The notes below the pieces were generated by a model. That model saw only the letters and a program-made list of their open reading frames with translations, ran no database searches and was not told the DNA's origin. Source: Agrococcus casei LMG 22410 (lineage in GTDB: Bacteria > Actinomycetota > Actinomycetes > Actinomycetales > Microbacteriaceae). From it: a stretch of DNA of 64,000 bases. Positions 1 to 64,000 of this stretch are shown piece by piece. The DNA is taken from contig NZ_FUHU01000046.1 in the NCBI RefSeq assembly GCF_900163565.1, positions 62,001 through 126,000 on the forward strand, given 5' to 3'. The position numbers were made by a program, and so were the translations under genes. Numbering within the stretch: position 1 is the first letter of the stretch; each line of letters begins with the position of its first letter.

Positions 1-89
1 TCGAGCGAGACGCTGTCGACGACCGTTCGACCGCTGCCCTTGGGGCCGAACTCGATGCTGAGGTCAGTGATGGAAAGGACTGCACTCAT
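1..89 (-). CDS. Peptide ABC transporter ATP-binding subunit, N-terminal fragment
   Basis: Only the first 29 codons lie inside the window; the rest is beyond the left edge. The ATG at 89 overlaps the stop of the permease gene as ATGA, so the two are translationally coupled. The visible start (MSAVLSITDLSIEFGPKGSG) has the beta-strand layout that opens the DppD/OppD family of ABC ATPases, ahead of the Walker A motif, which is not in view. Its place right after two permeases and a binding protein makes it the energising subunit of the dipeptide/oligopeptide importer. Whether a second ATPase (DppF type) follows cannot be seen. Confidence 0.8.
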   Translation of the reverse strand, partial: MSAVLSITDLSIEFGPKGSGRTVVDSVSL

Positions 90-1069
90 TGGTTTGGCTC
101 CTGCCTGCCCTGTGCGAAGTCGGGTTCTGCACCCGGGTCGGCGGCCGCATCCGTCGTCACTGCCGGGGCTGCGGCTCCAGCGCCTTGACGCTCGGCCGAT
201 GACAGCGGGTCGAGCACGTCGCGGAGTGAGTCGCCAATGAAGTTGCATGCCATGACCACGGTGAGAATCGCAAGACCGGGGAAGACTCCGAGCCACCAAG
301 CGTCGATGTTCTGCATCGCCCCAGAGATCATTGCGCCCCACTCGGCAGTCGGAGGCTGGGCTCCGAGGCCCAGGAACGACAGGCCGGTGAGCAGCAGAAT
401 TGCTGTGCCGATTTCGAGGGATGCGAGCACCAGCACGGGGCCGAGTATGTTCGGCAGAATGTCGGTGCGCAGTGACCGCCACGACGAGTACCCGAGCATG
501 CGTGATGCCACGACGAAGTTCTGCGAGCGAAGGCTCACGACCAGCGATCGCGTGACACGTGCATACACGGGCCACGTGACGATGATGCCGGCAAGCACCG
601 CGTTGAACAGCGACGGACCGAGGGATGCGGCGATCACCATGGCGAGAATCACCGTCGGGAACGCCATGAAGAGATCGGTGAGGCGACCAAGCACCTCGTC
701 GACCCAGCCTCCGACATACCCGCCGATCGCTCCGATCAGGGTGCCGAGCACCATGGCGCAGAGCACCAGCATTCCCGCAAACGGGATCGTCACTCGGGCT
801 CCGTGAATGAGGCGAGAGAGCACATCGCGGCCCAATGCATCCGTGCCGAACCACGCCAGCTCACTTGGCGGCATGAGACGCGGAAGCTCCTGTGCGAGCG
901 GGCCATAGGGAGCGATCCAGGGTGCGAACACAGCCAGGATCAGCCAGATTCCGGCGATGACGACGCCGATGATCGCCAGGGGGCTTCGCCATGCGGCCGG
1001 CAGCCTGCGCCGAGCCTTGCGCTGAAGCTTTGCATCTGCGGAGCGGCCGATATTCGTGTTCGAGCTCAT
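86..1069 (-). CDS. dppC: Dipeptide/oligopeptide ABC transporter permease DppC-type
   Basis: A 327-residue inner-membrane permease of the DppC/OppC/GsiD group, which forms the translocation channel with the DppB-type partner. The N-terminal arm carries the family OppC leader segment, then one membrane helix at about residues 30-52, a periplasmic loop containing PSELAWFGTDALGRDVLSR (the GTDxxGRDVxSR signature of DppC proteins), and five further helices. The cytoplasmic EAA-like loop that contacts the ATPase is near residues 185-215. The C-terminal 40 residues are an Ala/Pro-rich tail without predicted structure, longer than usual. The start overlaps the dppB stop by four bases and the stop overlaps the ATPase start by four bases, so this is a tightly coupled operon. 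The substrate cannot be told from sequence. Confidence 0.93.
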   Translation of the reverse strand: MSSNTNIGRSADAKLQRKARRRLPAAWRSPLAIIGVVIAGIWLILAVFAPWIAPYGPLAQELPRLMPPSELAWFGTDALGRDVLSRLIHGARVTIPFAGMLVLCAMVLGTLIGAIGGYVGGWVDEVLGRLTDLFMAFPTVILAMVIAASLGPSLFNAVLAGIIVTWPVYARVTRSLVVSLRSQNFVVASRMLGYSSWRSLRTDILPNILGPVLVLASLEIGTAILLLTGLSFLGLGAQPPTAEWGAMISGAMQNIDAWWLGVFPGLAILTVVMACNFIGDSLRDVLDPLSSAERQGAGAAAPAVTTDAAADPGAEPDFAQGRQEPNQ

Positions 1070-2127
1070 CGCAGCCTCACTCTCGGGTCGAGAACGCTGT
1101 ACATGAGGTCGACGACCAGGTTGATGCCGACATAGATCACACCGACCACGAGGCCAACACCCATGACTGCGGGCAGGTCGAGGTTGATTGCGGCGTTATA
1201 CGCGTAGGTGCCGAGCCCTGGCCAGGCGAAGATCGCCTCAACCAGCACGGTTCCTGACAACAGAGAGCCGAACGCGATGCCCAGCATGGTCAGGATCGGC
1301 AGCGATGCGCCGCGCAGCAGGTAGCCGCCGATGATGCGTCGGCCGGGCAGCCCCTTGGCGCGGGCCGCCCTGATGTAGTCGGAAGAGAGGACTTCGAGCA
1401 CGGATGTGCGAATGAACCGAGTCAGGAGTCCCACGGTGAACAGCGACAGCACGAGCACCGGCAGCGCCAGGTGCGCAGCGGCGTCGATGAAGCCGACATG
1501 GTCGCCATCAATTGCGAAGTCGACAAGGTAGAGGCCAGTGACCTGGGGCGGCGGGTTCAACGTGGGGGAGAGGCGGCCAGAGCCGGGCGCCCACCCGAGT
1601 TCCATGAAGAAGAAGCGGTAGGTGATGATCGCCAGCCAGAACGTCGGCACGCTGAGGCCGATGAGCGAGAGTACGCGGATCACCTGATCAGGCAGCCGGC
1701 CTGCCCGGTAGGCGGCGATGGTGCCGAGCACCAGGGCAACGGCGAGCGAGAGGATGACGGATGCGACGGCCACTTCGATCGTCGCAGGCAGCGCGACCGC
1801 GAGTTCTTCGAGAACAGGGCGGCTGGTGCGAATCGACGTGCCGAGGTCGCCCTGCACGAGTGACACCAGGTAGATCCAGTAGCGCTCGGGCAACGGCCGA
1901 TCCATGCCGTAGCGCTCTCGGTACGCGGCGACGGTTGCTTCGTTCTCTCGAGCCCCTTCACCGAGAGCAGCAGCGATCGGGTCGCCTGGAACTATCGCGG
2001 TGAGGATGAACGTGACGATCGTCACGCCGATGAGCAGCAGCACCGAGGTGATCAGTCGCTGCAGAATGTAGCGCGGCAGCGCGGAGCCGCGTGTGCGACT
2101 CCGCGCTGCCTTGGTTGCTGTGGTCAT
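1066..2127 (-). CDS. dppB: Dipeptide/oligopeptide ABC transporter permease DppB-type
   Basis: A 353-residue permease of the DppB/OppB group and partner of the downstream DppC. The sequence begins with a cytoplasmic arm and the family hallmark YILQRLITSVLLLIGVTIVT, followed by GDP in the first external loop, and then five more membrane segments. The coupling loop near residues 250-280 has the expected DYIRAARAKGLPGRRII pattern. The length is typical, slightly extended by an insertion around residues 185-215. It starts four bases after the dppA stop, with only a weak ribosome site there, so it probably relies on coupling with dppA. Together with dppA, dppC and the edge ATPase it forms a complete importer core. 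Confidence 0.94.
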   Translation of the reverse strand: MTTATKAARSRTRGSALPRYILQRLITSVLLLIGVTIVTFILTAIVPGDPIAAALGEGARENEATVAAYRERYGMDRPLPERYWIYLVSLVQGDLGTSIRTSRPVLEELAVALPATIEVAVASVILSLAVALVLGTIAAYRAGRLPDQVIRVLSLIGLSVPTFWLAIITYRFFFMELGWAPGSGRLSPTLNPPPQVTGLYLVDFAIDGDHVGFIDAAAHLALPVLVLSLFTVGLLTRFIRTSVLEVLSSDYIRAARAKGLPGRRIIGGYLLRGASLPILTMLGIAFGSLLSGTVLVEAIFAWPGLGTYAYNAAINLDLPAVMGVGLVVGVIYVGINLVVDLMYSVLDPRVRLR

Positions 2128-2131
2128 CGAA

Positions 2132-3724
2132 CTACTGTGCCGGCGTGAGCTCGGCGAGGTCGATGGTCCAGTTCGAGTTGTAGTTCACGCCGTCGACTCC
2201 CGACGAAGCAAAGCTGCGAGCCGGCACGATGAGCGGAATGAAGGGTCCTTCTTCCTGCAGTGCGGTTGCGAACTCGGCAAAGGCCTGCTCGCGCTCGTCG
2301 ACGTCGGTCGCGTTGCGCGCCTGGGTCACCAGGTCGGCGATTTCAGGTGCTGCTTCTGCCGGCCAGCCAGCACGGGTTCCGACCGTCTCGGACGGGCCAA
2401 ACGGGAGGAACGATGACGAGTCTGCGAAGTCCGGGCCCCAGTACCACATGGCGAACTCTGCGGTGCCGTTCACGTAGGGGTCGATCTCGGTCGCGAACGG
2501 CGCAGGTGCGAGTTCGATGTTGATGTCGGCCTCGGCCAGCTGCGACTGCACGCGCTCAGCGAGCGTGGTGAAGTCAACGCCGCCGATGGGCTGGTCATTC
2601 GGGAAGCGAAGGGTCAAGGTGCTGCCGTCGTAGCCGGACTCCTCGAGAGCGGCTGCTGCACGGTCAAGATCCTGTTCGATGCCGCCGTCGAGTGCGCCAG
2701 GGAACATTGGCGGAATCACTCCGGTCGCCTGGGATGCACCCTCGCCAGAGAGTTCGAGCAGTGCGTCGTAGTCGAGTGCGTAGCGGATAGCCTCAGCCAG
2801 CTTCGGGTTGGCCAGGTCACCGCTGACTTCGTCGCTCTGGTTCACGAACAAGAAGATCTGCTGTGCGCCGGGGCCCGCGTTGATGTCGAAGTCTCCCTCG
2901 AGCTGCGCAACCTGGTCCCCTGAGAGGTCGAGTGCGAGGTGCGAGTCGCCACCGCGCAAGTTGGTCAGCTGCGTGGCTGCTTCGGTTACGTTGCGCACGA
3001 CGATGCGGTCGTACTGAGCGGGCTGGTCACCGTTGTACTCGGGGTTCGGCACGAGCACGACCTGGGTCGTCAAGTTGAACGAATCGAGCTGGTACGGGCC
3101 CGAGCCAACCGATGTGCCGTTGAGGAACTCCTCGGCGGCATCGGTGTCATCCGTCGTCCCGCCGTTTTCAATCACGACCTCGGAGTTCAGGATGCCCAGG
3201 GCAGGGTTCGTCACGATGGCCGGCAGCTGCAGGTACGGTTCGTCGGTGCTGATCATGACCGTCTGGGTGTCGATCTTCTCGATATCGATGTCGACCACGA
3301 GGTGGTTGGCCTTCGAGGCTTCCATGCCCATCAGCCGCTCGAACGAGAACATGACGTCGTCTGCGTCGACGACCGAGCCATCCGAGAACGTGCGCCCCTC
3401 GTCAAGCGTGAACGTGAACTCGGTCGCCTCGTCGTTGACCTCCATCGTCGCCAGACCGGGCACGGGTTCGGATTCGTCGCCGCCTTCGAAGGTCAGCAGC
3501 GTCTCATAGATGGGGCGCAAGATCGTGTTGCCGGTCGGCACGTAGTTGCGGCCCGGGTCACCGGTTTCGAGGGAGAACGCGGTGTCGACCACCAGGGTGC
3601 CCCCAGAGGTCGAATCGCCATCGTTGTTGCTGTTATTGCTGGAGTTGCCGCCGGAGCACGACGTCAGGGCGAGCGCACCGACGATGCCGAGCGCAACGGC
3701 GCGACGGCTGAATCGTGTAGCCAT
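2132..3724 (-). CDS. dppA: Family 5 extracellular solute-binding lipoprotein (DppA/OppA type)
   Basis: A 530-residue peptide-binding lipoprotein that captures substrate outside the membrane and hands it to DppBC. A basic N-terminus with a twin-arginine-like SRR is followed by a hydrophobic stretch and the lipobox LTSC, with Cys23 the lipidated residue. A Ser/Asn/Gly-rich linker leads into the SBP_bac_5 fold, with the conserved LETGDPGRNYVP opening strand and the segment FTLDEGRTFSDGSVVDADDV, typical of the family. An AAAGGA ribosome site precedes the ATG. It follows the small monooxygenase-like gene by 58 bases and is probably in the same transcript. The ligand may be a dipeptide, oligopeptide or another compound carried by this family. 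Confidence 0.93.
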   Translation of the reverse strand: MATRFSRRAVALGIVGALALTSCSGGNSSNNSNNDGDSTSGGTLVVDTAFSLETGDPGRNYVPTGNTILRPIYETLLTFEGGDESEPVPGLATMEVNDEATEFTFTLDEGRTFSDGSVVDADDVMFSFERLMGMEASKANHLVVDIDIEKIDTQTVMISTDEPYLQLPAIVTNPALGILNSEVVIENGGTTDDTDAAEEFLNGTSVGSGPYQLDSFNLTTQVVLVPNPEYNGDQPAQYDRIVVRNVTEAATQLTNLRGGDSHLALDLSGDQVAQLEGDFDINAGPGAQQIFLFVNQSDEVSGDLANPKLAEAIRYALDYDALLELSGEGASQATGVIPPMFPGALDGGIEQDLDRAAAALEESGYDGSTLTLRFPNDQPIGGVDFTTLAERVQSQLAEADINIELAPAPFATEIDPYVNGTAEFAMWYWGPDFADSSSFLPFGPSETVGTRAGWPAEAAPEIADLVTQARNATDVDEREQAFAEFATALQEEGPFIPLIVPARSFASSGVDGVNYNSNWTIDLAELTPAQ

Positions 3725-3782
3725 TCTGGATCCTTTTCTTGGGGTGTGGGACAGCAGCGGGAGGCGCTGTCAGATACGGGAG

Positions 3783-4109
3783 TCAGCCGACCTGGGCTGA
3801 TGCGTGGTGCAGGCTTTCGACGATGCTGCCCTTGGATTCCGAAGTGAATCCTTCGGCAAGGAATTCGTTGATGCCGTCGGTGCTCGACTGGCGCCACGGG
3901 TTCGATACCCAGCCGTCATAGTCAGCGGCAGAGTTCCAAAGAGCGGTGACGAGCAGGCGGTCGTCGTTTTCAGGGTCGGGATAGATCTCGGTCGACAGGC
4001 AGCCGGCTTCGCGCACGGCACGTTCCAGAGCGCCGGTCTCCTTGTACCAGTCGATGACGTCATCACGCCGTCCCGGTTTGAGATCAAGATGCAGGAAAGT
4101 TCGAATCAT
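3783..4109 (-). CDS. Antibiotic biosynthesis monooxygenase (ABM) fold protein
   Basis: A 108-residue protein with the ferredoxin-like dimeric alpha-beta barrel of the ABM family: MIRTFLHLDLKPGRRDDVID at the start, a central ENDDRLLVTALWNSAADYDGW, and a closing helix. Family members include quinol monooxygenases, IsdG-type heme-degrading enzymes and small stress proteins, so the reaction is open. The start at 4109 is chosen because GGAG lies seven bases upstream; a longer upstream ORF exists but lacks a ribosome site. It is the first gene of the dpp-type operon and lies divergent from the two XRE-cupin regulators, which may control it. The link between a monooxygenase-like protein and a peptide importer suggests the imported compound is oxidised or detoxified. 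Confidence 0.75.
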   Translation of the reverse strand: MIRTFLHLDLKPGRRDDVIDWYKETGALERAVREAGCLSTEIYPDPENDDRLLVTALWNSAADYDGWVSNPWRQSSTDGINEFLAEGFTSESKGSIVESLHHASAQVG

Positions 4110-4155
4110 GGCGCGCTCCGTCGTTGGAATTTCTGTATGGCCAAAGCTATACACT

Positions 4156-4176
4156 CGAATAGCGATAGTCGATAGT
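4156..4176. promoter_or_regulatory. Three 7-bp direct repeats in the divergent promoter region
   Basis: CGAATAG, CGATAGT and CGATAGT follow each other without gaps between the ABM-dpp operon and the XRE-cupin genes. A further pair of related words (AGTGTAA and AGTGTTA, 11 bases apart) lies at about 4185-4202. Tandem short repeats between a regulator and a divergent target are a common operator layout. Binding by either XRE protein is inferred, not shown. Confidence 0.4.
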
Positions 4177-4293
4177 TTCGCCCCAGTGTAATGAAAGTGT
4201 TACCAGAGCGAAATCTCGCTGAGTGCCATCGGTGCCTGGGATACCGGGCTGGGTGGCTATTCTTGGCGATAAGCAATGACGAAGGAAGAACTG

Positions 4294-4896
4294 ATGAGTT
4301 CTGAGGATGACCTCGACCTGGACGGCACTGGCGCCGACTGGGTCCTGAGCAACATTGGCGGGCGCATCCGCGACTTCCGTCGTCATCGTCGGCTTACACT
4401 CGCCCAGCTTGCTGAACAGAGTGGTTACAGCGAGGGCTACATCTCTGCCGTTGAAACGTCGGCGACGGTGCCCAGCATCAGCGCTCTGAGCACGCTGTCT
4501 GCAGTGTTGCGCGTTGATGTCTCAGAGCTCTTTCCGCGTGAAGTCGAGGCCGAAGTGACGGTGCACCGTGCAAGTGGCCCGAACCACCTCCGCCTTTCGG
4601 AGTCTGCGACCGAGTCGTACTCGCTGCTCTCGTCGAGGCTCAACAATCCTTCGTACACCGCATTGCGGCACGAGTTCACGAGCATCGACAGCAGTGCGAC
4701 CTACCGGTATCTGGGGGAGCGATTCTGCCTGGTGCTCGATGGTGAAGTCACACTGTCATTTGAGGGAACGAGCTTCACCATGGGTCCGGGCGATTCCCTG
4801 CACTACGCGTCACAGCCCCAGCACAGTCTGTCGATGCATCCGGATGCCGAGCGGGTCGAACTGCTCTGGCTCGTGACCCCGGCGCTGGTTCGATGA
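4294..4896 (+). CDS. XRE-family regulator with C-terminal cupin domain (first of pair)
   Basis: A 200-residue transcription factor. Residues about 20-75 form an XRE/Cro helix-turn-helix (IGGRIRDFRRHRRLTLAQLA then YSEGYISAVE). The C-terminal half is a small cupin barrel (LGERFCLVLDGEVTLSFEGT, then MGPGDSLHYASQPQHS) that normally binds a small-molecule signal. The upstream ATG at 4276 is in frame, but GAAGGAAG at 4281-4288 is placed for the ATG at 4294, so that start is chosen. The gene ends in an ATGA overlap with a second regulator of the same architecture. It is divergent from the ABM-dpp operon, the most likely target. The cupin metal ligands are not clearly conserved. Confidence 0.9.
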   Translation: MSSEDDLDLDGTGADWVLSNIGGRIRDFRRHRRLTLAQLAEQSGYSEGYISAVETSATVPSISALSTLSAVLRVDVSELFPREVEAEVTVHRASGPNHLRLSESATESYSLLSSRLNNPSYTALRHEFTSIDSSATYRYLGERFCLVLDGEVTLSFEGTSFTMGPGDSLHYASQPQHSLSMHPDAERVELLWLVTPALVR

Positions 4897-5450
4897 ACGC
4901 CCCCGAGTCGGATGCGCTGGTGCCGCGGATCGGCCGCGCAATTCGTGATCGACGCAAGGCATCGGGTCTGACCCTGACGCAGCTTGCGCAGCAGGCCGAG
5001 ATTTCAGTCTCACACCTGTCGAACATCGAGACGGGTCAGTCGATTGCGTCGCTTCCGCTGCTGTCAAAGGTTGCCTCTGCCCTCGGCATCAGCATGGCTG
5101 AGCTCACGCGCGACGAGAACCGACTCGTTGCGCACTCAGGTCGCCTGCCGACGCCTGGCGAACATTGGCGCATCCTGTCGCACGACGATCTGGAGACGCG
5201 GATTGCTGCCGGCGACTTTGCGGCAGGAGCTGAGCTGGCGTTTCCGTTCCCCCTTGAGGGTCGTGACTGCTTTCTCACAGTGCTGTCTGGTGCCGTGAAG
5301 GTGACCGTTGACGGCGGTGAGTATTCGCTCGGACAGGGTGATGCCATTGATGCGCGCAGTGCGGCGATTCTAACGATCGTGGTCGCGGATGACGCTCGGA
5401 TCGTGTGCTCAACCTCACCGAGCTCGCGGGATACCGGCATCAGCGGCTGA
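4893..5450 (+). CDS. XRE-family regulator with C-terminal cupin domain (second of pair)
   Basis: A 185-residue protein with the same order of domains as its neighbour: helix-turn-helix at about residues 10-65 (RIGRAIRDRRKASGLTLTQL and SVSHLSNIETG), then a degenerate cupin (FLTVLSGAVKVTVDGGEYSL and GQGDAIDARS). Its ATG overlaps the stop of the first regulator by four bases, so the two are probably made in fixed ratio and could act as a heterodimer. Sequence similarity between them is limited outside the DNA-binding domain, so the duplication, if that is what it is, is old. The cupin is shorter than that of its partner, and a ligand-binding role is uncertain. Confidence 0.88.
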   Translation: MNAPESDALVPRIGRAIRDRRKASGLTLTQLAQQAEISVSHLSNIETGQSIASLPLLSKVASALGISMAELTRDENRLVAHSGRLPTPGEHWRILSHDDLETRIAAGDFAAGAELAFPFPLEGRDCFLTVLSGAVKVTVDGGEYSLGQGDAIDARSAAILTIVVADDARIVCSTSPSSRDTGISG

Positions 5451-5502
5451 GTGCGGCTGTCACACCGGCAGGTTTCGCGACTTCCAAGCAGCTCGGGCGA
5501 GG

Positions 5503-5715
5503 CTACTCGGTCCAGCTGAGCCCTGCGTCGTCGAGGGCGTCAGACAGGATGCGCAGGGCCTTCGGGCCGACACCGTGCAGGTTCCCGAGGCGCTTCTTGC
5601 CATAGTTGGCGGCCTCGGCAAGTGTCGTGATGCCTTCGTGCAGGAGGGCGCTGGTCGCGGGTCGGCCGATGCGTGGAAGGCCGCCAATCTGCTCAGGTGC
5701 GTCGCGTGTGCTCAT
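5503..5715 (-). CDS. Helix-hairpin-helix mini-protein (RNA polymerase alpha-CTD-like)
   Basis: A 70-residue basic protein that is almost entirely a tandem helix-hairpin-helix fold: IGRPATSALLHEGITTLAEA followed by LGNLHGVGPKALRILSDAL. This is the layout of the RNA polymerase alpha C-terminal domain and of short DNA-binding HhH proteins common in actinobacteria, often annotated simply as DNA-binding protein. It probably binds DNA without sequence specificity or touches a transcription complex. Its ATG overlaps the stop of the upstream unknown gene (ATGA at 5712-5715), so the two are co-translated. It converges on the XRE-cupin pair, with 52 bases between stops. Confidence 0.8.
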   Translation of the reverse strand: MSTRDAPEQIGGLPRIGRPATSALLHEGITTLAEAANYGKKRLGNLHGVGPKALRILSDALDDAGLSWTE

Positions 5716-5990
5716 GCTGACGCCATAGCGTCGCGGTTTATCTCAGCTGCCATTCGATGAGCTCGACCAATCTCTTTTCGAGTCGTTGCCTCCATGACAT
5801 GGATATCGCCTTGCGCTGTAACGACAGTGAGATACACAGAAGCCGTGAATATGCCAGAAGGGCCATTGGCAATCTGCGCATAGGCGCCAGGCCCAAGCGG
5901 CCACTTTCCGGGGCTCCAAGAGTACATGACCGAACGGATCAGCACGCCGTTCTTGTACTTGTACTCGTGAATTCGCGGGACTCCGGCCAT
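5712..5990 (-). CDS. Hypothetical protein coupled to HhH mini-protein
   Basis: A 92-residue protein that I do not recognise. It has no signal peptide or membrane helix and is predicted to be a small beta-rich domain (VLIRSVMYSWSP, FTASVYLTVVTAQGDIHVME) followed by a C-terminal helix rich in Arg, Glu and Ala. The reading frame is supported by the ATGA overlap with the HhH gene downstream and by GC-rich third positions. The ribosome site before the ATG is weak. A terminator for the nrd operon lies just upstream (6046-6081), so it has its own promoter. Function is unknown; a DNA-related role is possible through its partner. Confidence 0.6.
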   Translation of the reverse strand: MAGVPRIHEYKYKNGVLIRSVMYSWSPGKWPLGPGAYAQIANGPSGIFTASVYLTVVTAQGDIHVMEATTRKEIGRAHRMAAEINRDAMASA

Positions 5991-6045
5991 GCTTTGATCT
6001 TGGCCGAGAGTCTGTCTGAATGCCAGCGATTAGAGCGCAATAACT

Positions 6046-6081
6046 AAAAAGGACCCCGAACTCACATGGTGCGGGTCGGGG
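6046..6081 (-). terminator. Intrinsic terminator of the nrd operon
   Basis: On the minus strand CCCCGA and TCGGGG form a stem around a 16-base loop, followed by TCC and five T residues (A run at 6046-6050 on the plus strand). It lies about 180 bases after the nrdF stop, with no gene in between, and just before the start of the 5712-5990 gene. Confidence 0.6.
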
Positions 6082-6130
6082 CACTTTCAGCTATGGGTTT
6101 CGTCTCGCTTCGCTTGGCTCAGACGCAGAA

Positions 6131-6162
6131 CGGCTCAACGATGCATTCGCAACGTTGAGCCG
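6131..6162. repeat. 10-bp inverted repeat downstream of nrdF
   Basis: CGGCTCAACG at 6131-6140 and CGTTGAGCCG at 6153-6162 are perfect reverse complements with a 12-base loop. On the minus strand the stem is followed by TTCTGCGTCT, so it could be an additional weak terminator. The bases around it (about 6096-6220) carry two copies of a GGGTTTCG...CTCGCT phrase that resembles the palindromic intergenic repeats common in Microbacteriaceae. Confidence 0.45.
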
Positions 6163-6258
6163 ATCGCTGTGGGTTTCGGCTCGCTCGCCTTCGGCGGGCT
6201 CGCTCAACCTTGACATGCGACGCATGAACGCCGCGCAGCGGCATTGATGCGACTCATA

Positions 6259-7263
<1,005 letters not shown>

Positions 7264-9420
7264 TCACAGCATGCAGCTGACGCAGCCATCCACTTCAGTG
7301 CCCTCGAGCGCGAGCTGGCGCAGACGGATGTAGTAGATCGTCTTGATGCCCTTGCGCCATGCGTAGATCTGCGCGCGGTTGATGTCACGCGTGGTCGCCG
7401 TGTCTTTGAAGAACAGCGTCAGCGAGAGGCCCTGGTCGACGTGCTGCGTTGCCGCTGCATAGGTGTCGATGATCTTCTCGTAGCCGATCTCGTACGCATC
7501 CTGGAAGTACTCCAGGTTGTCGTTCGTCATGTGCGGCGCCGGGTAGTAGACGCGACCGAGCTTGCCTTCCTTGCGGATCTCGATCTTCGACGCGATCGGG
7601 TGGATCGATGAGGTCGCGTGGTTGATGTACGAGATCGAGCCCGTCGGCGGAACAGCCTGCAGGTTCTGGTTGTAGATGCCGTGCTCCTGCACGCTCGCCT
7701 TGAGCTGCGCCCAGTCGGCCTGCGTCGGAATGTGGATCTGCGCATCCGCAAAGATCTTCGCGACCTTCTCGGTTGCCGGCACCCACTCCTGGTCGGTGTA
7801 CTTGTCGAAGAACTCGCCGCTCGCGTACTTCGAGTTCTCGAAGTTCTGGAACGTCTCGCCCTTCTCCATTGCGATCTTGTTGGATGCGCGAATGGCGTGG
7901 AAGAGCACCGTGTAGAAGTAGATGTTCGTGAAGTCGATGCCCTCTTCAGAGCCGTAGAAGATGCGCTCGCGACCGAGGTAGCCGTGCAGGTTCATCTGGC
8001 CGAGGCCGATTGCGTGGCTCATGTCGTTGCCGCGTGCGATCGACGGCACCGAGGTGATGTTCGACTGGTCGCTCACTGCGGTGAGTGTGCGAATCGCCGT
8101 CTCGATGGTGGCACCGAAGTCAGACGAATCCATCGCCTTCGCGATGTTCATCGAACCGAGGTTGCACGAGATGTCCTTGCCGATCTCTTCGTAGCCCAGG
8201 TCGGCGTCGTACTCGCTCGGCGTGTTCACCTGCAGGATCTCGCTGCAGAGGTTCGACATGTTGATGCGGCCCTCGATGGGGTTCTCGCGGTTCACAGTGT
8301 CTTCGAACACGACGTAGGGGTAGCCCGACTCGAACTGGATCTCGGCGATCGTCTGGAAGAACTCGCGAGCTTTCATCTTCTTCTTCGAGATGCGCGAGTC
8401 GTCGACCATCTCGTAGTACTTCTCGGTGACCGAGATGTCGCTGAAGGGCTTGCCGTAGACGCGCTCAACGTCGTAGGGGGAGAACAGGTACATGTCCTCG
8501 CCCTTCTTGGCGAGCTCGAACGTGATGTCGGGGATCACGACGCCGAGTGAGAGCGTCTTGATGCGGATCTTCTCGTCGGCGTTCTCACGCTTGGTGTCGA
8601 GGAACCGCATGATGTCAGGGTGGTGGGCGTTGAGGTACACAGCACCGGCGCCCTGACGAGCACCGAGCTGGTTCGCGTACGAGAAGCTGTCTTCGAACAG
8701 CTTCATCACGGGGATCACGCCAGACGACTGGTTCTGGATCTGCTTGATCGGTGCGCCGTACTCACGGATGTTCGTGAGGTTGAACGCGACGCCGCCGCCG
8801 CGCTTCGACAGCTGCAGGGCCGAGTTGATCGAGCGGCCGATCGACTCCATGTTGTCTTCGATGCGCAGCAGGAAGCACGAGACGAGCTCGCCGCGCTGCT
8901 TCTTGCCGGCGTTGAGGAACGTCGGCGTTGCGGGCTGGAAGCGTCCCTGCACGATCTCGTCGACGATGCTGGTCGCGAGGCCGCGGTCGCCGTCGGCCAG
9001 GGCCAGGGCGACGTTGACGACGCGGTCTTCGTAGCGCTCGAGGTAGCGCTTGCCGTCGAACGTCTTGAGCGTGTACGAGGTGTAGTACTTGAACGCACCG
9101 AGGAACGTCGGGAAGCGGAACTTGTACCCGTAGGCGCGCTTCATGAGCGACTTGATGAACTCGAAGTCGTACTTGTTGAGCACCTCCTCCTCGTAGTACT
9201 CGTTCTCGACGAGGTAGTCGAGCTTCTCCTTCAGCGAGTGGAAGAAGACCGTGTTCTGGTTGACGTGCTGCAGGAAGTACGCGTTCGCAGCCTCGCGGTC
9301 CTTGTCGAACTGAATCTCGCCGTTCGGGCCGTAGAGGTTCAGCATCGCGTTGAGTGCGTGGTAGTCGAGCCCCGACTGGGTCGCGCTCGCCTGCGCGTGC
9401 TCGGTGGTTACTGTTGCCAC
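7264..9420 (-). CDS. nrdE: Class Ib ribonucleotide reductase alpha subunit (R1E)
   Basis: A 718-residue catalytic subunit that converts NDPs to dNDPs in the cytoplasm. The N-terminal NrdE domain ([14 protein letters not shown]) is followed by the ten-stranded barrel containing the catalytic cysteine region [30 protein letters not shown], the NLCSEI loop with the radical-site cysteine, and [18 protein letters not shown]. The C-terminal tail DGCVSCML carries the CxxC pair that is re-reduced by NrdH. GTG at 9420 is chosen because it gives a normal family length and a shared position with the nrdI stop; the longer frame to 9504 overlaps nrdI deeply. The 13-base overlap with nrdI indicates coupled translation. 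Confidence 0.97.
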
Positions 9421-9854
9421 AGTCTGTCCAATCCTTCGTTCACATTCATTACGTCTTCTGGAGTCCCGAATACTTCGAAACGGTAGAGATGGGGCACCTT
9501 GCACTTGGCTGACACGATTTCTCCTGCCAGACAGTAGGCGGCCCCGAAGTTGGTGTTGCCTGCCGTCACGACTCCGCGGATCAGTGACCGGTTGTGCTCG
9601 TCATTGAGAAACTTGATCACCTGTTTGGGAACCGCGCCCCGCCCGTTGCCGCCCCCGTAGGTGGGGAGGATGAGCACGTACGGCTCGTCGACATGCAGCG
9701 GGGGTTCGGTCGAGTAGAGGGGGATGCGCTGGGCGGGCCGTCCGAGCTTCTCGATGAATCGGTGCGTGTTGCCCGACACCGAAGAGAAGTAGACGATCGT
9801 CGAGACGTCTGAGATCGAGCTGCCCTGCATCGTGTCGTCCTGGACACTCAGCAT
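9408..9854 (-). CDS. nrdI: NrdI flavodoxin-like protein of class Ib ribonucleotide reductase
   Basis: A 148-residue FMN-binding flavodoxin relative that generates superoxide to assemble the dimanganese-tyrosyl cofactor of NrdF. The phosphate-binding loop is seen as [16 protein letters not shown], and the flavin loops as [20 protein letters not shown] and [17 protein letters not shown], all characteristic of NrdI. A strong GGAGGGAGG ribosome site precedes the ATG at 9854. The gene lies between nrdH (24 bases upstream) and nrdE, with which it overlaps by 13 bases. Length is normal for the family. Confidence 0.96.
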
Positions 9855-9878
9855 GCTGCCTCCCTCCTGCGACTGTCG

Positions 9879-10106
9879 CTACGCGGCTGCGATTGCCGAG
9901 ATCTTGTCGGGGCGGAATCCCGACCAGTGGTCGTCGCCGGTGATGACGACGGGTGCCTGCATGTAGCCAAGGTCTTTGACAGTCTCGAGGGCCTTCTCGT
10001 CAGCGGTGACGTCGAAGATCTCGTACTGGATGCCCTGGGCGTCGAGGGCACGGTAGGTTGCCGTGCACTGAACGCAGGCGGGCTTTGAGTAGACGGTTAC
10101 GGTCAT
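9879..10106 (-). CDS. nrdH: NrdH redoxin
   Basis: A 75-residue glutaredoxin-like protein with thioredoxin-like activity and the electron donor to NrdE. The active site is CVQC (Cys11 and Cys14) in VTVYSKPACVQCTATYRAL. The WSGFRPDKI segment near the C-terminus is the conserved NrdH signature, which interacts with thioredoxin reductase instead of glutathione. The ATG at 10106 is preferred over a longer frame because CAGGAG lies just upstream. First gene of nrdHIEF; the two NrdR boxes lie 44-91 bases upstream. Confidence 0.97.
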   Translation of the reverse strand: MTVTVYSKPACVQCTATYRALDAQGIQYEIFDVTADEKALETVKDLGYMQAPVVITGDDHWSGFRPDKISAIAAA

Positions 10107-10149
10107 GGCTGCTGCTCCTGAGTGGTTGGGGCCGTTGAAGTAGGAGTTC

Positions 10150-10165
10150 CCACTATATGTAGTGT
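10150..10165 (-). promoter_or_regulatory. NrdR box, proximal
   Basis: Read on the minus strand this is ACACTACATATAGTGG, close to the NrdR consensus ACACwwTATATwGTGT. It contains a TATA-like -10 element. Its centre is 32 bases from the second box, three helical turns, which is the standard paired arrangement for this ATP/dATP-sensing repressor. Confidence 0.8.
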
Positions 10166-10181
10166 TCAAACTTCTCAGGCG

Positions 10182-10197
10182 ACACAAGATGGTGTGT
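10182..10197 (-). promoter_or_regulatory. NrdR box, distal
   Basis: ACACAAGATGGTGTGT on the plus strand keeps the outer ACAC and GTGT half-sites but has a more GC-rich centre than the proximal box. Together the two boxes explain control of nrdHIEF by dATP-bound NrdR. The nrdR gene is not in the window. Confidence 0.7.
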
Positions 10198-10387
10198 TAC
10201 ACGCTTGTCATTCACAACGCCTGTGGAGGGTTGGTTGTTCCCGTTTGCGACATCCGCATCAGGTCGCGGATCTCGCCTGTGGAAAGTGGTTCTCCACAGG
10301 TGCGAAAACGGTGGAAAGAAACTTTGCACGACACGCCGGTGTGTCTTACAGCGGTGTAGTTCCGGGCGCGCCGGGGGCCGAGTAGAA

Positions 10388-10434
10388 GAAGATTTTCGCA
10401 GGTCGAGGCAGGTGCTTGACCTGCGGAAATCTTC
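10388..10434 (-). terminator. Hairpin, likely terminator of the liv operon
   Basis: A 17-bp stem (arms 10388-10404 and 10418-10434, one G-T mismatch) with a 13-base loop. On the minus strand the stem ends in AAAATCTTC and runs into TTCTACT. It is the first strong hairpin downstream of livF. The distance from the livF stop (about 130 bases) is long because the two 60-bp repeats lie between. Confidence 0.5.
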
Positions 10435-10438
10435 TCGC

Positions 10439-10557
10439 GGATGGGGTGGGTCCTGGGATTTCGTGACGCCGCGAAGCGGCTCCTCAATCACCGGTGGCGG
10501 ATGGGGTGGGTCCGGGATTTCGTGACGCCGCGGCGCGGCTCCTCAATCACCGGTGGC
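10439..10557. repeat. Two-copy 60-bp tandem repeat
   Basis: Units at 10439-10498 (60 bp) and 10499-10557 (59 bp) differ by one base deletion and two substitutions. Each contains the hairpin GCCGC-nnn-GCGGC; the substitutions fall in the three-base loop (GAA versus GGC), so the stem is kept. The phrase GATTTCGTGACGCCGCG...CTCCTCAATCACCGG resembles a dispersed palindromic element of Microbacteriaceae intergenic regions. Confidence 0.8.
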
Positions 10558-10566
10558 GTTGCGCGC

Positions 10567-11271
10567 CTACGCCGCAGCGGCTCCGCCGAGGTAGGCCGCC
10601 CGTACTTCTGGCCGCTCCACGAGCTCGCTCGGCTTGCCCTCGAGCACGACGCGGCCGCGCTGCATGACGACGGCCCTGTCGGCGATCTTGAACGACGCGC
10701 GCACGTTCTGCTCGACGAGCAGCACCGCGAGTCCGCGCTCGGCAAGCCTCGTCATCACCGTCATGATCTCGCTGACCACCTTCGGTGCGAGGCCGACAGA
10801 CGGTTCGTCGAGCAGGATCACCTTCGGGTCGGCCATGAGCCCGCGCCCGATCGAGACCATCTGCTGCTCACCGCCTGACAGCGTGCCGCACACCTGCTGC
10901 AGCCTGGGCTTCAGGCGTGGAAACAGCTCGAGCACGGGATCCAGGTCGAGCTTGCCGCGCCTCGACCAGCCGCCGAGGTCGAGATTGTCTTTGACGGTCA
11001 GCGACGGAAAGCACAGCCGGTTCTCGGGCACGTGCGTCATGCCGAACTTCGCCATCTTCTCGGTCGGCTTGCCCGTCACGTCGTGACCGTCGATCTCGAC
11101 CCCTCCGGCGGTCGGCGCAACGATGCCGTTGACAGCGCGCAGCAGCGTGGTCTTGCCGGCGCCGTTCGAGCCGACGACCGCCACCACCTCACCTGCGGCC
11201 ACATTCAGGCTGACGCTGTGCAGCACGCGCAGCGCGCCGTAGCCCGCATCGAGGTCCTTGACTTCAAGCAT
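10567..11271 (-). CDS. livF: Branched-chain amino acid ABC transporter ATPase LivF-type
   Basis: A 234-residue ATP-binding subunit. Walker A is GSNGAGKTT, the signature is LSGGEQQMVSIGRGLMADPK, Walker B is VILLDEPS with the LAPKVV extension specific to LivF, and the switch His region appears as VLLVEQN. The ATG at 11271 has AAGGAGG upstream and overlaps the stop of the fused LivM-LivG gene by eight bases. It forms an ATPase heterodimer with the C-terminal half of that fused protein. Liv-type importers carry branched-chain amino acids but also amides, urea and aromatic acids, so the true substrate is open. Confidence 0.95.
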   Translation of the reverse strand: MLEVKDLDAGYGALRVLHSVSLNVAAGEVVAVVGSNGAGKTTLLRAVNGIVAPTAGGVEIDGHDVTGKPTEKMAKFGMTHVPENRLCFPSLTVKDNLDLGGWSRRGKLDLDPVLELFPRLKPRLQQVCGTLSGGEQQMVSIGRGLMADPKVILLDEPSVGLAPKVVSEIMTVMTRLAERGLAVLLVEQNVRASFKIADRAVVMQRGRVVLEGKPSELVERPEVRAAYLGGAAAA

Positions 11272-13297
11272 CGTCGTCCTCCTTGGGGTCGTCAGAGCGC
11301 ACCGCATCGACGGCGGCAACGCCTTCGAGTACCTGCTCGGCCTCGTCTTCTTCAGTGCCGAGGTATGCGGCGATGACCTTCGGATTGGCCTGCACCTCTT
11401 CTGGCGTGCCGATCGCGATGAGGTCGCCGTCATCGAGCACAGCCACCTGGTCGGCGAGCGCCATGACCTGCGCCACGTCGTGCTCGACCAGCAGCACCGT
11501 CAGCCCCGCATCGCGCAGCCTGCGCAGCAGCTCGGCCAGCACCTCTCGCTCGGCTCCGGAGAGCCCCGCCATCGGCTCGTCGAGCAGCAGCAGCGTGGGC
11601 TCGAGCGCGAGGGCCCGGCACACTTCCATCATGCGCTGGCGTCCGAACGGCAGATCGCCCGCAGGTAGATCGGCCACGTCGCCGAGGTTCAGTGCATCGA
11701 GGATGTCGCGCGCCACATCTCGGTGCCGACGCTGCTCAGCGCCCTGCATCCCGAGCATGCCACGCAGCACACCCGCCCGACCGTTCCGGTAACGACCCAT
11801 GTAGACGTTGCCCAGCACATCCGTCGATCCGAACACCTGCAGGTTCTGGAACGTGCGCGTGAGGCCTGCGCTCGCGGCCACGTTGGGCTTGCGCCCCTGC
11901 ACCTCACGCCCGAGGAAGCTGACGGTTCCGGAAGTCGGAGCGATCGCACCCGAGATCATGTTGAAGCACGTCGTCTTGCCCGCGCCGTTCGGGCCGATGA
12001 GCCCCGTGATCCGGCCGGCGGGCACGTCGAACGTGACGTTGTCGACCGCCACGACGCCGCCGTAGCGCTTCGTGAGGCCCTCGAGCCGCAGCACGGTCTC
12101 GCCGGTGGCGACGGGCGTCGGCATCTCGGGCAGGTTCGCCGCCGCCTGCTCGACAGCGGAGTCGATGCGCTGGGCCTCCTCCTCAGCGATCGCGGCGCTG
12201 AATGCGCCGGTAGGAGTCTGGTCGGATGCGCCCTGCAGTTTTGCAGAACGTGCGGTGGTGCTGGGGCCCTTGCCGAGCATCCGTCTGACCCAACGGGTGA
12301 TGATCTGCACCACCCCGACGAACCCGCCTGGCAGCAGGATGATGACCAGCACCAGCACGAGACCGTAGCCAATCAGCTGCACTTCGCCGGTGGCTCCCGG
12401 GATGATCGTGGGGATGATCGCGCGCAGGCCGTCGCGCAGCAGCTCGACGATGAACGAGCCCGCGACCGCGCCCCAGACCGAGCCGAGCCCGCCGAGCACG
12501 ACCATGAGCAGGAACTCGACCGAGAGGTGGAATTCGCCGATCTCGGGGGTGACGATGCGCACGTGATAGGCGTAGAAGACGCCGCCGAGACCCGCGAATG
12601 CGGCCGACAGCACGAAGACCTTGAGGCGCAGGCTGTAGGTGCCGACGCCGAGGCTTTCAGCAGCCAGCTCGGAGTCGTTCACGGCCGAGAGCGCGCGGCC
12701 CGCCCGAGAGCGGGTCAGGTTGAGCGCGAGGATCAGCCCGATCACCACGAACGGCGCGACGAAGTAGAAGAAGAGGCCGTTGTTGCCGATCTCCATGCCG
12801 AACACCTCGGGGCGCTGGATGCCCGAGATGCCAAGCGTGCGGTTCGTGAAGTCGGATTCGCGGGCCACGATGTAGACGATGAAGCCGAGTCCCAGCGTCG
12901 CCAGCGCCAGGAAGTGCCCGCGCAGACGCAGCAGCGGCCAGCCGACGAGCAGGGCGATGAGCATGGATACGCCGACCGCGAGCACAGCCGCGAGCACTTC
13001 GGGAATCGGCGTGCGCGTGATGAGCATCGCGTGAGCGTAGGCGCTGATCGCGAAGAACGACGCCTGGCCGAGACTGACCTGGCCCGCGAGGCCCATGAGC
13101 AGCGAAAGGCCGATCGCGGGCAGGGCGTAGATCAGGGCGAAGACGCCGATGTTCATGAGCGTCGGCGACGCCACGAGCGGAAAGACGATGAGCGCCACGA
13201 CGAGTGCGGCGACGCCGATCCACTGCACGAGAGCGTTCTGCAGGATGCGCGGGGCCCGTTTCTGAGCGGCGGGCAGGGCGGTCTTCTGAGCAGTCAT
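11264..13297 (-). CDS. Fused branched-chain amino acid ABC permease LivM and ATPase LivG
   Basis: A single 677-residue chain holding two subunits that are usually separate. Residues about 20-345 are the LivM permease with eight to nine membrane segments (NIGVFALIYALPAIGLSLLM and GLAGQVSLGQASFF are family hallmarks). A linker at about 345-420, rich in Ala, Glu and Gln, follows. Residues about 420-660 are the LivG ATPase: Walker A GPNGAGKTT, DLPFGRQRMMEVCRALALEP as the signature (PFGRQR in place of LSGGQ), LLLDEPMAGL, and the LivG-specific GLTRTFQNLQVF. The TGA of livH is one base before the ATG. The fusion is seen in some actinobacteria; it fixes the permease-ATPase stoichiometry. Confidence 0.93.
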   Translation of the reverse strand: MTAQKTALPAAQKRAPRILQNALVQWIGVAALVVALIVFPLVASPTLMNIGVFALIYALPAIGLSLLMGLAGQVSLGQASFFAISAYAHAMLITRTPIPEVLAAVLAVGVSMLIALLVGWPLLRLRGHFLALATLGLGFIVYIVARESDFTNRTLGISGIQRPEVFGMEIGNNGLFFYFVAPFVVIGLILALNLTRSRAGRALSAVNDSELAAESLGVGTYSLRLKVFVLSAAFAGLGGVFYAYHVRIVTPEIGEFHLSVEFLLMVVLGGLGSVWGAVAGSFIVELLRDGLRAIIPTIIPGATGEVQLIGYGLVLVLVIILLPGGFVGVVQIITRWVRRMLGKGPSTTARSAKLQGASDQTPTGAFSAAIAEEEAQRIDSAVEQAAANLPEMPTPVATGETVLRLEGLTKRYGGVVAVDNVTFDVPAGRITGLIGPNGAGKTTCFNMISGAIAPTSGTVSFLGREVQGRKPNVAASAGLTRTFQNLQVFGSTDVLGNVYMGRYRNGRAGVLRGMLGMQGAEQRRHRDVARDILDALNLGDVADLPAGDLPFGRQRMMEVCRALALEPTLLLLDEPMAGLSGAEREVLAELLRRLRDAGLTVLLVEHDVAQVMALADQVAVLDDGDLIAIGTPEEVQANPKVIAAYLGTEEDEAEQVLEGVAAVDAVRSDDPKEDDDA

Positions 13298-13298
13298 G

Positions 13299-14171
13299 TC
13301 AAACCCTCACAGCACTCTGTCGCAGCACGAGGCCCTGCGGACGGATGATGAGCACGAGAATCAGGACGAGGAAGGCGACTGCGTCTTTGAAGCCGCCGTC
13401 GATGTAGCCCGCAACGTACTGCTCGAGCACGCCCAGCACGAGCGCGCCGATGATGGCGGCCCTGAATGAGACGAGCCCGCCGAGCACCGCTGCGACGAAG
13501 CCCTTGAGGCCGAGCAGCAGCCCAGCGCTCCAGGTCGCCAGGTACAGCGGAGCTGCGACGACGCCAGAGACGCCGCCCGCGAATCCGGCGATCGCGAATG
13601 CGACGATCGAGGCGACCACCGGCGAGATGCCGACGATCCGGGCCGCGACCGGCTGCTCGGCGACCGCGCGCAGCGCCTTGCCGAACTTGGTCTTCTCGTA
13701 GAAAAGCAGGATGCCGCCGCCGACTACCAGCAGAGCGCCGAGCATCCAGAGCTCCTGCGAGCGAATCGAGATGCCCGCCACGTTGATGTCACTGCCTGGG
13801 AAGGTCGGCAGACGACGCCCTTCAGCGCCCCAGGCGAGCAGCATGCACGCCTGTATCAAGGTCGATACGCCGAGGGTCAGGATGATCGACACAAGTGTTG
13901 TCAGATTCTTGACGCGCGAGATGATCAGCCGCTCCATGATCACCGACGCCACCGTGACGCCGATGATCGCGAAGATGACGGCCAACAGCAATGGAACGCC
14001 GCCGGCGACCATCGACACGGCGCCGAGACCGGCGAGCATCGCGAAGTCGCCCTGAGCGATGTTGATGACGTGTCTGACCGTGTAGGTCGCAATGAGGCCG
14101 ACGGCGAGCAGGGCGTACACAGATCCCTGTGAAAGCCCTGCCACCGTCAGCTGCAGGAAGTCGACGAGCAT
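13299..14171 (-). CDS. livH: Branched-chain amino acid ABC transporter permease LivH-type
   Basis: A 290-residue permease, the channel partner of the LivM half of the neighbouring fusion. It begins with the LivH hallmark LTVAGLSQGSVYALLAVGLI followed by HVINIAQGDFAMLAGLGA, and shows eight membrane segments of family length. The cytoplasmic loop facing the ATPases contains EKTKFGKALRAVAEQPVAAR. The start is seven bases after the binding-protein stop with a poor ribosome site, so it likely depends on coupling. Order livK, livH, livMG, livF gives a complete importer. Confidence 0.95.
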   Translation of the reverse strand: MLVDFLQLTVAGLSQGSVYALLAVGLIATYTVRHVINIAQGDFAMLAGLGAVSMVAGGVPLLLAVIFAIIGVTVASVIMERLIISRVKNLTTLVSIILTLGVSTLIQACMLLAWGAEGRRLPTFPGSDINVAGISIRSQELWMLGALLVVGGGILLFYEKTKFGKALRAVAEQPVAARIVGISPVVASIVAFAIAGFAGGVSGVVAAPLYLATWSAGLLLGLKGFVAAVLGGLVSFRAAIIGALVLGVLEQYVAGYIDGGFKDAVAFLVLILVLIIRPQGLVLRQSAVRV

Positions 14172-14178
14172 CGAGTCG

Positions 14179-15375
14179 CTACTCGGCGAGGTTCCAGCGG
14201 CCGTCGCCTGCTTCGGCCATGATCAGCGCACTCGAGTCGAGGCCCGAGTGGTTCTCGGGCGACATCTCGAAGACACCCGAGATGCCGACGAATCCACTGA
14301 CGTTCTCGATCGCGTCGCGCAGGGCGTCAGCGTCGGTGCCGGCCTCTTCGAGAGCGATCACGGCGATCTTCCATGCGTCATAGGCGTGACCCGCGAATGA
14401 CGACGGGGGAGTGCCGAACTCCTCTGTGTAGTCGGCCACGAACTGGTCGATCACCGGCAGCTGGGGGTCATCGTCGGGCAGCTGGTCAGCGACCAGCAGA
14501 CGGCCCATGGGGGCCAGCACGCCATCGGCAGCGTCGCCGGCGGCTTCGAAGAACGCGTCGTTCGCGACACCGTGCGACTGGTAGACGGGGGCGTCGATGC
14601 CGAGCTGCACGTACGCGGCCTGCGCGAGACCAGCTGAAGGCGTGATGCCCCAGATGATGTTCGCGTCAGCCTCAGCGTTGCGGATGTTGGTCATCTGCGC
14701 GGTGAAGTCGGTAGCGCTCGGCTCGAACGACTCGGTTGCGATGAGTTCGATGCCCTGCTCGGCGCCGACCTCGGTGATCATCTCGGCGATGCCTTCGCCG
14801 AATCCGGTCGCGTCCCGGGCGAGGGCGACGGTCTTGTAGCCCTTCTCGGCCATGTTATCGATGATCGACTGGATCACGACGACGTCATTCTGCGCGGTTT
14901 TGAAGACCCAGTCGGACCCTTCAACGATGGCGGCGTTGGCCGCAATCGAGATGTTCGGAATCTGCTCCGACTCGACGATTGGGCGCATCGCCAGACTGGG
15001 CCCGGTGCGGCTGGCGCCGATGATGAGGTCGACGTCGTCGTTCTGGATCAGCTCGGTCGTCGCACGTGCGGCGCCGTCTTCTGTTGACTGGTTGTCTTTG
15101 ATGATGAGCTCGACTTCGCGGCCGTTGATGCCGCCTTCTGCATTGAGCTGGTCGGCCAGCATCTGAAGCGTGTTCTGTTCAGGAACGCCGAGGTTTGCGC
15201 CGACACCTGTGATGTCAAGCACTGCTCCGATGACGATGGGGCCCTCTTCAGCCTCGCCGTCGCCGCCTGTGTCGTCGTCTCCTCCGAAGTTGCCGCCTCC
15301 TCCGCAAGCCGTGAGCGTGAGGGCAGCGGCCGCCGCGAGCGCGACGGGCATGATGCGTCGATGTGATCGAGCCAT
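14179..15375 (-). CDS. Branched-chain amino acid-type ABC substrate-binding lipoprotein
   Basis: A 398-residue LivK-like lipoprotein. A basic N-terminus and Ala-rich hydrophobic segment lead to the lipobox LTAC (Cys24), then a Gly/Asp linker. The periplasmic-binding type 1 fold opens with IVIGAVLDITGVGANLGVPE and contains AEGGINGREVELIIKDNQST, as expected for HAAT-family receptors. GGAG precedes the ATG. First gene of the transporter; a TetR-type palindrome lies 47-64 bases upstream. Ligand unknown: some members bind urea, short amides or aromatic acids. Confidence 0.92.
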   Translation of the reverse strand: MARSHRRIMPVALAAAAALTLTACGGGGNFGGDDDTGGDGEAEEGPIVIGAVLDITGVGANLGVPEQNTLQMLADQLNAEGGINGREVELIIKDNQSTEDGAARATTELIQNDDVDLIIGASRTGPSLAMRPIVESEQIPNISIAANAAIVEGSDWVFKTAQNDVVVIQSIIDNMAEKGYKTVALARDATGFGEGIAEMITEVGAEQGIELIATESFEPSATDFTAQMTNIRNAEADANIIWGITPSAGLAQAAYVQLGIDAPVYQSHGVANDAFFEAAGDAADGVLAPMGRLLVADQLPDDDPQLPVIDQFVADYTEEFGTPPSSFAGHAYDAWKIAVIALEEAGTDADALRDAIENVSGFVGISGVFEMSPENHSGLDSSALIMAEAGDGRWNLAE

Positions 15376-15703
15376 GGAACTCTCCTTTGAGTTCGTGCTG
15401 GTGCACGGGGTGGTCGTCAGATGACCGAACGATCGGTCAGTAACGATCCTGCCCTGTCGCGCGGCTCATGCACAGACATCGGAGGTGATAGTGATCAAAT
15501 CGTAATGCGGCGTCGTTGCAGTGCGGTGTCTGGAAGCCGCTCTCGTTGGCAGCGGAATCACGAGCTGGCGTCGCCAGACCACGTTGGCCGGAGGCTCGGT
15601 TCTGGGGTTCGGCGCTATTCTTCGGCGCTGAGCGAGGCGCGGTGTGGATTATGCGCCTGGCCTCGCGCTCAGGCACTGAAAATGGCGAAGGGGGTGCGTG
15701 CAG
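15376..15703. other. 328-bp intergenic region between livK and the ParA-like gene
   Basis: Both flanking genes are on the minus strand, so this region holds the livK promoter and the end of the ATPase transcript. The palindrome at 15422-15439 is the only strong element. A weak GCCTG/CAGGC hairpin near 15660 could help terminate the ATPase transcript. Short ORFs here have no ribosome site or coding bias. Confidence 0.6.
15422..15439. promoter_or_regulatory. TetR-type operator palindrome upstream of the liv-type operon
   Basis: TGACCGAACGATCGGTCA has perfect 7-bp arms (TGACCGA, TCGGTCA) around a 4-base centre. This is the form of operators bound by TetR-family regulators in actinobacteria. It sits 47-64 bases upstream of the livK start, where it would cover the promoter. 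No tetR gene is nearby, so the regulator must be encoded elsewhere. Confidence 0.6.
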
Positions 15704-17512
15704 TCAGAGCCCTCGTGCGACCGCGGCACCCGCAGCAAGCCAGGCGCGCTGCGTCGTCGGGTCGAGTGACCCGAGGCGCAGCAGCCCGTCGACCATTGCC
15801 GGGTCGTGCGGAATCGCCACGACCTCGCGCGCGAACTCGCGGTAGCCGTCAGAGACGCGGCGCAGCTCGTGCTTCGACTCCTTGGGGTCTGCCTGGTTCA
15901 CGATTGCCACAGCATTCGCAGCCAGCTTCGCCGAGCGCTCGTCACGCGCACGGAGTGCGTCGAGCAGCAGCGCGCCGGCTTCTGCGTGGTCGTCACGCGT
16001 CGTGGTCGCGACGACGATCTGATCTGCGTGGTCGATCATCTGCAGCCACAGCGGGTCTGACTCGTCGTTGCCCGAGTCGATCACCACGAGGCGGTAGTAC
16101 TTCGAGGCGACCGCGTGAATGGCGTCGACATCGTCACCGCTGATGCGCTGGGCGGCAGCCAAAGCCATCGGCTTCGAGCGCAGCACGTCATAGCGGTCGC
16201 GAGTCTGGTGGTGCACGTAGCTTGCGAGGTCGGCACTCTGGGCGCCGGTGCCGAGCAGCTGCTGCACGTTGGGCAGCAGATCGAGCAGCGTCGACTCGTG
16301 CGGGCCCTGCTCGGTGCGCCATCCGAGGGTTCCGCGGGTCTGGTTGTTGTCCCAGGCGAGCACGCCGGCGCCGCCGTAGCGGGCCAGGATCGCCGAGAGC
16401 AGGATCGTGGTCGGCGTCTTGCCGGCCCCGCCCTTGCCGTTGACGACCGCGATGGTGCGCGGGCCGGGCCAGTGCTGCGAGACAGCCTGCTCGTCGGCAC
16501 GCTCTGCTCGCTCGCGCTCGCTCGGCGCAACCTTCGCGCCCATCTTCGTCATGAATCCGCGGAAGCCCTGCTGAGCCGGCTCTTCCACGGTCTCCTGCAC
16601 GAGGAACGACTTTCGAGGCCCTGCAGGGGCAGACGGATGCGCGGCTGCAGCCGCCGGCGTCGCCTGCGTCATCGAGGGCAGCGGGGGTGCCGCCTGAGGC
16701 GACTGCTGCGCGGGCTTGGGCGTCGGACGCTGCTGTGCCCGCGCGGGCTGGGGCGCCGATGCCTGCGGCTGATTCGGCTGCGGTGAAGGTGCCTGCTGTG
16801 ACGGTGCAGCCTGCTGAGCAGCCGGTGCCGAGCGCGGCGGGCGGGTGTCGTGAATCGGAGCCGACGGCTCGGGCCGCGCGGGAGGCGAAGCGAGCGAGCC
16901 GCCCGGCTGGTCAGCTGCGGGCGCTGCGCTCGAATCACTGGGCGCAGCCGACTCCCGCCACGACGCGAGCGTCTGCTGCGGCGTGCTGAGGTTCGGGGCC
17001 GAGGGCGCGTCTGACACCGGGGCCGCCTGCGGTGCCGGGGCCGCCTCGGGGGCCGACGGCGCATCCGCTGGCTCCGCCGCACTGGGTGCCTCTGCTGCAC
17101 TGGGCACTGGCGCCGCGCTGGGCACCACGGGCGCAGCGGCTGCCTCAGGCTCCGGGGCCCCTGTCGCGGGGTAGGCGTCAGACTGCGGCTTCCAGACGGG
17201 GGCCGATTCGATCACCGACGGCGCGGGCGCTGCGGCAACGGGAGTTGCGGGGCGCTGCTCGTCGTCTGCGGTGCGGGGCTGGCGAGGCGCGGTCTCTTCG
17301 ACCTTGCCGTCAGGGTGCACTGCCAGCGTCGCAACCGCATCGATGTCGGTGATGACGAGCGACACCGTCGAGCCGGTCGCGGCGGCATGCTCGGCCGTGC
17401 GATGGATGATGTCGCGCCGAAGATTGGTGAGGGTCATGGCCTCGAGATGCTCGTCTCGGCCGTCGAGGCTGAGATCTGCCGTCACATCGGCGTGAACGAT
17501 CGCGTGATTCAT
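15704..17512 (-). CDS. ParA/MinD-like ATPase with long disordered N-terminal arm
   Basis: A 602-residue protein. Residues 1-75 are a small folded segment (MNHAIVHADVTADLSLDGR and onward). About 75-340 are Pro/Ala/Gln/Ser-rich low complexity, and 345-602 are a SIMIBI ATPase with deviant Walker A GKGGAGKTPTTILL, a switch region with VVIDSGNDESD, and GALLLDALRARDE helices. The Walker A has Pro where Thr is usual after GKT. This architecture recalls the proline-rich MinD-like ATPases beside actinobacterial secretion or cell-pole systems (such as EspI of ESX), but no secretion genes are present here. The ATG at 17512 has AGGAG just upstream; a further ATG at 17533 lacks one. Two small genes precede it. 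Role: probably positioning or polar assembly, not proven. Confidence 0.8.
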   Translation of the reverse strand: MNHAIVHADVTADLSLDGRDEHLEAMTLTNLRRDIIHRTAEHAAATGSTVSLVITDIDAVATLAVHPDGKVEETAPRQPRTADDEQRPATPVAAAPAPSVIESAPVWKPQSDAYPATGAPEPEAAAAPVVPSAAPVPSAAEAPSAAEPADAPSAPEAAPAPQAAPVSDAPSAPNLSTPQQTLASWRESAAPSDSSAAPAADQPGGSLASPPARPEPSAPIHDTRPPRSAPAAQQAAPSQQAPSPQPNQPQASAPQPARAQQRPTPKPAQQSPQAAPPLPSMTQATPAAAAAHPSAPAGPRKSFLVQETVEEPAQQGFRGFMTKMGAKVAPSERERAERADEQAVSQHWPGPRTIAVVNGKGGAGKTPTTILLSAILARYGGAGVLAWDNNQTRGTLGWRTEQGPHESTLLDLLPNVQQLLGTGAQSADLASYVHHQTRDRYDVLRSKPMALAAAQRISGDDVDAIHAVASKYYRLVVIDSGNDESDPLWLQMIDHADQIVVATTTRDDHAEAGALLLDALRARDERSAKLAANAVAIVNQADPKESKHELRRVSDGYREFAREVVAIPHDPAMVDGLLRLGSLDPTTQRAWLAAGAAVARGL

Positions 17513-17592
17513 CGTGAGTGCACTCCTACTCATAGAACATCCGCGATGTTACCGGTCGCCGTCGACTGGCACCTGAGCGCGGGGTCTCGCGG

Positions 17593-17766
17593 CTATGCGA
17601 CCATTGCCGCCCGAATGCTCCAGGGGTGTCCGCCGGGTTCGGATGCGCGCATCCGCTCTGCGTCAGACACCTCACCCAGCACGGTCTTGGCGGCGGGTAT
17701 GAGCCTGCTCGCCATCTCGCTGCTCGCGCTCACGGTCGACAGCTCGTTCTTCACGGTGATGATCAT
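17593..17766 (-). CDS. Small hypothetical protein between membrane mini-protein and ParA-like ATPase
   Basis: A 57-residue frame beginning MIITVKNELSTVSASSEMAS. It overlaps the stop of the membrane mini-protein by ATGA, which supports translation. There are no membrane helices; the first 40 residues look helical and polar, the end is Trp/Gly/Pro-containing. I do not recognise a family. The gene is 80 bases ahead of the ParA-like ATPase and in the same orientation, so the three probably form one transcript. Confidence 0.5.
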   Translation of the reverse strand: MIITVKNELSTVSASSEMASRLIPAAKTVLGEVSDAERMRASEPGGHPWSIRAAMVA

Positions 17767-17987
17767 GCGGGCACCTCGCTCTTGGAGTCGGTCAGTTCGC
17801 TCAGCGTCACACGCACCTCTGACTGCCGCCGGTTCGCGGGCGACTCGTTGCGGTCGGCGACGGCCTGTCCGATGCTGCGCACCGCGAGCACCAGAGCGAA
17901 GACGATCGCCCATGACGCCACGAACAGCGCGAGCACCAGGAGTCCGATGTTCGTCAGCTCTGCAAGCCTGTTCAGGAACTCGATCAT
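17763..17987 (-). CDS. Single-span membrane mini-protein
   Basis: A 74-residue protein beginning MIEFLNRLAELTNIGLLVLA. One strong membrane helix (about residues 12-38) is followed by a polar, Arg-rich tail ending in SKSEVPA. AGAGAGG lies just before the ATG. It is coupled by ATGA to the next small gene and points at the ParA-like ATPase. It could be a membrane anchor for that ATPase, by analogy with other MinD-type systems; this is inference. An 8-bp tandem repeat (ACTTACGA twice, 18030-18045) lies upstream in the probable promoter. Confidence 0.6.
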   Translation of the reverse strand: MIEFLNRLAELTNIGLLVLALFVASWAIVFALVLAVRSIGQAVADRNESPANRRQSEVRVTLSELTDSKSEVPA

Positions 17988-18224
17988 GGTGGCCTCTCTT
18001 CGCGTCTCGCAGCGGGTGCTGCTCTGTGTACTTACGAACTTACGAAGAGAGCACCTGCCTGCGCGTCGCCCTCTGGGGTGGTTGTCGTCATACCTGAGGA
18101 TGATCGCTGCTCGGCTGTTCTCTGTCATGCGGATGACCGCGCCGCGCTGCACCGATTGGGATTCGCTGATCGCCGTGAGCGGATACCCCAGCCGATGTCA
18201 CACGCAGTCAATAGGATTGCCCGC

Positions 18225-20168
18225 ATGACCAATGGCGTTTCAGGAATCAACACAGACGAGTTCACAACCGACATCGGCCCCCGCGACGACCTCTTCATGC
18301 ACGTGCATGCGAAGTGGCTCGAGCGCACCGAGATCCCGAGCGACAAAGCGCGCTGGGGCTCGTTCGCGGTGCTCGCTGACACGGCAGAGGACGCCGTGAA
18401 GCAGATCGTGACCGAGACCAAAGACGCCGCTGCCGGCACCGAAGACCGCAAGATCGGCGACCTCTACGCGAGCTTCATGGACGAAGCGAAGCTCAACGAG
18501 CTCGGCGGCGACCCGATTCGCCCGCAGCTGGCCGAGGTCGACGCCGTCTCGAGCGTCACCGAGTTCCTCACGCTGCTGGGCCGCGGCGACTCGACCGGCG
18601 GGCCCGGCTTCATCGGCCAGTTCGTCGACACCGACTTCGGCAGCCCCGACACCAACATCCTGTTCTGGATGCAGGGCGGCATCGGCCTGCCCGACGAGTC
18701 GTACTACCGCGAAGAGCCCTTCGAAGAGGTGCGCGAGAAGTACCGCGAGTACCTCGAGCGCATGCTCGATCTGCTGGGCGAGCAGAACGCGGCAGAGCAG
18801 GCCGAGCGCATCTGGAACCTCGAGGTGCAGATCGCCAAGCTGCACTGGAACAAGGTCGACGCACGCGACTTCGAGAAGATGTACAACGTGATCGCGGTGC
18901 GCGACGAGTTCCCCGAGCTGCTGCCGTTCATCGACGCGGTCGAGGCTCCGTCGCACGCGTTCGACAAGGTCGTCGTCGGGCAGCCCGACTTCATCGCAGG
19001 CGCCATCAGGCTGCTGACAGCAGACAACCTCGAAGCCTGGAAGTCGTGGGCCAAGCTCTCGATCATCCGCGGTTCGGCCGCATACCTCTCGACCGAGATC
19101 TCGAAGGCCAACTTCGACTTCTACGGCACCGCACTTACCGGCACGACCGAGCAGCGCGCCCGCTGGAAGCGCGGCGTCGGCTTCGTCGAGGGCGCCATCG
19201 GCGACGCAGTCGGCCGCGCATACGTCGAGCGTCACTTCTCGAAGACCGCGAAGGCTCGCATGCAAGAGCTGATCGGCAACCTCGTCTGGGCCTATGAAGA
19301 CTCGATCAAGAGCATCGACTGGATGGGCGACGAGACCAAGAAGCGCGCGCTCGACAAGCTGGCGAAGTTCACGCCCAAGATCGGCTATCCCGTCAAGTGG
19401 CGCAGCTACGAGGGCCTCGAGGTCACCGAAGGCGACCTGCTGCGCAACGTGCGCCAGGCCACGCACCACGAGCACCTCTACGAGATGGCGAAGGTGGGCG
19501 GCCCCATCGACCGCGACGAGTGGGAGATGAGCCCGCAGACCGTCAACGCCTACTACCACCCGGGTCGCAACGAGATCGTGTTCCCGGCGGCCATCCTGCA
19601 GCCTCCGTTCTTCGACGAGACCTGGGACGACGCGGCCATCCACGGCGCGATCGGCTCGGTCATCGGCCACGAGATCGGGCACGGGTTCGACGACCAGGGC
19701 TCGAAGTTCGATGGCGACGGCCAGCTGGTCGACTGGTGGACCGAAGCCGACCGCGAGGCGTTCGAAGAGCGCACCAAGTCGCTCACCGAGCAGTACAACG
19801 CGCTCGCGCCGTACGAGGCGCCCGACCACAAGGTCAACGGCGAGCTCACCCTCGGCGAGAACATCGGCGACCTCGGCGGCCTCGGCATCGCCTGGAAGGC
19901 GTACCAGCACGCGCTCGGCGGTAGCGAGGCTCCTGTCATCGACGGCCTCACCGGTGCGCAGCGCTTCTTCTATGCCTGGGCTCAGGTCTGGCAGCTGAAG
20001 ATCCGCCGCGAAGAGGCCATCCGCCTCGTGCAGATCGACCCGCATTCGCCCAACGAGCACCGCACGAACCAGATCGTGAAGAACCTCGACGCGTTCTACG
20101 ACGCGTTCGACGTGCAGGAGGGCGACCCGATGTACCTCGCTCCCGAGGAGCGCGTCACCATCTGGTGA
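18225..20168 (+). CDS. M13 (neprilysin-like) zinc metallopeptidase
   Basis: A 647-residue M13-family endopeptidase (PepO type). The zinc site HEIGH is at residues 482-486, preceded by AIGSVIGHEIGHGFDDQGSK and followed by the third ligand motif GENIGDLGGLGIAWKA. The substrate-binding NAYYHP segment and the C-terminal consensus HSPNEHRTNQ are intact. There is no signal peptide or membrane helix, as usual for bacterial cytoplasmic PepO-like members that cut short peptides. The ATG at 18225 is chosen over longer frames because AGGA lies nine bases upstream and MTNG is a typical actinobacterial start. Monocistronic, ended by a strong bidirectional terminator shared with the CPBP gene. Confidence 0.95.
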   Translation: MTNGVSGINTDEFTTDIGPRDDLFMHVHAKWLERTEIPSDKARWGSFAVLADTAEDAVKQIVTETKDAAAGTEDRKIGDLYASFMDEAKLNELGGDPIRPQLAEVDAVSSVTEFLTLLGRGDSTGGPGFIGQFVDTDFGSPDTNILFWMQGGIGLPDESYYREEPFEEVREKYREYLERMLDLLGEQNAAEQAERIWNLEVQIAKLHWNKVDARDFEKMYNVIAVRDEFPELLPFIDAVEAPSHAFDKVVVGQPDFIAGAIRLLTADNLEAWKSWAKLSIIRGSAAYLSTEISKANFDFYGTALTGTTEQRARWKRGVGFVEGAIGDAVGRAYVERHFSKTAKARMQELIGNLVWAYEDSIKSIDWMGDETKKRALDKLAKFTPKIGYPVKWRSYEGLEVTEGDLLRNVRQATHHEHLYEMAKVGGPIDRDEWEMSPQTVNAYYHPGRNEIVFPAAILQPPFFDETWDDAAIHGAIGSVIGHEIGHGFDDQGSKFDGDGQLVDWWTEADREAFEERTKSLTEQYNALAPYEAPDHKVNGELTLGENIGDLGGLGIAWKAYQHALGGSEAPVIDGLTGAQRFFYAWAQVWQLKIRREEAIRLVQIDPHSPNEHRTNQIVKNLDAFYDAFDVQEGDPMYLAPEERVTIW

Positions 20169-20179
20169 CGCCCTTCACG

Positions 20180-20223
20180 ACAGAACGGATGCGCGGCTCG
20201 CTCGAGTCGCGCATCCGTTCTGT
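20180..20223. terminator. Bidirectional terminator between M13 and CPBP genes
   Basis: Perfect 16-bp arms (20180-20195 and 20208-20223) with a 12-base loop that can itself fold. They lie between the convergent stops at 20168 and 20238. The plus-strand side runs into TATATAAG. The stem contains the octamer GGATGCGC and its complement. Confidence 0.8.
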
Positions 20224-20237
20224 ATATAAGGGGGTCG

Positions 20238-21395
20238 TCAGGTCTGCCGCGGGATTTCGCCCGTGTCAGCCCGCTGGGCCGCACGCTGCTGCTCGGCCTG
20301 CTGTGCCCACTCGGGCGTGACGCCCTGCGTCTGCCCGAACTTCACCGAGACCTTGCGCGGCTCGGTCACGAGCGGCTTCGGCAGGCGGCGGCCGAAGAAT
20401 CCGGTCACGGCCATGAGCGCGATGAGCACTGCCAGGACGATCCAGCCGGGCAGGCCGATCGCCGTCTGCAGGAAGCCGTCGGGCGTCTCCTCTTCGAACA
20501 CCAAGAAGATGATGCCGATCGAGATGACCGAGTTGAGGGCACCGTGGCCGACCGCCGCGACGTACACATTGCGGCACCACATGCGTGACCAGTTGAGCAG
20601 CACGCCCACGAAGAACGTGAAGCCGATCATCATCAGCACGCCGAGCGCGTCGGTGCGGCCGAAGTTGTAGCCGAGCAGGATGAGCGGCGCATGCCACACG
20701 CCCCAGATGACACCCGAGATGAGGCTCATCTTCCAGAAGCCGAGCGGCGCGAGGGCCGGCACCAGGAATCCTCGCCAACCGAGCTCCTCGCCGAATGCGA
20801 AGATCGTCGCCTGCACGACGATCAGCGGAATCGTCACGAACTGCAGCAGCACGAGCATGTCGACCGGAATCCCGGCCTGCTCGGCAAGGGGCTCGAGGGC
20901 TTCGGTGCTGTAGCCGAGCTCGGCCAGCCCGAACGCCGCGGTCAGCAGCGCCGCGAGCACCGACACGATGCCGAAGATCACGGGCCAGGCGAGAATCAGG
21001 ATGATCGACCGCCACACAGGCTTGAACGGCGTCAGGCCGAGGTAGCGCGCTTTGTGCTTCGGCTTGACGATGAAGAACGTCACGATGAGCGCCGCGACCG
21101 TGGGCGTGTACATCATGAGCGGCGTCGTCCAGCCGAATGCGGGGTCTGCCAGGCCATCGCCGAGCCACAGCGGCAGCGTCACGGCCCAGGCGAGCGCCAT
21201 GGCGAGCACGGTGTAGACGACAACTGCGACCCACGGAACCTTCGGCGGCGCAGTAGGCACGGCACCTGTCACCGGCCGCACCGAATGCGCTGAGACGGGG
21301 GAGGGCGCGGCATCCTGCGTGAGCGCACCGTGCTGCGAAGACGTTGGCTGCAGAGCGCCGGAGGGCTGGGGTGAGGCTGCGTCGTCGGGAGTCAT
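20238..21395 (-). CDS. CPBP-family intramembrane protease
   Basis: A 385-residue membrane protein with about eight helices and the three CPBP (Abi) motifs: FAFGEELGWRGFL (paired Glu and Arg), VIWGVWHAPLILLGY (His), and VGHGALNSVI (His and Asn). The family includes Rce1-type prenyl-CAAX proteases and bacterial proteins implicated in bacteriocin self-immunity or membrane-protein processing. The first 55 residues and the last 40 are polar, Pro/Gln-rich tails outside the membrane. Substrate unknown. Strong ribosome site AAGGATGGAG. It converges on the M13 peptidase and is divergent from the small YtxH-like gene. Confidence 0.9.
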   Translation of the reverse strand: MTPDDAASPQPSGALQPTSSQHGALTQDAAPSPVSAHSVRPVTGAVPTAPPKVPWVAVVVYTVLAMALAWAVTLPLWLGDGLADPAFGWTTPLMMYTPTVAALIVTFFIVKPKHKARYLGLTPFKPVWRSIILILAWPVIFGIVSVLAALLTAAFGLAELGYSTEALEPLAEQAGIPVDMLVLLQFVTIPLIVVQATIFAFGEELGWRGFLVPALAPLGFWKMSLISGVIWGVWHAPLILLGYNFGRTDALGVLMMIGFTFFVGVLLNWSRMWCRNVYVAAVGHGALNSVISIGIIFLVFEEETPDGFLQTAIGLPGWIVLAVLIALMAVTGFFGRRLPKPLVTEPRKVSVKFGQTQGVTPEWAQQAEQQRAAQRADTGEIPRQT

Positions 21396-21633
21396 GACTC
21401 CATCCTTGCCACCATCGTCGGGCAGCGCTTCCCCCGACTGGCGGAACTTGGTCGGATGCGCATCCGCCGTTCGACAGACCGACGCGTCGAGGGGTCACGC
21501 TGTGCAGCACGCACAAGCGAGACGCACTGAGCGCCGAATATTCGCCCGCATCCTCAAATCCGGTGTGCGGCGACCCGTCAATCCCGGTACCGTAGTCAAC
21601 GTGCCAGAGAGCACTCAACGTTTGGAGAGCATT

Positions 21634-21873
21634 ATGCGTGGACGAATTCTCTTTGTTGTAGGCATCGGCGTCGGATATGTGCTCGGCGCGCGTGCCGGAC
21701 GACAGCGCTACGAGCAGATCGCCTCGAGCGCAAGCAAGCTCTGGAACTCAGACGCAGTCACCAAGCCGCGAGAGCAGGCAGTCGACTTCGTGCAGAAGCA
21801 GAGCCCGAAGGTGGCATCGGCTGCAGCAGACGCAGCTTCGAAGGCCATCGGCAAAGTCACCAACCGCAAGTAG
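21634..21873 (+). CDS. Small YtxH-like protein
   Basis: A 79-residue protein beginning MRGRILFVVGIGVGYVLGAR, a hydrophobic Gly-rich segment, followed by a helical Ala/Lys/Gln tail (KVASAAADAASKAIGKVTNRK region). This is the pattern of YtxH-type proteins: one membrane span plus an amphipathic helix. GGAGAG precedes the ATG; an in-frame GTG at 21601 lacks a ribosome site. It leads a three-gene operon with a holin-X-like and a DUF3618 protein, a common actinobacterial set of unknown function linked to envelope stress. Confidence 0.75.
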   Translation: MRGRILFVVGIGVGYVLGARAGRQRYEQIASSASKLWNSDAVTKPREQAVDFVQKQSPKVASAAADAASKAIGKVTNRK

Positions 21874-21883
21874 GTAATCACCC

Positions 21884-22348
21884 ATGAGTGAGCGCAAGCG
21901 CTTGGGAGACCTCATCAGCGAGGTCCCCGGTCAGATCACCAGCCTGCTGAAGGCCGAGATCGCCAACCTGAAGGCAGAAGTCACCGGCAAGGTGAAAGGC
22001 ATCGGCATCGGCGCCGTGCTGCTCATCGTCGCCGTGGTGTTCGCGCTGTACATGGTGGGGTGGCTGTTCGCGGCCGGCTTCCACGCGTGGCAGCTGCTGT
22101 TCCCCGAGTGGGCCGCTGCGCTGCTCACCGCAGCTTCGCTGCTGGTCATCATCCTGATCCTCGCGATCCCCGGTGCGCTGATGGTGATGAAGAACGCCAA
22201 GTTCGGCGACATGCGCTCAGTTGGCTCCATCAAAGAAGACGTCAACATGGCTCGCGGACTCGGTCACGCCGCAGACGGCACCTCGCCGCTTGATGACCTC
22301 GACGCCCGCGAAGACCTGAAGGCCAAGAACGAAGAGGGCGACCGATGA
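21884..22348 (+). CDS. Holin-X-like (DUF1469 type) membrane protein
   Basis: A 154-residue protein. The N-terminal amphipathic helix (ISEVPGQITSLLKAEIANLK) is followed by two membrane helices (about residues 43-68 and 78-105) and an acidic C-terminal tail. This matches the actinobacterial putative phage holin family, which is chromosomal and not part of a prophage here. It follows the YtxH-like gene by ten bases and overlaps the DUF3618 gene by ATGA. Likely role: envelope organisation; not demonstrated. Confidence 0.85.
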   Translation: MSERKRLGDLISEVPGQITSLLKAEIANLKAEVTGKVKGIGIGAVLLIVAVVFALYMVGWLFAAGFHAWQLLFPEWAAALLTAASLLVIILILAIPGALMVMKNAKFGDMRSVGSIKEDVNMARGLGHAADGTSPLDDLDAREDLKAKNEEGDR

Positions 22349-22593
22349 GCGACGAAAACAAGAACGAGCCGACGCCCACGCAGGCTGAGATCGACCGCCA
22401 GCGCGAAGAGCTGCGCCGCAACCTCAACGACCTCGAAGACCGCGTGAACCCCGCCAAGGTGTTCGCGCGCACCAAGAGCAGCGTCGAGAAGTCGGTTCGC
22501 GAAGAGCCCACTCCCTGGATCGCCGCTGCAGCCGGCACCGTCGTGCTGATCGCCGGAGCCATCGCGCTCGCGGTCATCGGCAAGCGTCGCTGA
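22345..22593 (+). CDS. DUF3618 family protein
   Basis: An 82-residue protein with the DUF3618 layout: a charged N-terminal helix with the motif IDRQREELRRNLNDLEDRVNP, then one C-terminal membrane helix (IAAAAGTVVLIAGAIALAVI) and a short basic end. In actinobacteria it is regularly found after the holin-X-like gene, as here. ATGA overlap with that gene supports the start. Function unknown. Confidence 0.88.
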   Translation: MSDENKNEPTPTQAEIDRQREELRRNLNDLEDRVNPAKVFARTKSSVEKSVREEPTPWIAAAAGTVVLIAGAIALAVIGKRR

Positions 22594-22600
22594 GCGCACC

Positions 22601-23365
22601 GTGCGCCGCCACACGGCGCTGATCACTGGCGCAACCGCCGGGATCGGCGCCGAATTGGCGCGCCAGCTGGCCGCCAAGCAGGTCAACTTGGTGCTAGTGG
22701 CTCGCACCGCTGACAGGCTCGAGGCCCTCGCAGCCGAGCTCTCTGCCGCACACGGGGTGACGGCTGCCGCGTTTCCGTGCGATCTCGCCGACCCTGACGA
22801 CCTCGAGCGTCTTGCCGAGCGCGTCGCCGATGCCGCGCATCCGATCGACATCCTTGTGAATAACGCCGGGTTCGGCATTCACGCGCAGTTCGAATCGAGC
22901 CCTGTTGCCGACGAGCGCCGGTTGTTCGAGGTGCTCGCGTGGGCGCCGGTTCGGCTCTCGCATGCCGCAGTGCCGGGGATGCTTGAGCGTGGCCACGGTT
23001 GGATCCTCAACGTCGCAAGTGTCGCCGCGTTCACTCCCACCGGCACGTACGGCGCGGTCAAGGCGGCAGTCGTGTCGTTGTCGAGGTCGCTGAATGCCCG
23101 ATACCGGTCGCAGGGGCTGCATGTGACGGCACTTTGCCCCGGCATGGTGCGCACCGAGTTTCACGAGCGCATGGGAGCCGACGGCGCCGAACGCCTGCCA
23201 AGCATTGCATGGGCGGATGCGCGCACAGTCGCCCGGGACGGCATCCGTGCACTGCGCCGCGGCAGAAGCGTTGTGGTCGCCGACTGGCGCTACCGCTTGC
23301 TGCAGCCGCTCGTGCATGTGCTGCCGGATCGCCTCACGGAGCGGGTTTCTTCTACAGCTTTGTGA
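22601..23365 (+). CDS. Short-chain dehydrogenase/reductase
   Basis: A 254-residue classical-fold SDR. The NAD(P) loop is TGATAGIGAELAR, the adenine-ring motif NNAGFG is present, and the catalytic Ser-Tyr-Lys are in NVASVAAFTPTGTYGAVKAA (Tyr and Lys spaced as YxxxK). Arg after the first beta strand suggests NADP(H). The start is GTG at 22601, seven bases after the DUF3618 stop. Substrate unknown; close relatives are annotated only as SDR oxidoreductases. The C-terminal basic stretch (WRYRLLQPLVHVLPDRL) is typical of this subgroup. Confidence 0.88.
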   Translation: MRRHTALITGATAGIGAELARQLAAKQVNLVLVARTADRLEALAAELSAAHGVTAAAFPCDLADPDDLERLAERVADAAHPIDILVNNAGFGIHAQFESSPVADERRLFEVLAWAPVRLSHAAVPGMLERGHGWILNVASVAAFTPTGTYGAVKAAVVSLSRSLNARYRSQGLHVTALCPGMVRTEFHERMGADGAERLPSIAWADARTVARDGIRALRRGRSVVVADWRYRLLQPLVHVLPDRLTERVSSTAL

Positions 23366-23381
23366 GGGCCGAGGTGTGCTG

Positions 23382-23454
23382 AAAGTAGTCAATTATCGGC
23401 GAAACGCCGGCTGGAGCCTACTTTGGGGCACGCAAACCGAGATTTGACTACTTT
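23382..23454. repeat. 11-bp inverted repeat with internal direct repeat
   Basis: AAAGTAGTCAA at 23382-23392 and TTGACTACTTT at 23444-23454 are perfect complements about 50 bases apart. Inside, CTACTTTGGGGCAC (near 23418) nearly repeats CTACTTTGAGGCAC (23448-23461). The element sits between the convergent SDR and GNAT genes. It may act as a weak bidirectional terminator or be a degenerate small repeat. Confidence 0.45.
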
Positions 23455-23485
23455 GAGGCACACGGGCCGGCAGCAAGCTGCAGAA

Positions 23486-23959
23486 TCAGCCCTCTGTCTG
23501 CGGCAGGTGCACCGCGAGCTCGAAGTTCGTGCCGTCGCCAGAAGCGTCAGCGAGCCCGAGCCGCTCGTAGAAGTCAGCGGCCACCTGCGACGACTGCCAC
23601 TGCAGCACGCCGATCCGCCGCTCGTCCTGTGCCCAATTGCGCACGTCGTTGAACAGCGCACGCCCAGCCCCGCGGCCGCGCGCCTCGGGTGCGACCCAGA
23701 GGTCGTGCATCCGCGCCACCGACCGGTCTTCGCCCGACGGGGGCCCGTAGTCCTGCGCCGCCGCATACCCGAGCGTCTGCCCGTCGATCTCGGCGACGAC
23801 GATGCGGTGATCCCAGCTGTCGACGAGGCGATCGAGCCGGTCGCGGTAGCGGTTGACCTTCTCGTCGGTCGACGAGGCGGTGCTGTGCTTGACGAACAGC
23901 CCGTGCAGCTCGCGCACGTCTGACGCGTTGGCCGCCCTGATCACGAGACCGGCGCTCAT
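23486..23959 (-). CDS. GNAT-family N-acetyltransferase
   Basis: A 157-residue acetyltransferase. The acetyl-CoA site is seen as DLWVAPEARGRGAGRALFND (Arg/Gln-x-x-Gly-x-Gly/Ala loop), followed by the beta-bulge region VLQWQSSQVAADFYERLGL. The opening strand LVIRAANASDVRELHGLFV is typical of GNATs. ATGA overlap with the upstream trhO gene indicates co-translation. The acceptor cannot be predicted. Confidence 0.88.
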   Translation of the reverse strand: MSAGLVIRAANASDVRELHGLFVKHSTASSTDEKVNRYRDRLDRLVDSWDHRIVVAEIDGQTLGYAAAQDYGPPSGEDRSVARMHDLWVAPEARGRGAGRALFNDVRNWAQDERRIGVLQWQSSQVAADFYERLGLADASGDGTNFELAVHLPQTEG

Positions 23960-24846
23960 GAGGCGACCTGCGCATCCGTCTGAACACTCGCATCTGCATG
24001 CACGCTGCAGAGCACTTCGCAGTCGGGATGCGCGACTACCTGTCGCGTGCAGTCTGCGACAGCGCAGTCGCCCACGTGGTTGGTTTCGCCGCCGCACGCG
24101 GTGCACGAGCCGATGACCTTGGCGCCGTCGCCGAAGTCCATCGTGCCGCGCTTGTCGAAGACGTAGAGCGAGCCTTCCCAGAGGCCTGAGTTGCCGAACG
24201 TCTCGCCGTATCGAGCGATGCCACCCTCGATCTGGTAGACGTTCTCGAACCCTCGGTTGATCATGAGCGTCGAGAGCACCTCGCACCGGATGCCGCCAGT
24301 GCAGTATGTGACGATCGGCTTGTCTTTGAGGTGGTCGTACTTGCCGCTCTCGAGCTCGTCGATGAAGTCGCGAGTCGTCTCGACCTCGGGCACGACCGCG
24401 TTCTTGAAGCGCCCGACCTCTGCCTCGTACTTGTTGCGGCCGTCGAAGAAGACGGTGTCGGGATGCTCTTCGATCAGCTGGTGCACCGCGGCGGGTTTCA
24501 GATGCTTGCCGCCGCCCACGACGCCGGATTCGTCGACCTCGATCTCGTCAGATGCGCCAAACGTGACGATCTCGTCGCGCACCTTGACGGTGAGCTTCGG
24601 AAAGTCTGCGCTGCCGCCGCTCGACCACTTGATCTCGGTGCCGCGAAAGCCGCTGTACTCGCGAGTGAGGCGTACGTAGCGCTTCAGAGCGTCGATGTCG
24701 CCGCCGAGGGTGCCATTGATGCCGTGCTCAGAGATCAGCACGCGGCCGGTCAGGCCGAGCGTCTGGGCAAGCGTGAACTGCCACATGCGGATCGCTTCAG
24801 GATCGGGCAACGGCGTGAACTTGTAGAAGAGGATCACCTTCTGCAT
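23956..24846 (-). CDS. trhO: tRNA uridine-34 hydroxylase TrhO (rhodanese-like)
   Basis: A 296-residue member of the YceA/UPF0176 family, which hydroxylates U34 of certain tRNAs to 5-hydroxyuridine using O2. Residues 1-90 form the acylphosphatase-like N-terminal domain (SEHGINGTLGG). Residues about 115-215 are the rhodanese domain with catalytic Cys182 in YCTGGIRCEV. The C-terminal region has the cysteine-rich GSCTACGGETNHVGDC and ends in additional cysteines, likely a metal site. The ATG at 24846 follows TGGAGG; the longer frame to 25140 crosses the divergent gene and is rejected. Bicistronic with the GNAT gene. Confidence 0.93.
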   Translation of the reverse strand: MQKVILFYKFTPLPDPEAIRMWQFTLAQTLGLTGRVLISEHGINGTLGGDIDALKRYVRLTREYSGFRGTEIKWSSGGSADFPKLTVKVRDEIVTFGASDEIEVDESGVVGGGKHLKPAAVHQLIEEHPDTVFFDGRNKYEAEVGRFKNAVVPEVETTRDFIDELESGKYDHLKDKPIVTYCTGGIRCEVLSTLMINRGFENVYQIEGGIARYGETFGNSGLWEGSLYVFDKRGTMDFGDGAKVIGSCTACGGETNHVGDCAVADCTRQVVAHPDCEVLCSVHADASVQTDAQVAS

Positions 24847-24921
24847 GCCTCCATTGTCGCAGTTCTGGCGCATCGCACACACGCCTGGCCAAAATCGGCT
24901 CGCAGCGCCAGGATCGAACGC

Positions 24922-25503
24922 GTGAATATGTGGCTGCAATGGATCCTCGCGCTCTTCTTCAGAAGCAAGGGCCGACCGCGTCTCGACCTGACTGCGGTGT
25001 CGCGAATCGGCTTCAGGGTCTGGCCGACCGACATCGATCTGATGATGCACATGAACAATGGCAGGTACCTGTCGTACATGGACCTCGGCCGGGTCGATCT
25101 GACCGAGCGCACAGGTCTTGCGACCGTGCTGCAGGCACACGGCATCTCGGCGGTCGTCGGCGCGCAGACCATCACCTACCGCAAGTCGCTGCAGCCGTTC
25201 CAGCGCTTCACGGTCGAGTCACGCCTGGTCGGCACCGACGAGCGCGCCTTCTACATCGAGCAGCGCTTCGTCGTGCGAGGCGAGGTCTATGCGCGTGCGA
25301 TCGTGCGCGGCCGGCTCATCAGCAAGACCAAGGGCACGCTGAAGGTCGCCGAGCTCAAGGAAGTCACGGGCCACGACTGGGCCGCGTGGAGCGCCTCGCC
25401 CGAGATCGTCGCGTGGGCTGAGCAGTTCAAGCTGCCGGCGACGAAGGCGGATGCGCCCAGCGAGTGGACAGCGCCGGCCCCGGAAGCGCCGCGTCACCCG
25501 TAG
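24922..25503 (+). CDS. Acyl-CoA thioesterase-like protein (hotdog fold)
   Basis: A 193-residue protein of the 4HBT/FabT-like THEM6 group. The fold is recognisable from FRVWPTDIDLMMHMNNGRYL (the 4HBT active-site Asp and N-terminal HxNNxxY element) followed by the long helix SYMDLGRVDLTERTGL. A short hydrophobic N-terminus may touch the membrane. GTG at 24922 is chosen because AGGA lies eight bases before it; the ATG at 24928 would be spaced too far. The last 25 residues are Pro/Ala-rich and probably disordered. It is divergent from trhO. Likely hydrolyses an acyl thioester; substrate unknown. Confidence 0.82.
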   Translation: MNMWLQWILALFFRSKGRPRLDLTAVSRIGFRVWPTDIDLMMHMNNGRYLSYMDLGRVDLTERTGLATVLQAHGISAVVGAQTITYRKSLQPFQRFTVESRLVGTDERAFYIEQRFVVRGEVYARAIVRGRLISKTKGTLKVAELKEVTGHDWAAWSASPEIVAWAEQFKLPATKADAPSEWTAPAPEAPRHP

Positions 25504-25616
25504 GCCACACCTCGACTCAGCAGACTGTGAGGCAATGCCCACCGGTCGCCAACGTGGGGGAGCAGGCGTCGACGTAGCTTGGTGAGCGTCATTGAAACCC
25601 ACCAATCGGAGGCATC

Positions 25617-25853
25617 ATGAACAAGCTCACGAAAGCAGCACTCACAGGCGTCGCAGCCCTCGGACTCATCGGCGGCGGGCTCGTCACCGGCGGCGGATCC
25701 CCTGCGGCCGAGGCGGCAGGCGGCTACAAGATGTACAACTCGAAGAACTACTGCAAGACGGTCGCTCTTGACCTGCAGATGTCAGGCGGAACCGTCGTCC
25801 TCAATTGCCAGTGGGTGCCGCTCAGCAACAAGTACCTGCTCATCTGGAAGTAG
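25617..25853 (+). CDS. Small secreted two-cysteine peptide
   Basis: A 78-residue precursor. The first 33 residues are a clear signal peptide (MNKLTKAALTGVAALGLIGG, Ala-x-Ala cleavage region near PAAEAAGG). The mature part of about 45 residues is rich in Lys, Tyr, Asn and Val with two cysteines (NYCKTV and LNCQW), which could form one disulfide, and ends in YLLIWK. GGAGG precedes the ATG at good spacing. I do not recognise the family. The gene stands alone between the thioesterase-like and Lrp genes. It could be a secreted signal, a small structural peptide or an antimicrobial; nothing in the sequence decides. Confidence 0.7.
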   Translation: MNKLTKAALTGVAALGLIGGGLVTGGGSPAAEAAGGYKMYNSKNYCKTVALDLQMSGGTVVLNCQWVPLSNKYLLIWK

Positions 25854-25873
25854 CTTCAGACAGCAGCTGCACC

Positions 25874-26782
25874 TCACAGCTCTGCCGGCCGCAGCGTGCG
25901 CGCGTAGTCCTCTTTCACGACGTGCAGGTGCGTCCACGACTCGACGGCGGCCGTGGCCGGCAGCGCTCGCAGCGCCTCGATCGACGCGAACACGCTGCGG
26001 GGGTTCGGGCCCACCATCGTCGCGATGAAGTCGTGTCGCCCGTACGACTGCGCGGCGAAGTCGACTGCCTTGTTCTTCGCCAGGAACTCGGCGATCTGCT
26101 CGTCGTCGCCGCGCGAGGTGATGCCGACGCCGACGCCGAGCTGCCCGCGCACGACGCCGCGCGCCTCGACCGCTGAGATGCGGATCACGTTCTGCTCGAT
26201 CAGGCGGTTGACGCGCTCGCGAACGCTCGAGGGCTGCATTCCGACGTCGCCCGCGAGGGCTGTGTAACTGCGCCTGCCGTCACCTTCGAGCAGCGTGATG
26301 AGTTTGCGGTCGATGTCGTCGGGCTCGTAGTCGCCGCGGTAGTTCGCAACGAAGAACCCGCGGACGATGCGGATGTACGTCGTGGTCGAGACGCGTTCGA
26401 CGCCTTCCAGAGAGCGCACCCACTGCAGCAGCTCGAGCATCGCGTCGGTGCTGCCGAAGCGGGTCTCGAAGACCACATGGTCGGCGCCGGAGACCGCCGA
26501 GACGAACACGGTCTCCTCGCGAGCCCGCAGCTGCTCGGTCACGTGCGCGGTGCTGCCGCTGACGCGAAGCATGTTGTGCGTGAGGATGCTGTGGCCGAGA
26601 AACCCGGGGTCGACCGCGGCGACGACGCGGACGGTGCCGTCGTCGAGGAGGCGCTTGAGCCGAGAGGAGACCTGCGCCCTGCTCGCCTCGAGTTCGTCAG
26701 CGAGCGTCTGGATGCTGGCCCGGCCATCCTGTTGCAGTGCACGCACCAGGGCCGCGTCGAACTGGTCTTCCGATGGCTTCAT
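25874..26782 (-). CDS. Lrp/AsnC-family regulator with two HTH-RAM modules
   Basis: A 302-residue regulator made of two Lrp-like halves. Each has a winged helix-turn-helix (DAALVRALQQDGRASIQTLA at about residue 8; DIDRKLITLLEGDGRRSYTA at about 155) and a RAM-type ligand-binding domain. This double form is common in actinobacteria and typically senses amino acids or related catabolites. ATG at 26782 follows GAGAGGG; a TTG five codons upstream is less likely. It is divergent from the transporter-amidohydrolase-ThDP enzyme-ureohydrolase operon, its probable target. CGACA motifs repeat in the 218-bp space between them. Confidence 0.92.
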   Translation of the reverse strand: MKPSEDQFDAALVRALQQDGRASIQTLADELEASRAQVSSRLKRLLDDGTVRVVAAVDPGFLGHSILTHNMLRVSGSTAHVTEQLRAREETVFVSAVSGADHVVFETRFGSTDAMLELLQWVRSLEGVERVSTTTYIRIVRGFFVANYRGDYEPDDIDRKLITLLEGDGRRSYTALAGDVGMQPSSVRERVNRLIEQNVIRISAVEARGVVRGQLGVGVGITSRGDDEQIAEFLAKNKAVDFAAQSYGRHDFIATMVGPNPRSVFASIEALRALPATAAVESWTHLHVVKEDYARTLRPAEL

Positions 26783-26807
26783 GCGTCGCCCTCTCAAATC
26801 GTTATCG

Positions 26808-26908
26808 TCGACAATTCTCGGCTATACCCCATCAGAATATCGACAGAATGCCGACATTCGGTCGGAGATTGACTGCAAACTGTGGGCCGTGTCTTCATAT
26901 TGTCGGCA
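26808..26908. promoter_or_regulatory. Cluster of CGACA motifs in the Lrp-MHS divergent promoter
   Basis: Four related sites: TCGACAATT (26808-26816), TCGACAGAAT (26840-26849), TGCCGACATT (26849-26858) and, inverted, ATTGTCGGCA (26899-26908). The last two form an inverted pair about 50 bases apart. Spread-out degenerate sites suit an Lrp-type oligomer. Binding is inferred. Confidence 0.4.
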
Positions 26909-27000
26909 AACCGGCTCGATCACTGAAAACCTATGCTTGGCAATCGCGTCAGTTCGACGTAGAGTTCCTCCATTGCACCAAACGAGCAAGGGAGCTTGCC

Positions 27001-28359
27001 ATGGCAACCACAGACACACACGTGCCTGCCTTCAAAAACAAGCGCGCGATGCGCGCGGGCCTGGGGGCCTTCGTCGGGACCACCATCGAGTGGTACGACT
27101 TCTACGTCTACGCGACGGCGGCTGCGCTCGTCTTCCCGCGACTGTTCTTTCCTGACACAGACCCGTTCCTGGCGACCATGGGAGCGTTCTTCGGCAGTGC
27201 GGTAGCGTTCTTCGTCCGACCACTGGGCGGCATCATCTTCGGGCACATCGGCGACAGGATCGGCCGGCGCCCAGCCCTCGTGATCACGCTGGTGCTCATG
27301 GGCGTAGCGACAGTGGCCGTGGGCCTCCTGCCGACGTACGCCGCAATCGGTGTCGCGGCACCCGTCCTGCTGATGCTGCTGCGCGCGGCACAGGGTCTCG
27401 CTGTCGGCGGCGAATGGGGCGGTGCAGCCCTGATGAGCGTCGAGTCGGCACCCCAGAAGCAGCGCATGTTCTTCGGCGGCTTCACGCAGCTCGGAAACCC
27501 CGCCGGTGCTGTGCTCTCAAGCGGGATCTTCTGGCTGATCTCGATGGGAGGCGACGACTTCCTCATGGACTGGGGCTGGCGCATCCCGTTCCTCGCAAGC
27601 ATCGTGCTGATCGGTGTCGGCTTCTGGGTTCGCTACCGCGTCGAGGAGTCGCCGGTCTTCGAGCAGAAGGTCGAAGGCCGTGACCAGTCGATCCCGCTCG
27701 TATACGCCCTGAAGAACAACTGGTGGCCGATCCTGCTCGGCATCATGATCCTGCCGATCGCGTCTGGCTTCTACTACCTCGCCACGACCTTCGTGCAGAA
27801 CTACGCCGTCGAAGAGGCTGGCATCGCCGTCGAGCACGTGCTGGCCGCAATGACGATCGCCTCGTTCGTCGAACTGCTGGTGACGCTGCCACTGGCTGCT
27901 CTCAGCGACAAGTGGGGCGGCAAGATGATGATGTACATCGGCGTCTTCGGCTCGCTGATGGCCATGGTTCCGCTGCTGCTGGTCATCGGCGGCGGCGAGG
28001 TCGCCCTCATGTACATCTTCGTGTCGCTGGTCCGAGTCATGATGAGCGCTACCTGGGCACCGCTGGCCACGATCATGGCGCAGATGTTCCGCCCGCAGTC
28101 GCGCTACACCTCGATGTCGCTCGCCTACGGAATCGGCGCCGCTGTCTGGGGCGGCATGACCCCGATGGCAGCCCTGTGGCTGCTCGAGATGACCGGAACC
28201 CCCTGGAGCGTCATCGCGCTCGTCGCGGTCATGGCTCTCATCAACGCCGTTGCGATGTTCCTCGCACCGCAGCACTCTGACGAGGCACCGGTGACGGCCT
28301 CGTACGAGCCTCGACTCGACACGACGGCAGGCCCGACCATCAACGGCAAGGAGCAGTAA
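27001..28359 (+). CDS. MHS-family (metabolite:H+ symporter) MFS transporter
   Basis: A 452-residue transporter with twelve predicted helices. It shows the MHS signature near the start (ALGAFVGTTIEWYDFYVYAT region), and the loop 2-3 motif GHIGDRIGRRPALV characteristic of MFS proteins, with a second copy-like LSDKWGGK between helices 8 and 9. The MHS subfamily (TC 2.A.1.6) moves organic acids, betaines and amino-acid derivatives with protons. The ATG at 27001 follows AAGGGAG. It leads the catabolic operon and likely imports its substrate. Confidence 0.93.
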   Translation: MATTDTHVPAFKNKRAMRAGLGAFVGTTIEWYDFYVYATAAALVFPRLFFPDTDPFLATMGAFFGSAVAFFVRPLGGIIFGHIGDRIGRRPALVITLVLMGVATVAVGLLPTYAAIGVAAPVLLMLLRAAQGLAVGGEWGGAALMSVESAPQKQRMFFGGFTQLGNPAGAVLSSGIFWLISMGGDDFLMDWGWRIPFLASIVLIGVGFWVRYRVEESPVFEQKVEGRDQSIPLVYALKNNWWPILLGIMILPIASGFYYLATTFVQNYAVEEAGIAVEHVLAAMTIASFVELLVTLPLAALSDKWGGKMMMYIGVFGSLMAMVPLLLVIGGGEVALMYIFVSLVRVMMSATWAPLATIMAQMFRPQSRYTSMSLAYGIGAAVWGGMTPMAALWLLEMTGTPWSVIALVAVMALINAVAMFLAPQHSDEAPVTASYEPRLDTTAGPTINGKEQ

Positions 28360-28364
28360 GCACG

Positions 28365-30035
28365 ATGCGACAGCTGGCGACCTTCGACGCTCGGGACTCT
28401 GCCCCGACGATCCTGACGGCTTCGCGCATCCTCCCCGTCGGGGGAGAGGTGCGCGAAGCGCAGGCGATGCTGACCCACAGGGGCCTCATCATCGCCATCG
28501 GCACACTTGCTGATGTCGATCGGGCCGCGGCCGACGCAGGGCTGCAGCCCGATCGCGTCGACCTCGGAGACGCCACTGTCGTGCCGGGCTTCATCGACGC
28601 GCACGCGCATCCGCTCATGTACGGGCAGATGCTCACGTGGGTCGACATCTCGCCCGAGAAGGCCGGTTCGATTCCCGAGATCGTCGAGTTGCTGCGACAG
28701 GCTTCGCAGAAGCTGCCGGCTGGCGCTCCGCTGCGCGGCTATGGCTACGAGCAGCGCAACCTCGCAGAGCAGCGCCACCCCACCAAGGAAGAGCTCGACC
28801 AGGTCTCCACCGATCGTGAGGTGTACATCATGAACGCCTCCGGCCACGGCGGCGTCGTGAACAGCTTCACCTTTGCCAAGCACGGTGTGACGCGTGAGAC
28901 GCCGAACCCTGAGGGCGGGGAGTTCTTCCGCGACGCCGACGGCGAGCTCACGGGCGAGCTGTCGGATGCGGCGTGCAACGTGCTCACGGGCCTCCATGGC
29001 GTGAAGATCGGCCACCACGGCCCCAACTTCCACCTTGGCGACGAGCCCGAGGAGCACCTGCGCCAGATGCGACTCGTGCAGCGCGAGTTCCTGGCCGGCG
29101 GCGTCACTGCCATCGGCGACGCTCAGGTGTCGAAGCGCGAACTCGAGACCTACCTGCGGTTCGCCGGTGAGGGCGAGCAGAAGGTGCGCGTCTCGATGTA
29201 CTTCCTGTCGCACCTGCTCGACCAGGTGCTCGAGCTGGGACTCACGGCGCCGTTCGGCAACGCGATGCTCGCAACCGCAGGCATCAAGCTCTACGCAGAC
29301 GGCACACTCGGCGGCTGGACGGCGTACTTCCCCGACGGCTACGTCGGTGACCCGTGCCGCACCGGTCAGCTCTACCACGAGCCTCGCGACTACGCAGAGC
29401 TCGTCGCCAAGGCACACGCGGCGGGTCTGCAGACTGCAACGCACGCGCAGTCGCCCATCGCGATCAAGATGGTCGTCGACGCGGTCGAGGCGGCGCTTGC
29501 TGCGAATCCCGACCCGGATGCCCGTCACCGCATTGAGCACTGCGGGCTGCCTGCAGAAGCCGAAGTGGCGCGCATGGCCGAGCTGGGCATCCGTCCGGTC
29601 AACCAGACCCAGCACTACTACAACTGGGGTGAGGGCGTCGAGCAGGCGATCGGTACCCCCGGCGAGCGCTTCAACCCGCTCGGAGAGTTCCGTGACGCAG
29701 GTGTTCCGATGACGATCTCGTCGGATGCGCCGGTCGCCGAGCCGAGGCCGCTGGAGGCAATCCAGGCGGCAGTGACGCGGGTCACACGTCGAGGCGCCAA
29801 GCTCGGGCCCGACAGCCTGCGCATCACGGCAGCCGAGGCGCTTCGAGCGCACACGCTCGAAGGTGCTGTCTCGATCGGCCGCGAAGACGAGCTGGGGTCG
29901 CTCGAAGTCGGCAAGCGCGCAGACTTCGCGGTGCTCGCCGCTGACCCGCTGTCAGTGGACGCGGCTACCATCGGCAGCATCGAAGTGCTCGAGACCTGGG
30001 TTGACGGCAAGCGCGTGTTCGCCGGCGACCGATGA
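28365..30035 (+). CDS. YtcJ-type amidohydrolase
   Basis: A 556-residue metal-dependent amidohydrolase. The N-terminal beta-sandwich (ILTASRILPVGGEVREAQAM) is followed by the metal motif VVPGFIDAHAHPLMYG (HxH), the barrel and the catalytic Asp in TISSDAPVAEPRPLEAI. The C-terminal strand (LEVGKRADFAVLAADPLSV) completes the sandwich, as in YtcJ and other urease-superfamily members. It starts five bases after the transporter stop, with AAGGAG upstream. Substrate: some amide, imide or guanidino-related ring or side chain. It may be the entry step of the pathway. Confidence 0.9.
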   Translation: MRQLATFDARDSAPTILTASRILPVGGEVREAQAMLTHRGLIIAIGTLADVDRAAADAGLQPDRVDLGDATVVPGFIDAHAHPLMYGQMLTWVDISPEKAGSIPEIVELLRQASQKLPAGAPLRGYGYEQRNLAEQRHPTKEELDQVSTDREVYIMNASGHGGVVNSFTFAKHGVTRETPNPEGGEFFRDADGELTGELSDAACNVLTGLHGVKIGHHGPNFHLGDEPEEHLRQMRLVQREFLAGGVTAIGDAQVSKRELETYLRFAGEGEQKVRVSMYFLSHLLDQVLELGLTAPFGNAMLATAGIKLYADGTLGGWTAYFPDGYVGDPCRTGQLYHEPRDYAELVAKAHAAGLQTATHAQSPIAIKMVVDAVEAALAANPDPDARHRIEHCGLPAEAEVARMAELGIRPVNQTQHYYNWGEGVEQAIGTPGERFNPLGEFRDAGVPMTISSDAPVAEPRPLEAIQAAVTRVTRRGAKLGPDSLRITAAEALRAHTLEGAVSIGREDELGSLEVGKRADFAVLAADPLSVDAATIGSIEVLETWVDGKRVFAGDR

Positions 30036-30109
30036 CCCGAATCACCATCTGAAGACTCACGAAGTCAACACGACAACGTCCCACCAACGACGCGAAAGAC
30101 GAACGAGAC

Positions 30110-31717
30110 ATGCAGACAATCGAGAAGCGCACGACCGGCTGGGTCCTGCTTGAGACCCTCCGCAACTACGGCATCGACACGGTGTTCGGCATCCCCGGCA
30201 CCCACAACCTCGAGCTCTACCGGCCGCTGACCGCGCTGGGCATCCGCGCCGTCACGTCACGACACGAGCAGGGCGCCGGATACGGCTCCGACGGCTGGTC
30301 GCTTCAGAAGGGCCTGCCGGGCGTTGTCATGACGACGAGCGGCCCCGGCCTGCTGAACGCACTGTCGTCGGCTGCGACCGCGTTCGCTGAGTCACGCCCC
30401 ATGATCCTGCTGGCACCTGGTGTCGCCCGCGGCGCTGAATTCGCAGATGTCGGCACACTGCACGAGACGAAAGACCAACTGGCGGCCGCGCAGGCTGTCG
30501 TCGAGTGGGGCCGTCGCGTCGAGTCGGCCGAAGAGGCAGTGCAGGCAGTGCACGACGCCTTCAAGCTGTTCCGCACAGGTCGCCCCCGCCCCGTCTACAT
30601 CGAGGTTCCGCTCGACGTACTCGAGGCCGAGACCACGCTTGAGGGCTCGGTGCTCGAGGCCGTTGCGGCTCCCGCTCCCGCGCAGCTCGACACCGCCGCT
30701 GTCGCAGAGGGCGCGGCGCTGCTCAAGGGCGCAGAGAACCCTGTGATCTTCGCCGGTGGCGGCTCGCGCGGCGCTGCCGCCGGAGTCAAGGCGCTCGCTG
30801 AGAAGCTCGGCGCACCCGTCGTGACCTCGACCAACGGCAAGGGCGTGCTCGACGAGCACCACCCACTCTCGCTCGGCGCCAACCTGCGTCTCGAAGCAGC
30901 GCGCAATGTGGCCAAGACCGCAGAGGTGTTGCTCGTGATCGGCTCGAAGCTCGGCGAGGCCGACCTCTGGGTCGACGCACTTGAGGCTGAGGGCAAGGTC
31001 GTGCGCATCGACGTGCTCGAGTCGCAGATCAACAAGAACCAGCGTGCCGACGTCGGCATCGTCGGCGACGCAGCCGCGGCCATCGACGCACTGATCCTCG
31101 CCATCGGCGACGTCGAGCCTAAGAACGCGGTCGATGTGGCGGCGATTCTCGAGGCCGTCGAGGCAGAGTCGTACGAGCTCGACGCCCACAACACCGAGAT
31201 CGGCAAGCGCATCGCGCAGGCGCTCCCGGCAGACGTGATCCTCTCGACCGACTCGTCGAAGATCGCCTACTGGGGCCTGCTCAACATGGTCAAGGTCTCG
31301 AAGCCCAACTCGGTGCAGTACATGGCCACCTACGCGACCCTCGGCTACGGCCTGCCGGCTGCGATCGGCGCTCGCATCGCCGACCCGTCGCGTCCGTCGG
31401 TGCTCGTCATCGGCGACGGCGCGCTCATGTTCAGCGTGCAGGAGTTCATCACCGCGGTCGAGCAGCAGCTCGATGTCGTCGTGATCGTCGTCGACAACGG
31501 CGGCTACGCCGAGATCAAGGGCAACGAGGCGGCAGTCGGCATCGCGCCGATCGGCGTCGACCTCGTGCAGCCCGACTGGGCGGCCCTCGTCACGGCCTTC
31601 GGCGGCACCGGCGTGAGCATCGACAGCATCGACCAGATCGACCAGGCCGTCGAGCAGGCCGTCGCCGCAGGCGGCGTGCAGCTCATCCACGTGCCCACCG
31701 TCGAGCCCGTCGCCTGA
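30110..31717 (+). CDS. Thiamine diphosphate-dependent decarboxylase (possible 2-ketoarginine decarboxylase)
   Basis: A 535-residue ThDP enzyme of the acetolactate synthase/benzoylformate decarboxylase group. The catalytic Glu is Glu53 in TSRHEQGAGYGSDGW. The ThDP-Mg motif is VIGDGALMFSVQEFITAVEQ through VVDNGGYAEIKGNE. No FAD-specific segment is obvious, so a decarboxylase is more likely than a synthase. The next gene is an agmatinase-family ureohydrolase and an aldehyde dehydrogenase lies downstream, which is the enzyme set of the arginine transaminase pathway (AruI: 5-guanidino-2-oxopentanoate to 4-guanidinobutanal). That assignment is inferred from context; other 2-oxo acids are possible. 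Confidence 0.85.
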   Translation: MQTIEKRTTGWVLLETLRNYGIDTVFGIPGTHNLELYRPLTALGIRAVTSRHEQGAGYGSDGWSLQKGLPGVVMTTSGPGLLNALSSAATAFAESRPMILLAPGVARGAEFADVGTLHETKDQLAAAQAVVEWGRRVESAEEAVQAVHDAFKLFRTGRPRPVYIEVPLDVLEAETTLEGSVLEAVAAPAPAQLDTAAVAEGAALLKGAENPVIFAGGGSRGAAAGVKALAEKLGAPVVTSTNGKGVLDEHHPLSLGANLRLEAARNVAKTAEVLLVIGSKLGEADLWVDALEAEGKVVRIDVLESQINKNQRADVGIVGDAAAAIDALILAIGDVEPKNAVDVAAILEAVEAESYELDAHNTEIGKRIAQALPADVILSTDSSKIAYWGLLNMVKVSKPNSVQYMATYATLGYGLPAAIGARIADPSRPSVLVIGDGALMFSVQEFITAVEQQLDVVVIVVDNGGYAEIKGNEAAVGIAPIGVDLVQPDWAALVTAFGGTGVSIDSIDQIDQAVEQAVAAGGVQLIHVPTVEPVA

Positions 31718-31753
31718 CAGACACCGAACAGACACAACCCGGAGGTATGAACC

Positions 31754-32722
31754 ATGGCTTCGAGCCCCGTCGGCCCCACTGACGCATCCAAGACCCCCCG
31801 CTACGCAGGTCTCTCGACCTTCGCGCGCCTGCCGCGCATCGAAGAGGTCGAGTCGACCGACATCGCCATCGTCGGCATCCCGTTCGACACCGGCGTGAGC
31901 TACCGCCCGGGCGCCCGCTTCGGCCCCGAGCACGTGCGCGCATCCAGCCGTCTGCTGCGCCCCTACAACCCGGCGCAGGACTTCGCCGCCTGGGACACCG
32001 TGCAGGTCGCCGACGCCGGCGACATCGCACCGAACCCCTTCAACCTCAAGAAGGCAGTCGACGAGGTCGAGGTCGCGGCGACCGAGCTGGGCGAGCGCGT
32101 CGAGCAGATCCTCACGATCGGCGGCGACCACACGGTCGCGTACCCGCTGCTCAAGGCGATCAACAAGAAGCACGGCCCCGTCGCAGTGCTGCACTTCGAT
32201 GCGCACCTCGACACCTGGGACACCTACTTCGACGAGCCCATCACGCACGGCACCCCCTTCCGCCGCGCATCCGAAGAGGGCTACATCGACCAGACCGCTT
32301 CGATGCACATCGGCACCCGCGGCCCGCTGTACGGCAAGGGCGACCTCGAAGACGACGCCCGCCTGGGCTTCGCGATCATCACGAGCGAGTTCATCGAAGA
32401 AGAGGGCGTCGCAGCCGCGATCGAGCGCATTCGCACTCGCATCGGCGACAAGCCGCTCTACATCTCCGTCGACATCGACGTGCTCGACCCGTCGCACGCA
32501 CCGGGCACCGGAACCCCTGAGGCCGGCGGCCTCACGAGCCGTGAGTTGCTGCGCATGATCCGCGCACTGGCCGACCTCAATATCGTTGGCGCCGACGTGG
32601 TCGAGGTCGCACCCGCCTACGACCACGCACAGGTCACCGGCATCGCCGCCAGCCACGTCGTCTACGACATCATGACGGCAATGGCCCAGGTCATCGACAG
32701 GTCGCGCAAGGCGGCTGAGTGA
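31754..32722 (+). CDS. Agmatinase/guanidinobutyrase-family ureohydrolase
   Basis: A 322-residue manganese hydrolase that removes urea from a guanidino substrate. The binuclear metal motifs are complete: [24 protein letters not shown] and [18 protein letters not shown] followed by TPE. The N-terminal region [20 protein letters not shown] is typical of agmatinases and guanidinobutyrases rather than arginases. GGAGG lies eight bases before the ATG. With the ThDP decarboxylase and aldehyde dehydrogenase, 4-guanidinobutyrate is the most attractive substrate; agmatine and guanidinopropionate are alternatives. It overlaps the next gene by four bases (GTGA). Confidence 0.93.
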
Positions 32723-33717
32723 CGCCCAGGCCCGTCGCGGTCTACACCGAAATCGACGACACCGACCTCACGACAGGTGTCGCGATGCTCGAACAGCACG
32801 GCTTCGAGGTGCGCACGCTGAACACGCGTGACGCCTCGGAGATCGTTGCTGACGCCGCCGACGCCCAAGTATTACTCGTCGGCTATGCCGATGTCACGCG
32901 CGAGATGATCGAGGCGATGCCCAAACTGCGGCTCGTCGCGCTCATGTCGATGGGCTTCAACAACGTCGACATCGAGGCCGCTGACGAGCACGGTGTCTGG
33001 GTAACGAACGTGCCAGGCGCAGCGACAGAAGAGGTGGCGACACACGCTCTGGCGCTGCTGCTCGCGGTCGCTCGACAGTTCGACTTCTACACGCGCTCGG
33101 CTACTGCGGTGCCCGACGAGTGGAACTCGCGCGCTGTCGATGCGCCGCCGCGCTTGAGCGAGAAGACGCTCGGCATCGTGGGGCTCGGCAAGATCGGGCG
33201 CAAGCTGGCCGAGATCGCCAGACCGCTGTTCGGTGCGGTGATCGGGTACGACCCGCTGCTACCCGAGAATGAGCAGACGGCGCGGATGCTCGACGAGCTG
33301 GGTGTGCGTCGCACCGGTCTCGATGAAGTGCGCCGCGCATCCGATGTGCTGTCGCTGCACGTGCCGCTCACACCCGAGACCGAGCAGCTAATCGATGCAG
33401 ACTTCATCGAAGGCATGCCTCAGGGCGCGATCCTCGTGAACGTGTCGCGCGGTGCTCTGATCGACCCGCACGCGGTGGCTTCGGCTGTTCGCAGCGGCCG
33501 GCTGTTCGGAGCGGGGCTTGACGTGCTCGAGTTCGAGCCGCCCGAAGCAGGGCACCCACTGCTAGATGTCGACGGCGTCGTACTCACCCCGCACGTCGCT
33601 TACTACTCCGAGCGCACTGACGCCGAGTATGTGCGAATCCAGGCGCAGAACGCCGTGTCGCTCTTGACGGAGGGTCGCCCTGACAGCCCCGTCAACTCCC
33701 CCACACTCTCCCTCTAG
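32719..33717 (+). CDS. D-2-hydroxyacid dehydrogenase
   Basis: A 332-residue NAD-dependent enzyme of the D-isomer-specific family. Nucleotide motif [18 protein letters not shown], catalytic Arg in [13 protein letters not shown], the Glu region [14 protein letters not shown] and catalytic His in [12 protein letters not shown] are all present. GTG start in a GTGA overlap with the ureohydrolase gene. In this operon it may reduce or form the 2-oxo acid handled by the ThDP enzyme, for example interconverting a hydroxy acid and 2-ketoarginine; this is inference. A perfect 25-bp palindrome begins one base inside its stop codon. Confidence 0.9.
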
Positions 33718-33768
33718 TGTCGAATAACTCTGGTGTTTGACCGTCAAACACCAGAGTTATTCGACACT
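33716..33768. repeat. Perfect 25-bp palindrome at the end of the hydroxyacid dehydrogenase gene
   Basis: Arms 33716-33740 and 33744-33768 are exact reverse complements with a 3-base loop (CCG). It overlaps the TAG stop of the upstream gene and ends 24 bases before the M20 start. No T run follows, so it is not a classic terminator. It is unusually AT-rich for the region. It may be a mobile palindromic element or a processing or attenuation hairpin inside the operon. Confidence 0.9.
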
Positions 33769-33792
33769 GATGGGCTCCTAGCGAAAGAAGGA

Positions 33793-35334
33793 ATGATGTC
33801 GCTTACAGACGAAGCCAAGAAGACCGCCCAGGCATGGGTCGACGAGAACCTCGAGCGTCTCACTGAGTGGCACACCCACATCTGGCAGCTCGCCGAGCCC
33901 GCCTGGCGCGAGTACCGCTCGCAGCAGTGGTACGTCGAGCGGATGCGCGAAGAGGGTTTCGAGGTCGAAGATGGTTCCGCAGGCATGCCGACTGCGTTCA
34001 GCGCCACCTGGTCGAATGGCGACGGGCCCACGCTGCTGACCTACGCCGAGTATGACGCTGTGCCGGGCAACAGTCAGGCCGCAACGACCACCGAACAGCC
34101 TCAGGACGGCACCTCGCGTTTCGCACCGGGCCACACCGATCCGCACTCCGTGCTCGGTATCTCGACGCTCGCAGGAGTGCTCGCCGCGAAGCACGCCATG
34201 ATCGAGCACGGCATCACCGGCACCATCCGATACACGGGCGAGCCGGCCGAGAAGATGCACGGTTCGAAGGTCGTGCACGGTCTTCGCGGCTACTACGACA
34301 ACGTCGACGGCATCGTCTCGTTCCACCCGTTCTACATGCTGCCGCTGTGCAACACGGCCCGCTGGGACACCCAGTGCGGCGCGTACTACAGCAAGGTCTA
34401 CACCTTCAGCTGCGACAGTGCAGAAACCTGGCAGGTCTCGAGCGCCGACCCCAACTCGCCGATCCCGGCATCGCACTCGGCAGCCCGCGCCCCCGGTGCG
34501 AACGTCGCGCTCATGCAGATGTACACCTCGTCGCGCATCATGCAGGATGCGATGCTGCCGGCCGCAGGAGGCTGGAGCTTCTCAGACGCGATCCTGTCAG
34601 ACGGCCAGGCGACTGCAGACAACCTGCCCCAGCGCGTCGCGCGCATCCAGTTCTCGTGGCGCACGCCCGACATCGAGATGGCAGAGCACGTGCTCGCAGT
34701 GCTCGACCGCAACGCCGAGCACGCAGCAGCCATGGCGCACTGTGAGCTCGAAGACCGTTGGATCGCACGCAGCCGCCCCGGTCGCACCAACCACAAGATG
34801 GCAGAGGTGCTCTACGACAACCTCTCGGCAGTCGGTGCGCCGCAGTACGGAGCGGATGCTGTTGCAGTCGCGCAGGAAGTGCAGCGCGGTCTTGGTCTTG
34901 ACCCGAGCGAGAAGCCCTTCTTGGCTGAGACCGAGCAGCTCATCGAGCCGCAGGAGGCCGAGCGCCTGCTGCGCGAGCACATGCCCGCCTGGCAGCGCAA
35001 CTGGACGAGCGACGACTACGTCGAGATGTCGCACTATGCGCCGACCGTGCGCTTCTATGTCTCCCGCCCGGCGCTGCAGCCGGTCCCCGGAGCCGGGCCC
35101 TACCCGGCGTGGGTCATGAACGCGCTCGGCGGCATTCCCGCCACGATCGCGCCGACCATTCAGACGACGGGCAAGACGATCGCGGGCACATTCCTCGACC
35201 TGTTCAGCAAGCCCGAGCTGCTGGCCGAGGCGAAGCGCGAGTTCGACGAGCGTGTGGAGGCCGAGCCGATGCCGGCGCTGCTGCCCGCCGACTTCGAGGC
35301 GCCGATCGACCTGCCGTGGCCTGAATACAAGTAG
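33793..35334 (+). CDS. M20D-type amidohydrolase (AbgB-like)
   Basis: A 513-residue metallopeptidase-fold hydrolase resembling aminobenzoyl-glutamate hydrolase subunit B. Metal-site elements are visible: LLTYAEYDAVPGNSQAATTT, the ASGHTDPHSVLG-like segment (FAPGHTDPHSVLGISTLAGV), RYTGEPAEKMHGSKVVH with a Glu-Pro-Ala-Glu motif, and a late His. It probably cuts an N-acyl or amide bond of an amino-acid conjugate. Start is uncertain: AAGGA abuts two successive ATGs (33793, 33796), giving very short spacing, and a GTG at 33733 lies inside the palindrome. Last gene of the Lrp-linked block; a terminator follows at 35358. Confidence 0.87.
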   Translation: MMSLTDEAKKTAQAWVDENLERLTEWHTHIWQLAEPAWREYRSQQWYVERMREEGFEVEDGSAGMPTAFSATWSNGDGPTLLTYAEYDAVPGNSQAATTTEQPQDGTSRFAPGHTDPHSVLGISTLAGVLAAKHAMIEHGITGTIRYTGEPAEKMHGSKVVHGLRGYYDNVDGIVSFHPFYMLPLCNTARWDTQCGAYYSKVYTFSCDSAETWQVSSADPNSPIPASHSAARAPGANVALMQMYTSSRIMQDAMLPAAGGWSFSDAILSDGQATADNLPQRVARIQFSWRTPDIEMAEHVLAVLDRNAEHAAAMAHCELEDRWIARSRPGRTNHKMAEVLYDNLSAVGAPQYGADAVAVAQEVQRGLGLDPSEKPFLAETEQLIEPQEAERLLREHMPAWQRNWTSDDYVEMSHYAPTVRFYVSRPALQPVPGAGPYPAWVMNALGGIPATIAPTIQTTGKTIAGTFLDLFSKPELLAEAKREFDERVEAEPMPALLPADFEAPIDLPWPEYK

Positions 35335-35357
35335 CCATCGCCATTTTCAGGCGCTGA

Positions 35358-35394
35358 GCGGGGGTCGAGCTGCAATATGCGGCTCGACCCCCGC
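35358..35394 (+). terminator. Terminator hairpin after the M20 gene
   Basis: Perfect 13-bp arms (35358-35370, 35382-35394) with an 11-base loop, 24 bases after the stop codon. No strong T run follows (ATTCGC). It closes the catabolic operon ahead of the DUF779-aldehyde dehydrogenase unit. Confidence 0.65.
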
Positions 35395-35462
35395 ATTCGC
35401 ATGAATTGTGGCGCGCCGAGCCGCGCATCCGACCCCTCGACGGAACCGCCCCGCGAGCGTAT

Positions 35463-35477
35463 GGTGGTCAGACCACC
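35463..35477. promoter_or_regulatory. Palindrome upstream of the DUF779 gene, GntR/FadR-like operator
   Basis: GGTGGTCAGACCACC is a perfect 7-1-7 palindrome whose core TGGTCAGACCA has the TGGT-n3-ACCA form of FadR-subfamily GntR operators. It lies 22 bases before the DUF779 start, over the likely promoter. The regulator is not in the window. Confidence 0.5.
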
Positions 35478-35498
35478 GATTCGCAGGGGGTGCCGACG

Positions 35499-35948
35499 AT
35501 GGCAGCACAAGCCGAAACTCCGGCCACAGCCGAGGTCACGAGCGCGTCAGTTCTGGATGCGCGGGCCGAGATCGAGGGCGAGCGCGAGTCGCGAGTGGGC
35601 ATGACGCAGCAGGCGCTCGATCTGCTCGCAAAGTTGCGCGTGCTGCACGGCGAGCTGATGTTCCACCAGTCGGGCGGCTGCTGCGACGGGTCGAGCCCGA
35701 TGTGCTTTCCGACAGGCGACTTCAAGACCGGCGACGCCGACGTGCTGCTGGGCACGTTCGAGCTGCCCGCGACCGACGACCTGCCTGCCGCCGAGCTTCC
35801 GTTCTGGATGAGCCGCGAGCAGTTCGAGTACTGGAAGCACACGCACCTGACCCTCGACGTCGTGGACGGCCGGGGCTCCGGGTTCTCTGTCGAAGCCCCC
35901 GAGGGCAAGCGGTTTCTGATCCGTTCGCGCCTCATCAACTCGCCCTGA
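35499..35948 (+). CDS. DUF779 family protein paired with aldehyde dehydrogenase
   Basis: A 149-residue DUF779 protein. The family core is visible as GELMFHQSGGCCDGSSPMCF, where two adjacent cysteines and a third nearby suggest a metal or redox site, then FWMSREQFEYWKHTHLTLDV. DUF779 genes sit next to aldehyde dehydrogenases in many bacteria, as here, 60 bases upstream. Its role is not established. GGGGG before the ATG serves as the ribosome site. The first 30 residues are an Ala/Glu-rich extension. Confidence 0.88.
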   Translation: MAAQAETPATAEVTSASVLDARAEIEGERESRVGMTQQALDLLAKLRVLHGELMFHQSGGCCDGSSPMCFPTGDFKTGDADVLLGTFELPATDDLPAAELPFWMSREQFEYWKHTHLTLDVVDGRGSGFSVEAPEGKRFLIRSRLINSP

Positions 35949-36008
35949 CGCGGGTGCCTGGTGCGCATCCGCTGACCGACCAAACACCACGAGTGCAAAG
36001 GAGCACAC

Positions 36009-37532
36009 ATGTCTGTCTATGCAAACCCAGGAACCGACGGCGCCGTCGTCTCGTTCAAATCGCGGTACGAGCACTACATCGGCGGCCAGTGGGTGGCTCC
36101 GGTCAAAGGCCAGTACTTCGAGAATCCCACGCCCGTCACCGGCCAGACATTCTGCGAGGTCGGTCGCGGCACCGCTGAAGACATCGAGGCGGCCCTCGAC
36201 GCAGCGCACGCGGCGGCTCCCGCCTGGGGAAAGACTCCGGTGGCTGAGCGCGCCGGCATCATCCAGAAGATCGCCGATCGCATGGAAGAGAACCTCGAGA
36301 TGCTCGCGGTCGCCGAGACCTGGGACAACGGCAAGGCCGTGCGCGAGACCCTGAACGCCGACATCCCGCTGGCGATCGATCACTTCAGGTACTTCGCATC
36401 TGCGATCCGCGCGCAGGAGGGTTCGCTCTCACAGCTTGACGAAGACACCGTCGCGTACCACTACCACGAGCCGCTCGGGGTGGTCGGGCAGATCATCCCC
36501 TGGAACTTCCCCATCCTCATGGCGGTCTGGAAGCTCGCTCCGGCGCTCGCGGCCGGCAACGCGATCGTGCTGAAACCGGCTGAGCAGACGCCCGCATCGA
36601 TTCTGGTGCTGGCGGAGCTGATCGGCGACCTCCTGCCAGCAGGCGTGCTCAACATCGTCAACGGCTTCGGTCTCGAAGCGGGCAAGCCACTGGCGTCGAA
36701 CAAGCGCATCCGCAAGATCGCATTCACGGGTGAGACGACGACCGGGCGCCTCATCATGCAGTACGCATCCGAGAACATCATTCCGATCACGCTCGAGCTC
36801 GGCGGCAAGTCGCCCAACATCTTCTTCGAAGACGTCATGGCGCAGGACGACGCCTACTGGGACAAGGCGCAGGAGGGCTTCACGATGTTCGCCCTCAACC
36901 AGGGCGAGGTCTGCACGTGCCCGTCGCGTGCGCTGATTCAGGAGTCGATCGCCGACCCGTTCCTCGAGGCGGTCGTGGCTCGCGCGAAGGCGATCAAGCA
37001 GGGCAACCCGCTCGACACCGACACGATGATGGGCGCGCAGGCGTCGAACGACCAGTTCGAGAAGATCAAGTCGTACCTCGACATCGGCCGCCAGGAGGGT
37101 GCCGAAGTGCTGCTGGGAGGCGAGCCCGTCGACCTCGGCGGCGAGCTCTCGGGCGGCTTCTACATTCAGCCGACGATCTTCAAGGGCGACAACTCGATGC
37201 GCATCTTCCAGGAGGAGATCTTCGGGCCCGTCGTCTCGGTCGCCACGTTCAAGGACTACGACGACGCGATGCACATCGCCAACGACACCCTCTACGGCCT
37301 CGGCGCCGGAGTCTGGTCGCGCAACGGCAACACCTGGTACCGCGCCGGCCGCGAGATCCAGGCGGGCCGCGTCTGGGTGAACAATTACCACGCGTACCCC
37401 GCGCACTCGGCGTTCGGCGGCTACAAGTCGTCGGGCATCGGCCGCGAGAACCACCTGATGATGCTCGATCACTACCAGCAGACCAAGAACCTGCTGGTGT
37501 CGTACTCAGAGAACAAGCAGGGCTTCTTCTAA
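36009..37532 (+). CDS. NAD-dependent aldehyde dehydrogenase (acetaldehyde dehydrogenase AldA/ExaC-like)
   Basis: A 507-residue aldehyde dehydrogenase. The catalytic Cys302 is in [11 protein letters not shown], the characteristic Cys-x-Cys variant of the AcoD/ExaC group, and the general-base Glu is in [16 protein letters not shown]. The nucleotide-binding segment [15 protein letters not shown] and the [19 protein letters not shown] element are intact. With DUF779 it forms the usual pair. It could oxidise acetaldehyde or, given the neighbouring operon, 4-guanidinobutanal. A strong terminator follows. Confidence 0.95.
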
Positions 37533-37553
37533 TAGAGACCAAAACCAGGGCGC

Positions 37554-37605
37554 AGCGGGGGCTCGTGTGGATTATCCACGCGAGCCCCCGCTCTCGCTTG
37601 TTTTT
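37554..37605. terminator. Bidirectional terminator, copy A of a repeated hairpin
   Basis: An 18-bp stem with one mismatch (arms 37554-37571, 37575-37592) followed by CTCGCTTGTTTTT. It lies between the convergent aldehyde dehydrogenase and transglycosylase genes. The same hairpin with the same flank occurs at 52369-52421. Confidence 0.85.
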
Positions 37606-37617
37606 GAGCGATCGCTA

Positions 37618-38400
37618 TCACTGAGCGTACGCGTTTGCCGCCTCGGCGACCCGGTTGTTGTAGGAGGTGGCCGAGTTGTAACCGGCAACGGCATCGATCC
37701 AGACCGCCGGATCGGTGAGGTCGCCGCCTGGGCCGCAGAGCGCAGCGGCTGCGGTGAGGGCGGCATCGTCGATCTGCTGCGGATCGAGCACGCCGTCGCC
37801 GTTGCCATCGAGCGCCAGCGCCTGCCAGGTCTCCGGGATGAACTGCATGGGGCCGATGGCGCGATCCCACTCTGCATCGCCGTCGAGCTCACCGCCGTCG
37901 GTGTCGGTAATGGCGTCGGTGCTGGAGCCGTCGAGCGCGATGCCGATAATGGCAGGATCAGCGACTCCATCGTCGCCGATCGAGCCGCCTTGGATGGTCC
38001 CGTGATGCGTCTCCACTTCGCCGATCGCGGCGAGCGTGTTCCAGCCGAGGCCGCAGGCCGGCCACATGTCGCCGGCACGAAGCGCTGCTCCCGCGTAGGC
38101 CTGCAGCGCTCGCTCCGGAATGCCGGTGGCTGCAGCCGTTGCGGCAACCCAATCGGCGTCGGCCAGCTCTGCGATGTCGTGCGATCCCCCGAGGAGCCCC
38201 GCATCGACCTCCGGCAAGTCTGCGGCTTCGGGTGCGGTCACCCCCGATGCCGCGCGAAACTCGACGTCGCCTCGATAGTCGCCCGCCGCATCCGACCCGG
38301 TTCCGTCTACGACGACCCAGATGCCGAGGCCGATGCAGATCGCGGCGAGTCCGGCCAGTGCGCCGACAGCAATGCGTCCTCCCCTGCGCTTACTGCTCAT
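37618..38400 (-). CDS. MltB-like lytic transglycosylase
   Basis: A 260-residue secreted or membrane-anchored peptidoglycan-cutting enzyme. A membrane-anchor helix is at about residues 8-32. The SLT_2 fold shows the catalytic Glu in IGEVETHHGTIQGG, then RAIGPMQFIPETWQALALDG and a closing helix with DAVAGYNSATSYNNRV. These are the standard MltB/actinobacterial transglycosylase motifs. It starts 11 bases inside the sortase gene and is the last gene of the iron-boxed subtilase operon. It may open the wall locally so that the large surface proteins can be exported and attached. Confidence 0.87.
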   Translation of the reverse strand: MSSKRRGGRIAVGALAGLAAICIGLGIWVVVDGTGSDAAGDYRGDVEFRAASGVTAPEAADLPEVDAGLLGGSHDIAELADADWVAATAAATGIPERALQAYAGAALRAGDMWPACGLGWNTLAAIGEVETHHGTIQGGSIGDDGVADPAIIGIALDGSSTDAITDTDGGELDGDAEWDRAIGPMQFIPETWQALALDGNGDGVLDPQQIDDAALTAAAALCGPGGDLTDPAVWIDAVAGYNSATSYNNRVAEAANAYAQ

Positions 38401-39025
38401 CGGCGGACTCCGGAGCGATGCGGGCGAACACCACGAGGTTCTGCTCGATGCGGTTGCCGTCAGCGTCGAACAGGCAGGTCACGAGCACGAGCCTGCCGGC
38501 GGACTCTCCCCACACTTTCGGGATGCTCGAGAGCTCAGCGCTGCCGTAGAACTCGGTGCTGACAACCTGGTAGACGACCGCGCCTTCAGCGGTCTCGACC
38601 ACGATCTCGTCGCCGGGCATGACCGTGCTCTTCAGCTGTTCGCGATCGACGAGCGGGTCGAAGGCGCCGCCGCCGTACTGCGCGGAGTGGCCGAGCAGAT
38701 ACACGGTGTCGCTCGAGTCTGCGCCGGCAAGGCCGCGATCGTCGAGCCAGGTCGCGGTGTCTGCCTCAGGGGGAGTCAGGACGCCCTCGACAGCGGGTGG
38801 CTGCACGTCGACTTCGGTCTCGAGGCCGACGACAGGCACCGTCACGCTCACCGGCTGCGCGGCAGAGACAGGATGCGCGGATGGCGCGAGCGGCGCGACC
38901 GGCACCCGCGAGGCTGCCTCGTACTGCGGCGTCGCGTTCATCGAGTTCAGGCCCAGGATGCCGACGCCGATGCCGATGGCAACGACGGCTCCGGCAGTCA
39001 CGAATCCTACGGTTCTTCCGCGCAT
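38390..39025 (-). CDS. Class F-like sortase
   Basis: A 211-residue membrane-anchored transpeptidase. After an N-terminal anchor (about residues 5-27) and a Pro/Val-rich stalk, the sortase barrel holds His113 in YLLGHSAQYGG, Cys184 in LVLVTCLFDADG and Arg192. These are the catalytic triad of sortases; the short form and VxTC spacing fit class F/E enzymes of actinobacteria. It is coupled to the subtilase gene by TGATG. A matching substrate with an LPNTG signal is encoded at 49104-51617 in the facing operon, so the two operons work together. Confidence 0.88.
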   Translation of the reverse strand: MRGRTVGFVTAGAVVAIGIGVGILGLNSMNATPQYEAASRVPVAPLAPSAHPVSAAQPVSVTVPVVGLETEVDVQPPAVEGVLTPPEADTATWLDDRGLAGADSSDTVYLLGHSAQYGGGAFDPLVDREQLKSTVMPGDEIVVETAEGAVVYQVVSTEFYGSAELSSIPKVWGESAGRLVLVTCLFDADGNRIEQNLVVFARIAPESADEQ

Positions 39026-42000
39026 CAGGCGCTCGGCTTTCTGCGCAGCGCTGCGAGCGTGATCACGGCGGCAGCAGCCAGCAGCACACCGGTGGTGCCG
39101 AGCAGCAGCCCCTGCTCGAGCGGGGTGAGCCCGTTGTCCGGTGCCGCCGAGAGGTCCTCGTCGTCGCCGGTGAGGTCGGCCTGAACATCAGGCAGCTCTG
39201 CGGCAGGCACGTCATCCTGCGGTGCGGCCTCATCTTCGCCGGCGATCTCAAGCTCGTACCAGCCAGCGTGCGCACCGTCGGCAGCCGTGAATACGAGGTA
39301 GTACGTGCCGCCCTGCAACGAGCCGATGTTGATGCGCAGCTCACCGTCGGAGTTCACGCGAATCCAGTCGACACCGAGCTTGTGCGGGTAGATGTGCAGG
39401 TAGTACCAGTCGCCTGGCTCAGCCCCCGGAATAGTCACGGCCAGCTCATCGCCGTCGAGCACTGCGGTGATGCCGCCCTGCTCTGCCAGCTTCAGCTCTG
39501 CTAGCGAGGAGAACGGAGGGCCGGGAGCCGACTCAGGCTTCGGCTGCTCCTGCGCGGTCGGAGTCTTCTGCTGGTTGGGTGCCAACTGCTGAGGCGTGCT
39601 GTCGCGGTTGCCGTTGGCGGGAGCGGGCTGCCAGGGTGAGCCACCGCTGTTGCCATTGTTCCCACCATGGCCGTTTCCGTCGCCGTCGCCGTCGCCGTCA
39701 TCGTCGGGATCGGGAGGCGTCGGCTTGATGGACTGGGGTTCGAGCACCGTCGGCGCAATGGGCTGCACCGAGTCTGGCGCCGCCCACTGCGTGCTGTTGA
39801 CGAGCACCTGCGAGACCTCGGACGACCACGTGCGGGCCCCGATCGCCGACATCGACGCGTGCAGCGACAGCAGCACCGTGCGCGATCCGCTGCCGTCAGA
39901 CACAGCGATCCCATCGCCGAGAACCGTGACCGACCCATCGTTGTTCTGCTTCGCCGCCGAGGCGAGCACCTGCGCGCCCGGCTCGTTGAAGTCTGAGAAC
40001 CAGGCGGTGAACTTCGGGCCGGTCGACTGCGAGTTCTGGCTCACGAACATCTCTGGCGTGAGCGCCGAGTTCGACAGCTGACCGGCGGCGAAGATCGGAT
40101 GCTCGGCAGTGATCACGTAGCCGGTGGCGGTCGCGTCTCGGTCGTTGGCGCCCTCGCGCACCACCGGGCTGCCGGTGTGATGGCTCAGCAGCGCGATGCC
40201 GGTCGTCTCGTTGGATCCCAGGTCGAGCCAGAGCGAGCCGACTCCGCTTGCCTGCAGCGACTGTCGCAGCGCTGCGATCGCGGCAGGGTCGGCCTGTGCG
40301 GCGGTGTCGACGATCACGGTGTCGAACTCGTCAGCATCGACCGATGCCGGAAGATCGGGGCGCTGCGTCACCGTAGTCTCGTTGGCTCGCAGCAGCTCGG
40401 CCGTGCGATCTGCGTCACCCGAGCCGATGAGCAGCACGCGCAGCTGCGGCGACAGCACGGCGTTGACCGTGGTCTGATGCGCGACCTCGACGCGAGCCGG
40501 AGCTGCCGTCGCGGTCGTCATGCCCTCGGCGCTGAACGCCACCGTGTACTGCCCGGGCGGCAGCCCCTCGAAGCGATAGGAGCCGTCGGATGCGGTGGTC
40601 GTGGACAGCGGCTGCCCGACCACGACGACGGTTGCGCCTTCGATGGGCTCGTTCGTCTCGCGGCTGACTGCGACGCCCTGGATGACACCGGTCGTCATGG
40701 CCTCGAGTTCAGCCTGCGCCTGCACGATGCGGTCGTCCGGCACCGTGACCGCCACTTCGGTCTCGTGGTAGCCGAACGCCTGGATTCGCAGCGTGTACTT
40801 GCCGGGCACCAGCGGCGCTTGGAAGGCGCCCCGCGCATCCGTCGTCCAGCTCTCGCTCACATCTGCGTAGGTGACAAGTGCGCCCTCGATGGGTGCACCT
40901 GTAGCGCTGTCGATGACGGTGCCGGAGACGCCTGAGGCGCCCAGCACCGAGGCGATCGCGTCGTGCACGTTGATGCGGCCGTGTCCGTAGCGGTCGTCCT
41001 GCTCCGCGTCGTCGCCGGCCGGATGCCAGGCGGTGTCTTCGAGCGCCTGCGCGATTTCATCGACCGAGAGTCCGGCGCGAGCCGAGGCGATCAGCGCTGC
41101 GGCTCCTGCCACGTGCGGCGTTGCCATCGACGTGCCTGTCGACTGGCCCCACCTGCCGCCTGGAATCGCGGAGTAGACAGCGGTACCCGGGGCGCTGACG
41201 TCGGGCTTCATGAAGTTCTGCGGCCAGTCGTAGCGTTCGGTCACCTCGGCGGGCCACGCGGTCTGCGCGCCGCAGGATTCGGGGTTCACCTCGTCGGCTG
41301 AGTTCGTGTTGCCTACGCCGACGGCTTCGTAGAGGTCGCCGGGGGAGGAGTTGCCGGTCGGTCCGCACGGCGCGTTGCCGATCGCGATCGCGGGGAAGAT
41401 GCCGGCGGCGCGAATATTGCGGATGATGTCGGCGAACGCCGCGCTGTGGCCGGTCGAGCCGAGCGACATGTTGATGACGTTGGCAGGCAGCCCGACGCGA
41501 TCGTCGGTGCTGTGGCCCGAGTGGGGTGCGAGCGCCCACTGCAGGCCGGCCAGGATGCGCGCGTAGGAGCCGCCGCCCGCGCCCGAGAGCACGTTGGCAG
41601 CCATCAGGCTCGCGCCGGGCGCTACACCGATCTGCACCTCGGAGGCATCGCCGCCGACGATCGTGCCGGCAACGTGCGTGCCGTGCGACCCCGGATCAGC
41701 GGGGGTTGTCGCGATGGGCAAGCCGTGCGAGTCGAAGGTGATCCAGCCGCCCGGGTAGGTCGGGTCGTTGAGGTCTGCGCCGACCATCTTGTCCGCGAGG
41801 TCGGGGTGCGAGGCGTCAACGCCGGTGTCGAGCACCGCTACCCGCACGCCTTCGCCGGTCACGCCGAAGTCGTCCCAGGCCTGCGGCGCTTCGATGCGGT
41901 CAACGCCCCAGGTGAGCGTGCCGTGGGTGGGATCGTCGACGGTCTCGCCAGGGGAGCCCGGGCCAATCACATCGGCCGTCGGCTCGACGGTGAAGTTCGG

Positions 42001-42519
42001 CACGACCTCGACGGCACCTGGCAGCGCGGCAAGGTCTGACAGCACCTCCTCTGACGGGGTCGCGCTCACGAGAATCGCCCCCGTGATCCAGAAGCGGTTG
42101 AGCACCGTCACGCGATCGTCCAGTGCGCGAAGCCCCTCTTCGACCAGGTCCCATCGCTGCTGCTCGAGCGACTGCAGTGCGGCGACGGCGGCCTCCGGGT
42201 CACCGGCGGCAGCGCTCGGAACACCGGGATCAGCGAAGCGCACCACGATCTCAACGGGGCCGGATGCCGAGTCCGGCGACGCGGTCTCGTCTGACCCAGC
42301 AACGTCAGTGAGCAGCTCCGCGTCGATATCGGCCGGGGTGTCGTCGGTGGCTGCCATGTGGGCCTCCAGGTCTGCCGATCGGCTGTCGCGCTGTGCGGTC
42401 AGCACGCCCCCGGCTCCTGCGTTGGCCCCCGTGGGCGACAGCAGGATGCCGAAGCACAGCAGCAGTGCAATGACACTGATCACCACTCGTCGAGCATGAT
42501 TCTGAGCCTGAATCAGCAC
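39025..42519 (-). CDS. Very large secreted S8 subtilisin-like protease with accessory domains
   Basis: A 1164-residue precursor. Signal peptide about 1-37, I9-like pro-region about 85-200, then the S8 domain with Asp231 (VAVLDTGVDASHPDL), His279 (DPGSHGTHVAGTIVGG) and Ser464 (STGTSMATPHVAGAAAL). Two carboxypeptidase-regulatory-type beta domains follow at about 525-690. A GATase1-like/ThuA-type region is at about 690-910 (LRVLLIGSGDADRTAELL), then a Pro/Gly/Asp linker. A beta module at about 1000-1090 is also found in the HtaA protein at 46693. A C-terminal helix ends in RRKPSA without an LPxTG motif. GTG start at 42519 with GGAGG; a DtxR box lies about 100 bases upstream. Likely degrades extracellular proteins, perhaps hemoproteins. 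Confidence 0.9.
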   Translation of the reverse strand: MLIQAQNHARRVVISVIALLLCFGILLSPTGANAGAGGVLTAQRDSRSADLEAHMAATDDTPADIDAELLTDVAGSDETASPDSASGPVEIVVRFADPGVPSAAAGDPEAAVAALQSLEQQRWDLVEEGLRALDDRVTVLNRFWITGAILVSATPSEEVLSDLAALPGAVEVVPNFTVEPTADVIGPGSPGETVDDPTHGTLTWGVDRIEAPQAWDDFGVTGEGVRVAVLDTGVDASHPDLADKMVGADLNDPTYPGGWITFDSHGLPIATTPADPGSHGTHVAGTIVGGDASEVQIGVAPGASLMAANVLSGAGGGSYARILAGLQWALAPHSGHSTDDRVGLPANVINMSLGSTGHSAAFADIIRNIRAAGIFPAIAIGNAPCGPTGNSSPGDLYEAVGVGNTNSADEVNPESCGAQTAWPAEVTERYDWPQNFMKPDVSAPGTAVYSAIPGGRWGQSTGTSMATPHVAGAAALIASARAGLSVDEIAQALEDTAWHPAGDDAEQDDRYGHGRINVHDAIASVLGASGVSGTVIDSATGAPIEGALVTYADVSESWTTDARGAFQAPLVPGKYTLRIQAFGYHETEVAVTVPDDRIVQAQAELEAMTTGVIQGVAVSRETNEPIEGATVVVVGQPLSTTTASDGSYRFEGLPPGQYTVAFSAEGMTTATAAPARVEVAHQTTVNAVLSPQLRVLLIGSGDADRTAELLRANETTVTQRPDLPASVDADEFDTVIVDTAAQADPAAIAALRQSLQASGVGSLWLDLGSNETTGIALLSHHTGSPVVREGANDRDATATGYVITAEHPIFAAGQLSNSALTPEMFVSQNSQSTGPKFTAWFSDFNEPGAQVLASAAKQNNDGSVTVLGDGIAVSDGSGSRTVLLSLHASMSAIGARTWSSEVSQVLVNSTQWAAPDSVQPIAPTVLEPQSIKPTPPDPDDDGDGDGDGNGHGGNNGNSGGSPWQPAPANGNRDSTPQQLAPNQQKTPTAQEQPKPESAPGPPFSSLAELKLAEQGGITAVLDGDELAVTIPGAEPGDWYYLHIYPHKLGVDWIRVNSDGELRINIGSLQGGTYYLVFTAADGAHAGWYELEIAGEDEAAPQDDVPAAELPDVQADLTGDDEDLSAAPDNGLTPLEQGLLLGTTGVLLAAAAVITLAALRRKPSA

Positions 42520-42568
42520 ATAACCTCCAGCTGAAAGCGTTGTTTGCGGGCACGCAGAATGCACCGGT

Positions 42569-42600
42569 TCAGTGGTATGCCGGAAGCGGCATGCCACTGA
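42569..42600 (-). promoter_or_regulatory. Hairpin in the subtilase 5' leader
   Basis: TCAGTGGTATGCCG and CGGCATGCCACTGA form a 14-bp stem with a GAAG loop and one mismatch. It is 50-81 bases upstream of the GTG start and downstream of the DtxR box, so it is likely transcribed. It could stabilise the message or control initiation. Confidence 0.45.
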
Positions 42601-42616
42601 TGGCGGTGAACCTGGT

Positions 42617-42635
42617 TTAGGTAAGGCTATCCTTA
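42617..42635 (-). promoter_or_regulatory. DtxR/IdeR-like iron box, subtilase side
   Basis: TTAGGTAAGGCTATCCTTA matches the 19-bp consensus TTAGGTTAGGCTAACCTAA at 16 positions. It lies in the divergent region, 98 bases upstream of the subtilase GTG and overlapping candidate promoter elements on that strand (TAGCCT as -10). Iron-bound DtxR here would repress the protease-sortase-transglycosylase operon. Confidence 0.75.
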
Positions 42636-42636
42636 T

Positions 42637-42665
42637 TTGAGTGCTTGCCACAAGAGCTGTAGTTA
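42637..42665 (+). promoter_or_regulatory. Candidate promoter of the hmuT operon
   Basis: TTGAGT (42637-42642) and TAGTTA (42660-42665) are spaced by 17 bases. Transcription would begin near 42672, leaving a leader of only about a dozen bases before the ATG at 42683. The DtxR box at 42663-42681 covers the -10 element and start site. Confidence 0.45.
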
Positions 42666-42681
42666 GGCTAGCCTCACCTAA
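42663..42681 (+). promoter_or_regulatory. DtxR/IdeR-like iron box, hmuT side
   Basis: TTAGGCTAGCCTCACCTAA matches the DtxR consensus TTAGGTTAGSCTAACCTAA at 17 of 19 positions. It ends one base before the hmuT ATG. This placement gives tight repression of the heme-uptake operon when iron is sufficient. Confidence 0.85.
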
Positions 42682-42682
42682 T

Positions 42683-43789
42683 ATGAAGCGTCGACCGTCC
42701 AGCGCGGCTCGCGGCAGGATCATTCCGATCCTGCTGTCTGCTGTGCTGCTTGCAACCCTCTCAGCGTGCTCCCTGTTCACCGGTGGGCCCGATGTTGCGA
42801 GCACGGATTCCGCGGATTCTCAGGGCGCAAGGTTCTTTGAGGGGCCTGACACGGCCATCCTTGACTCGACCGACATCACTCCGATCATCGATGACCCGCA
42901 GCCTGATCTGCCGGTCACCTTCACGGGGCTGGATGACGTGGACACTCAGATCACCGACACCAGCCGGATTCTTGCCCTTGATGGCTCGGGCGGGCTCGCA
43001 TCCGTCGTCTTCGGTCTGGGCTTCGGCGATCAGGTGGTCGGTCGCGACGTCACGACGGGCTTCGACTCAGCCAAGGATCTGCCTATTGTCATGGACAATC
43101 ACACACTCAATGCTGAGGCAATTTTGGCATTGCGTCCCACCCTCATCCTGACCGATTACAGCATCGGTCCGTACGACGTGCAGCTGCAGATGCGCAACGC
43201 GGGCATACCCGTGGTGTTCTTCAAGCCGGCAGAGGGCTTCGAAGACATCAGTCGGCTGATCGGTGACGTGTCAGAAGCGCTGGGCGTGCCCGAGCTCGGC
43301 AAGCAGTACCAGGCCGACTTCGACAGCCGTCTCGATGCGACGATCGCTGCGATTCAAGACATGGCGCCTGACGCAGAAGGTGACAAGGTGCGCATGGTCT
43401 TCCTCTACATGCGCGGCCAGGCAGGCGTCTACTACATGTACGGCAACAACCCCGATGGCACCACGGGCATCGCGGGCGTGCTGATCGATGCCATGGGCGG
43501 TGTCGATGTCGCCGGAGAAGAGAATTGGACCAGCGGCAACCTGACGGCAGAGGGGCTCATCAAGCTCGAGCCCGATCTCATTCTCATGCTGACGCTCGGG
43601 CTCGAGTCGGTCGGCGGCATCGACGGCCTCATGACCATCCCCGGCATCGCACAGACGCCGGCCGGGCAGCGTGAGCGCGTCGTGGACATGAGCGACTACG
43701 AGATGTTCAGCTGGGGCCCGCGCACGCCAGAGATCCTGCTCGCCCTCGCCGAGGCGATCTACCGTGATACCCCGCAGGTGCAGCCGTGA
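42683..43789 (+). CDS. hmuT: Heme ABC transporter substrate-binding lipoprotein HmuT-like
   Basis: A 368-residue lipoprotein of the cluster A-II (TroA/BtuF-type) binding proteins. The lipobox is LSAC with Cys29. The fold has SRILALDGSGGLASVVFGLG at the start, EAILALRPTLILTDY in the middle, and VGGIDGLMTIPGIAQTPAGQ near the end, as in corynebacterial HmuT. Axial heme ligands would be a His and a Tyr; DNHTLNAEA and MYGNNPD are candidates. No Shine-Dalgarno sequence precedes the ATG, and the DtxR box ends one base before it, suggesting a short-leader or leaderless message. It overlaps hmuU by GTGA. Confidence 0.9.
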   Translation: MKRRPSSAARGRIIPILLSAVLLATLSACSLFTGGPDVASTDSADSQGARFFEGPDTAILDSTDITPIIDDPQPDLPVTFTGLDDVDTQITDTSRILALDGSGGLASVVFGLGFGDQVVGRDVTTGFDSAKDLPIVMDNHTLNAEAILALRPTLILTDYSIGPYDVQLQMRNAGIPVVFFKPAEGFEDISRLIGDVSEALGVPELGKQYQADFDSRLDATIAAIQDMAPDAEGDKVRMVFLYMRGQAGVYYMYGNNPDGTTGIAGVLIDAMGGVDVAGEENWTSGNLTAEGLIKLEPDLILMLTLGLESVGGIDGLMTIPGIAQTPAGQRERVVDMSDYEMFSWGPRTPEILLALAEAIYRDTPQVQP

Positions 43790-44898
43790 CGAAACTGGCG
43801 CTGCAGGCGCCATCTCAGGCACCGCGACTGCTTGACCTGCCCACGAAGCCGGTGCAGCTGCCCGTATCGCGACGCAGAGCCGCACTGCTGCTGACGGTCA
43901 TCGGCGTGACCCTCATCATCGGCGTGCTGCTGTCGGTCGCGATCGGGCAGCTGCCAATTTCCATCCCGGAGATATTCGGCTCGTTCTGTCGCAAGCTGGG
44001 ACTCGGATGCACGAGTCCGGATGCGCTGTACATCGACGGTGCGCTGTGGGAGGTGCGGCTGCCGCGCGTCGTGTTGACCGTGCTCGTCGGCGGTGCGCTG
44101 GCGGCGGCGGGAGCTGTGATGCAGGGCATCTTCGGCAACCCTCTTGCCGACCCCGGCATCATCGGCGTCTCCTCGGGTGCGGCAGTGGGCGCAAGCCTCG
44201 CGATCGTCACCGGCATCGGGGCGCTCAGCTCGATTGCGATTCCCGGCGCGGCATTCGTCACTGCGCTGCTGACGACGTTCTTCGTCTACGCGTTCTCACG
44301 CTCGAACGGCCGCACTGAGGTCATCACCCTCATCCTCACCGGCATCGCGGTCAACGCCGTCGCCGGAGCGGGCCTGGCCTTCATGACCTTCGCGGCCGAC
44401 ACCAACCAGCGTGAGCAGATCGTGTTCTGGCAGATGGGCTCGCTCGCGGGCTCGCTGTGGTTCCAGGTCGGCGCAGTGCTGCCGCTGGTGCTTATCGGCG
44501 TGATCGCGATCATCCCCCTCATGCGACAGCTCGATCTGCTGGCCCTCGGCGATGACGCTGCCAGGCACCTGGGCGTCGACATCGAGAAGCTCCGCGTCGT
44601 CGCGATCGTGATCGTCGCCGTGCTCACCGCTTCGGCCGTGTCGTTCGCAGGCATCATCGGCTTCGTCGGGCTCGTGGTGCCGCACCTGATCCGCATGGTC
44701 GCCGGGCCCAGCCACCGCCTGCTGATCGCTGCGAGCATCCCCGGAGGAGCGGCGATGCTGACGCTCGCCGACCTCGTCGCTCGCACCGCGGTGCCGTATG
44801 CCGAGCTGCCCATCGGCATGATCACGGCCTTGATCGGCGGCCCGTTCTTCTTCTACCTGCTGCGTCGTCAGCGCAGTCGGACGGGAGGATGGGCATGA
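43786..44898 (+). CDS. hmuU: Heme ABC transporter permease HmuU-like
   Basis: A 370-residue FecCD-family permease with about ten helices. Family motifs are seen as LWEVRLPRVVLTVLVGGALA, GAVMQGIFGNPLADPGIIGV with its SSGAAVGAS extension, and SFAGIIGFVGLVVPHLIRMV. The first 40 residues are a polar arm. GTG start overlapping the hmuT stop by four bases. It forms the channel for heme handed over by HmuT and is driven by HmuV. Confidence 0.95.
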   Translation: MTKLALQAPSQAPRLLDLPTKPVQLPVSRRRAALLLTVIGVTLIIGVLLSVAIGQLPISIPEIFGSFCRKLGLGCTSPDALYIDGALWEVRLPRVVLTVLVGGALAAAGAVMQGIFGNPLADPGIIGVSSGAAVGASLAIVTGIGALSSIAIPGAAFVTALLTTFFVYAFSRSNGRTEVITLILTGIAVNAVAGAGLAFMTFAADTNQREQIVFWQMGSLAGSLWFQVGAVLPLVLIGVIAIIPLMRQLDLLALGDDAARHLGVDIEKLRVVAIVIVAVLTASAVSFAGIIGFVGLVVPHLIRMVAGPSHRLLIAASIPGGAAMLTLADLVARTAVPYAELPIGMITALIGGPFFFYLLRRQRSRTGGWA

Positions 44899-45785
44899 GT
44901 CTGCTCCTCGCACCGAAGGTCGCCCCCGAGCGACCGGCATTCGGCGACGTCGCCCTGCGAGGCACCGACGTCAGCGTCGACCTCGGCGGCCAGCGCATTG
45001 TCAGCGGCATCGACATCGAGATCCGCGCTGGCGAGATCGTCGCGCTGGTCGGCCCGAACGGCGCAGGCAAGTCGACCCTGCTGGCTGCGCTGGCGGGGGA
45101 CCTCGGATACTCGGGCTCGGTCGAGCTGGACGGCAGGCAGGCCGCGAAGTGGTCGAGTGCTGAGCTTGCACTGCGTCGCGCCGTGCTGCGACAGGACAAC
45201 ATCGTGACCTTCCCGTTCAAAGTGATCGAGATCGTCGCGATGGGGCGGGCTCCTTGGCAGCGCATCACGAGTCCGCGCGAAGACGAGCGGATCATCGGCG
45301 AGGAGCTCGTTAGAACCGACTCGCTGCAGTTCGCGGACCGCACCTTCGGTTCGCTCTCGGGCGGCGAGCGGGCCCGCGTATCGCTGGCGAGGGTGCTCGC
45401 CCAGCGCACCGGCCTGATCTTCCTCGACGAGCCGACCGCCGCACTCGACGTCAACTACCAGGAGCTCGTCCTGGCGACAGCCAGGAGGGTTGCGCGAGAG
45501 GGCGCTGCGGTCTGCATCGTGCTGCACGACCTGGCCGCAGCCGCCGCCTACGCCGACCGCGTCGTGCTGCTTTCGCACGGCTCGTGCATCGCGCACGGCA
45601 CGCCTGCCGAGGTCTTTGACAGCGAGACGCTCTCTTCGGTGTACGCGCATCCGATTCGTGTCTTGCAGCAGCCCGCAGCCGATGGCGGCACTGAGCTGCA
45701 CATCGTCCCAGAGCGCTACGCCGACACGTCGGCAGCCACGACAGCCCCCGCCGACCTCGGCGGCTCGACCCTGGAGGATCAATGA
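44895..45785 (+). CDS. hmuV: Heme ABC transporter ATPase HmuV-like
   Basis: A 296-residue ATPase. Walker A is GPNGAGKST, the signature LSGGERARVSLARVLAQRTG, Walker B LIFLDEPTAALD, switch His in VLHDLAAAAAYADR. It is closest in pattern to the heme and siderophore ATPase group (HmuV/BtuD-like). ATG at 44895 overlaps the hmuU stop by ATGA; a first ATG at 44889 is placed too near the GGAGG. The gene is followed by a 1-base overlap (TGATG) with the first surface protein. With HmuT and HmuU it completes the importer. Confidence 0.95.
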   Translation: MSLLLAPKVAPERPAFGDVALRGTDVSVDLGGQRIVSGIDIEIRAGEIVALVGPNGAGKSTLLAALAGDLGYSGSVELDGRQAAKWSSAELALRRAVLRQDNIVTFPFKVIEIVAMGRAPWQRITSPREDERIIGEELVRTDSLQFADRTFGSLSGGERARVSLARVLAQRTGLIFLDEPTAALDVNYQELVLATARRVAREGAAVCIVLHDLAAAAAYADRVVLLSHGSCIAHGTPAEVFDSETLSSVYAHPIRVLQQPAADGGTELHIVPERYADTSAATTAPADLGGSTLEDQ

Positions 45786-46696
45786 TGCGCGCATCCGCCG
45801 CACTTCGTACCGTCATCGCGGCATCGGCCGCAGCGCTGGTGCTTGCAGGCATCACGCCAGCGACCCCCGCGCAGGCTGCGGCCCAGGTCTCGGTGTCGCC
45901 GGCGCCGAGCTCGGATTCTGCCACCGAGGTCACGCTGACCGGCAGCGGATTCCAGTACCAGCCGAATGCGCCCGGCGGCGTGTACGTGTTCTTCGGGGCA
46001 GTCACCGACCCGTCTGGCGGCTCATGGAAGCCGAGCCAGGGCGGCAAGTCCGGCACGACCTTCGCGTACGCGGGCACGAGCGGCGCGCAGCTGCTGGTCG
46101 CCTTCGAGGGTGGAGACTCTGCCGAGGCAGCCAACGGCATGATCAGGGCGGACGGCAGCTGGAGCGCAACCATGCGGATTCCCGGCAGCGTCTTCGAGGC
46201 GAGCTTCGGCAACCCGCACGACGGTCAGAACCAGCAGGGCCAGCAGATCGACTGCAAGGTCGTGCAGTGCGGCATCATCACGATCGGCGCGCACGGACTC
46301 TGGAACGCCAACAACGAGTCGTTCACGCCCATCACGTTCGACGGCACGACGCCCACGCAGAACTTCGACGATGAGGCGACCGTGCTCGAAGTGCCCGGCG
46401 GTGACTCAGAAGCCGATGAGCCCGAGGCTCCGTCACCGACGGAGACGGCAGAGGCAGCAGACGTCGAAGCCGACGCAGAAGGCGACGGCGGCGGGCAGGG
46501 TGATGCCGACCAGCAGGTCGCGACTGCCGACGAGAGCGGGGCCAGCACCTGGATCTTCATCGTGCTCGGCGCAGCGGTGGCGCTGCTGCTGGGTGCGGTC
46601 GTGCTGCTCATCGTTCGCAGCCGCAAGCCGGCCGTTGCCGGCGCGAGCCAAGAGACAGCAGAGGGAACAGATCAAGAGAGAGGAGACGGGGCATGA
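45785..46696 (+). CDS. Surface protein with one neocarzinostatin-like domain
   Basis: A 303-residue protein. A signal peptide (about 1-32, ending TPAQAAAQ) is followed by one domain of about 150 residues with the pattern of the neocarzinostatin family. The opening is VSVSPAPSSDSATEVTLTGS, then DGSWSATMRIPGSVFEAS, and Cys157/Cys162 in QIDCKVVQCGIITIGAHG. An acidic linker (about 200-250) leads to one membrane helix (about 256-280) and a basic tail. Three other copies of this domain occur in the next two genes. Neocarzinostatin binds a hydrophobic chromophore, so a heme or porphyrin ligand is a reasonable guess here. GGAGG seven bases before the ATG at 45785. Confidence 0.82.
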   Translation: MRASAALRTVIAASAAALVLAGITPATPAQAAAQVSVSPAPSSDSATEVTLTGSGFQYQPNAPGGVYVFFGAVTDPSGGSWKPSQGGKSGTTFAYAGTSGAQLLVAFEGGDSAEAANGMIRADGSWSATMRIPGSVFEASFGNPHDGQNQQGQQIDCKVVQCGIITIGAHGLWNANNESFTPITFDGTTPTQNFDDEATVLEVPGGDSEADEPEAPSPTETAEAADVEADAEGDGGGQGDADQQVATADESGASTWIFIVLGAAVALLLGAVVLLIVRSRKPAVAGASQETAEGTDQERGDGA

Positions 46697-49065
46697 TCAG
46701 CAGACTCAGATCAGCAACCGTCGGGGGAGCGCTGGTGGCAGCGCTCGGCCTGGCAGGCATCGGCCTCGCAGGAACAGGCGCACAGCCGGCGGCAGCCGCC
46801 GACGGTGACGTGCAGGTGACCGACGGCACGTTCGAATGGGGCATTCGCGCATCCATTCGCAACTACCTCGAGAACTTCGACCACACCGAGGGGTCGATCT
46901 CTGCGTACAACGGCGCCACCTACACAACGGGTGACTCGGCCATCGTCTTCTCGAAAGCGAGCGGATGGGCGAACGAGTCGCAGGGGACCGCGGAGGTCTC
47001 GTTCGACGGCGAGGTCGAGATGCTCGGCTTCGGCGAATCGTGGCTCTGGTTCGACAACCTGCGTGTGCAGATCGATGGCGAGAGCGCCGACATCGTCGTC
47101 GACATGACCGAGAGCTTCAACACCAAGGAGCCGACGGCCGACGTCGTTCTGGCGTCCTACCCGGTCGATGGCGACACGATCGCTGTCGCAGACGGCTCAG
47201 TCTCGCTCAATCTCACCGACGGCCTCTTCTCGACAGCCGCGTGGGACGAGCACCTGCCGAAGCTCGGCGGGGCGCCGACCTACGGGCCCCCGAACGACAT
47301 GGTCGATGACGCATCCGCGTCGCTGGTGACCGAGGGTGAGGCAACGGATCCCGAGCCGACGGACCCTGAGCCTACAGATCCTGAGCCGACCGACCCCGAG
47401 CCCACAGACCCGGTGCCGACCCCGACCGTCGACCCGGATCCGAACGATGAGGTCGCCTACGGCGTCAGCCAGGGCGAACCGCTCAGCGGCACCGAGTCGT
47501 ACATCACCGTCACCCCGGGCTACGCGCTCGATGCCGACGGTGCGACGCTCGTGCGCATCGAGGGCTTCAACTTCAACCCCGGCCCCGCAACAGAACCGGG
47601 CACCGGCTCGGGCGGCATCTACGTCGGCTTCGGCCAGGCAGCGAACCCGGGCACCGAGGAGTGGCGCCGCAGCAAGGGCGGATTCACCGGCCCCGGTGCT
47701 GACCTCGACTACGGCAGCCCCCGATTCGTCGCCCACCAGAACAGCGCAGACGGCGAAGTCGCAGACGCCATGATGGATGCGAGCGGCTACTGGTCGTTCA
47801 CCGTCGAGGTTCCTGGCGCAGCGATTCCGTCGTTCTTCGGCGGCGGCGAGATCGACTGCCTCGCATCGCAGTGCGGCGTCTTCTCATTCGGCGCGCATGG
47901 CGTGATCAACGCCGACAACGAGGCTTACACCCCGGTCTACTTCACGGGCCAGGACGAATCGGACTGGCCGCCGCGCGGCGACTCGGATGAGCCTCCTGTC
48001 TCGGCTCCTGAGCAGCTGCCGACGCTGGCCGACCTCACTGACGCGAACCGCGGACAGGTGTCGATCCTGAACGTCGGAACGACGAATCTGACTGCTCAGG
48101 TGCCGGATGACCTGGCCGGCTCGTGGATCGGCGCCGTCGTGCTGTCTGACCCGCAGTTCGCCGGATGGGTTCGCGTTAACGACGCAGGACGCATCGACGT
48201 GCGCCTCCCCGGCGATCTCGCTGAGGGCGACCACACCCTGGCGATCGTCAACGCCGCCGGTGACGTCGTCGGCTGGGCTCCGTTCATCTACGAGCAGCCC
48301 GAGCCGATCGACGACAACGACGATGGCAAGACGACGCCTCCATCGACCGAAAAGAACCCGCACGGCGAGAGCACCGGCACCAACGAGGCTGGCGCAACGC
48401 TGACCGTGTCACCCGCGTACGAACTGGCCGACAAGAGCCAGGTCGTCACGCTGACCGGAGAGGGCTACCCGACCCAGAACGCTGCCGGCAGCAACTTCGG
48501 CGGCGCGTACATCCTGTTCGGCTGGATCGACCCCGATGCCGGCACCGACTGGGCTCCGTCGAAGGGCGGCACGACCGGCTTCACCTACGTCTACATCGAA
48601 GGCGAAGACAACCAGAGCATCGTCAGCTACCCGGGCAACACCACGACGCCGGGCTTCCCAGAGATGGATGCCGACGGCAACTGGGAGGCCGAGTACACGA
48701 TCGCAGCGTCGCAGTTCACCGCCTTCAACCAGCAGATCGACTGCTACGAGGTGCAGTGCGGTGTCATCACGATCGGTGCGCACGGCCAGGCGAATGCCGG
48801 TGCCGAGGTGTTCACGCCAGTGTTCTTCGACGCGGATGGGTCGTCGATCGACGACGACGCACGCCCCGGTGCCGCAGCGGGCGACGGTGGCACCAGCGGC
48901 AATGCCACTGGCAACACCGTCACGGGCAACGGCGTCAACACCGCCGTGCTGCAGTCGCAGAACGACGGACGCACGCTGCTGTTCGCATCCGCTCTGATCA
49001 TCGCCCTCGGAGTGCTCGGACTCTCGATGCTCTGGGCGGCTCCTCGATTCTCTTCGCGCCGGTAA
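46693..49065 (+). CDS. HtaA-domain surface protein with two neocarzinostatin-like domains
   Basis: A 790-residue secreted protein. Signal peptide 1-36. An HtaA heme-binding domain spans about 43-200 (GTFEWGIRASIRNYLENFDH and SGWANESQGTAEVSFDGEVE). A TDPEP repeat linker is at about 217-245. First neocarzinostatin-like domain about 270-417 (Cys389/394). A beta module at about 440-535 is shared with the C-terminus of the subtilase (IGAVVLSDPQFAGWVRVNDA). Second neocarzinostatin-like domain about 569-713 (Cys684/689). A C-terminal helix and RR tail anchor it to the membrane; there is no LPxTG. ATGA overlap with the previous gene. Likely captures heme at the surface and passes it to HmuT. Confidence 0.88.
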   Translation: MISRLRSATVGGALVAALGLAGIGLAGTGAQPAAAADGDVQVTDGTFEWGIRASIRNYLENFDHTEGSISAYNGATYTTGDSAIVFSKASGWANESQGTAEVSFDGEVEMLGFGESWLWFDNLRVQIDGESADIVVDMTESFNTKEPTADVVLASYPVDGDTIAVADGSVSLNLTDGLFSTAAWDEHLPKLGGAPTYGPPNDMVDDASASLVTEGEATDPEPTDPEPTDPEPTDPEPTDPVPTPTVDPDPNDEVAYGVSQGEPLSGTESYITVTPGYALDADGATLVRIEGFNFNPGPATEPGTGSGGIYVGFGQAANPGTEEWRRSKGGFTGPGADLDYGSPRFVAHQNSADGEVADAMMDASGYWSFTVEVPGAAIPSFFGGGEIDCLASQCGVFSFGAHGVINADNEAYTPVYFTGQDESDWPPRGDSDEPPVSAPEQLPTLADLTDANRGQVSILNVGTTNLTAQVPDDLAGSWIGAVVLSDPQFAGWVRVNDAGRIDVRLPGDLAEGDHTLAIVNAAGDVVGWAPFIYEQPEPIDDNDDGKTTPPSTEKNPHGESTGTNEAGATLTVSPAYELADKSQVVTLTGEGYPTQNAAGSNFGGAYILFGWIDPDAGTDWAPSKGGTTGFTYVYIEGEDNQSIVSYPGNTTTPGFPEMDADGNWEAEYTIAASQFTAFNQQIDCYEVQCGVITIGAHGQANAGAEVFTPVFFDADGSSIDDDARPGAAAGDGGTSGNATGNTVTGNGVNTAVLQSQNDGRTLLFASALIIALGVLGLSMLWAAPRFSSRR

Positions 49066-49103
49066 TCGCCGGACACTCCTCCATATAACCGAAAGGAACA
49101 CCC

Positions 49104-51617
49104 ATGTTCGAAATGGCTCAGCGGCCCCCGAGACGCACCGGGGCCAAGGCCCTGGCAGCGCTCGGCACGGCTGCAGTCATGACGGTCGGATTCGCGATGC
49201 CGGCGGCAGTCGCAGATCCGTCCGGATCATCAACCGGCACAGGCCCGAGTGGCGCACAGGTGAACGTCGCGCCCGGCGAGAACCTCGTCGCTGACGGCGA
49301 CAGCACGCTCTCGCTCACCGGCTCGGGCTTCGCCACCAGCAACAACGGCTCGTCGTTCGGCGGGGCGTACCTGCTGTTCGGCGTCGTCACGCCGAAGGAT
49401 GCCAGCGACGAACACAGCTGGACGCCTTCCGCTGGCGGTCTGATCGGGCAGAACTATGACTACGCTCCCGGTGCTGGCCTGTACCAGAGCATGGTCAGCT
49501 ACCCGGGCAACACGACCGAGCCAGGGCTCCCGACGATGGATGCCGACGGCAATTGGAGCGCAGAGCTGACGATTCCCGGCGCGGTCTTCGAGAGCCAGAT
49601 GGGCAACGAGATCGACTGCTTCGTCGACCAGTGCGGCGTCATCACCATCGGCGCTCACGGCCAGCGCAACGCCGGCGTCGAGGCATTCGTGCCCGTGACG
49701 TTCGAAGAGGAGTCGACCGCTGTCGAGACAACGGTCACCGTTGCACCGCAGCCGGTCGGTGACTTCCCGACCTACTTCCTCGGCGAGGAAGAGTCGCTCA
49801 CCGCATCCGTCTCTCCTGCTGAGGCGACCGGATCGGTCGAGTTCTTCGACGGCGACACGAGCCTCGGCACCGCTGAGGTGGCAGACGGCGAAGCAACGCT
49901 GACGACCGACGCCTGGGTCGCCGGCGGACCTCGTGCGATCACGGCACAGTTCACCAGCGACTCCGAGCAGTTCCTGGGATCAGAGAGCAGTTCGCGCAGC
50001 TACGTTGTGGTCGACCTGGCCCGCAGCATCGCAGACATCGAGCTCGGCGCGACGGTCGCAGAAGGCGAGGGTGCGCAGCTCGACTGGACCATCGCCAACA
50101 TGTACAACACGGTCGGCTACTGGTTCGACAAGGAAGCGATCGACGGCAACGTCAGCGTTCCCGAGACCGTGCCCGGTGAGCCATACGAGAACACCAACCG
50201 CCTCTTCACCTTCTCGGAAGGCATCGCGCAGCAGGATGCGGACGGCAACACGGTGATCTCGTTCGAAGGCACCGCGCGCATCACCTCGGGTTCCGCCAAC
50301 CAGTGGAACTTCAAGGATGTGCAGGTGCACGTGAACGCAGCTGGTGACGGCTACATCACCGCTGACTTCTCCGGCTACTTCACGGTCGAGGGCATGGCTG
50401 ACTATCAGTACGGCCCCGGCCGCACCACGATCGCGACCTTCAGTGGCGCAGACGTTACGGCAGACGAGAACGGCCAGGTGTCGTTCGAGATCGCTCCCAA
50501 CTGGGAGGGCGAGACCGACGAGGGCACCTGGGCAGGCGGCATCGACGCCTCGTACCCCAACGAGTTCACCGCGCAGATCTACTCGGGCGTTCGCTCGTTC
50601 TTCTACGGATCGGGCTCGTCAGGAGACCAGTACAAGAAGCCGCGTCCGTTCACGCTGTCGTACTCGACAGAAGAGGTTGCGATCGCACCTTCGATCGTCA
50701 CCGATCCGGCAGACGTCGTGGCCGCCCCGGGCGAGGATGTCGAGCTGTCGGCTGAGGTCGCGGGCTCGCCTGAGCCCACAGTGCAATGGCAGCAGCTGAC
50801 TGACGGCGAGTGGGTCGACGTCGACGGCGCAACGTCGACGACCTACGCATTCACCGCAGCTGCAGAGCAGGACGGCGCGCAGTTCCGCATCGTGGCGACC
50901 AACGAGGCCGGCTCGGCCGAGTCGGCTGCCGCAACGGTCACGGTCACCTCGGCAGCTGTTGAGGCTGCTCCAGAAGTGATCTCGCACCCCGAGGACGTCA
51001 CCGCGAAGCTCGGTGAGCGCGTGACGCTCGAGACCATCGTGACCGGCAGCCCGGCACCGGTTGCTCAGTGGCAGATGCTTGCAGCAGGTGCAGACGAGTG
51101 GGTCAACGTCGGCGAAGAGCTGCGTCTCGACCAGGCCGACACCGCACGCGGCGCCCAGCCGACTGCAGACGGTCTGCCGCAGTACATCGCAACGCTGTCG
51201 TTCACGGTCGACGAGTCGGTCGCAGACGCTCAGTTCCGCATTTCGCTCGTGAACGAGTTCGGCGAGGCTGTGTCGGATGCGGCAACCCTGACGGTCTCGG
51301 ATCTGCCGGTCGACCCGACCGATCCTGTTGACCCGACTGACCCTGTTGACCCGACCGATCCTGTCGACCCGACGGACCCTGTCGACCCGACGGATCCGGT
51401 TGACCCGACCGACCCTGTGGAGCCCACTGACCCGGTGGACCCAGGCAACCCGGGTGAGTCAGGCGGTCCGACCGACGCGCCCGCTCCCACCTCACCGGAT
51501 GCTGACGGCAAGCTGCCGAACACCGGTGTGGCACCTGGCCTGCTCGCCATCGCGCTCGCAGGAATGATGCTGGTCGGCGGAGGCGTGCTCTTCGCACGTC
51601 GCGGTCGCACCCAGTAG
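49104..51617 (+). CDS. LPxTG-anchored HtaA-like, neocarzinostatin-like and Ig-like surface protein
   Basis: An 837-residue wall protein. Signal peptide about 1-37. A neocarzinostatin-like domain covers about 48-200 (Cys172/177 in EIDCFVDQCGVITIGAHGQR). A Big-type Ig-like domain is at about 205-300 and an HtaA-like domain at about 315-525 (LDWTIANMYNTVGYWFDKEA). Two more Ig-like domains (about 535-740) precede a VDPTDP repeat spacer (about 738-775). The LPNTG sorting signal is at 804-808, followed by a membrane helix and RRGRTQ. The substrate fits the sortase in the facing operon. AAAGGAA precedes the ATG. It probably projects heme-binding domains beyond the peptidoglycan. Confidence 0.9.
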   Translation: MFEMAQRPPRRTGAKALAALGTAAVMTVGFAMPAAVADPSGSSTGTGPSGAQVNVAPGENLVADGDSTLSLTGSGFATSNNGSSFGGAYLLFGVVTPKDASDEHSWTPSAGGLIGQNYDYAPGAGLYQSMVSYPGNTTEPGLPTMDADGNWSAELTIPGAVFESQMGNEIDCFVDQCGVITIGAHGQRNAGVEAFVPVTFEEESTAVETTVTVAPQPVGDFPTYFLGEEESLTASVSPAEATGSVEFFDGDTSLGTAEVADGEATLTTDAWVAGGPRAITAQFTSDSEQFLGSESSSRSYVVVDLARSIADIELGATVAEGEGAQLDWTIANMYNTVGYWFDKEAIDGNVSVPETVPGEPYENTNRLFTFSEGIAQQDADGNTVISFEGTARITSGSANQWNFKDVQVHVNAAGDGYITADFSGYFTVEGMADYQYGPGRTTIATFSGADVTADENGQVSFEIAPNWEGETDEGTWAGGIDASYPNEFTAQIYSGVRSFFYGSGSSGDQYKKPRPFTLSYSTEEVAIAPSIVTDPADVVAAPGEDVELSAEVAGSPEPTVQWQQLTDGEWVDVDGATSTTYAFTAAAEQDGAQFRIVATNEAGSAESAAATVTVTSAAVEAAPEVISHPEDVTAKLGERVTLETIVTGSPAPVAQWQMLAAGADEWVNVGEELRLDQADTARGAQPTADGLPQYIATLSFTVDESVADAQFRISLVNEFGEAVSDAATLTVSDLPVDPTDPVDPTDPVDPTDPVDPTDPVDPTDPVDPTDPVEPTDPVDPGNPGESGGPTDAPAPTSPDADGKLPNTGVAPGLLAIALAGMMLVGGGVLFARRGRTQ

Positions 51618-51624
51618 CCATTCG

Positions 51625-51653
51625 GGGCCCGGTCGCTGCACGCGGCCGGGCCC
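51625..51653 (+). terminator. GC-rich hairpin between the LPxTG gene and hmuO
   Basis: A 12-bp stem with one mismatch (arms 51625-51636, 51642-51653) and a 5-base loop, just after the stop codon. Only TGTCCAT follows, so termination is probably partial. It would lower heme oxygenase expression relative to the upstream genes. Confidence 0.5.
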
Positions 51654-51690
51654 TGTCCATCCGCAGAATTCTTCTTGCACAGGAGTCCTC

Positions 51691-52341
51691 ATGACTGACA
51701 CCACAACACTCTCGGCCCGACTTCGCGCTGTCTCCTTCGGCGGCCACCGGCAGCCCGACGACGATCAGACCGACGGTCGCTACGGCGAACGCTACCTGCA
51801 CGGCGGCCTGACTGGCGCGCAGGTTGCGGCCCAGGCTGCGCTGCACTTCTTCGTCTACGAGGCGATCGAGGCGAAGCTGGCTGAGCACCTCGAGCGAGAC
51901 CCCGACTTTGCGTTTGCGTTTCCCGAGCTGATTCGGCTGCCCGCGATCGAGCGCGACCTCGAGCACTGGCTGGGGGCAGACTGGCGGTCGCAGATCGAGC
52001 CGACGCCGACGACCAAACGGTATGTCGAGCGGATCCAGGAGGTCGGCGACCAGCCTCACCTGTTCGTTGCGCACCACTACACGCGGTATCTCGCCGACCT
52101 CTCGGGCGGTCAGATGATCGCGGCCATGCACCGCGAAGCATACGGGCTCAGCGACCGCAAGGGTGCCGAGTTCTACGACTTCCCTGAGATCGAGAGCATT
52201 CCGGAGTTCAAGAACGAGTACCGGGCCGCCCTCGACGCGGCCGGCTTCTCTGACGAGCAGATTCGCGAGCTCGAAGACGAGGTGCGCCTCGCCTACGACT
52301 TCAACAATCAGGCCGGGCAGGAGCTGAACTCGGTGCTCTGA
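51691..52341 (+). CDS. hmuO: Biliverdin-producing heme oxygenase
   Basis: A 216-residue heme oxygenase that opens heme to biliverdin, CO and iron in the cytoplasm. The proximal ligand is His19 (SFGGHRQ), and the distal helix VAHHYTRYLADLSGGQMIAA contains the conserved Gly-Gly kink and catalytic Asp. The FYDFPEIESIPEFKNEYRAA region and the C-terminal DFNNQ match HmuO-type enzymes. CAGGAG precedes the ATG. As the last gene of the heme-uptake operon it releases iron from imported heme. The first 35 residues are more acidic and divergent than usual. Confidence 0.94.
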   Translation: MTDTTTLSARLRAVSFGGHRQPDDDQTDGRYGERYLHGGLTGAQVAAQAALHFFVYEAIEAKLAEHLERDPDFAFAFPELIRLPAIERDLEHWLGADWRSQIEPTPTTKRYVERIQEVGDQPHLFVAHHYTRYLADLSGGQMIAAMHREAYGLSDRKGAEFYDFPEIESIPEFKNEYRAALDAAGFSDEQIRELEDEVRLAYDFNNQAGQELNSVL

Positions 52342-52368
52342 GCGGCACCGGTGCACAGAATCACGGCT

Positions 52369-52421
52369 GAGTGGGGGCTCGTGTGGATAATCCACTCGGA
52401 CCCCCGCTCTTGCGTGTTTTT
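52369..52421 (+). terminator. Terminator after hmuO, copy B of a repeated hairpin
   Basis: A 20-base stem with a few mismatches (arms 52369-52388, 52390-52409) followed by TTGCGTGTTTTT. It shares nearly all of its sequence and its downstream flank TGTTTTTGAGCG with the hairpin at 37554-37605, so the heme island is bracketed by two copies. Confidence 0.8.
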
Positions 52422-52457
52422 GAGCGCCAAGTCGCCCGCGACTTCTACCATGGGCAC

Positions 52458-55400
52458 ATGCATGATTCGAAGAATCCGGGTCGAAGCGATGCCGAGGGCA
52501 CGAACGACGGGGTCGAAGACCTCGCCGCACGCCTTGAGAGCGGGGCTGATGAGGCTCCGCAGGAGGCCGAGACCAGCGGATGGTCGCTGGCCGAAGACTT
52601 CGGAGATCCGGGAGTTGCCGCCGGCGGTGAAGGCGAAGCCTTCTGGCTGACCGACGACGCTTCGGATGAGCAGAGCGAGCCAGGCGAGGGCGAACTGGCC
52701 CGAGGCGGCGACACCGAGATCGTGCGCGACCTCGAGGGCGACGAGCCGGACATCGTCGAGGTCTCCTACGCGAGCGAGACCGACTACGTCGAGCCGCTGC
52801 CGCAGCCGGAGGAGCCCGCCGAGCCGGAATCGGTCGAACCTGCACCGGCCCCGCAGCCACCCGTGCCTACATCGGGGCCGTCGCCCGTGGAGCCTCCCCG
52901 GGACGACACCGCTGACTACGACGAGGATGTCGAAGTCGTCGATGTGCAGTACGCGCATCCTTCTACTCCTGAGCCGAATCGGGGCTCCCAGCCCAAGACC
53001 GCGCCGGAGTCCTGGGGAACCCCGCAGGGATTCGACATCGAGCAGAAGCCTGATTTCGTCACCTCCTCGCCCGCCTACGGCCAGGATCCCGAGCCGCCTG
53101 CAGCTCCCGAGCCCTCTGAGCCAGCTGACCACAGCCACCAGCAGGTCGAGCAGGTCTTCGAGGCTGAAGAGGTCGCCGACGACGTGCCGCCGCCTCCGAA
53201 GCCCGAGTCCGACACTGCGAAGCTCACCAGAATCAACGCGGAGTTCAACGCGCTGCTGGAGGACCCAGCAGACGAACCAGCGCAGGCAGCCGAGCCCGCA
53301 TCCGACACCGAATCCGCAACCTGGTCGCAGCTCGAGACAGGCGAGATCAATCTGGACCCGACGAAGCTGAGCGATGCGAAGGCCATGTTCGCCTCGATGC
53401 AGCAGAACGCGACCGCTGAGCACCAGCGCCTCACAGGGCAGCATCCGCGCCTCACCGGCCAGCACCCGACGCCGATTCCCGGGCAGAGCGCTCTGCCTGC
53501 GGGTGATCACCGACAGGCGCTTCCTGCTGGCGGGACCGCCGCATCCGCCCCTCAGGCTCCTCATTCGCAGGAGTACGACGCCGCACAGTTCGATCCCGCG
53601 CAGCAGCGGCCGGCGGCTGACGGCGAGTTCCTGTACCCGAACGCGCCCGTGTACGGCGAGGGGCCGGGGCTGCCGTACGCGACGCATCCGGGTGAGGATG
53701 CCGCGCAGTCGCTTGCCGGGCAGGGACCGTCCGGCTCGCTCGTGCCGCCGGAGCAGTCGGCTCCGCCGATGGCGAGTGAGCAGGCGAAGCATCTGGCGAA
53801 CGAGCGGGCCCAGCAGCGCGGCATGATCCTGCGCGCCACCGAGCCCGACACAGAAGACGAGATCGCTCAGGCCGCCATCAACCGCGTGCGCGGCTGGATC
53901 TCGCAGCGCAACCCCAACATGCGGCGCGATGCGGCCTCCGAAAGGCTGGCCAAGCTGCTCGACGACCCCAAGGGCCTCGATTTCGCGATTCGCTTCGTCG
54001 ACCGGGTCGTGCGCACAGAAGACAACCAGGCGGCAGCGCGTGAGTTCGAGCGGCTGAGCCGCGACATCCCCGACTTCCTCGACTGGTACCTCAAGTTCGG
54101 CATCAGCATGGGCGGCGGCTTCGGCCTGCTCGCACCCGGAATGGTCGTGCCGATCGCGAAGCGCGCACTGCGCAAGCTCGTCTCGCACCTCGTGATCGAT
54201 GCGACGTCCGACAAGCTCGGCAAGCGGCTCGCGAAGGTCCGCGAGAGCGGCGTGCGGCTCAACGTCAACCTGCTGGGCGAGGCGGTGCTGGGCGAGCAGG
54301 AGGCCGAGCGGCGCCTCGACGGCACCATGACGCTGCTGTCGCGCGACGACGTCGACTACGTCTCGGTGAAGGTCTCGGCGCTGGCTCCGCAGCTGAACCC
54401 GTGGGCGTTCCAGCAGACGGTGCAGCGCGTGGCTGAGCGACTCATGCCGCTCTATCGCATGGCGGCGAACAGCCCCACGCCGAAGTTCATCAACCTCGAC
54501 ATGGAGGAGTACCTCGATCTCGACCTGACGATCGCGGTGTTCAAGCACGTCATGTCGCAGCCCGAGCTGCGCGGCCTCGAATCCGGCATCGTGCTGCAGG
54601 CCTATCTGCCCGATGCTCTCGGTGCCCTGCAGGATCTCACCGCGTGGGCGCAGGCTCGCGTGGCATCCGGCGGCGCCCCGATCAAGGTGCGCGTCGTCAA
54701 GGGCGCCAACCTGGCCATGGAGCGCGTCGAGTCGAAGCTGCACGGCTGGCCTCTCGCGCCGGTCGAGTCGAAGGCTTCGGCAGATGCCAACTTCAAGCGC
54801 GTGCTCGAGTTCGCGCTGAGACCCGAGAATGCCGAAGCCGTTCGCATCGGCATCGCCAGCCACAACCTGTTCGACCTGGCATACGGCGTCGAGCTCGCCA
54901 CCCGTTCGGGCGTGCGCGACCGCATCGACTTCGAGATGCTGCTGGGCATGGCCTCCGACCACCTCGAGGCGCTGCAGCGCGAGGTGCCGAACGTCGTGCT
55001 CTACACGCCGGTCGTGCAGCCGCGCGACTTCGACAGCGCGGTCGCGTACCTCGTGCGCCGCCTCGAAGAGAACGCCTCGGGCGAGAACTTCATGAGCCGC
55101 GGATTCGAGATCGGCGAGAGCCTCGAGGCGTTCGAGCAGGAGCGCGATCGCTTCCTCGACTCCATCGACCTGCTGCGTGCGCAAGACGCAGACGGTGCCC
55201 CGGCATCGAACCGCCAGCAGGATCGCAGCGGCAGCCTCTCGATCGCCGTCGCCGACCCGTCCGAGCACGACGGCTTCTTCAACGAGCCCGACACCGACCC
55301 CTCGAAGGCCGCGAACCGCGAATGGGCGTCTCGGGTGCTTGATCGCGCATCCGTCAGCGAACTCGGCAATGCGACGCTCAGCCGCAACCACATCGACGAC

Positions 55401-57371
55401 GTGCCGACGCTCGACCGCCGAGTGCGCAAGATCATCGAGGCGGCGCCCGCGTGGCGCGAGCGGGGGGCGGATGCGCGGCGCGCCATTCTCTACGACGCTG
55501 CGGTCACGCTGGGTGCGTACCGGGGGCGCCTGATCGAAGTCATGGCAGCCGAGACCGGCAAGACGGTCGCCGAGGGCGACCCCGAGGTCTCAGAGGCCAT
55601 CGACTTCTGCCGCTACTACGGCGACCAGGCCGTGCGGCTCGAGCAGTTCGAGCACGCGACGCCGGTCGCGGTCGACCTGACGCTGGTTGTGCCGCCCTGG
55701 AACTTCCCGACCGCGATTCCCGTCGGCGGCATCGTGGCGGCGCTCGCGACCGGCTCGACCGTCATCATCAAGCCCGCGCACCTCGCCCGACGCACGGCTG
55801 CCGTGCTGTGCGAGGCGCTGTGGGAGGCGGGTGTTCCGCGCGAGGTGCTCGTGCTCTGCGACATCGAAGACCGCGAGGTCTCGCAGCGGCTCATCAGCCA
55901 CGAATCGGTCGGCAGGCTGATTCTGACCGGCTCGAGCGAGACCGCCGAGCTGTTCGGCTCATGGCGCCCCGACCTGCCGATCTTCGCCGAGACGAGCGGC
56001 AAGAACGCCATCACGGTCACGCCCTCGGCCGACTTCGACCTCGCCGTCGACGACATCGTGCACAGCGCCTTCGGCCACGCCGGCCAGAAGTGCTCGGCTG
56101 CGTCGCTGCTGATCCTCGTGGGGTCGGTGGGCAAGTCAGAGAAGTTCAGGCGCCAGCTGCTCGACGCCGTGCAGACGCTTCGAGTCGGATACCCGACCGA
56201 TCCGCAGGTGCACGTGGGGCCCGTCATCGAGCCCGCTTCGGGCAAGCTCGAGCGCGCGCTGACCACCCTCGAGACAGGCGAGTCATGGCTCGTCGAGCCG
56301 CATCGCCTCGACAGCGAAGGCCGACTCTGGAGCCCCGGCGTGCGCGTCGGCGTGCAGCCTGGTTCGTACACGCACCTCACCGAGTTCTTCGGCCCGCACC
56401 TCTCGATCATCGAGGTCGAGACGCTCGAAGAGGCGCTCGCGGTGCAGAACGGCACCGACTACGGCCTCACCGCGGGCATCCACGCCCTCGACGTCGCTGA
56501 GGTGCGCGAGTGGCTCGACGGCGTGCAGGCAGGCAACCTCTACGTCAACCGCGGCATCACCGGCGCCATCGTGCGCAGGCAGTCGTTCGGCGGCTGGAAG
56601 CTCTCGCAGGTCGGCCCCGGCGCCAAGGCGGGCGGGCCCAACTACCTCGCGTCGCTCGTCGACTGGAAGCCGGTGTTCGACCGGCCCAAGGGCAACGTCA
56701 AGCTCGTCGGCCTCTCGCACGCGGTCGCGACCGTGATCGAGGCGGCGACTCCGCAGCTCGACTTCCTCGAGTTCGACCGAGTGCGCGCCGGAGCCAACAG
56801 CGACCAGCGGGCGTGGGAGGCCGAGTTCGGCGTCGCTGTCGACGAGTCGCAGCTCGAGTACGAGCGCAACGTGCTGCGCTATCGTCCGTCAGACGAGGTG
56901 CTCGTGCGTCTCGCAGACGACGGCACGATCGGTCAGCTGATGCGCGTGCTCGCGGCCGCAGCGCGCGCCGGAGCCACCATTCGCATCTCGTCGTCGAAGC
57001 CGCTGCCGCCGCTTGTCGCCTCGCTGGCGCAGCTCGACGAGCCGCTGCTGCGCATGGAGCACATCATGGTCGAGTCCGATGACGAGTTCCACAAGCGCAT
57101 TGCGGCTGGCGGGGCGCTCGCCCCGGTCACACAGACGGATGCGCAGGGCGTCGAACGTGCAGGCTCGCCCGTGCGCCGCATCCGTCTCGCCGGCAGCGAC
57201 CCGAAGCTGCACCAGGTGCTGGGCGGCAGCGTTCGCGTGGCGGTCTACGACGGGCCGGTGTCGACTGAGGGGCACCTTGAGCTGCTGCCGTTCCTGCGCG
57301 AGCAGGCGGTGTCGGTGACGGCGCATCGCTATGGCAACCTCGATGCGGACTTTGCGAAGCTGAAGCTCTAG
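52458..57371 (+). CDS. putA: Bifunctional proline dehydrogenase/P5C dehydrogenase (PutA) with long N-terminal arm
   Basis: A 1637-residue enzyme oxidising proline to glutamate. The FAD-dependent proline dehydrogenase barrel spans about 460-900 (VSVKVSALAPQLNPWAFQ, RVVKGANLAMERVESK). The aldehyde dehydrogenase domain is at about 980-1400 with Cys1212 in HAGQKCSAASL and WNFPTAIPVGGIVAALATG. A C-terminal ALDH-like domain of about 230 residues follows. The first 450 residues are acidic, Pro/Gln/Glu-rich and apparently disordered, with the repeat QHPRLTGQHP; most PutA proteins lack them. The frame is open throughout with a consistent codon bias. Start at 52458 is uncertain because no ribosome site is seen; ATG at 53770 would make a PutA of usual size. 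No DNA-binding domain. Confidence 0.92.
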   Translation: MHDSKNPGRSDAEGTNDGVEDLAARLESGADEAPQEAETSGWSLAEDFGDPGVAAGGEGEAFWLTDDASDEQSEPGEGELARGGDTEIVRDLEGDEPDIVEVSYASETDYVEPLPQPEEPAEPESVEPAPAPQPPVPTSGPSPVEPPRDDTADYDEDVEVVDVQYAHPSTPEPNRGSQPKTAPESWGTPQGFDIEQKPDFVTSSPAYGQDPEPPAAPEPSEPADHSHQQVEQVFEAEEVADDVPPPPKPESDTAKLTRINAEFNALLEDPADEPAQAAEPASDTESATWSQLETGEINLDPTKLSDAKAMFASMQQNATAEHQRLTGQHPRLTGQHPTPIPGQSALPAGDHRQALPAGGTAASAPQAPHSQEYDAAQFDPAQQRPAADGEFLYPNAPVYGEGPGLPYATHPGEDAAQSLAGQGPSGSLVPPEQSAPPMASEQAKHLANERAQQRGMILRATEPDTEDEIAQAAINRVRGWISQRNPNMRRDAASERLAKLLDDPKGLDFAIRFVDRVVRTEDNQAAAREFERLSRDIPDFLDWYLKFGISMGGGFGLLAPGMVVPIAKRALRKLVSHLVIDATSDKLGKRLAKVRESGVRLNVNLLGEAVLGEQEAERRLDGTMTLLSRDDVDYVSVKVSALAPQLNPWAFQQTVQRVAERLMPLYRMAANSPTPKFINLDMEEYLDLDLTIAVFKHVMSQPELRGLESGIVLQAYLPDALGALQDLTAWAQARVASGGAPIKVRVVKGANLAMERVESKLHGWPLAPVESKASADANFKRVLEFALRPENAEAVRIGIASHNLFDLAYGVELATRSGVRDRIDFEMLLGMASDHLEALQREVPNVVLYTPVVQPRDFDSAVAYLVRRLEENASGENFMSRGFEIGESLEAFEQERDRFLDSIDLLRAQDADGAPASNRQQDRSGSLSIAVADPSEHDGFFNEPDTDPSKAANREWASRVLDRASVSELGNATLSRNHIDDVPTLDRRVRKIIEAAPAWRERGADARRAILYDAAVTLGAYRGRLIEVMAAETGKTVAEGDPEVSEAIDFCRYYGDQAVRLEQFEHATPVAVDLTLVVPPWNFPTAIPVGGIVAALATGSTVIIKPAHLARRTAAVLCEALWEAGVPREVLVLCDIEDREVSQRLISHESVGRLILTGSSETAELFGSWRPDLPIFAETSGKNAITVTPSADFDLAVDDIVHSAFGHAGQKCSAASLLILVGSVGKSEKFRRQLLDAVQTLRVGYPTDPQVHVGPVIEPASGKLERALTTLETGESWLVEPHRLDSEGRLWSPGVRVGVQPGSYTHLTEFFGPHLSIIEVETLEEALAVQNGTDYGLTAGIHALDVAEVREWLDGVQAGNLYVNRGITGAIVRRQSFGGWKLSQVGPGAKAGGPNYLASLVDWKPVFDRPKGNVKLVGLSHAVATVIEAATPQLDFLEFDRVRAGANSDQRAWEAEFGVAVDESQLEYERNVLRYRPSDEVLVRLADDGTIGQLMRVLAAAARAGATIRISSSKPLPPLVASLAQLDEPLLRMEHIMVESDDEFHKRIAAGGALAPVTQTDAQGVERAGSPVRRIRLAGSDPKLHQVLGGSVRVAVYDGPVSTEGHLELLPFLREQAVSVTAHRYGNLDADFAKLKL

Positions 57372-57383
57372 CCCGCCCCCGCA

Positions 57384-57432
57384 AGATGGAAAAGTCCCGA
57401 CAAGATGGCATCTCGTCGGGACTTTTCCATCT
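57384..57432. terminator. Bidirectional terminator after putA, repeat copy 1
   Basis: Perfect 18-bp arms (57384-57401, 57415-57432) whose core AAAAGTCCCGAC...GTCGGGACTTTT provides an A run and a T run, so it can stop both putA and the convergent DUF559 gene. The 54 bases 57384-57437 recur at 58506-58559 with two mismatches. Confidence 0.85.
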
Positions 57433-57441
57433 CACGGCCGC

Positions 57442-58377
57442 CTACTCTCGCCAGCCGTTGGCGCTGAGGTTCTTCCGCGTGCGATGCAGCAGCGCTGGCC
57501 GGTTCTGGTGCCACAGATCTCGAGCCGTGACGCGAGTGATCTTCCACCCGGCCCGGGCCAGCGCTTCGAATCGAGCCAGGTCTGAGAGCCACTGCTCGCG
57601 GTCGGTCTGATGGTGGATTCCCTCGTACTCGAAGCCGCACCGAAGGGCGCTCCAGCCGCCGTCGATGGTCAGCTCTCCGACATCGGTCTGCACGGGCAGC
57701 TGAATCTGCACTTCGGGCAGCCCTGACTTCTCGAACAGCAGCCGCGTCACGCTCTCGGGCAGCGAGTCGACCCCCACTCGCGCGTGCTCGAGTGCCTTGC
57801 GCACCCGCGTCGAGCGCGCATCCGCACCCCATGACGACACGTGCTCGGCGCGTTCATCGACGGATGCGCACATCGGCCGAAATGCGAGGCCCTGGTACCT
57901 GGGCGACGGCGTGAGCAGCGCGTCGCAGAGCCCGACGAGGTGTTCGTGCGCGCAGCGGTCTGCCACATCCAGCACAGCCGCGATCGGGTCGAGCACGGGG
58001 AGACCGTGCAGCATGATCGGCCGCAAACGGTGCGGAGCCAGCCTGTGCCCGCGAACGCCTTTACTCTTCGGTGGGCATGCCGTTGACGTCACCGCCAGCT
58101 CGACTGGCTCGTCTGAGTTCCAGGGCCGCGTCCAGGGGAGTCCGAGCAGACGGATTGCCGTCACACCTGCAAAGGCCTGCCCCGGTTTGAGTCGCGGAAG
58201 GTAGTCTCGTGCTCTCGACACCGGCGCATCTGCCGGGCTGGTCGAGCGCACGCCGCGAAATGGGCGAATGAGCTGGCTGCCGTGGCGCCGGCTCGAGCCC
58301 ACGCCCAGCGATTCGGCTTCGCTCAGGCTGAAGGGCCGGCGCTGCAGCTCTGCGGGCAGCCATTGAGGTTCTGACAT
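57442..58377 (-). CDS. DUF559 (PD-(D/E)XK, Vsr-like) protein
   Basis: A 311-residue protein with an actinobacterial DUF559 architecture. The C-terminal domain has the restriction-endonuclease-like pattern IDGGWSALRCGFEYEGIHHQ through DREQWLSDLARFEALARAGW and a Trp-His-rich end, where the Asp, Glu and Gln-type residues suggest an active nuclease fold. The N-terminal half (SEAESLGVGSSRRHGSQLIR) resembles the winged-helix arm of AbiEi-like proteins. No partner toxin is next to it. Start is set at ATG 58377, without a clear ribosome site; the longer frame runs through a terminator. It is framed by two copies of one terminator. Possible DNA repair or defence role. Confidence 0.78.
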   Translation of the reverse strand: MSEPQWLPAELQRRPFSLSEAESLGVGSSRRHGSQLIRPFRGVRSTSPADAPVSRARDYLPRLKPGQAFAGVTAIRLLGLPWTRPWNSDEPVELAVTSTACPPKSKGVRGHRLAPHRLRPIMLHGLPVLDPIAAVLDVADRCAHEHLVGLCDALLTPSPRYQGLAFRPMCASVDERAEHVSSWGADARSTRVRKALEHARVGVDSLPESVTRLLFEKSGLPEVQIQLPVQTDVGELTIDGGWSALRCGFEYEGIHHQTDREQWLSDLARFEALARAGWKITRVTARDLWHQNRPALLHRTRKNLSANGWRE

Positions 58378-58505
58378 GCAGACACTGTGCAGCATGCTTG
58401 CGGCCGCCCGCAGAAAAACGGGCCGCCTGTGGAGAACCGGCACGCCTCTGCAACTGTGGACAACTGGTGCTGCCGTGCTGTGGGCACGGCGGCGACCGCG
58501 TCTCG

Positions 58506-58554
58506 AGATGGAAAAGTCCCGACAAGATGCCAGCTCGTCGGGACTTTTCCATCT
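58506..58554. terminator. Bidirectional terminator before the FtsX gene end, repeat copy 2
   Basis: The same 18-bp arms as copy 1 (58506-58523, 58537-58554) with the same A and T runs. It stops the ABC permease-ATPase operon, which reads leftward and ends at 58582. It also lies about 130 bases upstream of the DUF559 start. Confidence 0.85.
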
Positions 58555-58581
58555 CACGGAGGCCCAAAGCCCCCGCACGCA

Positions 58582-59907
58582 TCAAGCCACGCGCGTCACC
58601 CGCGGCAGCAGCAGCGTCGAGATCCAGGTCGCGAGCATGATCAAAGCCACTGCCGCCACCACGATGCCGAGCCACACGAGCACCGGCGTGGCATTGCCTG
58701 CCAGAAAGCCCATGAACGGCAGCATCAGCAGCAGCGTGCCCGCGACCGACGTGCCGATCAGCGTCGCCACAGGAATCACTGCGCCGCGCATCGTGCTCGA
58801 CACGAGAACGCCGGTCTCCATGCCCATGAGGTGCTGGCTGCGGAAGGCATCACCTCGGTCGAGGATTCGCGCCGACTGCGAGACACCGGCGAAGACAGCC
58901 CCGAGCACACCTGCGATCGCGACGGTCAGCATCGCGCCAATGGTGAGGTCGGTCAGCATCTGGTCGCCGTCTTCGACACCGTTGAACATCGACGCCAGGC
59001 TCGCAAGCCCGCCCGCCATGACGCCGAGCGCCAGAGGGCCGACGGTGTTGAACGAGCTGCGGGGGTCGTCCAAGATCGTGCGCGCCGCGATCAGTGTCTG
59101 GGCGCTGCGTGCCCCTGCCGCAAACAGGAACGCGATGAACCACACGACGAGCGGTCCGATCACGGCGATCGCGACCCCCATCATCGTCATCATGACCAGC
59201 ATGAAGATCATCCAGCCCTGCTCGGTCATGAAGTTGGCCGGCACGAGCCCTGCGAACTGTGTCACGGCGATCCACACACCGGCGACGACGACGAGCAGCG
59301 CGATGCGAATCAGGTTGGGCTTCGCGCCCTTGGTGCGCTGCGCCACTCCGAGGGGTGACAGCGAAACCGCGACGAGCGAGCTGATGGCAGAGACGAGGGC
59401 AATGGAGAGCACAGCGGCGACCACCAGGCCGACGTAGCCGATCGGCAGCAGAAGCTCTTGGCCGGCAAACGCGGCACCGCCGAACGGCAGCAGCGACACC
59501 GCAGGCACAAGGGCGTAGTAGAGGCCGATTCCGAGCACGACGCCCGAAACCGTCTGCAGCAGCGTGTCGAGCACGGTCATGCCGGCCACCTGCCCACGCG
59601 TCGCGCCGACGAGACGCAGGGCCGCCAGTCGCGCATCCCGTCGCGTGATCGCAAGTCGCACGGCCGACTGCGACAGGGTCCAGATCGCTGGCAGCAGCAG
59701 GGCTCCTGCGACGAGAGAGAGAACAGCGGTGTTGTTCGACACGTAGTCGCTCGGGTCAGCGAGCGTGCGGTTCCAGAAGGCCAGGATGCCACCGCCGACC
59801 AGCAGTGCCGCCGCGGTCGCGAAGGCGAAGGCGACGATCGCGAGCACATCGGTTGCCCGAAGCCCCGTTGAGCGCAGAAAGCGCCCCCACAGCTTGACGG
59901 CGATCAT
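58582..59907 (-). CDS. FtsX-like ABC transporter permease
   Basis: A 441-residue membrane protein with eight predicted helices in two halves. The N-terminal part holds one helix and an external loop, and the first FtsX-type four-helix set (WTLSQSAVRLAITRRDARLA then ALRLVGATRGQVAGMTVLDT) precedes a second set at the C-terminus. This is the MacB/LolCE/FtsX superfamily, which moves lipids or peptides or transmits a mechanical signal to the outside. ATG at 59907 overlaps the ATPase stop as ATGA; the longer frame is a shadow of the ATPase gene. Substrate unknown. Confidence 0.85.
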   Translation of the reverse strand: MIAVKLWGRFLRSTGLRATDVLAIVAFAFATAAALLVGGGILAFWNRTLADPSDYVSNNTAVLSLVAGALLLPAIWTLSQSAVRLAITRRDARLAALRLVGATRGQVAGMTVLDTLLQTVSGVVLGIGLYYALVPAVSLLPFGGAAFAGQELLLPIGYVGLVVAAVLSIALVSAISSLVAVSLSPLGVAQRTKGAKPNLIRIALLVVVAGVWIAVTQFAGLVPANFMTEQGWMIFMLVMMTMMGVAIAVIGPLVVWFIAFLFAAGARSAQTLIAARTILDDPRSSFNTVGPLALGVMAGGLASLASMFNGVEDGDQMLTDLTIGAMLTVAIAGVLGAVFAGVSQSARILDRGDAFRSQHLMGMETGVLVSSTMRGAVIPVATLIGTSVAGTLLLMLPFMGFLAGNATPVLVWLGIVVAAVALIMLATWISTLLLPRVTRVA

Positions 59908-60770
59908 CGTGCTGCTCCGACGGGCTGCTGGTCGTGCCGTGCATCGCTGACGATGATGCCGTCTTCGAGTCGCACCGTGCGGGTGCAGGCGCGGGCGACG
60001 GCGGGGTCGTGGGTCACGACGACGAGCGAGGCTCCGCGCGATAGGGTCTGGTGCGTGAGCAGCTGCAGCACGGATGCGCCGGTCGCCTGGTCGAGGGCGC
60101 CTGTCGGCTCGTCGGCGAAGACGAGTCCGGGGCCGGTGACGAGTGCGCGGGCGATTGCGACGCGCTGCGCCTGGCCACCCGAGAGCTGTCCGGGGCGCTT
60201 GTCGAACATGCCGCCGAGGCCGAGCGCATGCAGCATTCCCTGAGCGCGGCGCTGAGCCTGTGCGCGAGGCGTCTTGGCTAACAGCATCGGAATCATCACG
60301 TTCTCGGCCGCCGACAGCTCGGGCAGCAGCTGCCCCGACTGAAAGACGAAGCCGAAGTCGCTGCGTCGCAGGCGTGTGCGCGCACCGTCTTTCATCATCG
60401 CGATGTCCTCGTCGCGCCACATGACCGAGCCGTTGTTCGGCGTCAGGATGCCGGCCAGCACGTGCAGCAGCGATGACTTGCCCGAGCCCGACGGGCCCAT
60501 GACGGCGACGGCCTCGGGTCCGTGCTGCCCGACAGCGAAGTCGACGCCGCGCAGCGCATGCGTCGAGGCGCCGCCCTTGCCGTAGTAGAGCTCGAGCCCG
60601 CGAGCCTGCAGAGCCGACGGGGTCACGCGCGGCATGTGCTGGATGTCTGCCGTGTCGGCGACGAGCGGGTTCTGCACCGGGCCAGCGTTCTGCTGGGCGG
60701 GGCTGGGGTTTCCGTAAGCCGGATGCGCGGCAGCCGGCTGCGGCTGGGCTGAAGTCTGGAAGTCGTTCAT
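59904..60770 (-). CDS. LolD/MacB-type ABC transporter ATPase
   Basis: A 288-residue ATPase. Residues 1-55 are a Gln/Pro/Ala-rich arm without similarity to the family. The ATPase core has Walker A GPSGSGKSS, signature LSGGQAQRVAIARALVTGPG, Walker B LVFADEPTGALD, and switch His in VVVTHDPAVAR. These are the features of the MacB/LolD/FtsE group that pairs with FtsX-like permeases. ATG at 60770 is chosen; the frame to 60821 has no ribosome site and reads through a basic non-conserved stretch. Operon with the permease. Confidence 0.92.
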   Translation of the reverse strand: MNDFQTSAQPQPAAAHPAYGNPSPAQQNAGPVQNPLVADTADIQHMPRVTPSALQARGLELYYGKGGASTHALRGVDFAVGQHGPEAVAVMGPSGSGKSSLLHVLAGILTPNNGSVMWRDEDIAMMKDGARTRLRRSDFGFVFQSGQLLPELSAAENVMIPMLLAKTPRAQAQRRAQGMLHALGLGGMFDKRPGQLSGGQAQRVAIARALVTGPGLVFADEPTGALDQATGASVLQLLTHQTLSRGASLVVVTHDPAVARACTRTVRLEDGIIVSDARHDQQPVGAAR

Positions 60771-60931
60771 GTGTTCACCGTGGCACCGCCCGCACCTGCG
60801 ACTCCAGCGAAAGCCGCGCATCCCCTACTGCAGGTGCACGAAGATCAGCCGGGAGATGTACGAGACGGATGCGCGGCTCGACTTCTGCAGACATGGAGCG
60901 CATTCTCGGGGTGGCAGGGCAGACTGGAGGC

Positions 60932-61453
60932 ATGTCCTCTGAAGTGCACATGAAGATGGCCCCGCCTGAGGAGCTGGCGCGGCCCTCGTTCTATGGGCAC
61001 CCGGAGCCTCACTATCACTACGACCGGCCGCCGATGCCGGTCGTTCCACTTGACCCCGCACAGCAGAAGTCACGTAAGCGCCTCACGATCTGGAGCTGGA
61101 TCGCGCTGGGGTACGCGTTCATCAACATCGGCTCCGCGTTCTTCGCTGTCGTGCTTGCGTACACGGTCGCGCTCACAGGTCTACTGCTCACGTTCGCGCT
61201 CGGCGATGCAGGGCCCATGCTCGGCGGGCTCGTCGCGATCGGGTTCATGATCTGGCTGGCATCGATTCCCGCGGCTGCCGTCGTGGGCCTCGTGTGCGCC
61301 ATTCGTGCGGGGCGCCTGCACCGTCAGCTCGTGCCGATGGGCCAGAGCGCGCAGATGCCGAAGGTCGTCGGCTGGATCGCATTCGGCCTCGCGTCACTCA
61401 TCACCGTCGTCATGGTCGCGCAGGCGATCTGGCTGTTTGGGAGTCTCATCTGA
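60932..61453 (+). CDS. Membrane protein of DUF4190 type (first of pair)
   Basis: A 173-residue protein with a His/Pro/Tyr-rich N-terminal arm (FYGHPEPHYHYDRPPMPVVP) and four helices. They are arranged as two pairs, with AIRAGRLHRQLVPMG in the middle loop. This is the DUF4190-like layout common in actinobacteria, function unknown. The start is uncertain: GGAGG is only one base from the ATG at 60932, and GTG 60944 or ATG 60950 are alternatives. TGATG overlap with the next, similar gene shows they are co-translated. Confidence 0.7.
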   Translation: MSSEVHMKMAPPEELARPSFYGHPEPHYHYDRPPMPVVPLDPAQQKSRKRLTIWSWIALGYAFINIGSAFFAVVLAYTVALTGLLLTFALGDAGPMLGGLVAIGFMIWLASIPAAAVVGLVCAIRAGRLHRQLVPMGQSAQMPKVVGWIAFGLASLITVVMVAQAIWLFGSLI

Positions 61454-61998
61454 TGAACACCGTCAACAACCCCCTGGGCCAGCAGCAAGGCGGCCAGCAG
61501 TATGGCGGCCGTCTGCCCGACATGCCGCCGGTCGGAAACCCCGTCGGAAACCCGGTCGCGCATCCGTCACCAGGGCATTCCTCAGCTGGGCACGCGGCGT
61601 CCAGTCAGCCAGCGCCCACGGGCCGCACGACACCGTGGTTCGGCGTCAGCATCGCGGCGCTCGTCTGGTCGGTGCTCGGCCTCGGCGGCGGTGCGATCGT
61701 GGTCATGTACCTCGGCCTGGGAGTCATCATGACGAACACGCTCGACGGAGTCTTCTCGCCTGCATCGGGCGGCGGGCTGTTCAACTGGGTGCTGCTGTGG
61801 GTTGCCATCATCGGGCAGCTGCTCGGGCTCGCACTGAGCCTGCTTGCAGCGTTCGGTGCACGCTCTCATCGCAAGCAGGGTCGCAGGATGGCAAAGGGCG
61901 CCGTGATCATGGGCTTCATCTCAGTTGGCATCTTCCTGCTGACCGGCCTGATCCAGATTCCGCTGGTCGGCATCCTGTTCGACGCCCTTGCGCTCTAA
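61453..61998 (+). CDS. Membrane protein of DUF4190 type (second of pair)
   Basis: A 181-residue relative of the preceding protein. The first 70 residues are Gln/Gly/Pro/Asn-rich (NNPLGQQQGGQQYGGRLPDM, then VGNPVGNPVAHP), followed by four membrane helices with RSHRKQGRRMAKGAVIMGFI between the pairs. Start overlaps the previous stop by one base. Similar order of parts suggests a duplicated gene. Role unknown; such proteins are often tied to the cell envelope. Confidence 0.75.
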   Translation: MNTVNNPLGQQQGGQQYGGRLPDMPPVGNPVGNPVAHPSPGHSSAGHAASSQPAPTGRTTPWFGVSIAALVWSVLGLGGGAIVVMYLGLGVIMTNTLDGVFSPASGGGLFNWVLLWVAIIGQLLGLALSLLAAFGARSHRKQGRRMAKGAVIMGFISVGIFLLTGLIQIPLVGILFDALAL

Positions 61999-62014
61999 GG
62001 CGGCGTTCGCGTAG

Positions 62015-62695
62015 TCAGACGGGTTTGTCCTCAAGCGGTCCGTGCAGGATCGGGTGTTCGAGGTCCGAATTGTCGAGAACCCATGTAGCGCTCTCTCGTG
62101 GGTCAGCCTCTGCAATGTAGAGTCGCTGGCCTCCGACGTAGCGATGGTTGGACGGTGCATCGGGATCCGCATCATGGCGCCCAGGAAATCGAGCGTTGCC
62201 GCGAGGGACAGTGATCGAAAACGGAGCTTCCACCCAGACGACAGCATCCCAGACGTCCGCCAGTTCGCTGCGCTGCAGGAAGATTCCGTCGACCAGCACA
62301 ATGCCATTCGATGGCACAAGCACCTTCGACGCCGCCACTGGTTCGTCAAGAGCTACATCCCACACCCCCGGTGTCATCGGGTCGCCTGCCCGCACTGGTT
62401 CCACGACGCACTCGCGGAACGTGTCGTATCGATACGAGCCGCGGAAGAACCCTTGAGGTCCCAAGCCGGCTTTTAGGCGATCTGCCTTTGGGAGATGAAA
62501 GCCGTCGATGCTTACTCTCGCGATCGGCCGTCCGCCGAGGCTGACTGCCAAGCGAGCAAGCTCTTGTGAAACATGAGTTTTCCCGACTCCGTCCACGCCG
62601 TCAATGGCAATCAGCGCGCGTTCATTGGGAGAAATCTGCTGCATCTCTGCCAGGAGCTGTCTGAGGATGGGCATTCGAGAGCTGGCTGTCGACAT
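62015..62695 (-). CDS. Uridine kinase-like P-loop protein
   Basis: A 226-residue P-loop kinase of the nucleoside/nucleotide kinase family resembling uridine kinase. Walker A is DGVDGVGKTHVSQELA. The DGFH substrate-binding signature is in RVSIDGFHLPKADRLKAGLG and a downstream lid carries Arg-rich PRGNARFPGRHD. A phosphate-transfer role to a nucleoside or a related small molecule is likely. The ATG at 62695 or a GTG at 62704 could start it; neither has a clear ribosome site. It converges on the DUF4190 pair. Confidence 0.85.
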   Translation of the reverse strand: MSTASSRMPILRQLLAEMQQISPNERALIAIDGVDGVGKTHVSQELARLAVSLGGRPIARVSIDGFHLPKADRLKAGLGPQGFFRGSYRYDTFRECVVEPVRAGDPMTPGVWDVALDEPVAASKVLVPSNGIVLVDGIFLQRSELADVWDAVVWVEAPFSITVPRGNARFPGRHDADPDAPSNHRYVGGQRLYIAEADPRESATWVLDNSDLEHPILHGPLEDKPV

Positions 62696-63068
62696 GGTTG
62701 TCACATTACGGGGTGCCTGTCAGGGGCGCGGAGGCAGATGTGGGTGGCGTCAAGCGCCCTTGTGTGCGGAGAGGGTTCGGGCACAGCTTCAGAATCGCAG
62801 GGGTGAAGCGGCCTCCTTGTTTCGCCAGGGCCGTCAGGCAGTCGCTTCGTAGCGCAACAGTCGAGGTTCAGTCGAAACACGGCTGTGACCGGCCTGTTTA
62901 TATCAGACATAATCATTTGAGCGTCCCGCAACTTTGCAACGATTTGGATACGTTTCGTGGGTTGAGAGGGCCACGAGCGCTCCTCGGCGGGAGACTGGCC
63001 TGCGTGCGAGCCGGAGTCCCCCGGCTGGGCCCCGGGCTTCTCGGCGGCCGTGAATCAAAGGAGAAAGC
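62696..63068. other. 373-bp intergenic region between kinase and peptide-binding genes
   Basis: No gene is supported. A candidate promoter for the binding-protein gene is at 62885-62913 (GTGACC, 17-base spacer, CATAAT). The following leader of about 150 bases is GC-rich and contains short inverted repeats such as AGCCGG/CCGGCT near 63010, but I see no known riboswitch. Confidence 0.55.
62885..62913 (+). promoter_or_regulatory. Candidate promoter of the peptide-binding gene
   Basis: GTGACC (62885-62890) and CATAAT (62908-62913) are separated by 17 bases in an otherwise AT-poor region. The predicted start near 62920 leaves a leader of about 150 bases. Confidence 0.4.
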
Positions 63069-64000
63069 ATGGCGTTGACCAACAAGCGCCGCGCAGTGTC
63101 CATTCTCGCGATCGGAGCCACCTCGGCTCTCGTTCTCGCAGGGTGCGCTGGCGGAAACGGTGAGGGTGACGAAGGCAATGGCGGCGGTGGCAATGAAATC
63201 GTCATCGGCACGACCGACAAGATCGTCTCGCTCGACCCTGCAGGCAGCTACGACAATGGTTCGTTCTCAGTGCAACAGCAGGTGTTCCCGATGCTCATGG
63301 GCACACCCTTCGGCTCGTCAGACGTCGAGCCCGACCTCGCTGAGTCCGCAGAGTTCACGGCTCCGACCGAATACACGGTGACGCTACCTGAGGGTCTCAA
63401 ATGGGCCAACGGCAACGAGCTCACCTCGAGCGACGTGGCATTCAGCTTCGACCGCCAGCTCTCGATCGCTCACCCGAACGGCCCCTCGTCGCTGCTGGGC
63501 AACCTCGAGAGCGTCGAGGCAACCGATGACCTCACCGTCGTCTTCACGCTCAAGAGCGAGAACGACCAGACCTTCCCGCAGGTGCTCTCGAGCCCCGTCG
63601 GCCCGATCGTCGACGAAGAGGTCTTCTCGGCAGACGAGCTGACCACGCCCGACACGATCGTCGACGCCAACGCGTTCGGCGGCCAGTACGTCATCACGAA
63701 CTACAGCGAGAACGACCTCGTCGCATACGAGGCAAACCCCGAGTACCAGGGTCTGCTGCCGGCTGCGAAGACCGAGACCGTGCTCGTCTCGTACTACACC
63801 GACGCATCCAACCTGAAGCTCGACATCCAGGAAGGCAACATCGACGTCGCCTACCGCTCGCTGTCGGCAACCGACATCGACGACCTGCGCGGCCAGGACA
63901 ACGTGAACGTGGTCGAGGGCCCCGGCGGCGAGATCCGCTACCTGGTCTTCAACTTCGACACGATGCCCTTCGGTGCAGGCACCGGCGAAGCCGACGAAGA
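63069..64000 (+). CDS. Family 5 extracellular solute-binding lipoprotein, N-terminal part
   Basis: At least 310 residues of a dipeptide/oligopeptide-binding lipoprotein; the gene runs past the window end. The lipobox is LAGC with Cys26, followed by a Gly/Asn/Glu linker and the SBP_bac_5 start IVIGTTDKIVSLDPAGSYDN. AAAGGAG precedes the ATG. It is not close in sequence to the DppA at the other end of the window and begins its own unit, probably followed by permease genes beyond the edge. Confidence 0.92.
   Translation, partial: MALTNKRRAVSILAIGATSALVLAGCAGGNGEGDEGNGGGGNEIVIGTTDKIVSLDPAGSYDNGSFSVQQQVFPMLMGTPFGSSDVEPDLAESAEFTAPTEYTVTLPEGLKWANGNELTSSDVAFSFDRQLSIAHPNGPSSLLGNLESVEATDDLTVVFTLKSENDQTFPQVLSSPVGPIVDEEVFSADELTTPDTIVDANAFGGQYVITNYSENDLVAYEANPEYQGLLPAAKTETVLVSYYTDASNLKLDIQEGNIDVAYRSLSATDIDDLRGQDNVNVVEGPGGEIRYLVFNFDTMPFGAGTGEADE

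Follow-up and report, generated by a model that had tools for sequence, protein, structure and literature searches.

A putative iron-boxed hemoprotein-utilisation locus combining a subtilase, a sortase and neocarzinostatin-like domains in Agrococcus casei

The DNA analyzed here, referred to as the window, is a stretch of 64,000 nt from Agrococcus casei LMG 22410. It contains an island of two divergent operons separated by a gap of 163 bp. The left operon (minus strand) encodes a membrane-anchored subtilase, a class F-like sortase and a lytic transglycosylase, the right operon (plus strand) HmuT-HmuU-HmuV, three surface proteins of 304, 790 and 837 aa and the heme oxygenase HmuO. Gene identities and order, the divergent arrangement and two DtxR-like boxes in the gap are as an earlier note on this DNA had described them. 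The description of three multi-domain surface proteins fits the 790-aa and 837-aa proteins but is generous for the 304-aa protein, since one recognizable domain, neocarzinostatin-like (NCS-like), and a membrane helix are found there. The features are as follows:

37540..37606, no strand: palindromic, terminator-like element flanking the island on the left; 33-nt inverted repeat with a 23-bp core common to the right end
37618..38400, minus: lytic transglycosylase-like protein, 260 aa, N-terminal membrane helix (from sequence); PF13406 (SLT_2), E 9.5e-6, 25.5 bits, cut-off 24.3
38390..39025, minus: sortase, class F-like, 211 aa; NF033748, E 5.6e-9, below cut-off
39025..42519, minus: subtilase, 1164 aa; PF00082, E 5.5e-44, triad aligned to subtilisin E
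42617..42635, plus: predicted DtxR/IdeR-type iron box 1; 16/19
42663..42681, plus: predicted DtxR/IdeR-type iron box 2; 17/19, separated by one base from the HmuT ATG
42683..43789, plus: HmuT, heme-binding lipoprotein; best PDB match 5az3, E 5e-57
43786..44898, plus: HmuU permease; PF01032, E 2e-92
44889..45785, plus: HmuV ATPase; NF010068 (heme ABC ATPase), 297.2 bits, cut-off 261
45782..46696, plus: 304-aa protein with signal peptide, one NCS-like domain and C-terminal membrane helix; structure model and Foldseek
46693..49065, plus: 790-aa protein with one HtaA (CR) domain, two NCS-like domains and a membrane helix; PF04213, 58.2 bits, cut-off 24
49104..51617, plus: 837-aa protein with NCS-like domain, Ig-like domains, HbpA-like domain and LPNTG sorting signal; PF00746, 23.4 bits, cut-off 20; HbpA by fold and sequence profile
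51691..52341, plus: HmuO heme oxygenase; PF01126, E 8.9e-46; PDB 1iw0, E 3.5e-24
52373..52405, no strand: right-end copy of the palindromic element; core common to the left copy

The subtilase likely starts at 42519, and HmuT likely at 42683 rather than at the first GTG at 42641. PutA (likely start 52458) was rejected as an operon member and forms the right flank, with matches in 24/24 genus genomes searched. The palindromic element occurs in exact copies only at the two island ends, with five more sites carrying up to three mismatches; as the search pattern was built from the island copies, the count of two is partly a matter of construction. Six genus loci around PutA (L205-L210) were inspected for an empty site. 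Congener G139 (L209) is the sole one with the same left flank and lacks the whole block, while the five others cannot show the junction. The evidence for an empty site is thus thin, coming from one congener, and does not tell gain from loss.

NCS-like genes have 205 relatives in public genomes. Among the matches listed, 80 of these, an NCS-like gene adjoins hmu genes in 79/80 loci, and ten loci pair a subtilase with hmuTUV. These ten (eight Leucobacter, one Aeromicrobium and one MAG; L. luti RF6 is an example of a strain with this locus type) share the divergent subtilase-hmuTUV-NCS-HtaA arrangement, and their HmuT proteins form one clade with that of the window (100/100, tree of 85 rows). HmuO lies downstream of the surface genes in 8/8 related loci whose contig reaches that far. 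Gene order is conserved across genera, mostly in Leucobacter, as the idea of a common system in the earlier note called for; this does not hold within the own genus, where any HmuT match was found in 4/24 genomes (own included, one match very weak) and a window-type HmuT in none of the other 23, with no match above 41% identity. Likewise, the expected co-occurrence of subtilase, sortase and NCS-like genes with hmuTUV was seen in these ten loci (with sortase in eight), but in the family sample the subtilase adjoins hmuT in only 2/54 hmuT loci.

Both boxes were scored against the 19-bp DtxR/IdeR consensus as we assume it to be. No site of at least 16/19 arose in 2000 dinucleotide shuffles of the 163-bp gap. 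Boxes of at least 14/19 were found between -400 and +60 of hmuT in 11/11 subtilase loci, window included, and in 55/75 hmuT loci, against a background of 60 such sites elsewhere in about 1.46 Mb. In 3/3 Leucobacter loci tested a DtxR-family gene directly follows the sortase as third gene of the left operon, and the host genome of the window has four matches to the Fe_dep_repr_C family. The window locus thus has the upstream 19-bp box expected of a DtxR/IdeR regulon member, and both operons would be predicted to respond to iron. Sites similar to the consensus used are listed in PMC524172.

Taken with the recurrence of the ten loci, the presence of HmuO, the DtxR-family gene in Leucobacter and the absence of the block in G139, the boxes support the proposal that left and right operons form one system. 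That the left operon has some unrelated cell-surface function and merely shares the intergenic region was already disfavoured and is hardly credible. The rarity of a subtilase beside hmuT in the family sample would fit it, as would sortase relatives without hmu matches nearby (e.g. L053, L065). Against this, the divergent pairing is kept in ten further loci although their subtilases are only about 38-50% identical to that of the window, the hmuT genes of the paired loci form one clade, and the block is missing as a whole in G139.

HmuT was aligned with 5az3, which we take to be C. glutamicum HmuT, and with two mutants. H140, Y242 and R244 map to His141, Tyr240 and Arg242 of 5az3 and are kept. 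Together with these His and Tyr ligands and the Arg partner, the FecCD permease and an ATPase above the heme-transporter cut-off mark HmuTUV as a heme importer. The PDB match of HmuO, 1iw0, is presumably C. diphtheriae HmuO. The heme-ligand residue names of HmuT are those given in PMC4926363. A second heme locus of the window genome is located on contig C27.

The true ligand could instead be another tetrapyrrole, e.g. a coproporphyrin or its zinc complex, with the NCS-like domain as its specific carrier. We regard this as quite improbable. According to PMC6868719, a Leucobacter sp. (ASN212) cannot do without external growth factors, heme or compounds of the coproporphyrin type. Nine named Bifidobacterium loci contain hmuTUV, NCS and HtaA genes, but neither HmuO nor an iron box was found there. 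However, HmuO is encoded in all subtilase loci with a long enough contig, the HmuT heme ligands are kept, HmuV scores as a heme transporter, and iron boxes are present. In addition, the window genome has tetrapyrrole synthesis enzymes, with matches to the HemB and HemE families, which makes it likelier that heme is imported for its iron than as a required cofactor.

The 790-aa protein contains a CR domain of the HtaA Pfam family with the Ser and axial Tyr in helix 1 (WGIRASIRNY). The site beside the axial Tyr, where a helper His (or Tyr) would be expected, is Phe in 8/8 distinct loci examined, counting the window; L114 is truncated, and the motif did not retrieve L115 and L116. A further domain, at about residues 302-523 of the 837-aa protein, lacks the CR axial Tyr and resembles HbpA in fold and sequence. 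HbpA was the first-ranked Foldseek match (E 3.7e-6); the profile match is a weak one, with E 8.9e-4 overall and 0.01 for the best single domain, the next PDB sequence following at 0.46. An iterated HbpA-like profile also recruited ordinary HtaA domains, hence its 309 matches were not used, and the hhalign value of 99.8% between the HbpA-like profile and HtaA may rest on shared members. With HbpA as the closest relative a hemoprotein target is plausible, and the domain may bind a hemoprotein, not necessarily hemoglobin.

The subtilase comprises an S8 catalytic domain, two carboxypeptidase-regulatory-like domains and, as read from the sequence, a C-terminal membrane helix without LPXTG. Its triad of D, H and S aligned with the counterparts in subtilisin E, and the triad motifs lie within one frame in the subtilases of 9/10 related loci. 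Two related loci have broken subtilase reading frames, L110 (same locus as L051) and L116. The enzyme is a candidate for cleaving hemoproteins. A comparable case is Porphyromonas gingivalis, its gingipains and the hemophore HmuY jointly taking heme from hemoproteins, although gingipains are cysteine proteases of a Gram-negative cell and the proteins are unrelated to those of the window locus.

Alternatively, the subtilase could be a maturation or shedding protease that trims or releases hemophores and does not digest hemoproteins, the remainder of the locus serving heme uptake. Its best NCBIfam match is mycosin, a secretion-associated protease (below cut-off), and the 790-aa protein of the window has a domain related to the C-terminal one of the subtilase (E 6.8e-5, compared with the L051 subtilase), so that both may act at the same place. 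Moreover, HtaA and ChtA of C. diphtheriae are partly secreted, as stated in PMC12494546. Among the remaining 70 NCS loci listed, there are 62 in which the sequence extends 2.5 kb or more beyond hmuT on the upstream side, and 0/62 have a window-type subtilase (>150 bits) there, yet HtaA-type domains are present in 65/70. Such surface proteins therefore generally need no subtilase, and we consider trimming or release rather unlikely.

The sortase carries the active-site His and Cys of the sortase superfamily (in GHS and VTC). Against the class F model NF033748 it scored 35.8 bits (cut-off 166), which places it outside the curated class, and the Arg position that we presume to mark class F is not conserved in window-type sortases. 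No Pfam match was obtained in the scan of the locus proteins, and membership of PF04203 was rejected for the window protein; nor was there a match to PDB sequences up to E 1. Three of its orthologs were scanned: those of L118 and L115 reach the PF04203 cut-off, that of L109 matches nothing in Pfam up to 0.001. Orthologs 39-52% identical are present in 8/10 related loci and missing in L116 and L117; L115 keeps its sortase even though SLH domains form the end of its large surface protein. Searching the own genome with PF04203 retrieved only another sortase (contig C31), and the whole genome has six LPXTG-type matches, hence the island sortase need not serve the 837-aa protein.

For the transglycosylase, included in the earlier note as a part of the system, the comparison gave a different picture. 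With phmmer at 1e-10, none of the ten related loci showed an ortholog in its left operon, L118 stopping 0.6 kb beyond the sortase. L116 has one at its far right, and L062 and L063 have others close to hmuTUV-NCS. The transglycosylase was rejected as a core part and is a recurrent neighbour only.

The explanation that we consider probable is an Isd-like, iron-repressed hemoprotein-utilisation locus, gained or lost as a block and built from HtaA, HbpA and NCS parts. At low iron, a DtxR-type repressor would leave both boxes and both operons would be expressed. The sortase would attach the 837-aa protein to the wall by way of the LPNTG signal, so that the HbpA-like domain could hold a hemoprotein there, and the outward-facing subtilase, tethered by its membrane helix, would cut the captured protein. 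Freed heme would then pass to the NCS-like domains in all three surface proteins and to the CR domain that the 790-aa protein has in addition, from there to the 304-aa membrane protein and HmuT, and be imported by HmuUV and opened by HmuO.

To our knowledge, among actinobacterial heme systems it is those of Corynebacterium that are well described. According to PMC12494546, that of C. diphtheriae comprises htaA-hmuTUV, HbpA and HmuO, its parts being spread over five loci. The window shares HmuTUV, HmuO, the CR axial Tyr, an HbpA-like domain and DtxR-type boxes with it. Unlike C. diphtheriae, it adds the subtilase, the sortase and NCS-like domains, holds receptor-like protein, hemophore and oxygenase in one locus, has an LPXTG-type signal on one surface protein, and has the CR helper His replaced. 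Isd of S. aureus and the srtB-type loci of Listeria and Bacillus are iron-regulated and have their own sortase, wall-anchored receptors, importer and oxygenase (PMC5026354). The window encodes a sortase, putative surface receptors, an importer and an oxygenase, has predicted iron boxes, and may be iron-regulated too. It differs in its CR, HbpA and NCS folds in place of NEAT, a class F-like instead of a class B sortase, DtxR-type boxes and the added subtilase; the Pfam scan of ten locus proteins revealed no NEAT domain up to E 0.1. This locus type would thus add a sortase and an anchored protease, a staphylococcal Isd design from unrelated folds.

The window contains four NCS-like domains, one each in the 304-aa and 837-aa proteins and two in the 790-aa protein, with an invariant histidine in a GAHG motif. 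The fold was assigned by modelling the 304-aa protein (pLDDT 89.1, pTM 0.87). In Foldseek against PDB, 11 of the 13 best matches were named enediyne apoproteins (best E 4.1e-6, probability 1.00 for all 13, best TM 0.74 on the shorter chain), which places the domain in the neocarzinostatin family by fold. By curated cut-off it lies outside the family (NF040680, 22.4 bits, cut-off 86), and the window domain has no PF00960 match; within the NCS-like domain set 46/47 match NF040680 and 23/47 PF00960 (up to E 1). The model had no match in the viral fold library with E up to 0.001, nor the profile among PDB sequences up to E 1. A paper on an Actinoplanes sortase includes one neocarzinostatin-like protein, and heme is not mentioned in its accessible part. 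In the open literature searched, no paper was found on neocarzinostatin together with HtaA or on Leucobacter, heme and sortase, and among the papers listed for neocarzinostatin and heme none was on such domains by title.

The neocarzinostatin fold is otherwise known for carrying enediyne antitumour antibiotics. The window domains share the fold of neocarzinostatin, macromomycin, C-1027 and kedarcidin but, unlike these apoproteins, have the invariant GAHG and are anchored by a membrane helix or sorting signal. The NCS-like genes also adjoin a heme importer, which chromoprotein genes are not known to do, and in a phylum sample of 296 genomes 2/2 other matches lie beside hmu genes. Quite possibly, as we tentatively propose, the fold serves to carry heme or porphyrin. 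The domains whose genes directly follow hmuV across Actinobacteria would bind heme via the invariant His and relay it to HmuT, here as part of an Isd-like system that has a sortase of its own and a hemoprotein-cutting subtilase, and the enediyne chromoproteins would be offshoots of the same fold family. Such a role would give neocarzinostatin-like proteins a concrete, testable job, the relevant single domain, in the 304-aa protein at 45872..46354, having 161 residues.

Every gene that the earlier note named for the two divergent operons was found in the window, which covers positions 62001-126000 of contig C48 in a 2.79-Mb draft genome: subtilase, sortase and transglycosylase on the minus strand, and HmuT-HmuU-HmuV, three surface proteins of 304, 790 and 837 aa and the heme oxygenase HmuO on the plus strand. 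The likely start codons of the two operons are separated by 163 bp, and the two DtxR-like boxes proposed for this gap were located as follows.

42617-42635, iron box 1, in the intergenic gap of the divergent operons
42663-42681, iron box 2, in the same intergenic gap

A consensus scan of the window revealed no further site with 14 of 19 matches, save one overlapping box 2, and none of 2000 dinucleotide shuffles of the 163-bp gap yielded a 16-of-19 site. The HmuT ATG starts one base past the end of box 2, leaving no room for a ribosome-binding site, from which we infer that the hmuT message is leaderless. Sites of at least 14 of 19 were present between -400 and +60 of hmuT in 55 of 75 hmuT loci (window included), with at least two such sites in 23; the remaining ~1.46 Mb contains 60. 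All 11 subtilase loci have at least one box near hmuT. In three related loci, L110, L111 and L112 (3/3 tested), the gene next after the sortase encodes a DtxR-family repressor (PF02742, E = 1.7e-21, 1.5e-28 and 3.5e-26), a slot occupied in the window by the transglycosylase. The DtxR dimerisation domain has four matches elsewhere in the source genome.

In a family sample of 120 genomes, HmuT was found at 54 places in 50 genomes (E ≤ 1e-15). A gene with a neocarzinostatin-like (NCS-like) domain follows hmuV in 13 of these loci, a sortase is present in three and a subtilase in two, the window and Leucobacter chinensis. Public genomes were scanned with an NCS alignment and the best 80 of 205 relatives were examined, a set biased by its selection for similarity to NCS domains taken mostly from hmu loci. 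Of these 80 loci, 76 have hmuV as the immediate upstream neighbour in the same orientation (two of these below 120 bits); in three that position is held by hmuT, with hmuUV no more than 5 kb away, and one locus starts at a contig end. In 296 genomes sampled independently across the phylum, with at most 13 candidates scored per genome, NCS matches were detected in the source genome and two others, both adjoining hmuTUV. The earlier note had raised the co-occurrence of subtilase, sortase and NCS-like genes with hmuTUV. A subtilase above 150 bits divergent from hmuT occurs in 10 of the best 80 NCS loci (L109-L118: Aeromicrobium sp. PE09-221, eight Leucobacter and one Actinomycetales MAG), eight of them with a sortase. 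The subtilases of the ten loci are ~38-50% identical to that of the window, and in eight HmuO is encoded after the surface genes, L110 and L114 being cut by contig ends. The other 70 loci showed neither a subtilase above 150 bits nor a sortase match, the view upstream of hmuT reaching 2.5 kb in 62 and 5 kb in 59; a 71-bit subtilase match 7.8 kb off in L177 was left out of the count.

Nine named Bifidobacterium loci (L129, L133, L136, L162, L167, L170, L171, L172, L180) have the order hmuTUV-NCS-HtaA. Neither HmuO within the locus nor a 14-of-19 DtxR-type box near hmuT was found, and hence these loci perhaps serve a different ligand or a different heme fate. Locus L054 of genome G085, with hmuTUV-HtaA and no NCS domain, has a divergent sortase alongside; the association of a sortase with heme genes may have arisen more than once.

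A tree of 85 HmuT sequences was calculated, 74 of them from the 80 NCS loci, nine from family loci and one each from the window and a second copy on contig C27 of the source genome. The 11 subtilase loci form one clade (100/100), in which Aeromicrobium lies on one side of the window and the Leucobacter-MAG group on the other; long branches elsewhere in the tree drew a program warning. The position of Aeromicrobium, a member of the Nocardioidaceae, inside this clade suggests transfer.

HmuT matches were obtained in 4 of 24 genus genomes, source genome counted, and none of the other 23 holds the window-type HmuT (best identity 41%). Among six genus loci fetched, the sole comparable pair was the window and congener G139. 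In G139, ~0.28 kb separate the left-flank aldehyde dehydrogenase from the right-flank gene PutA that follows it, against ~14.9 kb in the window (aligned PutA starts used); the G139 dehydrogenase is 92% identical to the window copy across the 415 residues present out of 507. In this pair the block 37618-52341 is one presence/absence unit, compatible with gain or loss. A palindromic, terminator-like element with the core GGGGGCTCGTGTGGATWATCCAC lies at both island ends (37540-37606 and 52373-52405). With up to three mismatches its pattern matched at seven sites of the source genome (ten hits over both strands; reversed-pattern control, 0); it is exact at the two island ends only, the pattern itself having been written from these two copies. 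GTGGATNATCCAC is absent from the G139 intergenic stretch. The palindrome, which contains what we take to be a DnaA box-like sequence (TGTGGATAA), was possibly the route of island insertion. Positions 28365-37532 (plus strand) hold a catabolic run of amidohydrolase, thiamine-diphosphate enzyme, arginase-family enzyme, 2-hydroxyacid dehydrogenase, a 533-aa protein without match in a Pfam scan, and aldehyde dehydrogenase.

The C terminus of the 837-aa protein consists of an LPNTG motif, a membrane helix and a basic tail. Seven loci with the sortase, counting the window, encode a complete large NCS-bearing protein ahead of hmuO. In six of these it has an L[PA]xTG end (window, L109, L111, L112, L113, L118); in the seventh, the Leucobacter locus L115, it terminates in SLH domains. 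SLH-type sequence also ends the large surface proteins of the Leucobacter loci L116 and L117, both without sortase (Pfam scan for L115 and L116), and an LAKTG signal lies on a different protein in each. At least one L[PA]xTG-type signal is found in 21 of the other 70 NCS loci, the sortase in none. The window subtilase ends in a membrane helix without LPXTG motif. Class F sortases presumably carry an arginine near the domain end; this position is not conserved among the sortases of L001-L020 and L109-L118, the window copy included.

The HtaA-type (CR) domain of the 790-aa protein retains the Ser and axial Tyr (WGIRASIRNY), and Phe replaces the helper His in all eight distinct loci read, the window among them; L114 is truncated, and the motif missed L115 and L116. 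Roles for these residues are given in PMC12494546, in which HbpA appears as a hemoglobin receptor. A domain resembling HbpA was modelled in the 837-aa protein.

50007-50672, HbpA-like domain of the 837-aa protein (model pLDDT 90.4, pTM 0.89)

The best fold match of this model is HbpA of C. diphtheriae (E = 3.7e-6), with HtaA CR domains next, and a profile of the domain also picks up HbpA by sequence (E = 8.9e-4). Pfam HtaA is matched by 11 of 32 aligned HbpA-like domains (E up to 0.1), the window domain not among them. In L112, L115, L116, L117 and L118 an additional HbpA-like-domain protein is encoded after hmuO.

The surface proteins hold four NCS-like domains, two of them in the 790-aa protein and one each in the 304-aa and 837-aa proteins. 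The 13 best PDB fold matches of the modelled NCS-like domain (pLDDT 89.1, pTM 0.87), all at probability 1.00, comprise eleven chains that bear the name of an enediyne apoprotein or of engineered neocarzinostatin, plus two chains from 4jw3, which we take to be neocarzinostatin; 11 of the 13 reach E ≤ 0.001. Cys128, Cys133, His141, Tyr38, Trp52, Asn145 and Glu149 (161-residue model numbering) are invariant in 47 aligned domains, and by the CxxxxC register His141 presumably sits in the loop lining the chromophore cleft of neocarzinostatin. No description of an NCS-like partner of hmuTUV was found in the open papers searched; this partner is the most original element of the locus.

We think that the locus serves the utilisation of hemoproteins and would be repressed by iron. 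A hemoprotein would be captured by the putative HbpA-like receptor domain and cut by the tethered subtilase, according to its predicted activity; heme would then be picked up by the CR domain and the NCS-like domains, the latter as putative heme binders, imported by HmuTUV and opened by HmuO. HmuT retains the residues that we map onto heme-pocket positions in HmuT of C. glutamicum. Since the HemB and HemE families are present in the source genome, the likeliest use of imported heme is as an iron source. Against this reading, the subtilase frame is broken in two related loci, L110 (the same locus as L051) and L116, whether naturally or by sequencing error, the sortase is absent from L116 and L117, the source genome encodes a second sortase, and the other genus genomes searched lack the window-type HmuT.

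Akin to the Isd system, the locus has its own sortase, a putative wall receptor, an importer and an oxygenase. However, it contains neither a NEAT domain nor a class B sortase and is thus not an Isd member; it is a novel form of the hmu system of actinobacteria. Contig C27 of the source genome carries a second, conventional heme locus, in which hmuO and hmuTUV accompany a gene for a protein with four HtaA domains; this locus has a 16-of-19 iron box of its own.

G000:C27:1-20000 (L067), about 7955-14307, conventional heme locus on C27

All four HtaA domains of the C27 protein retain the axial Tyr and the helper His.
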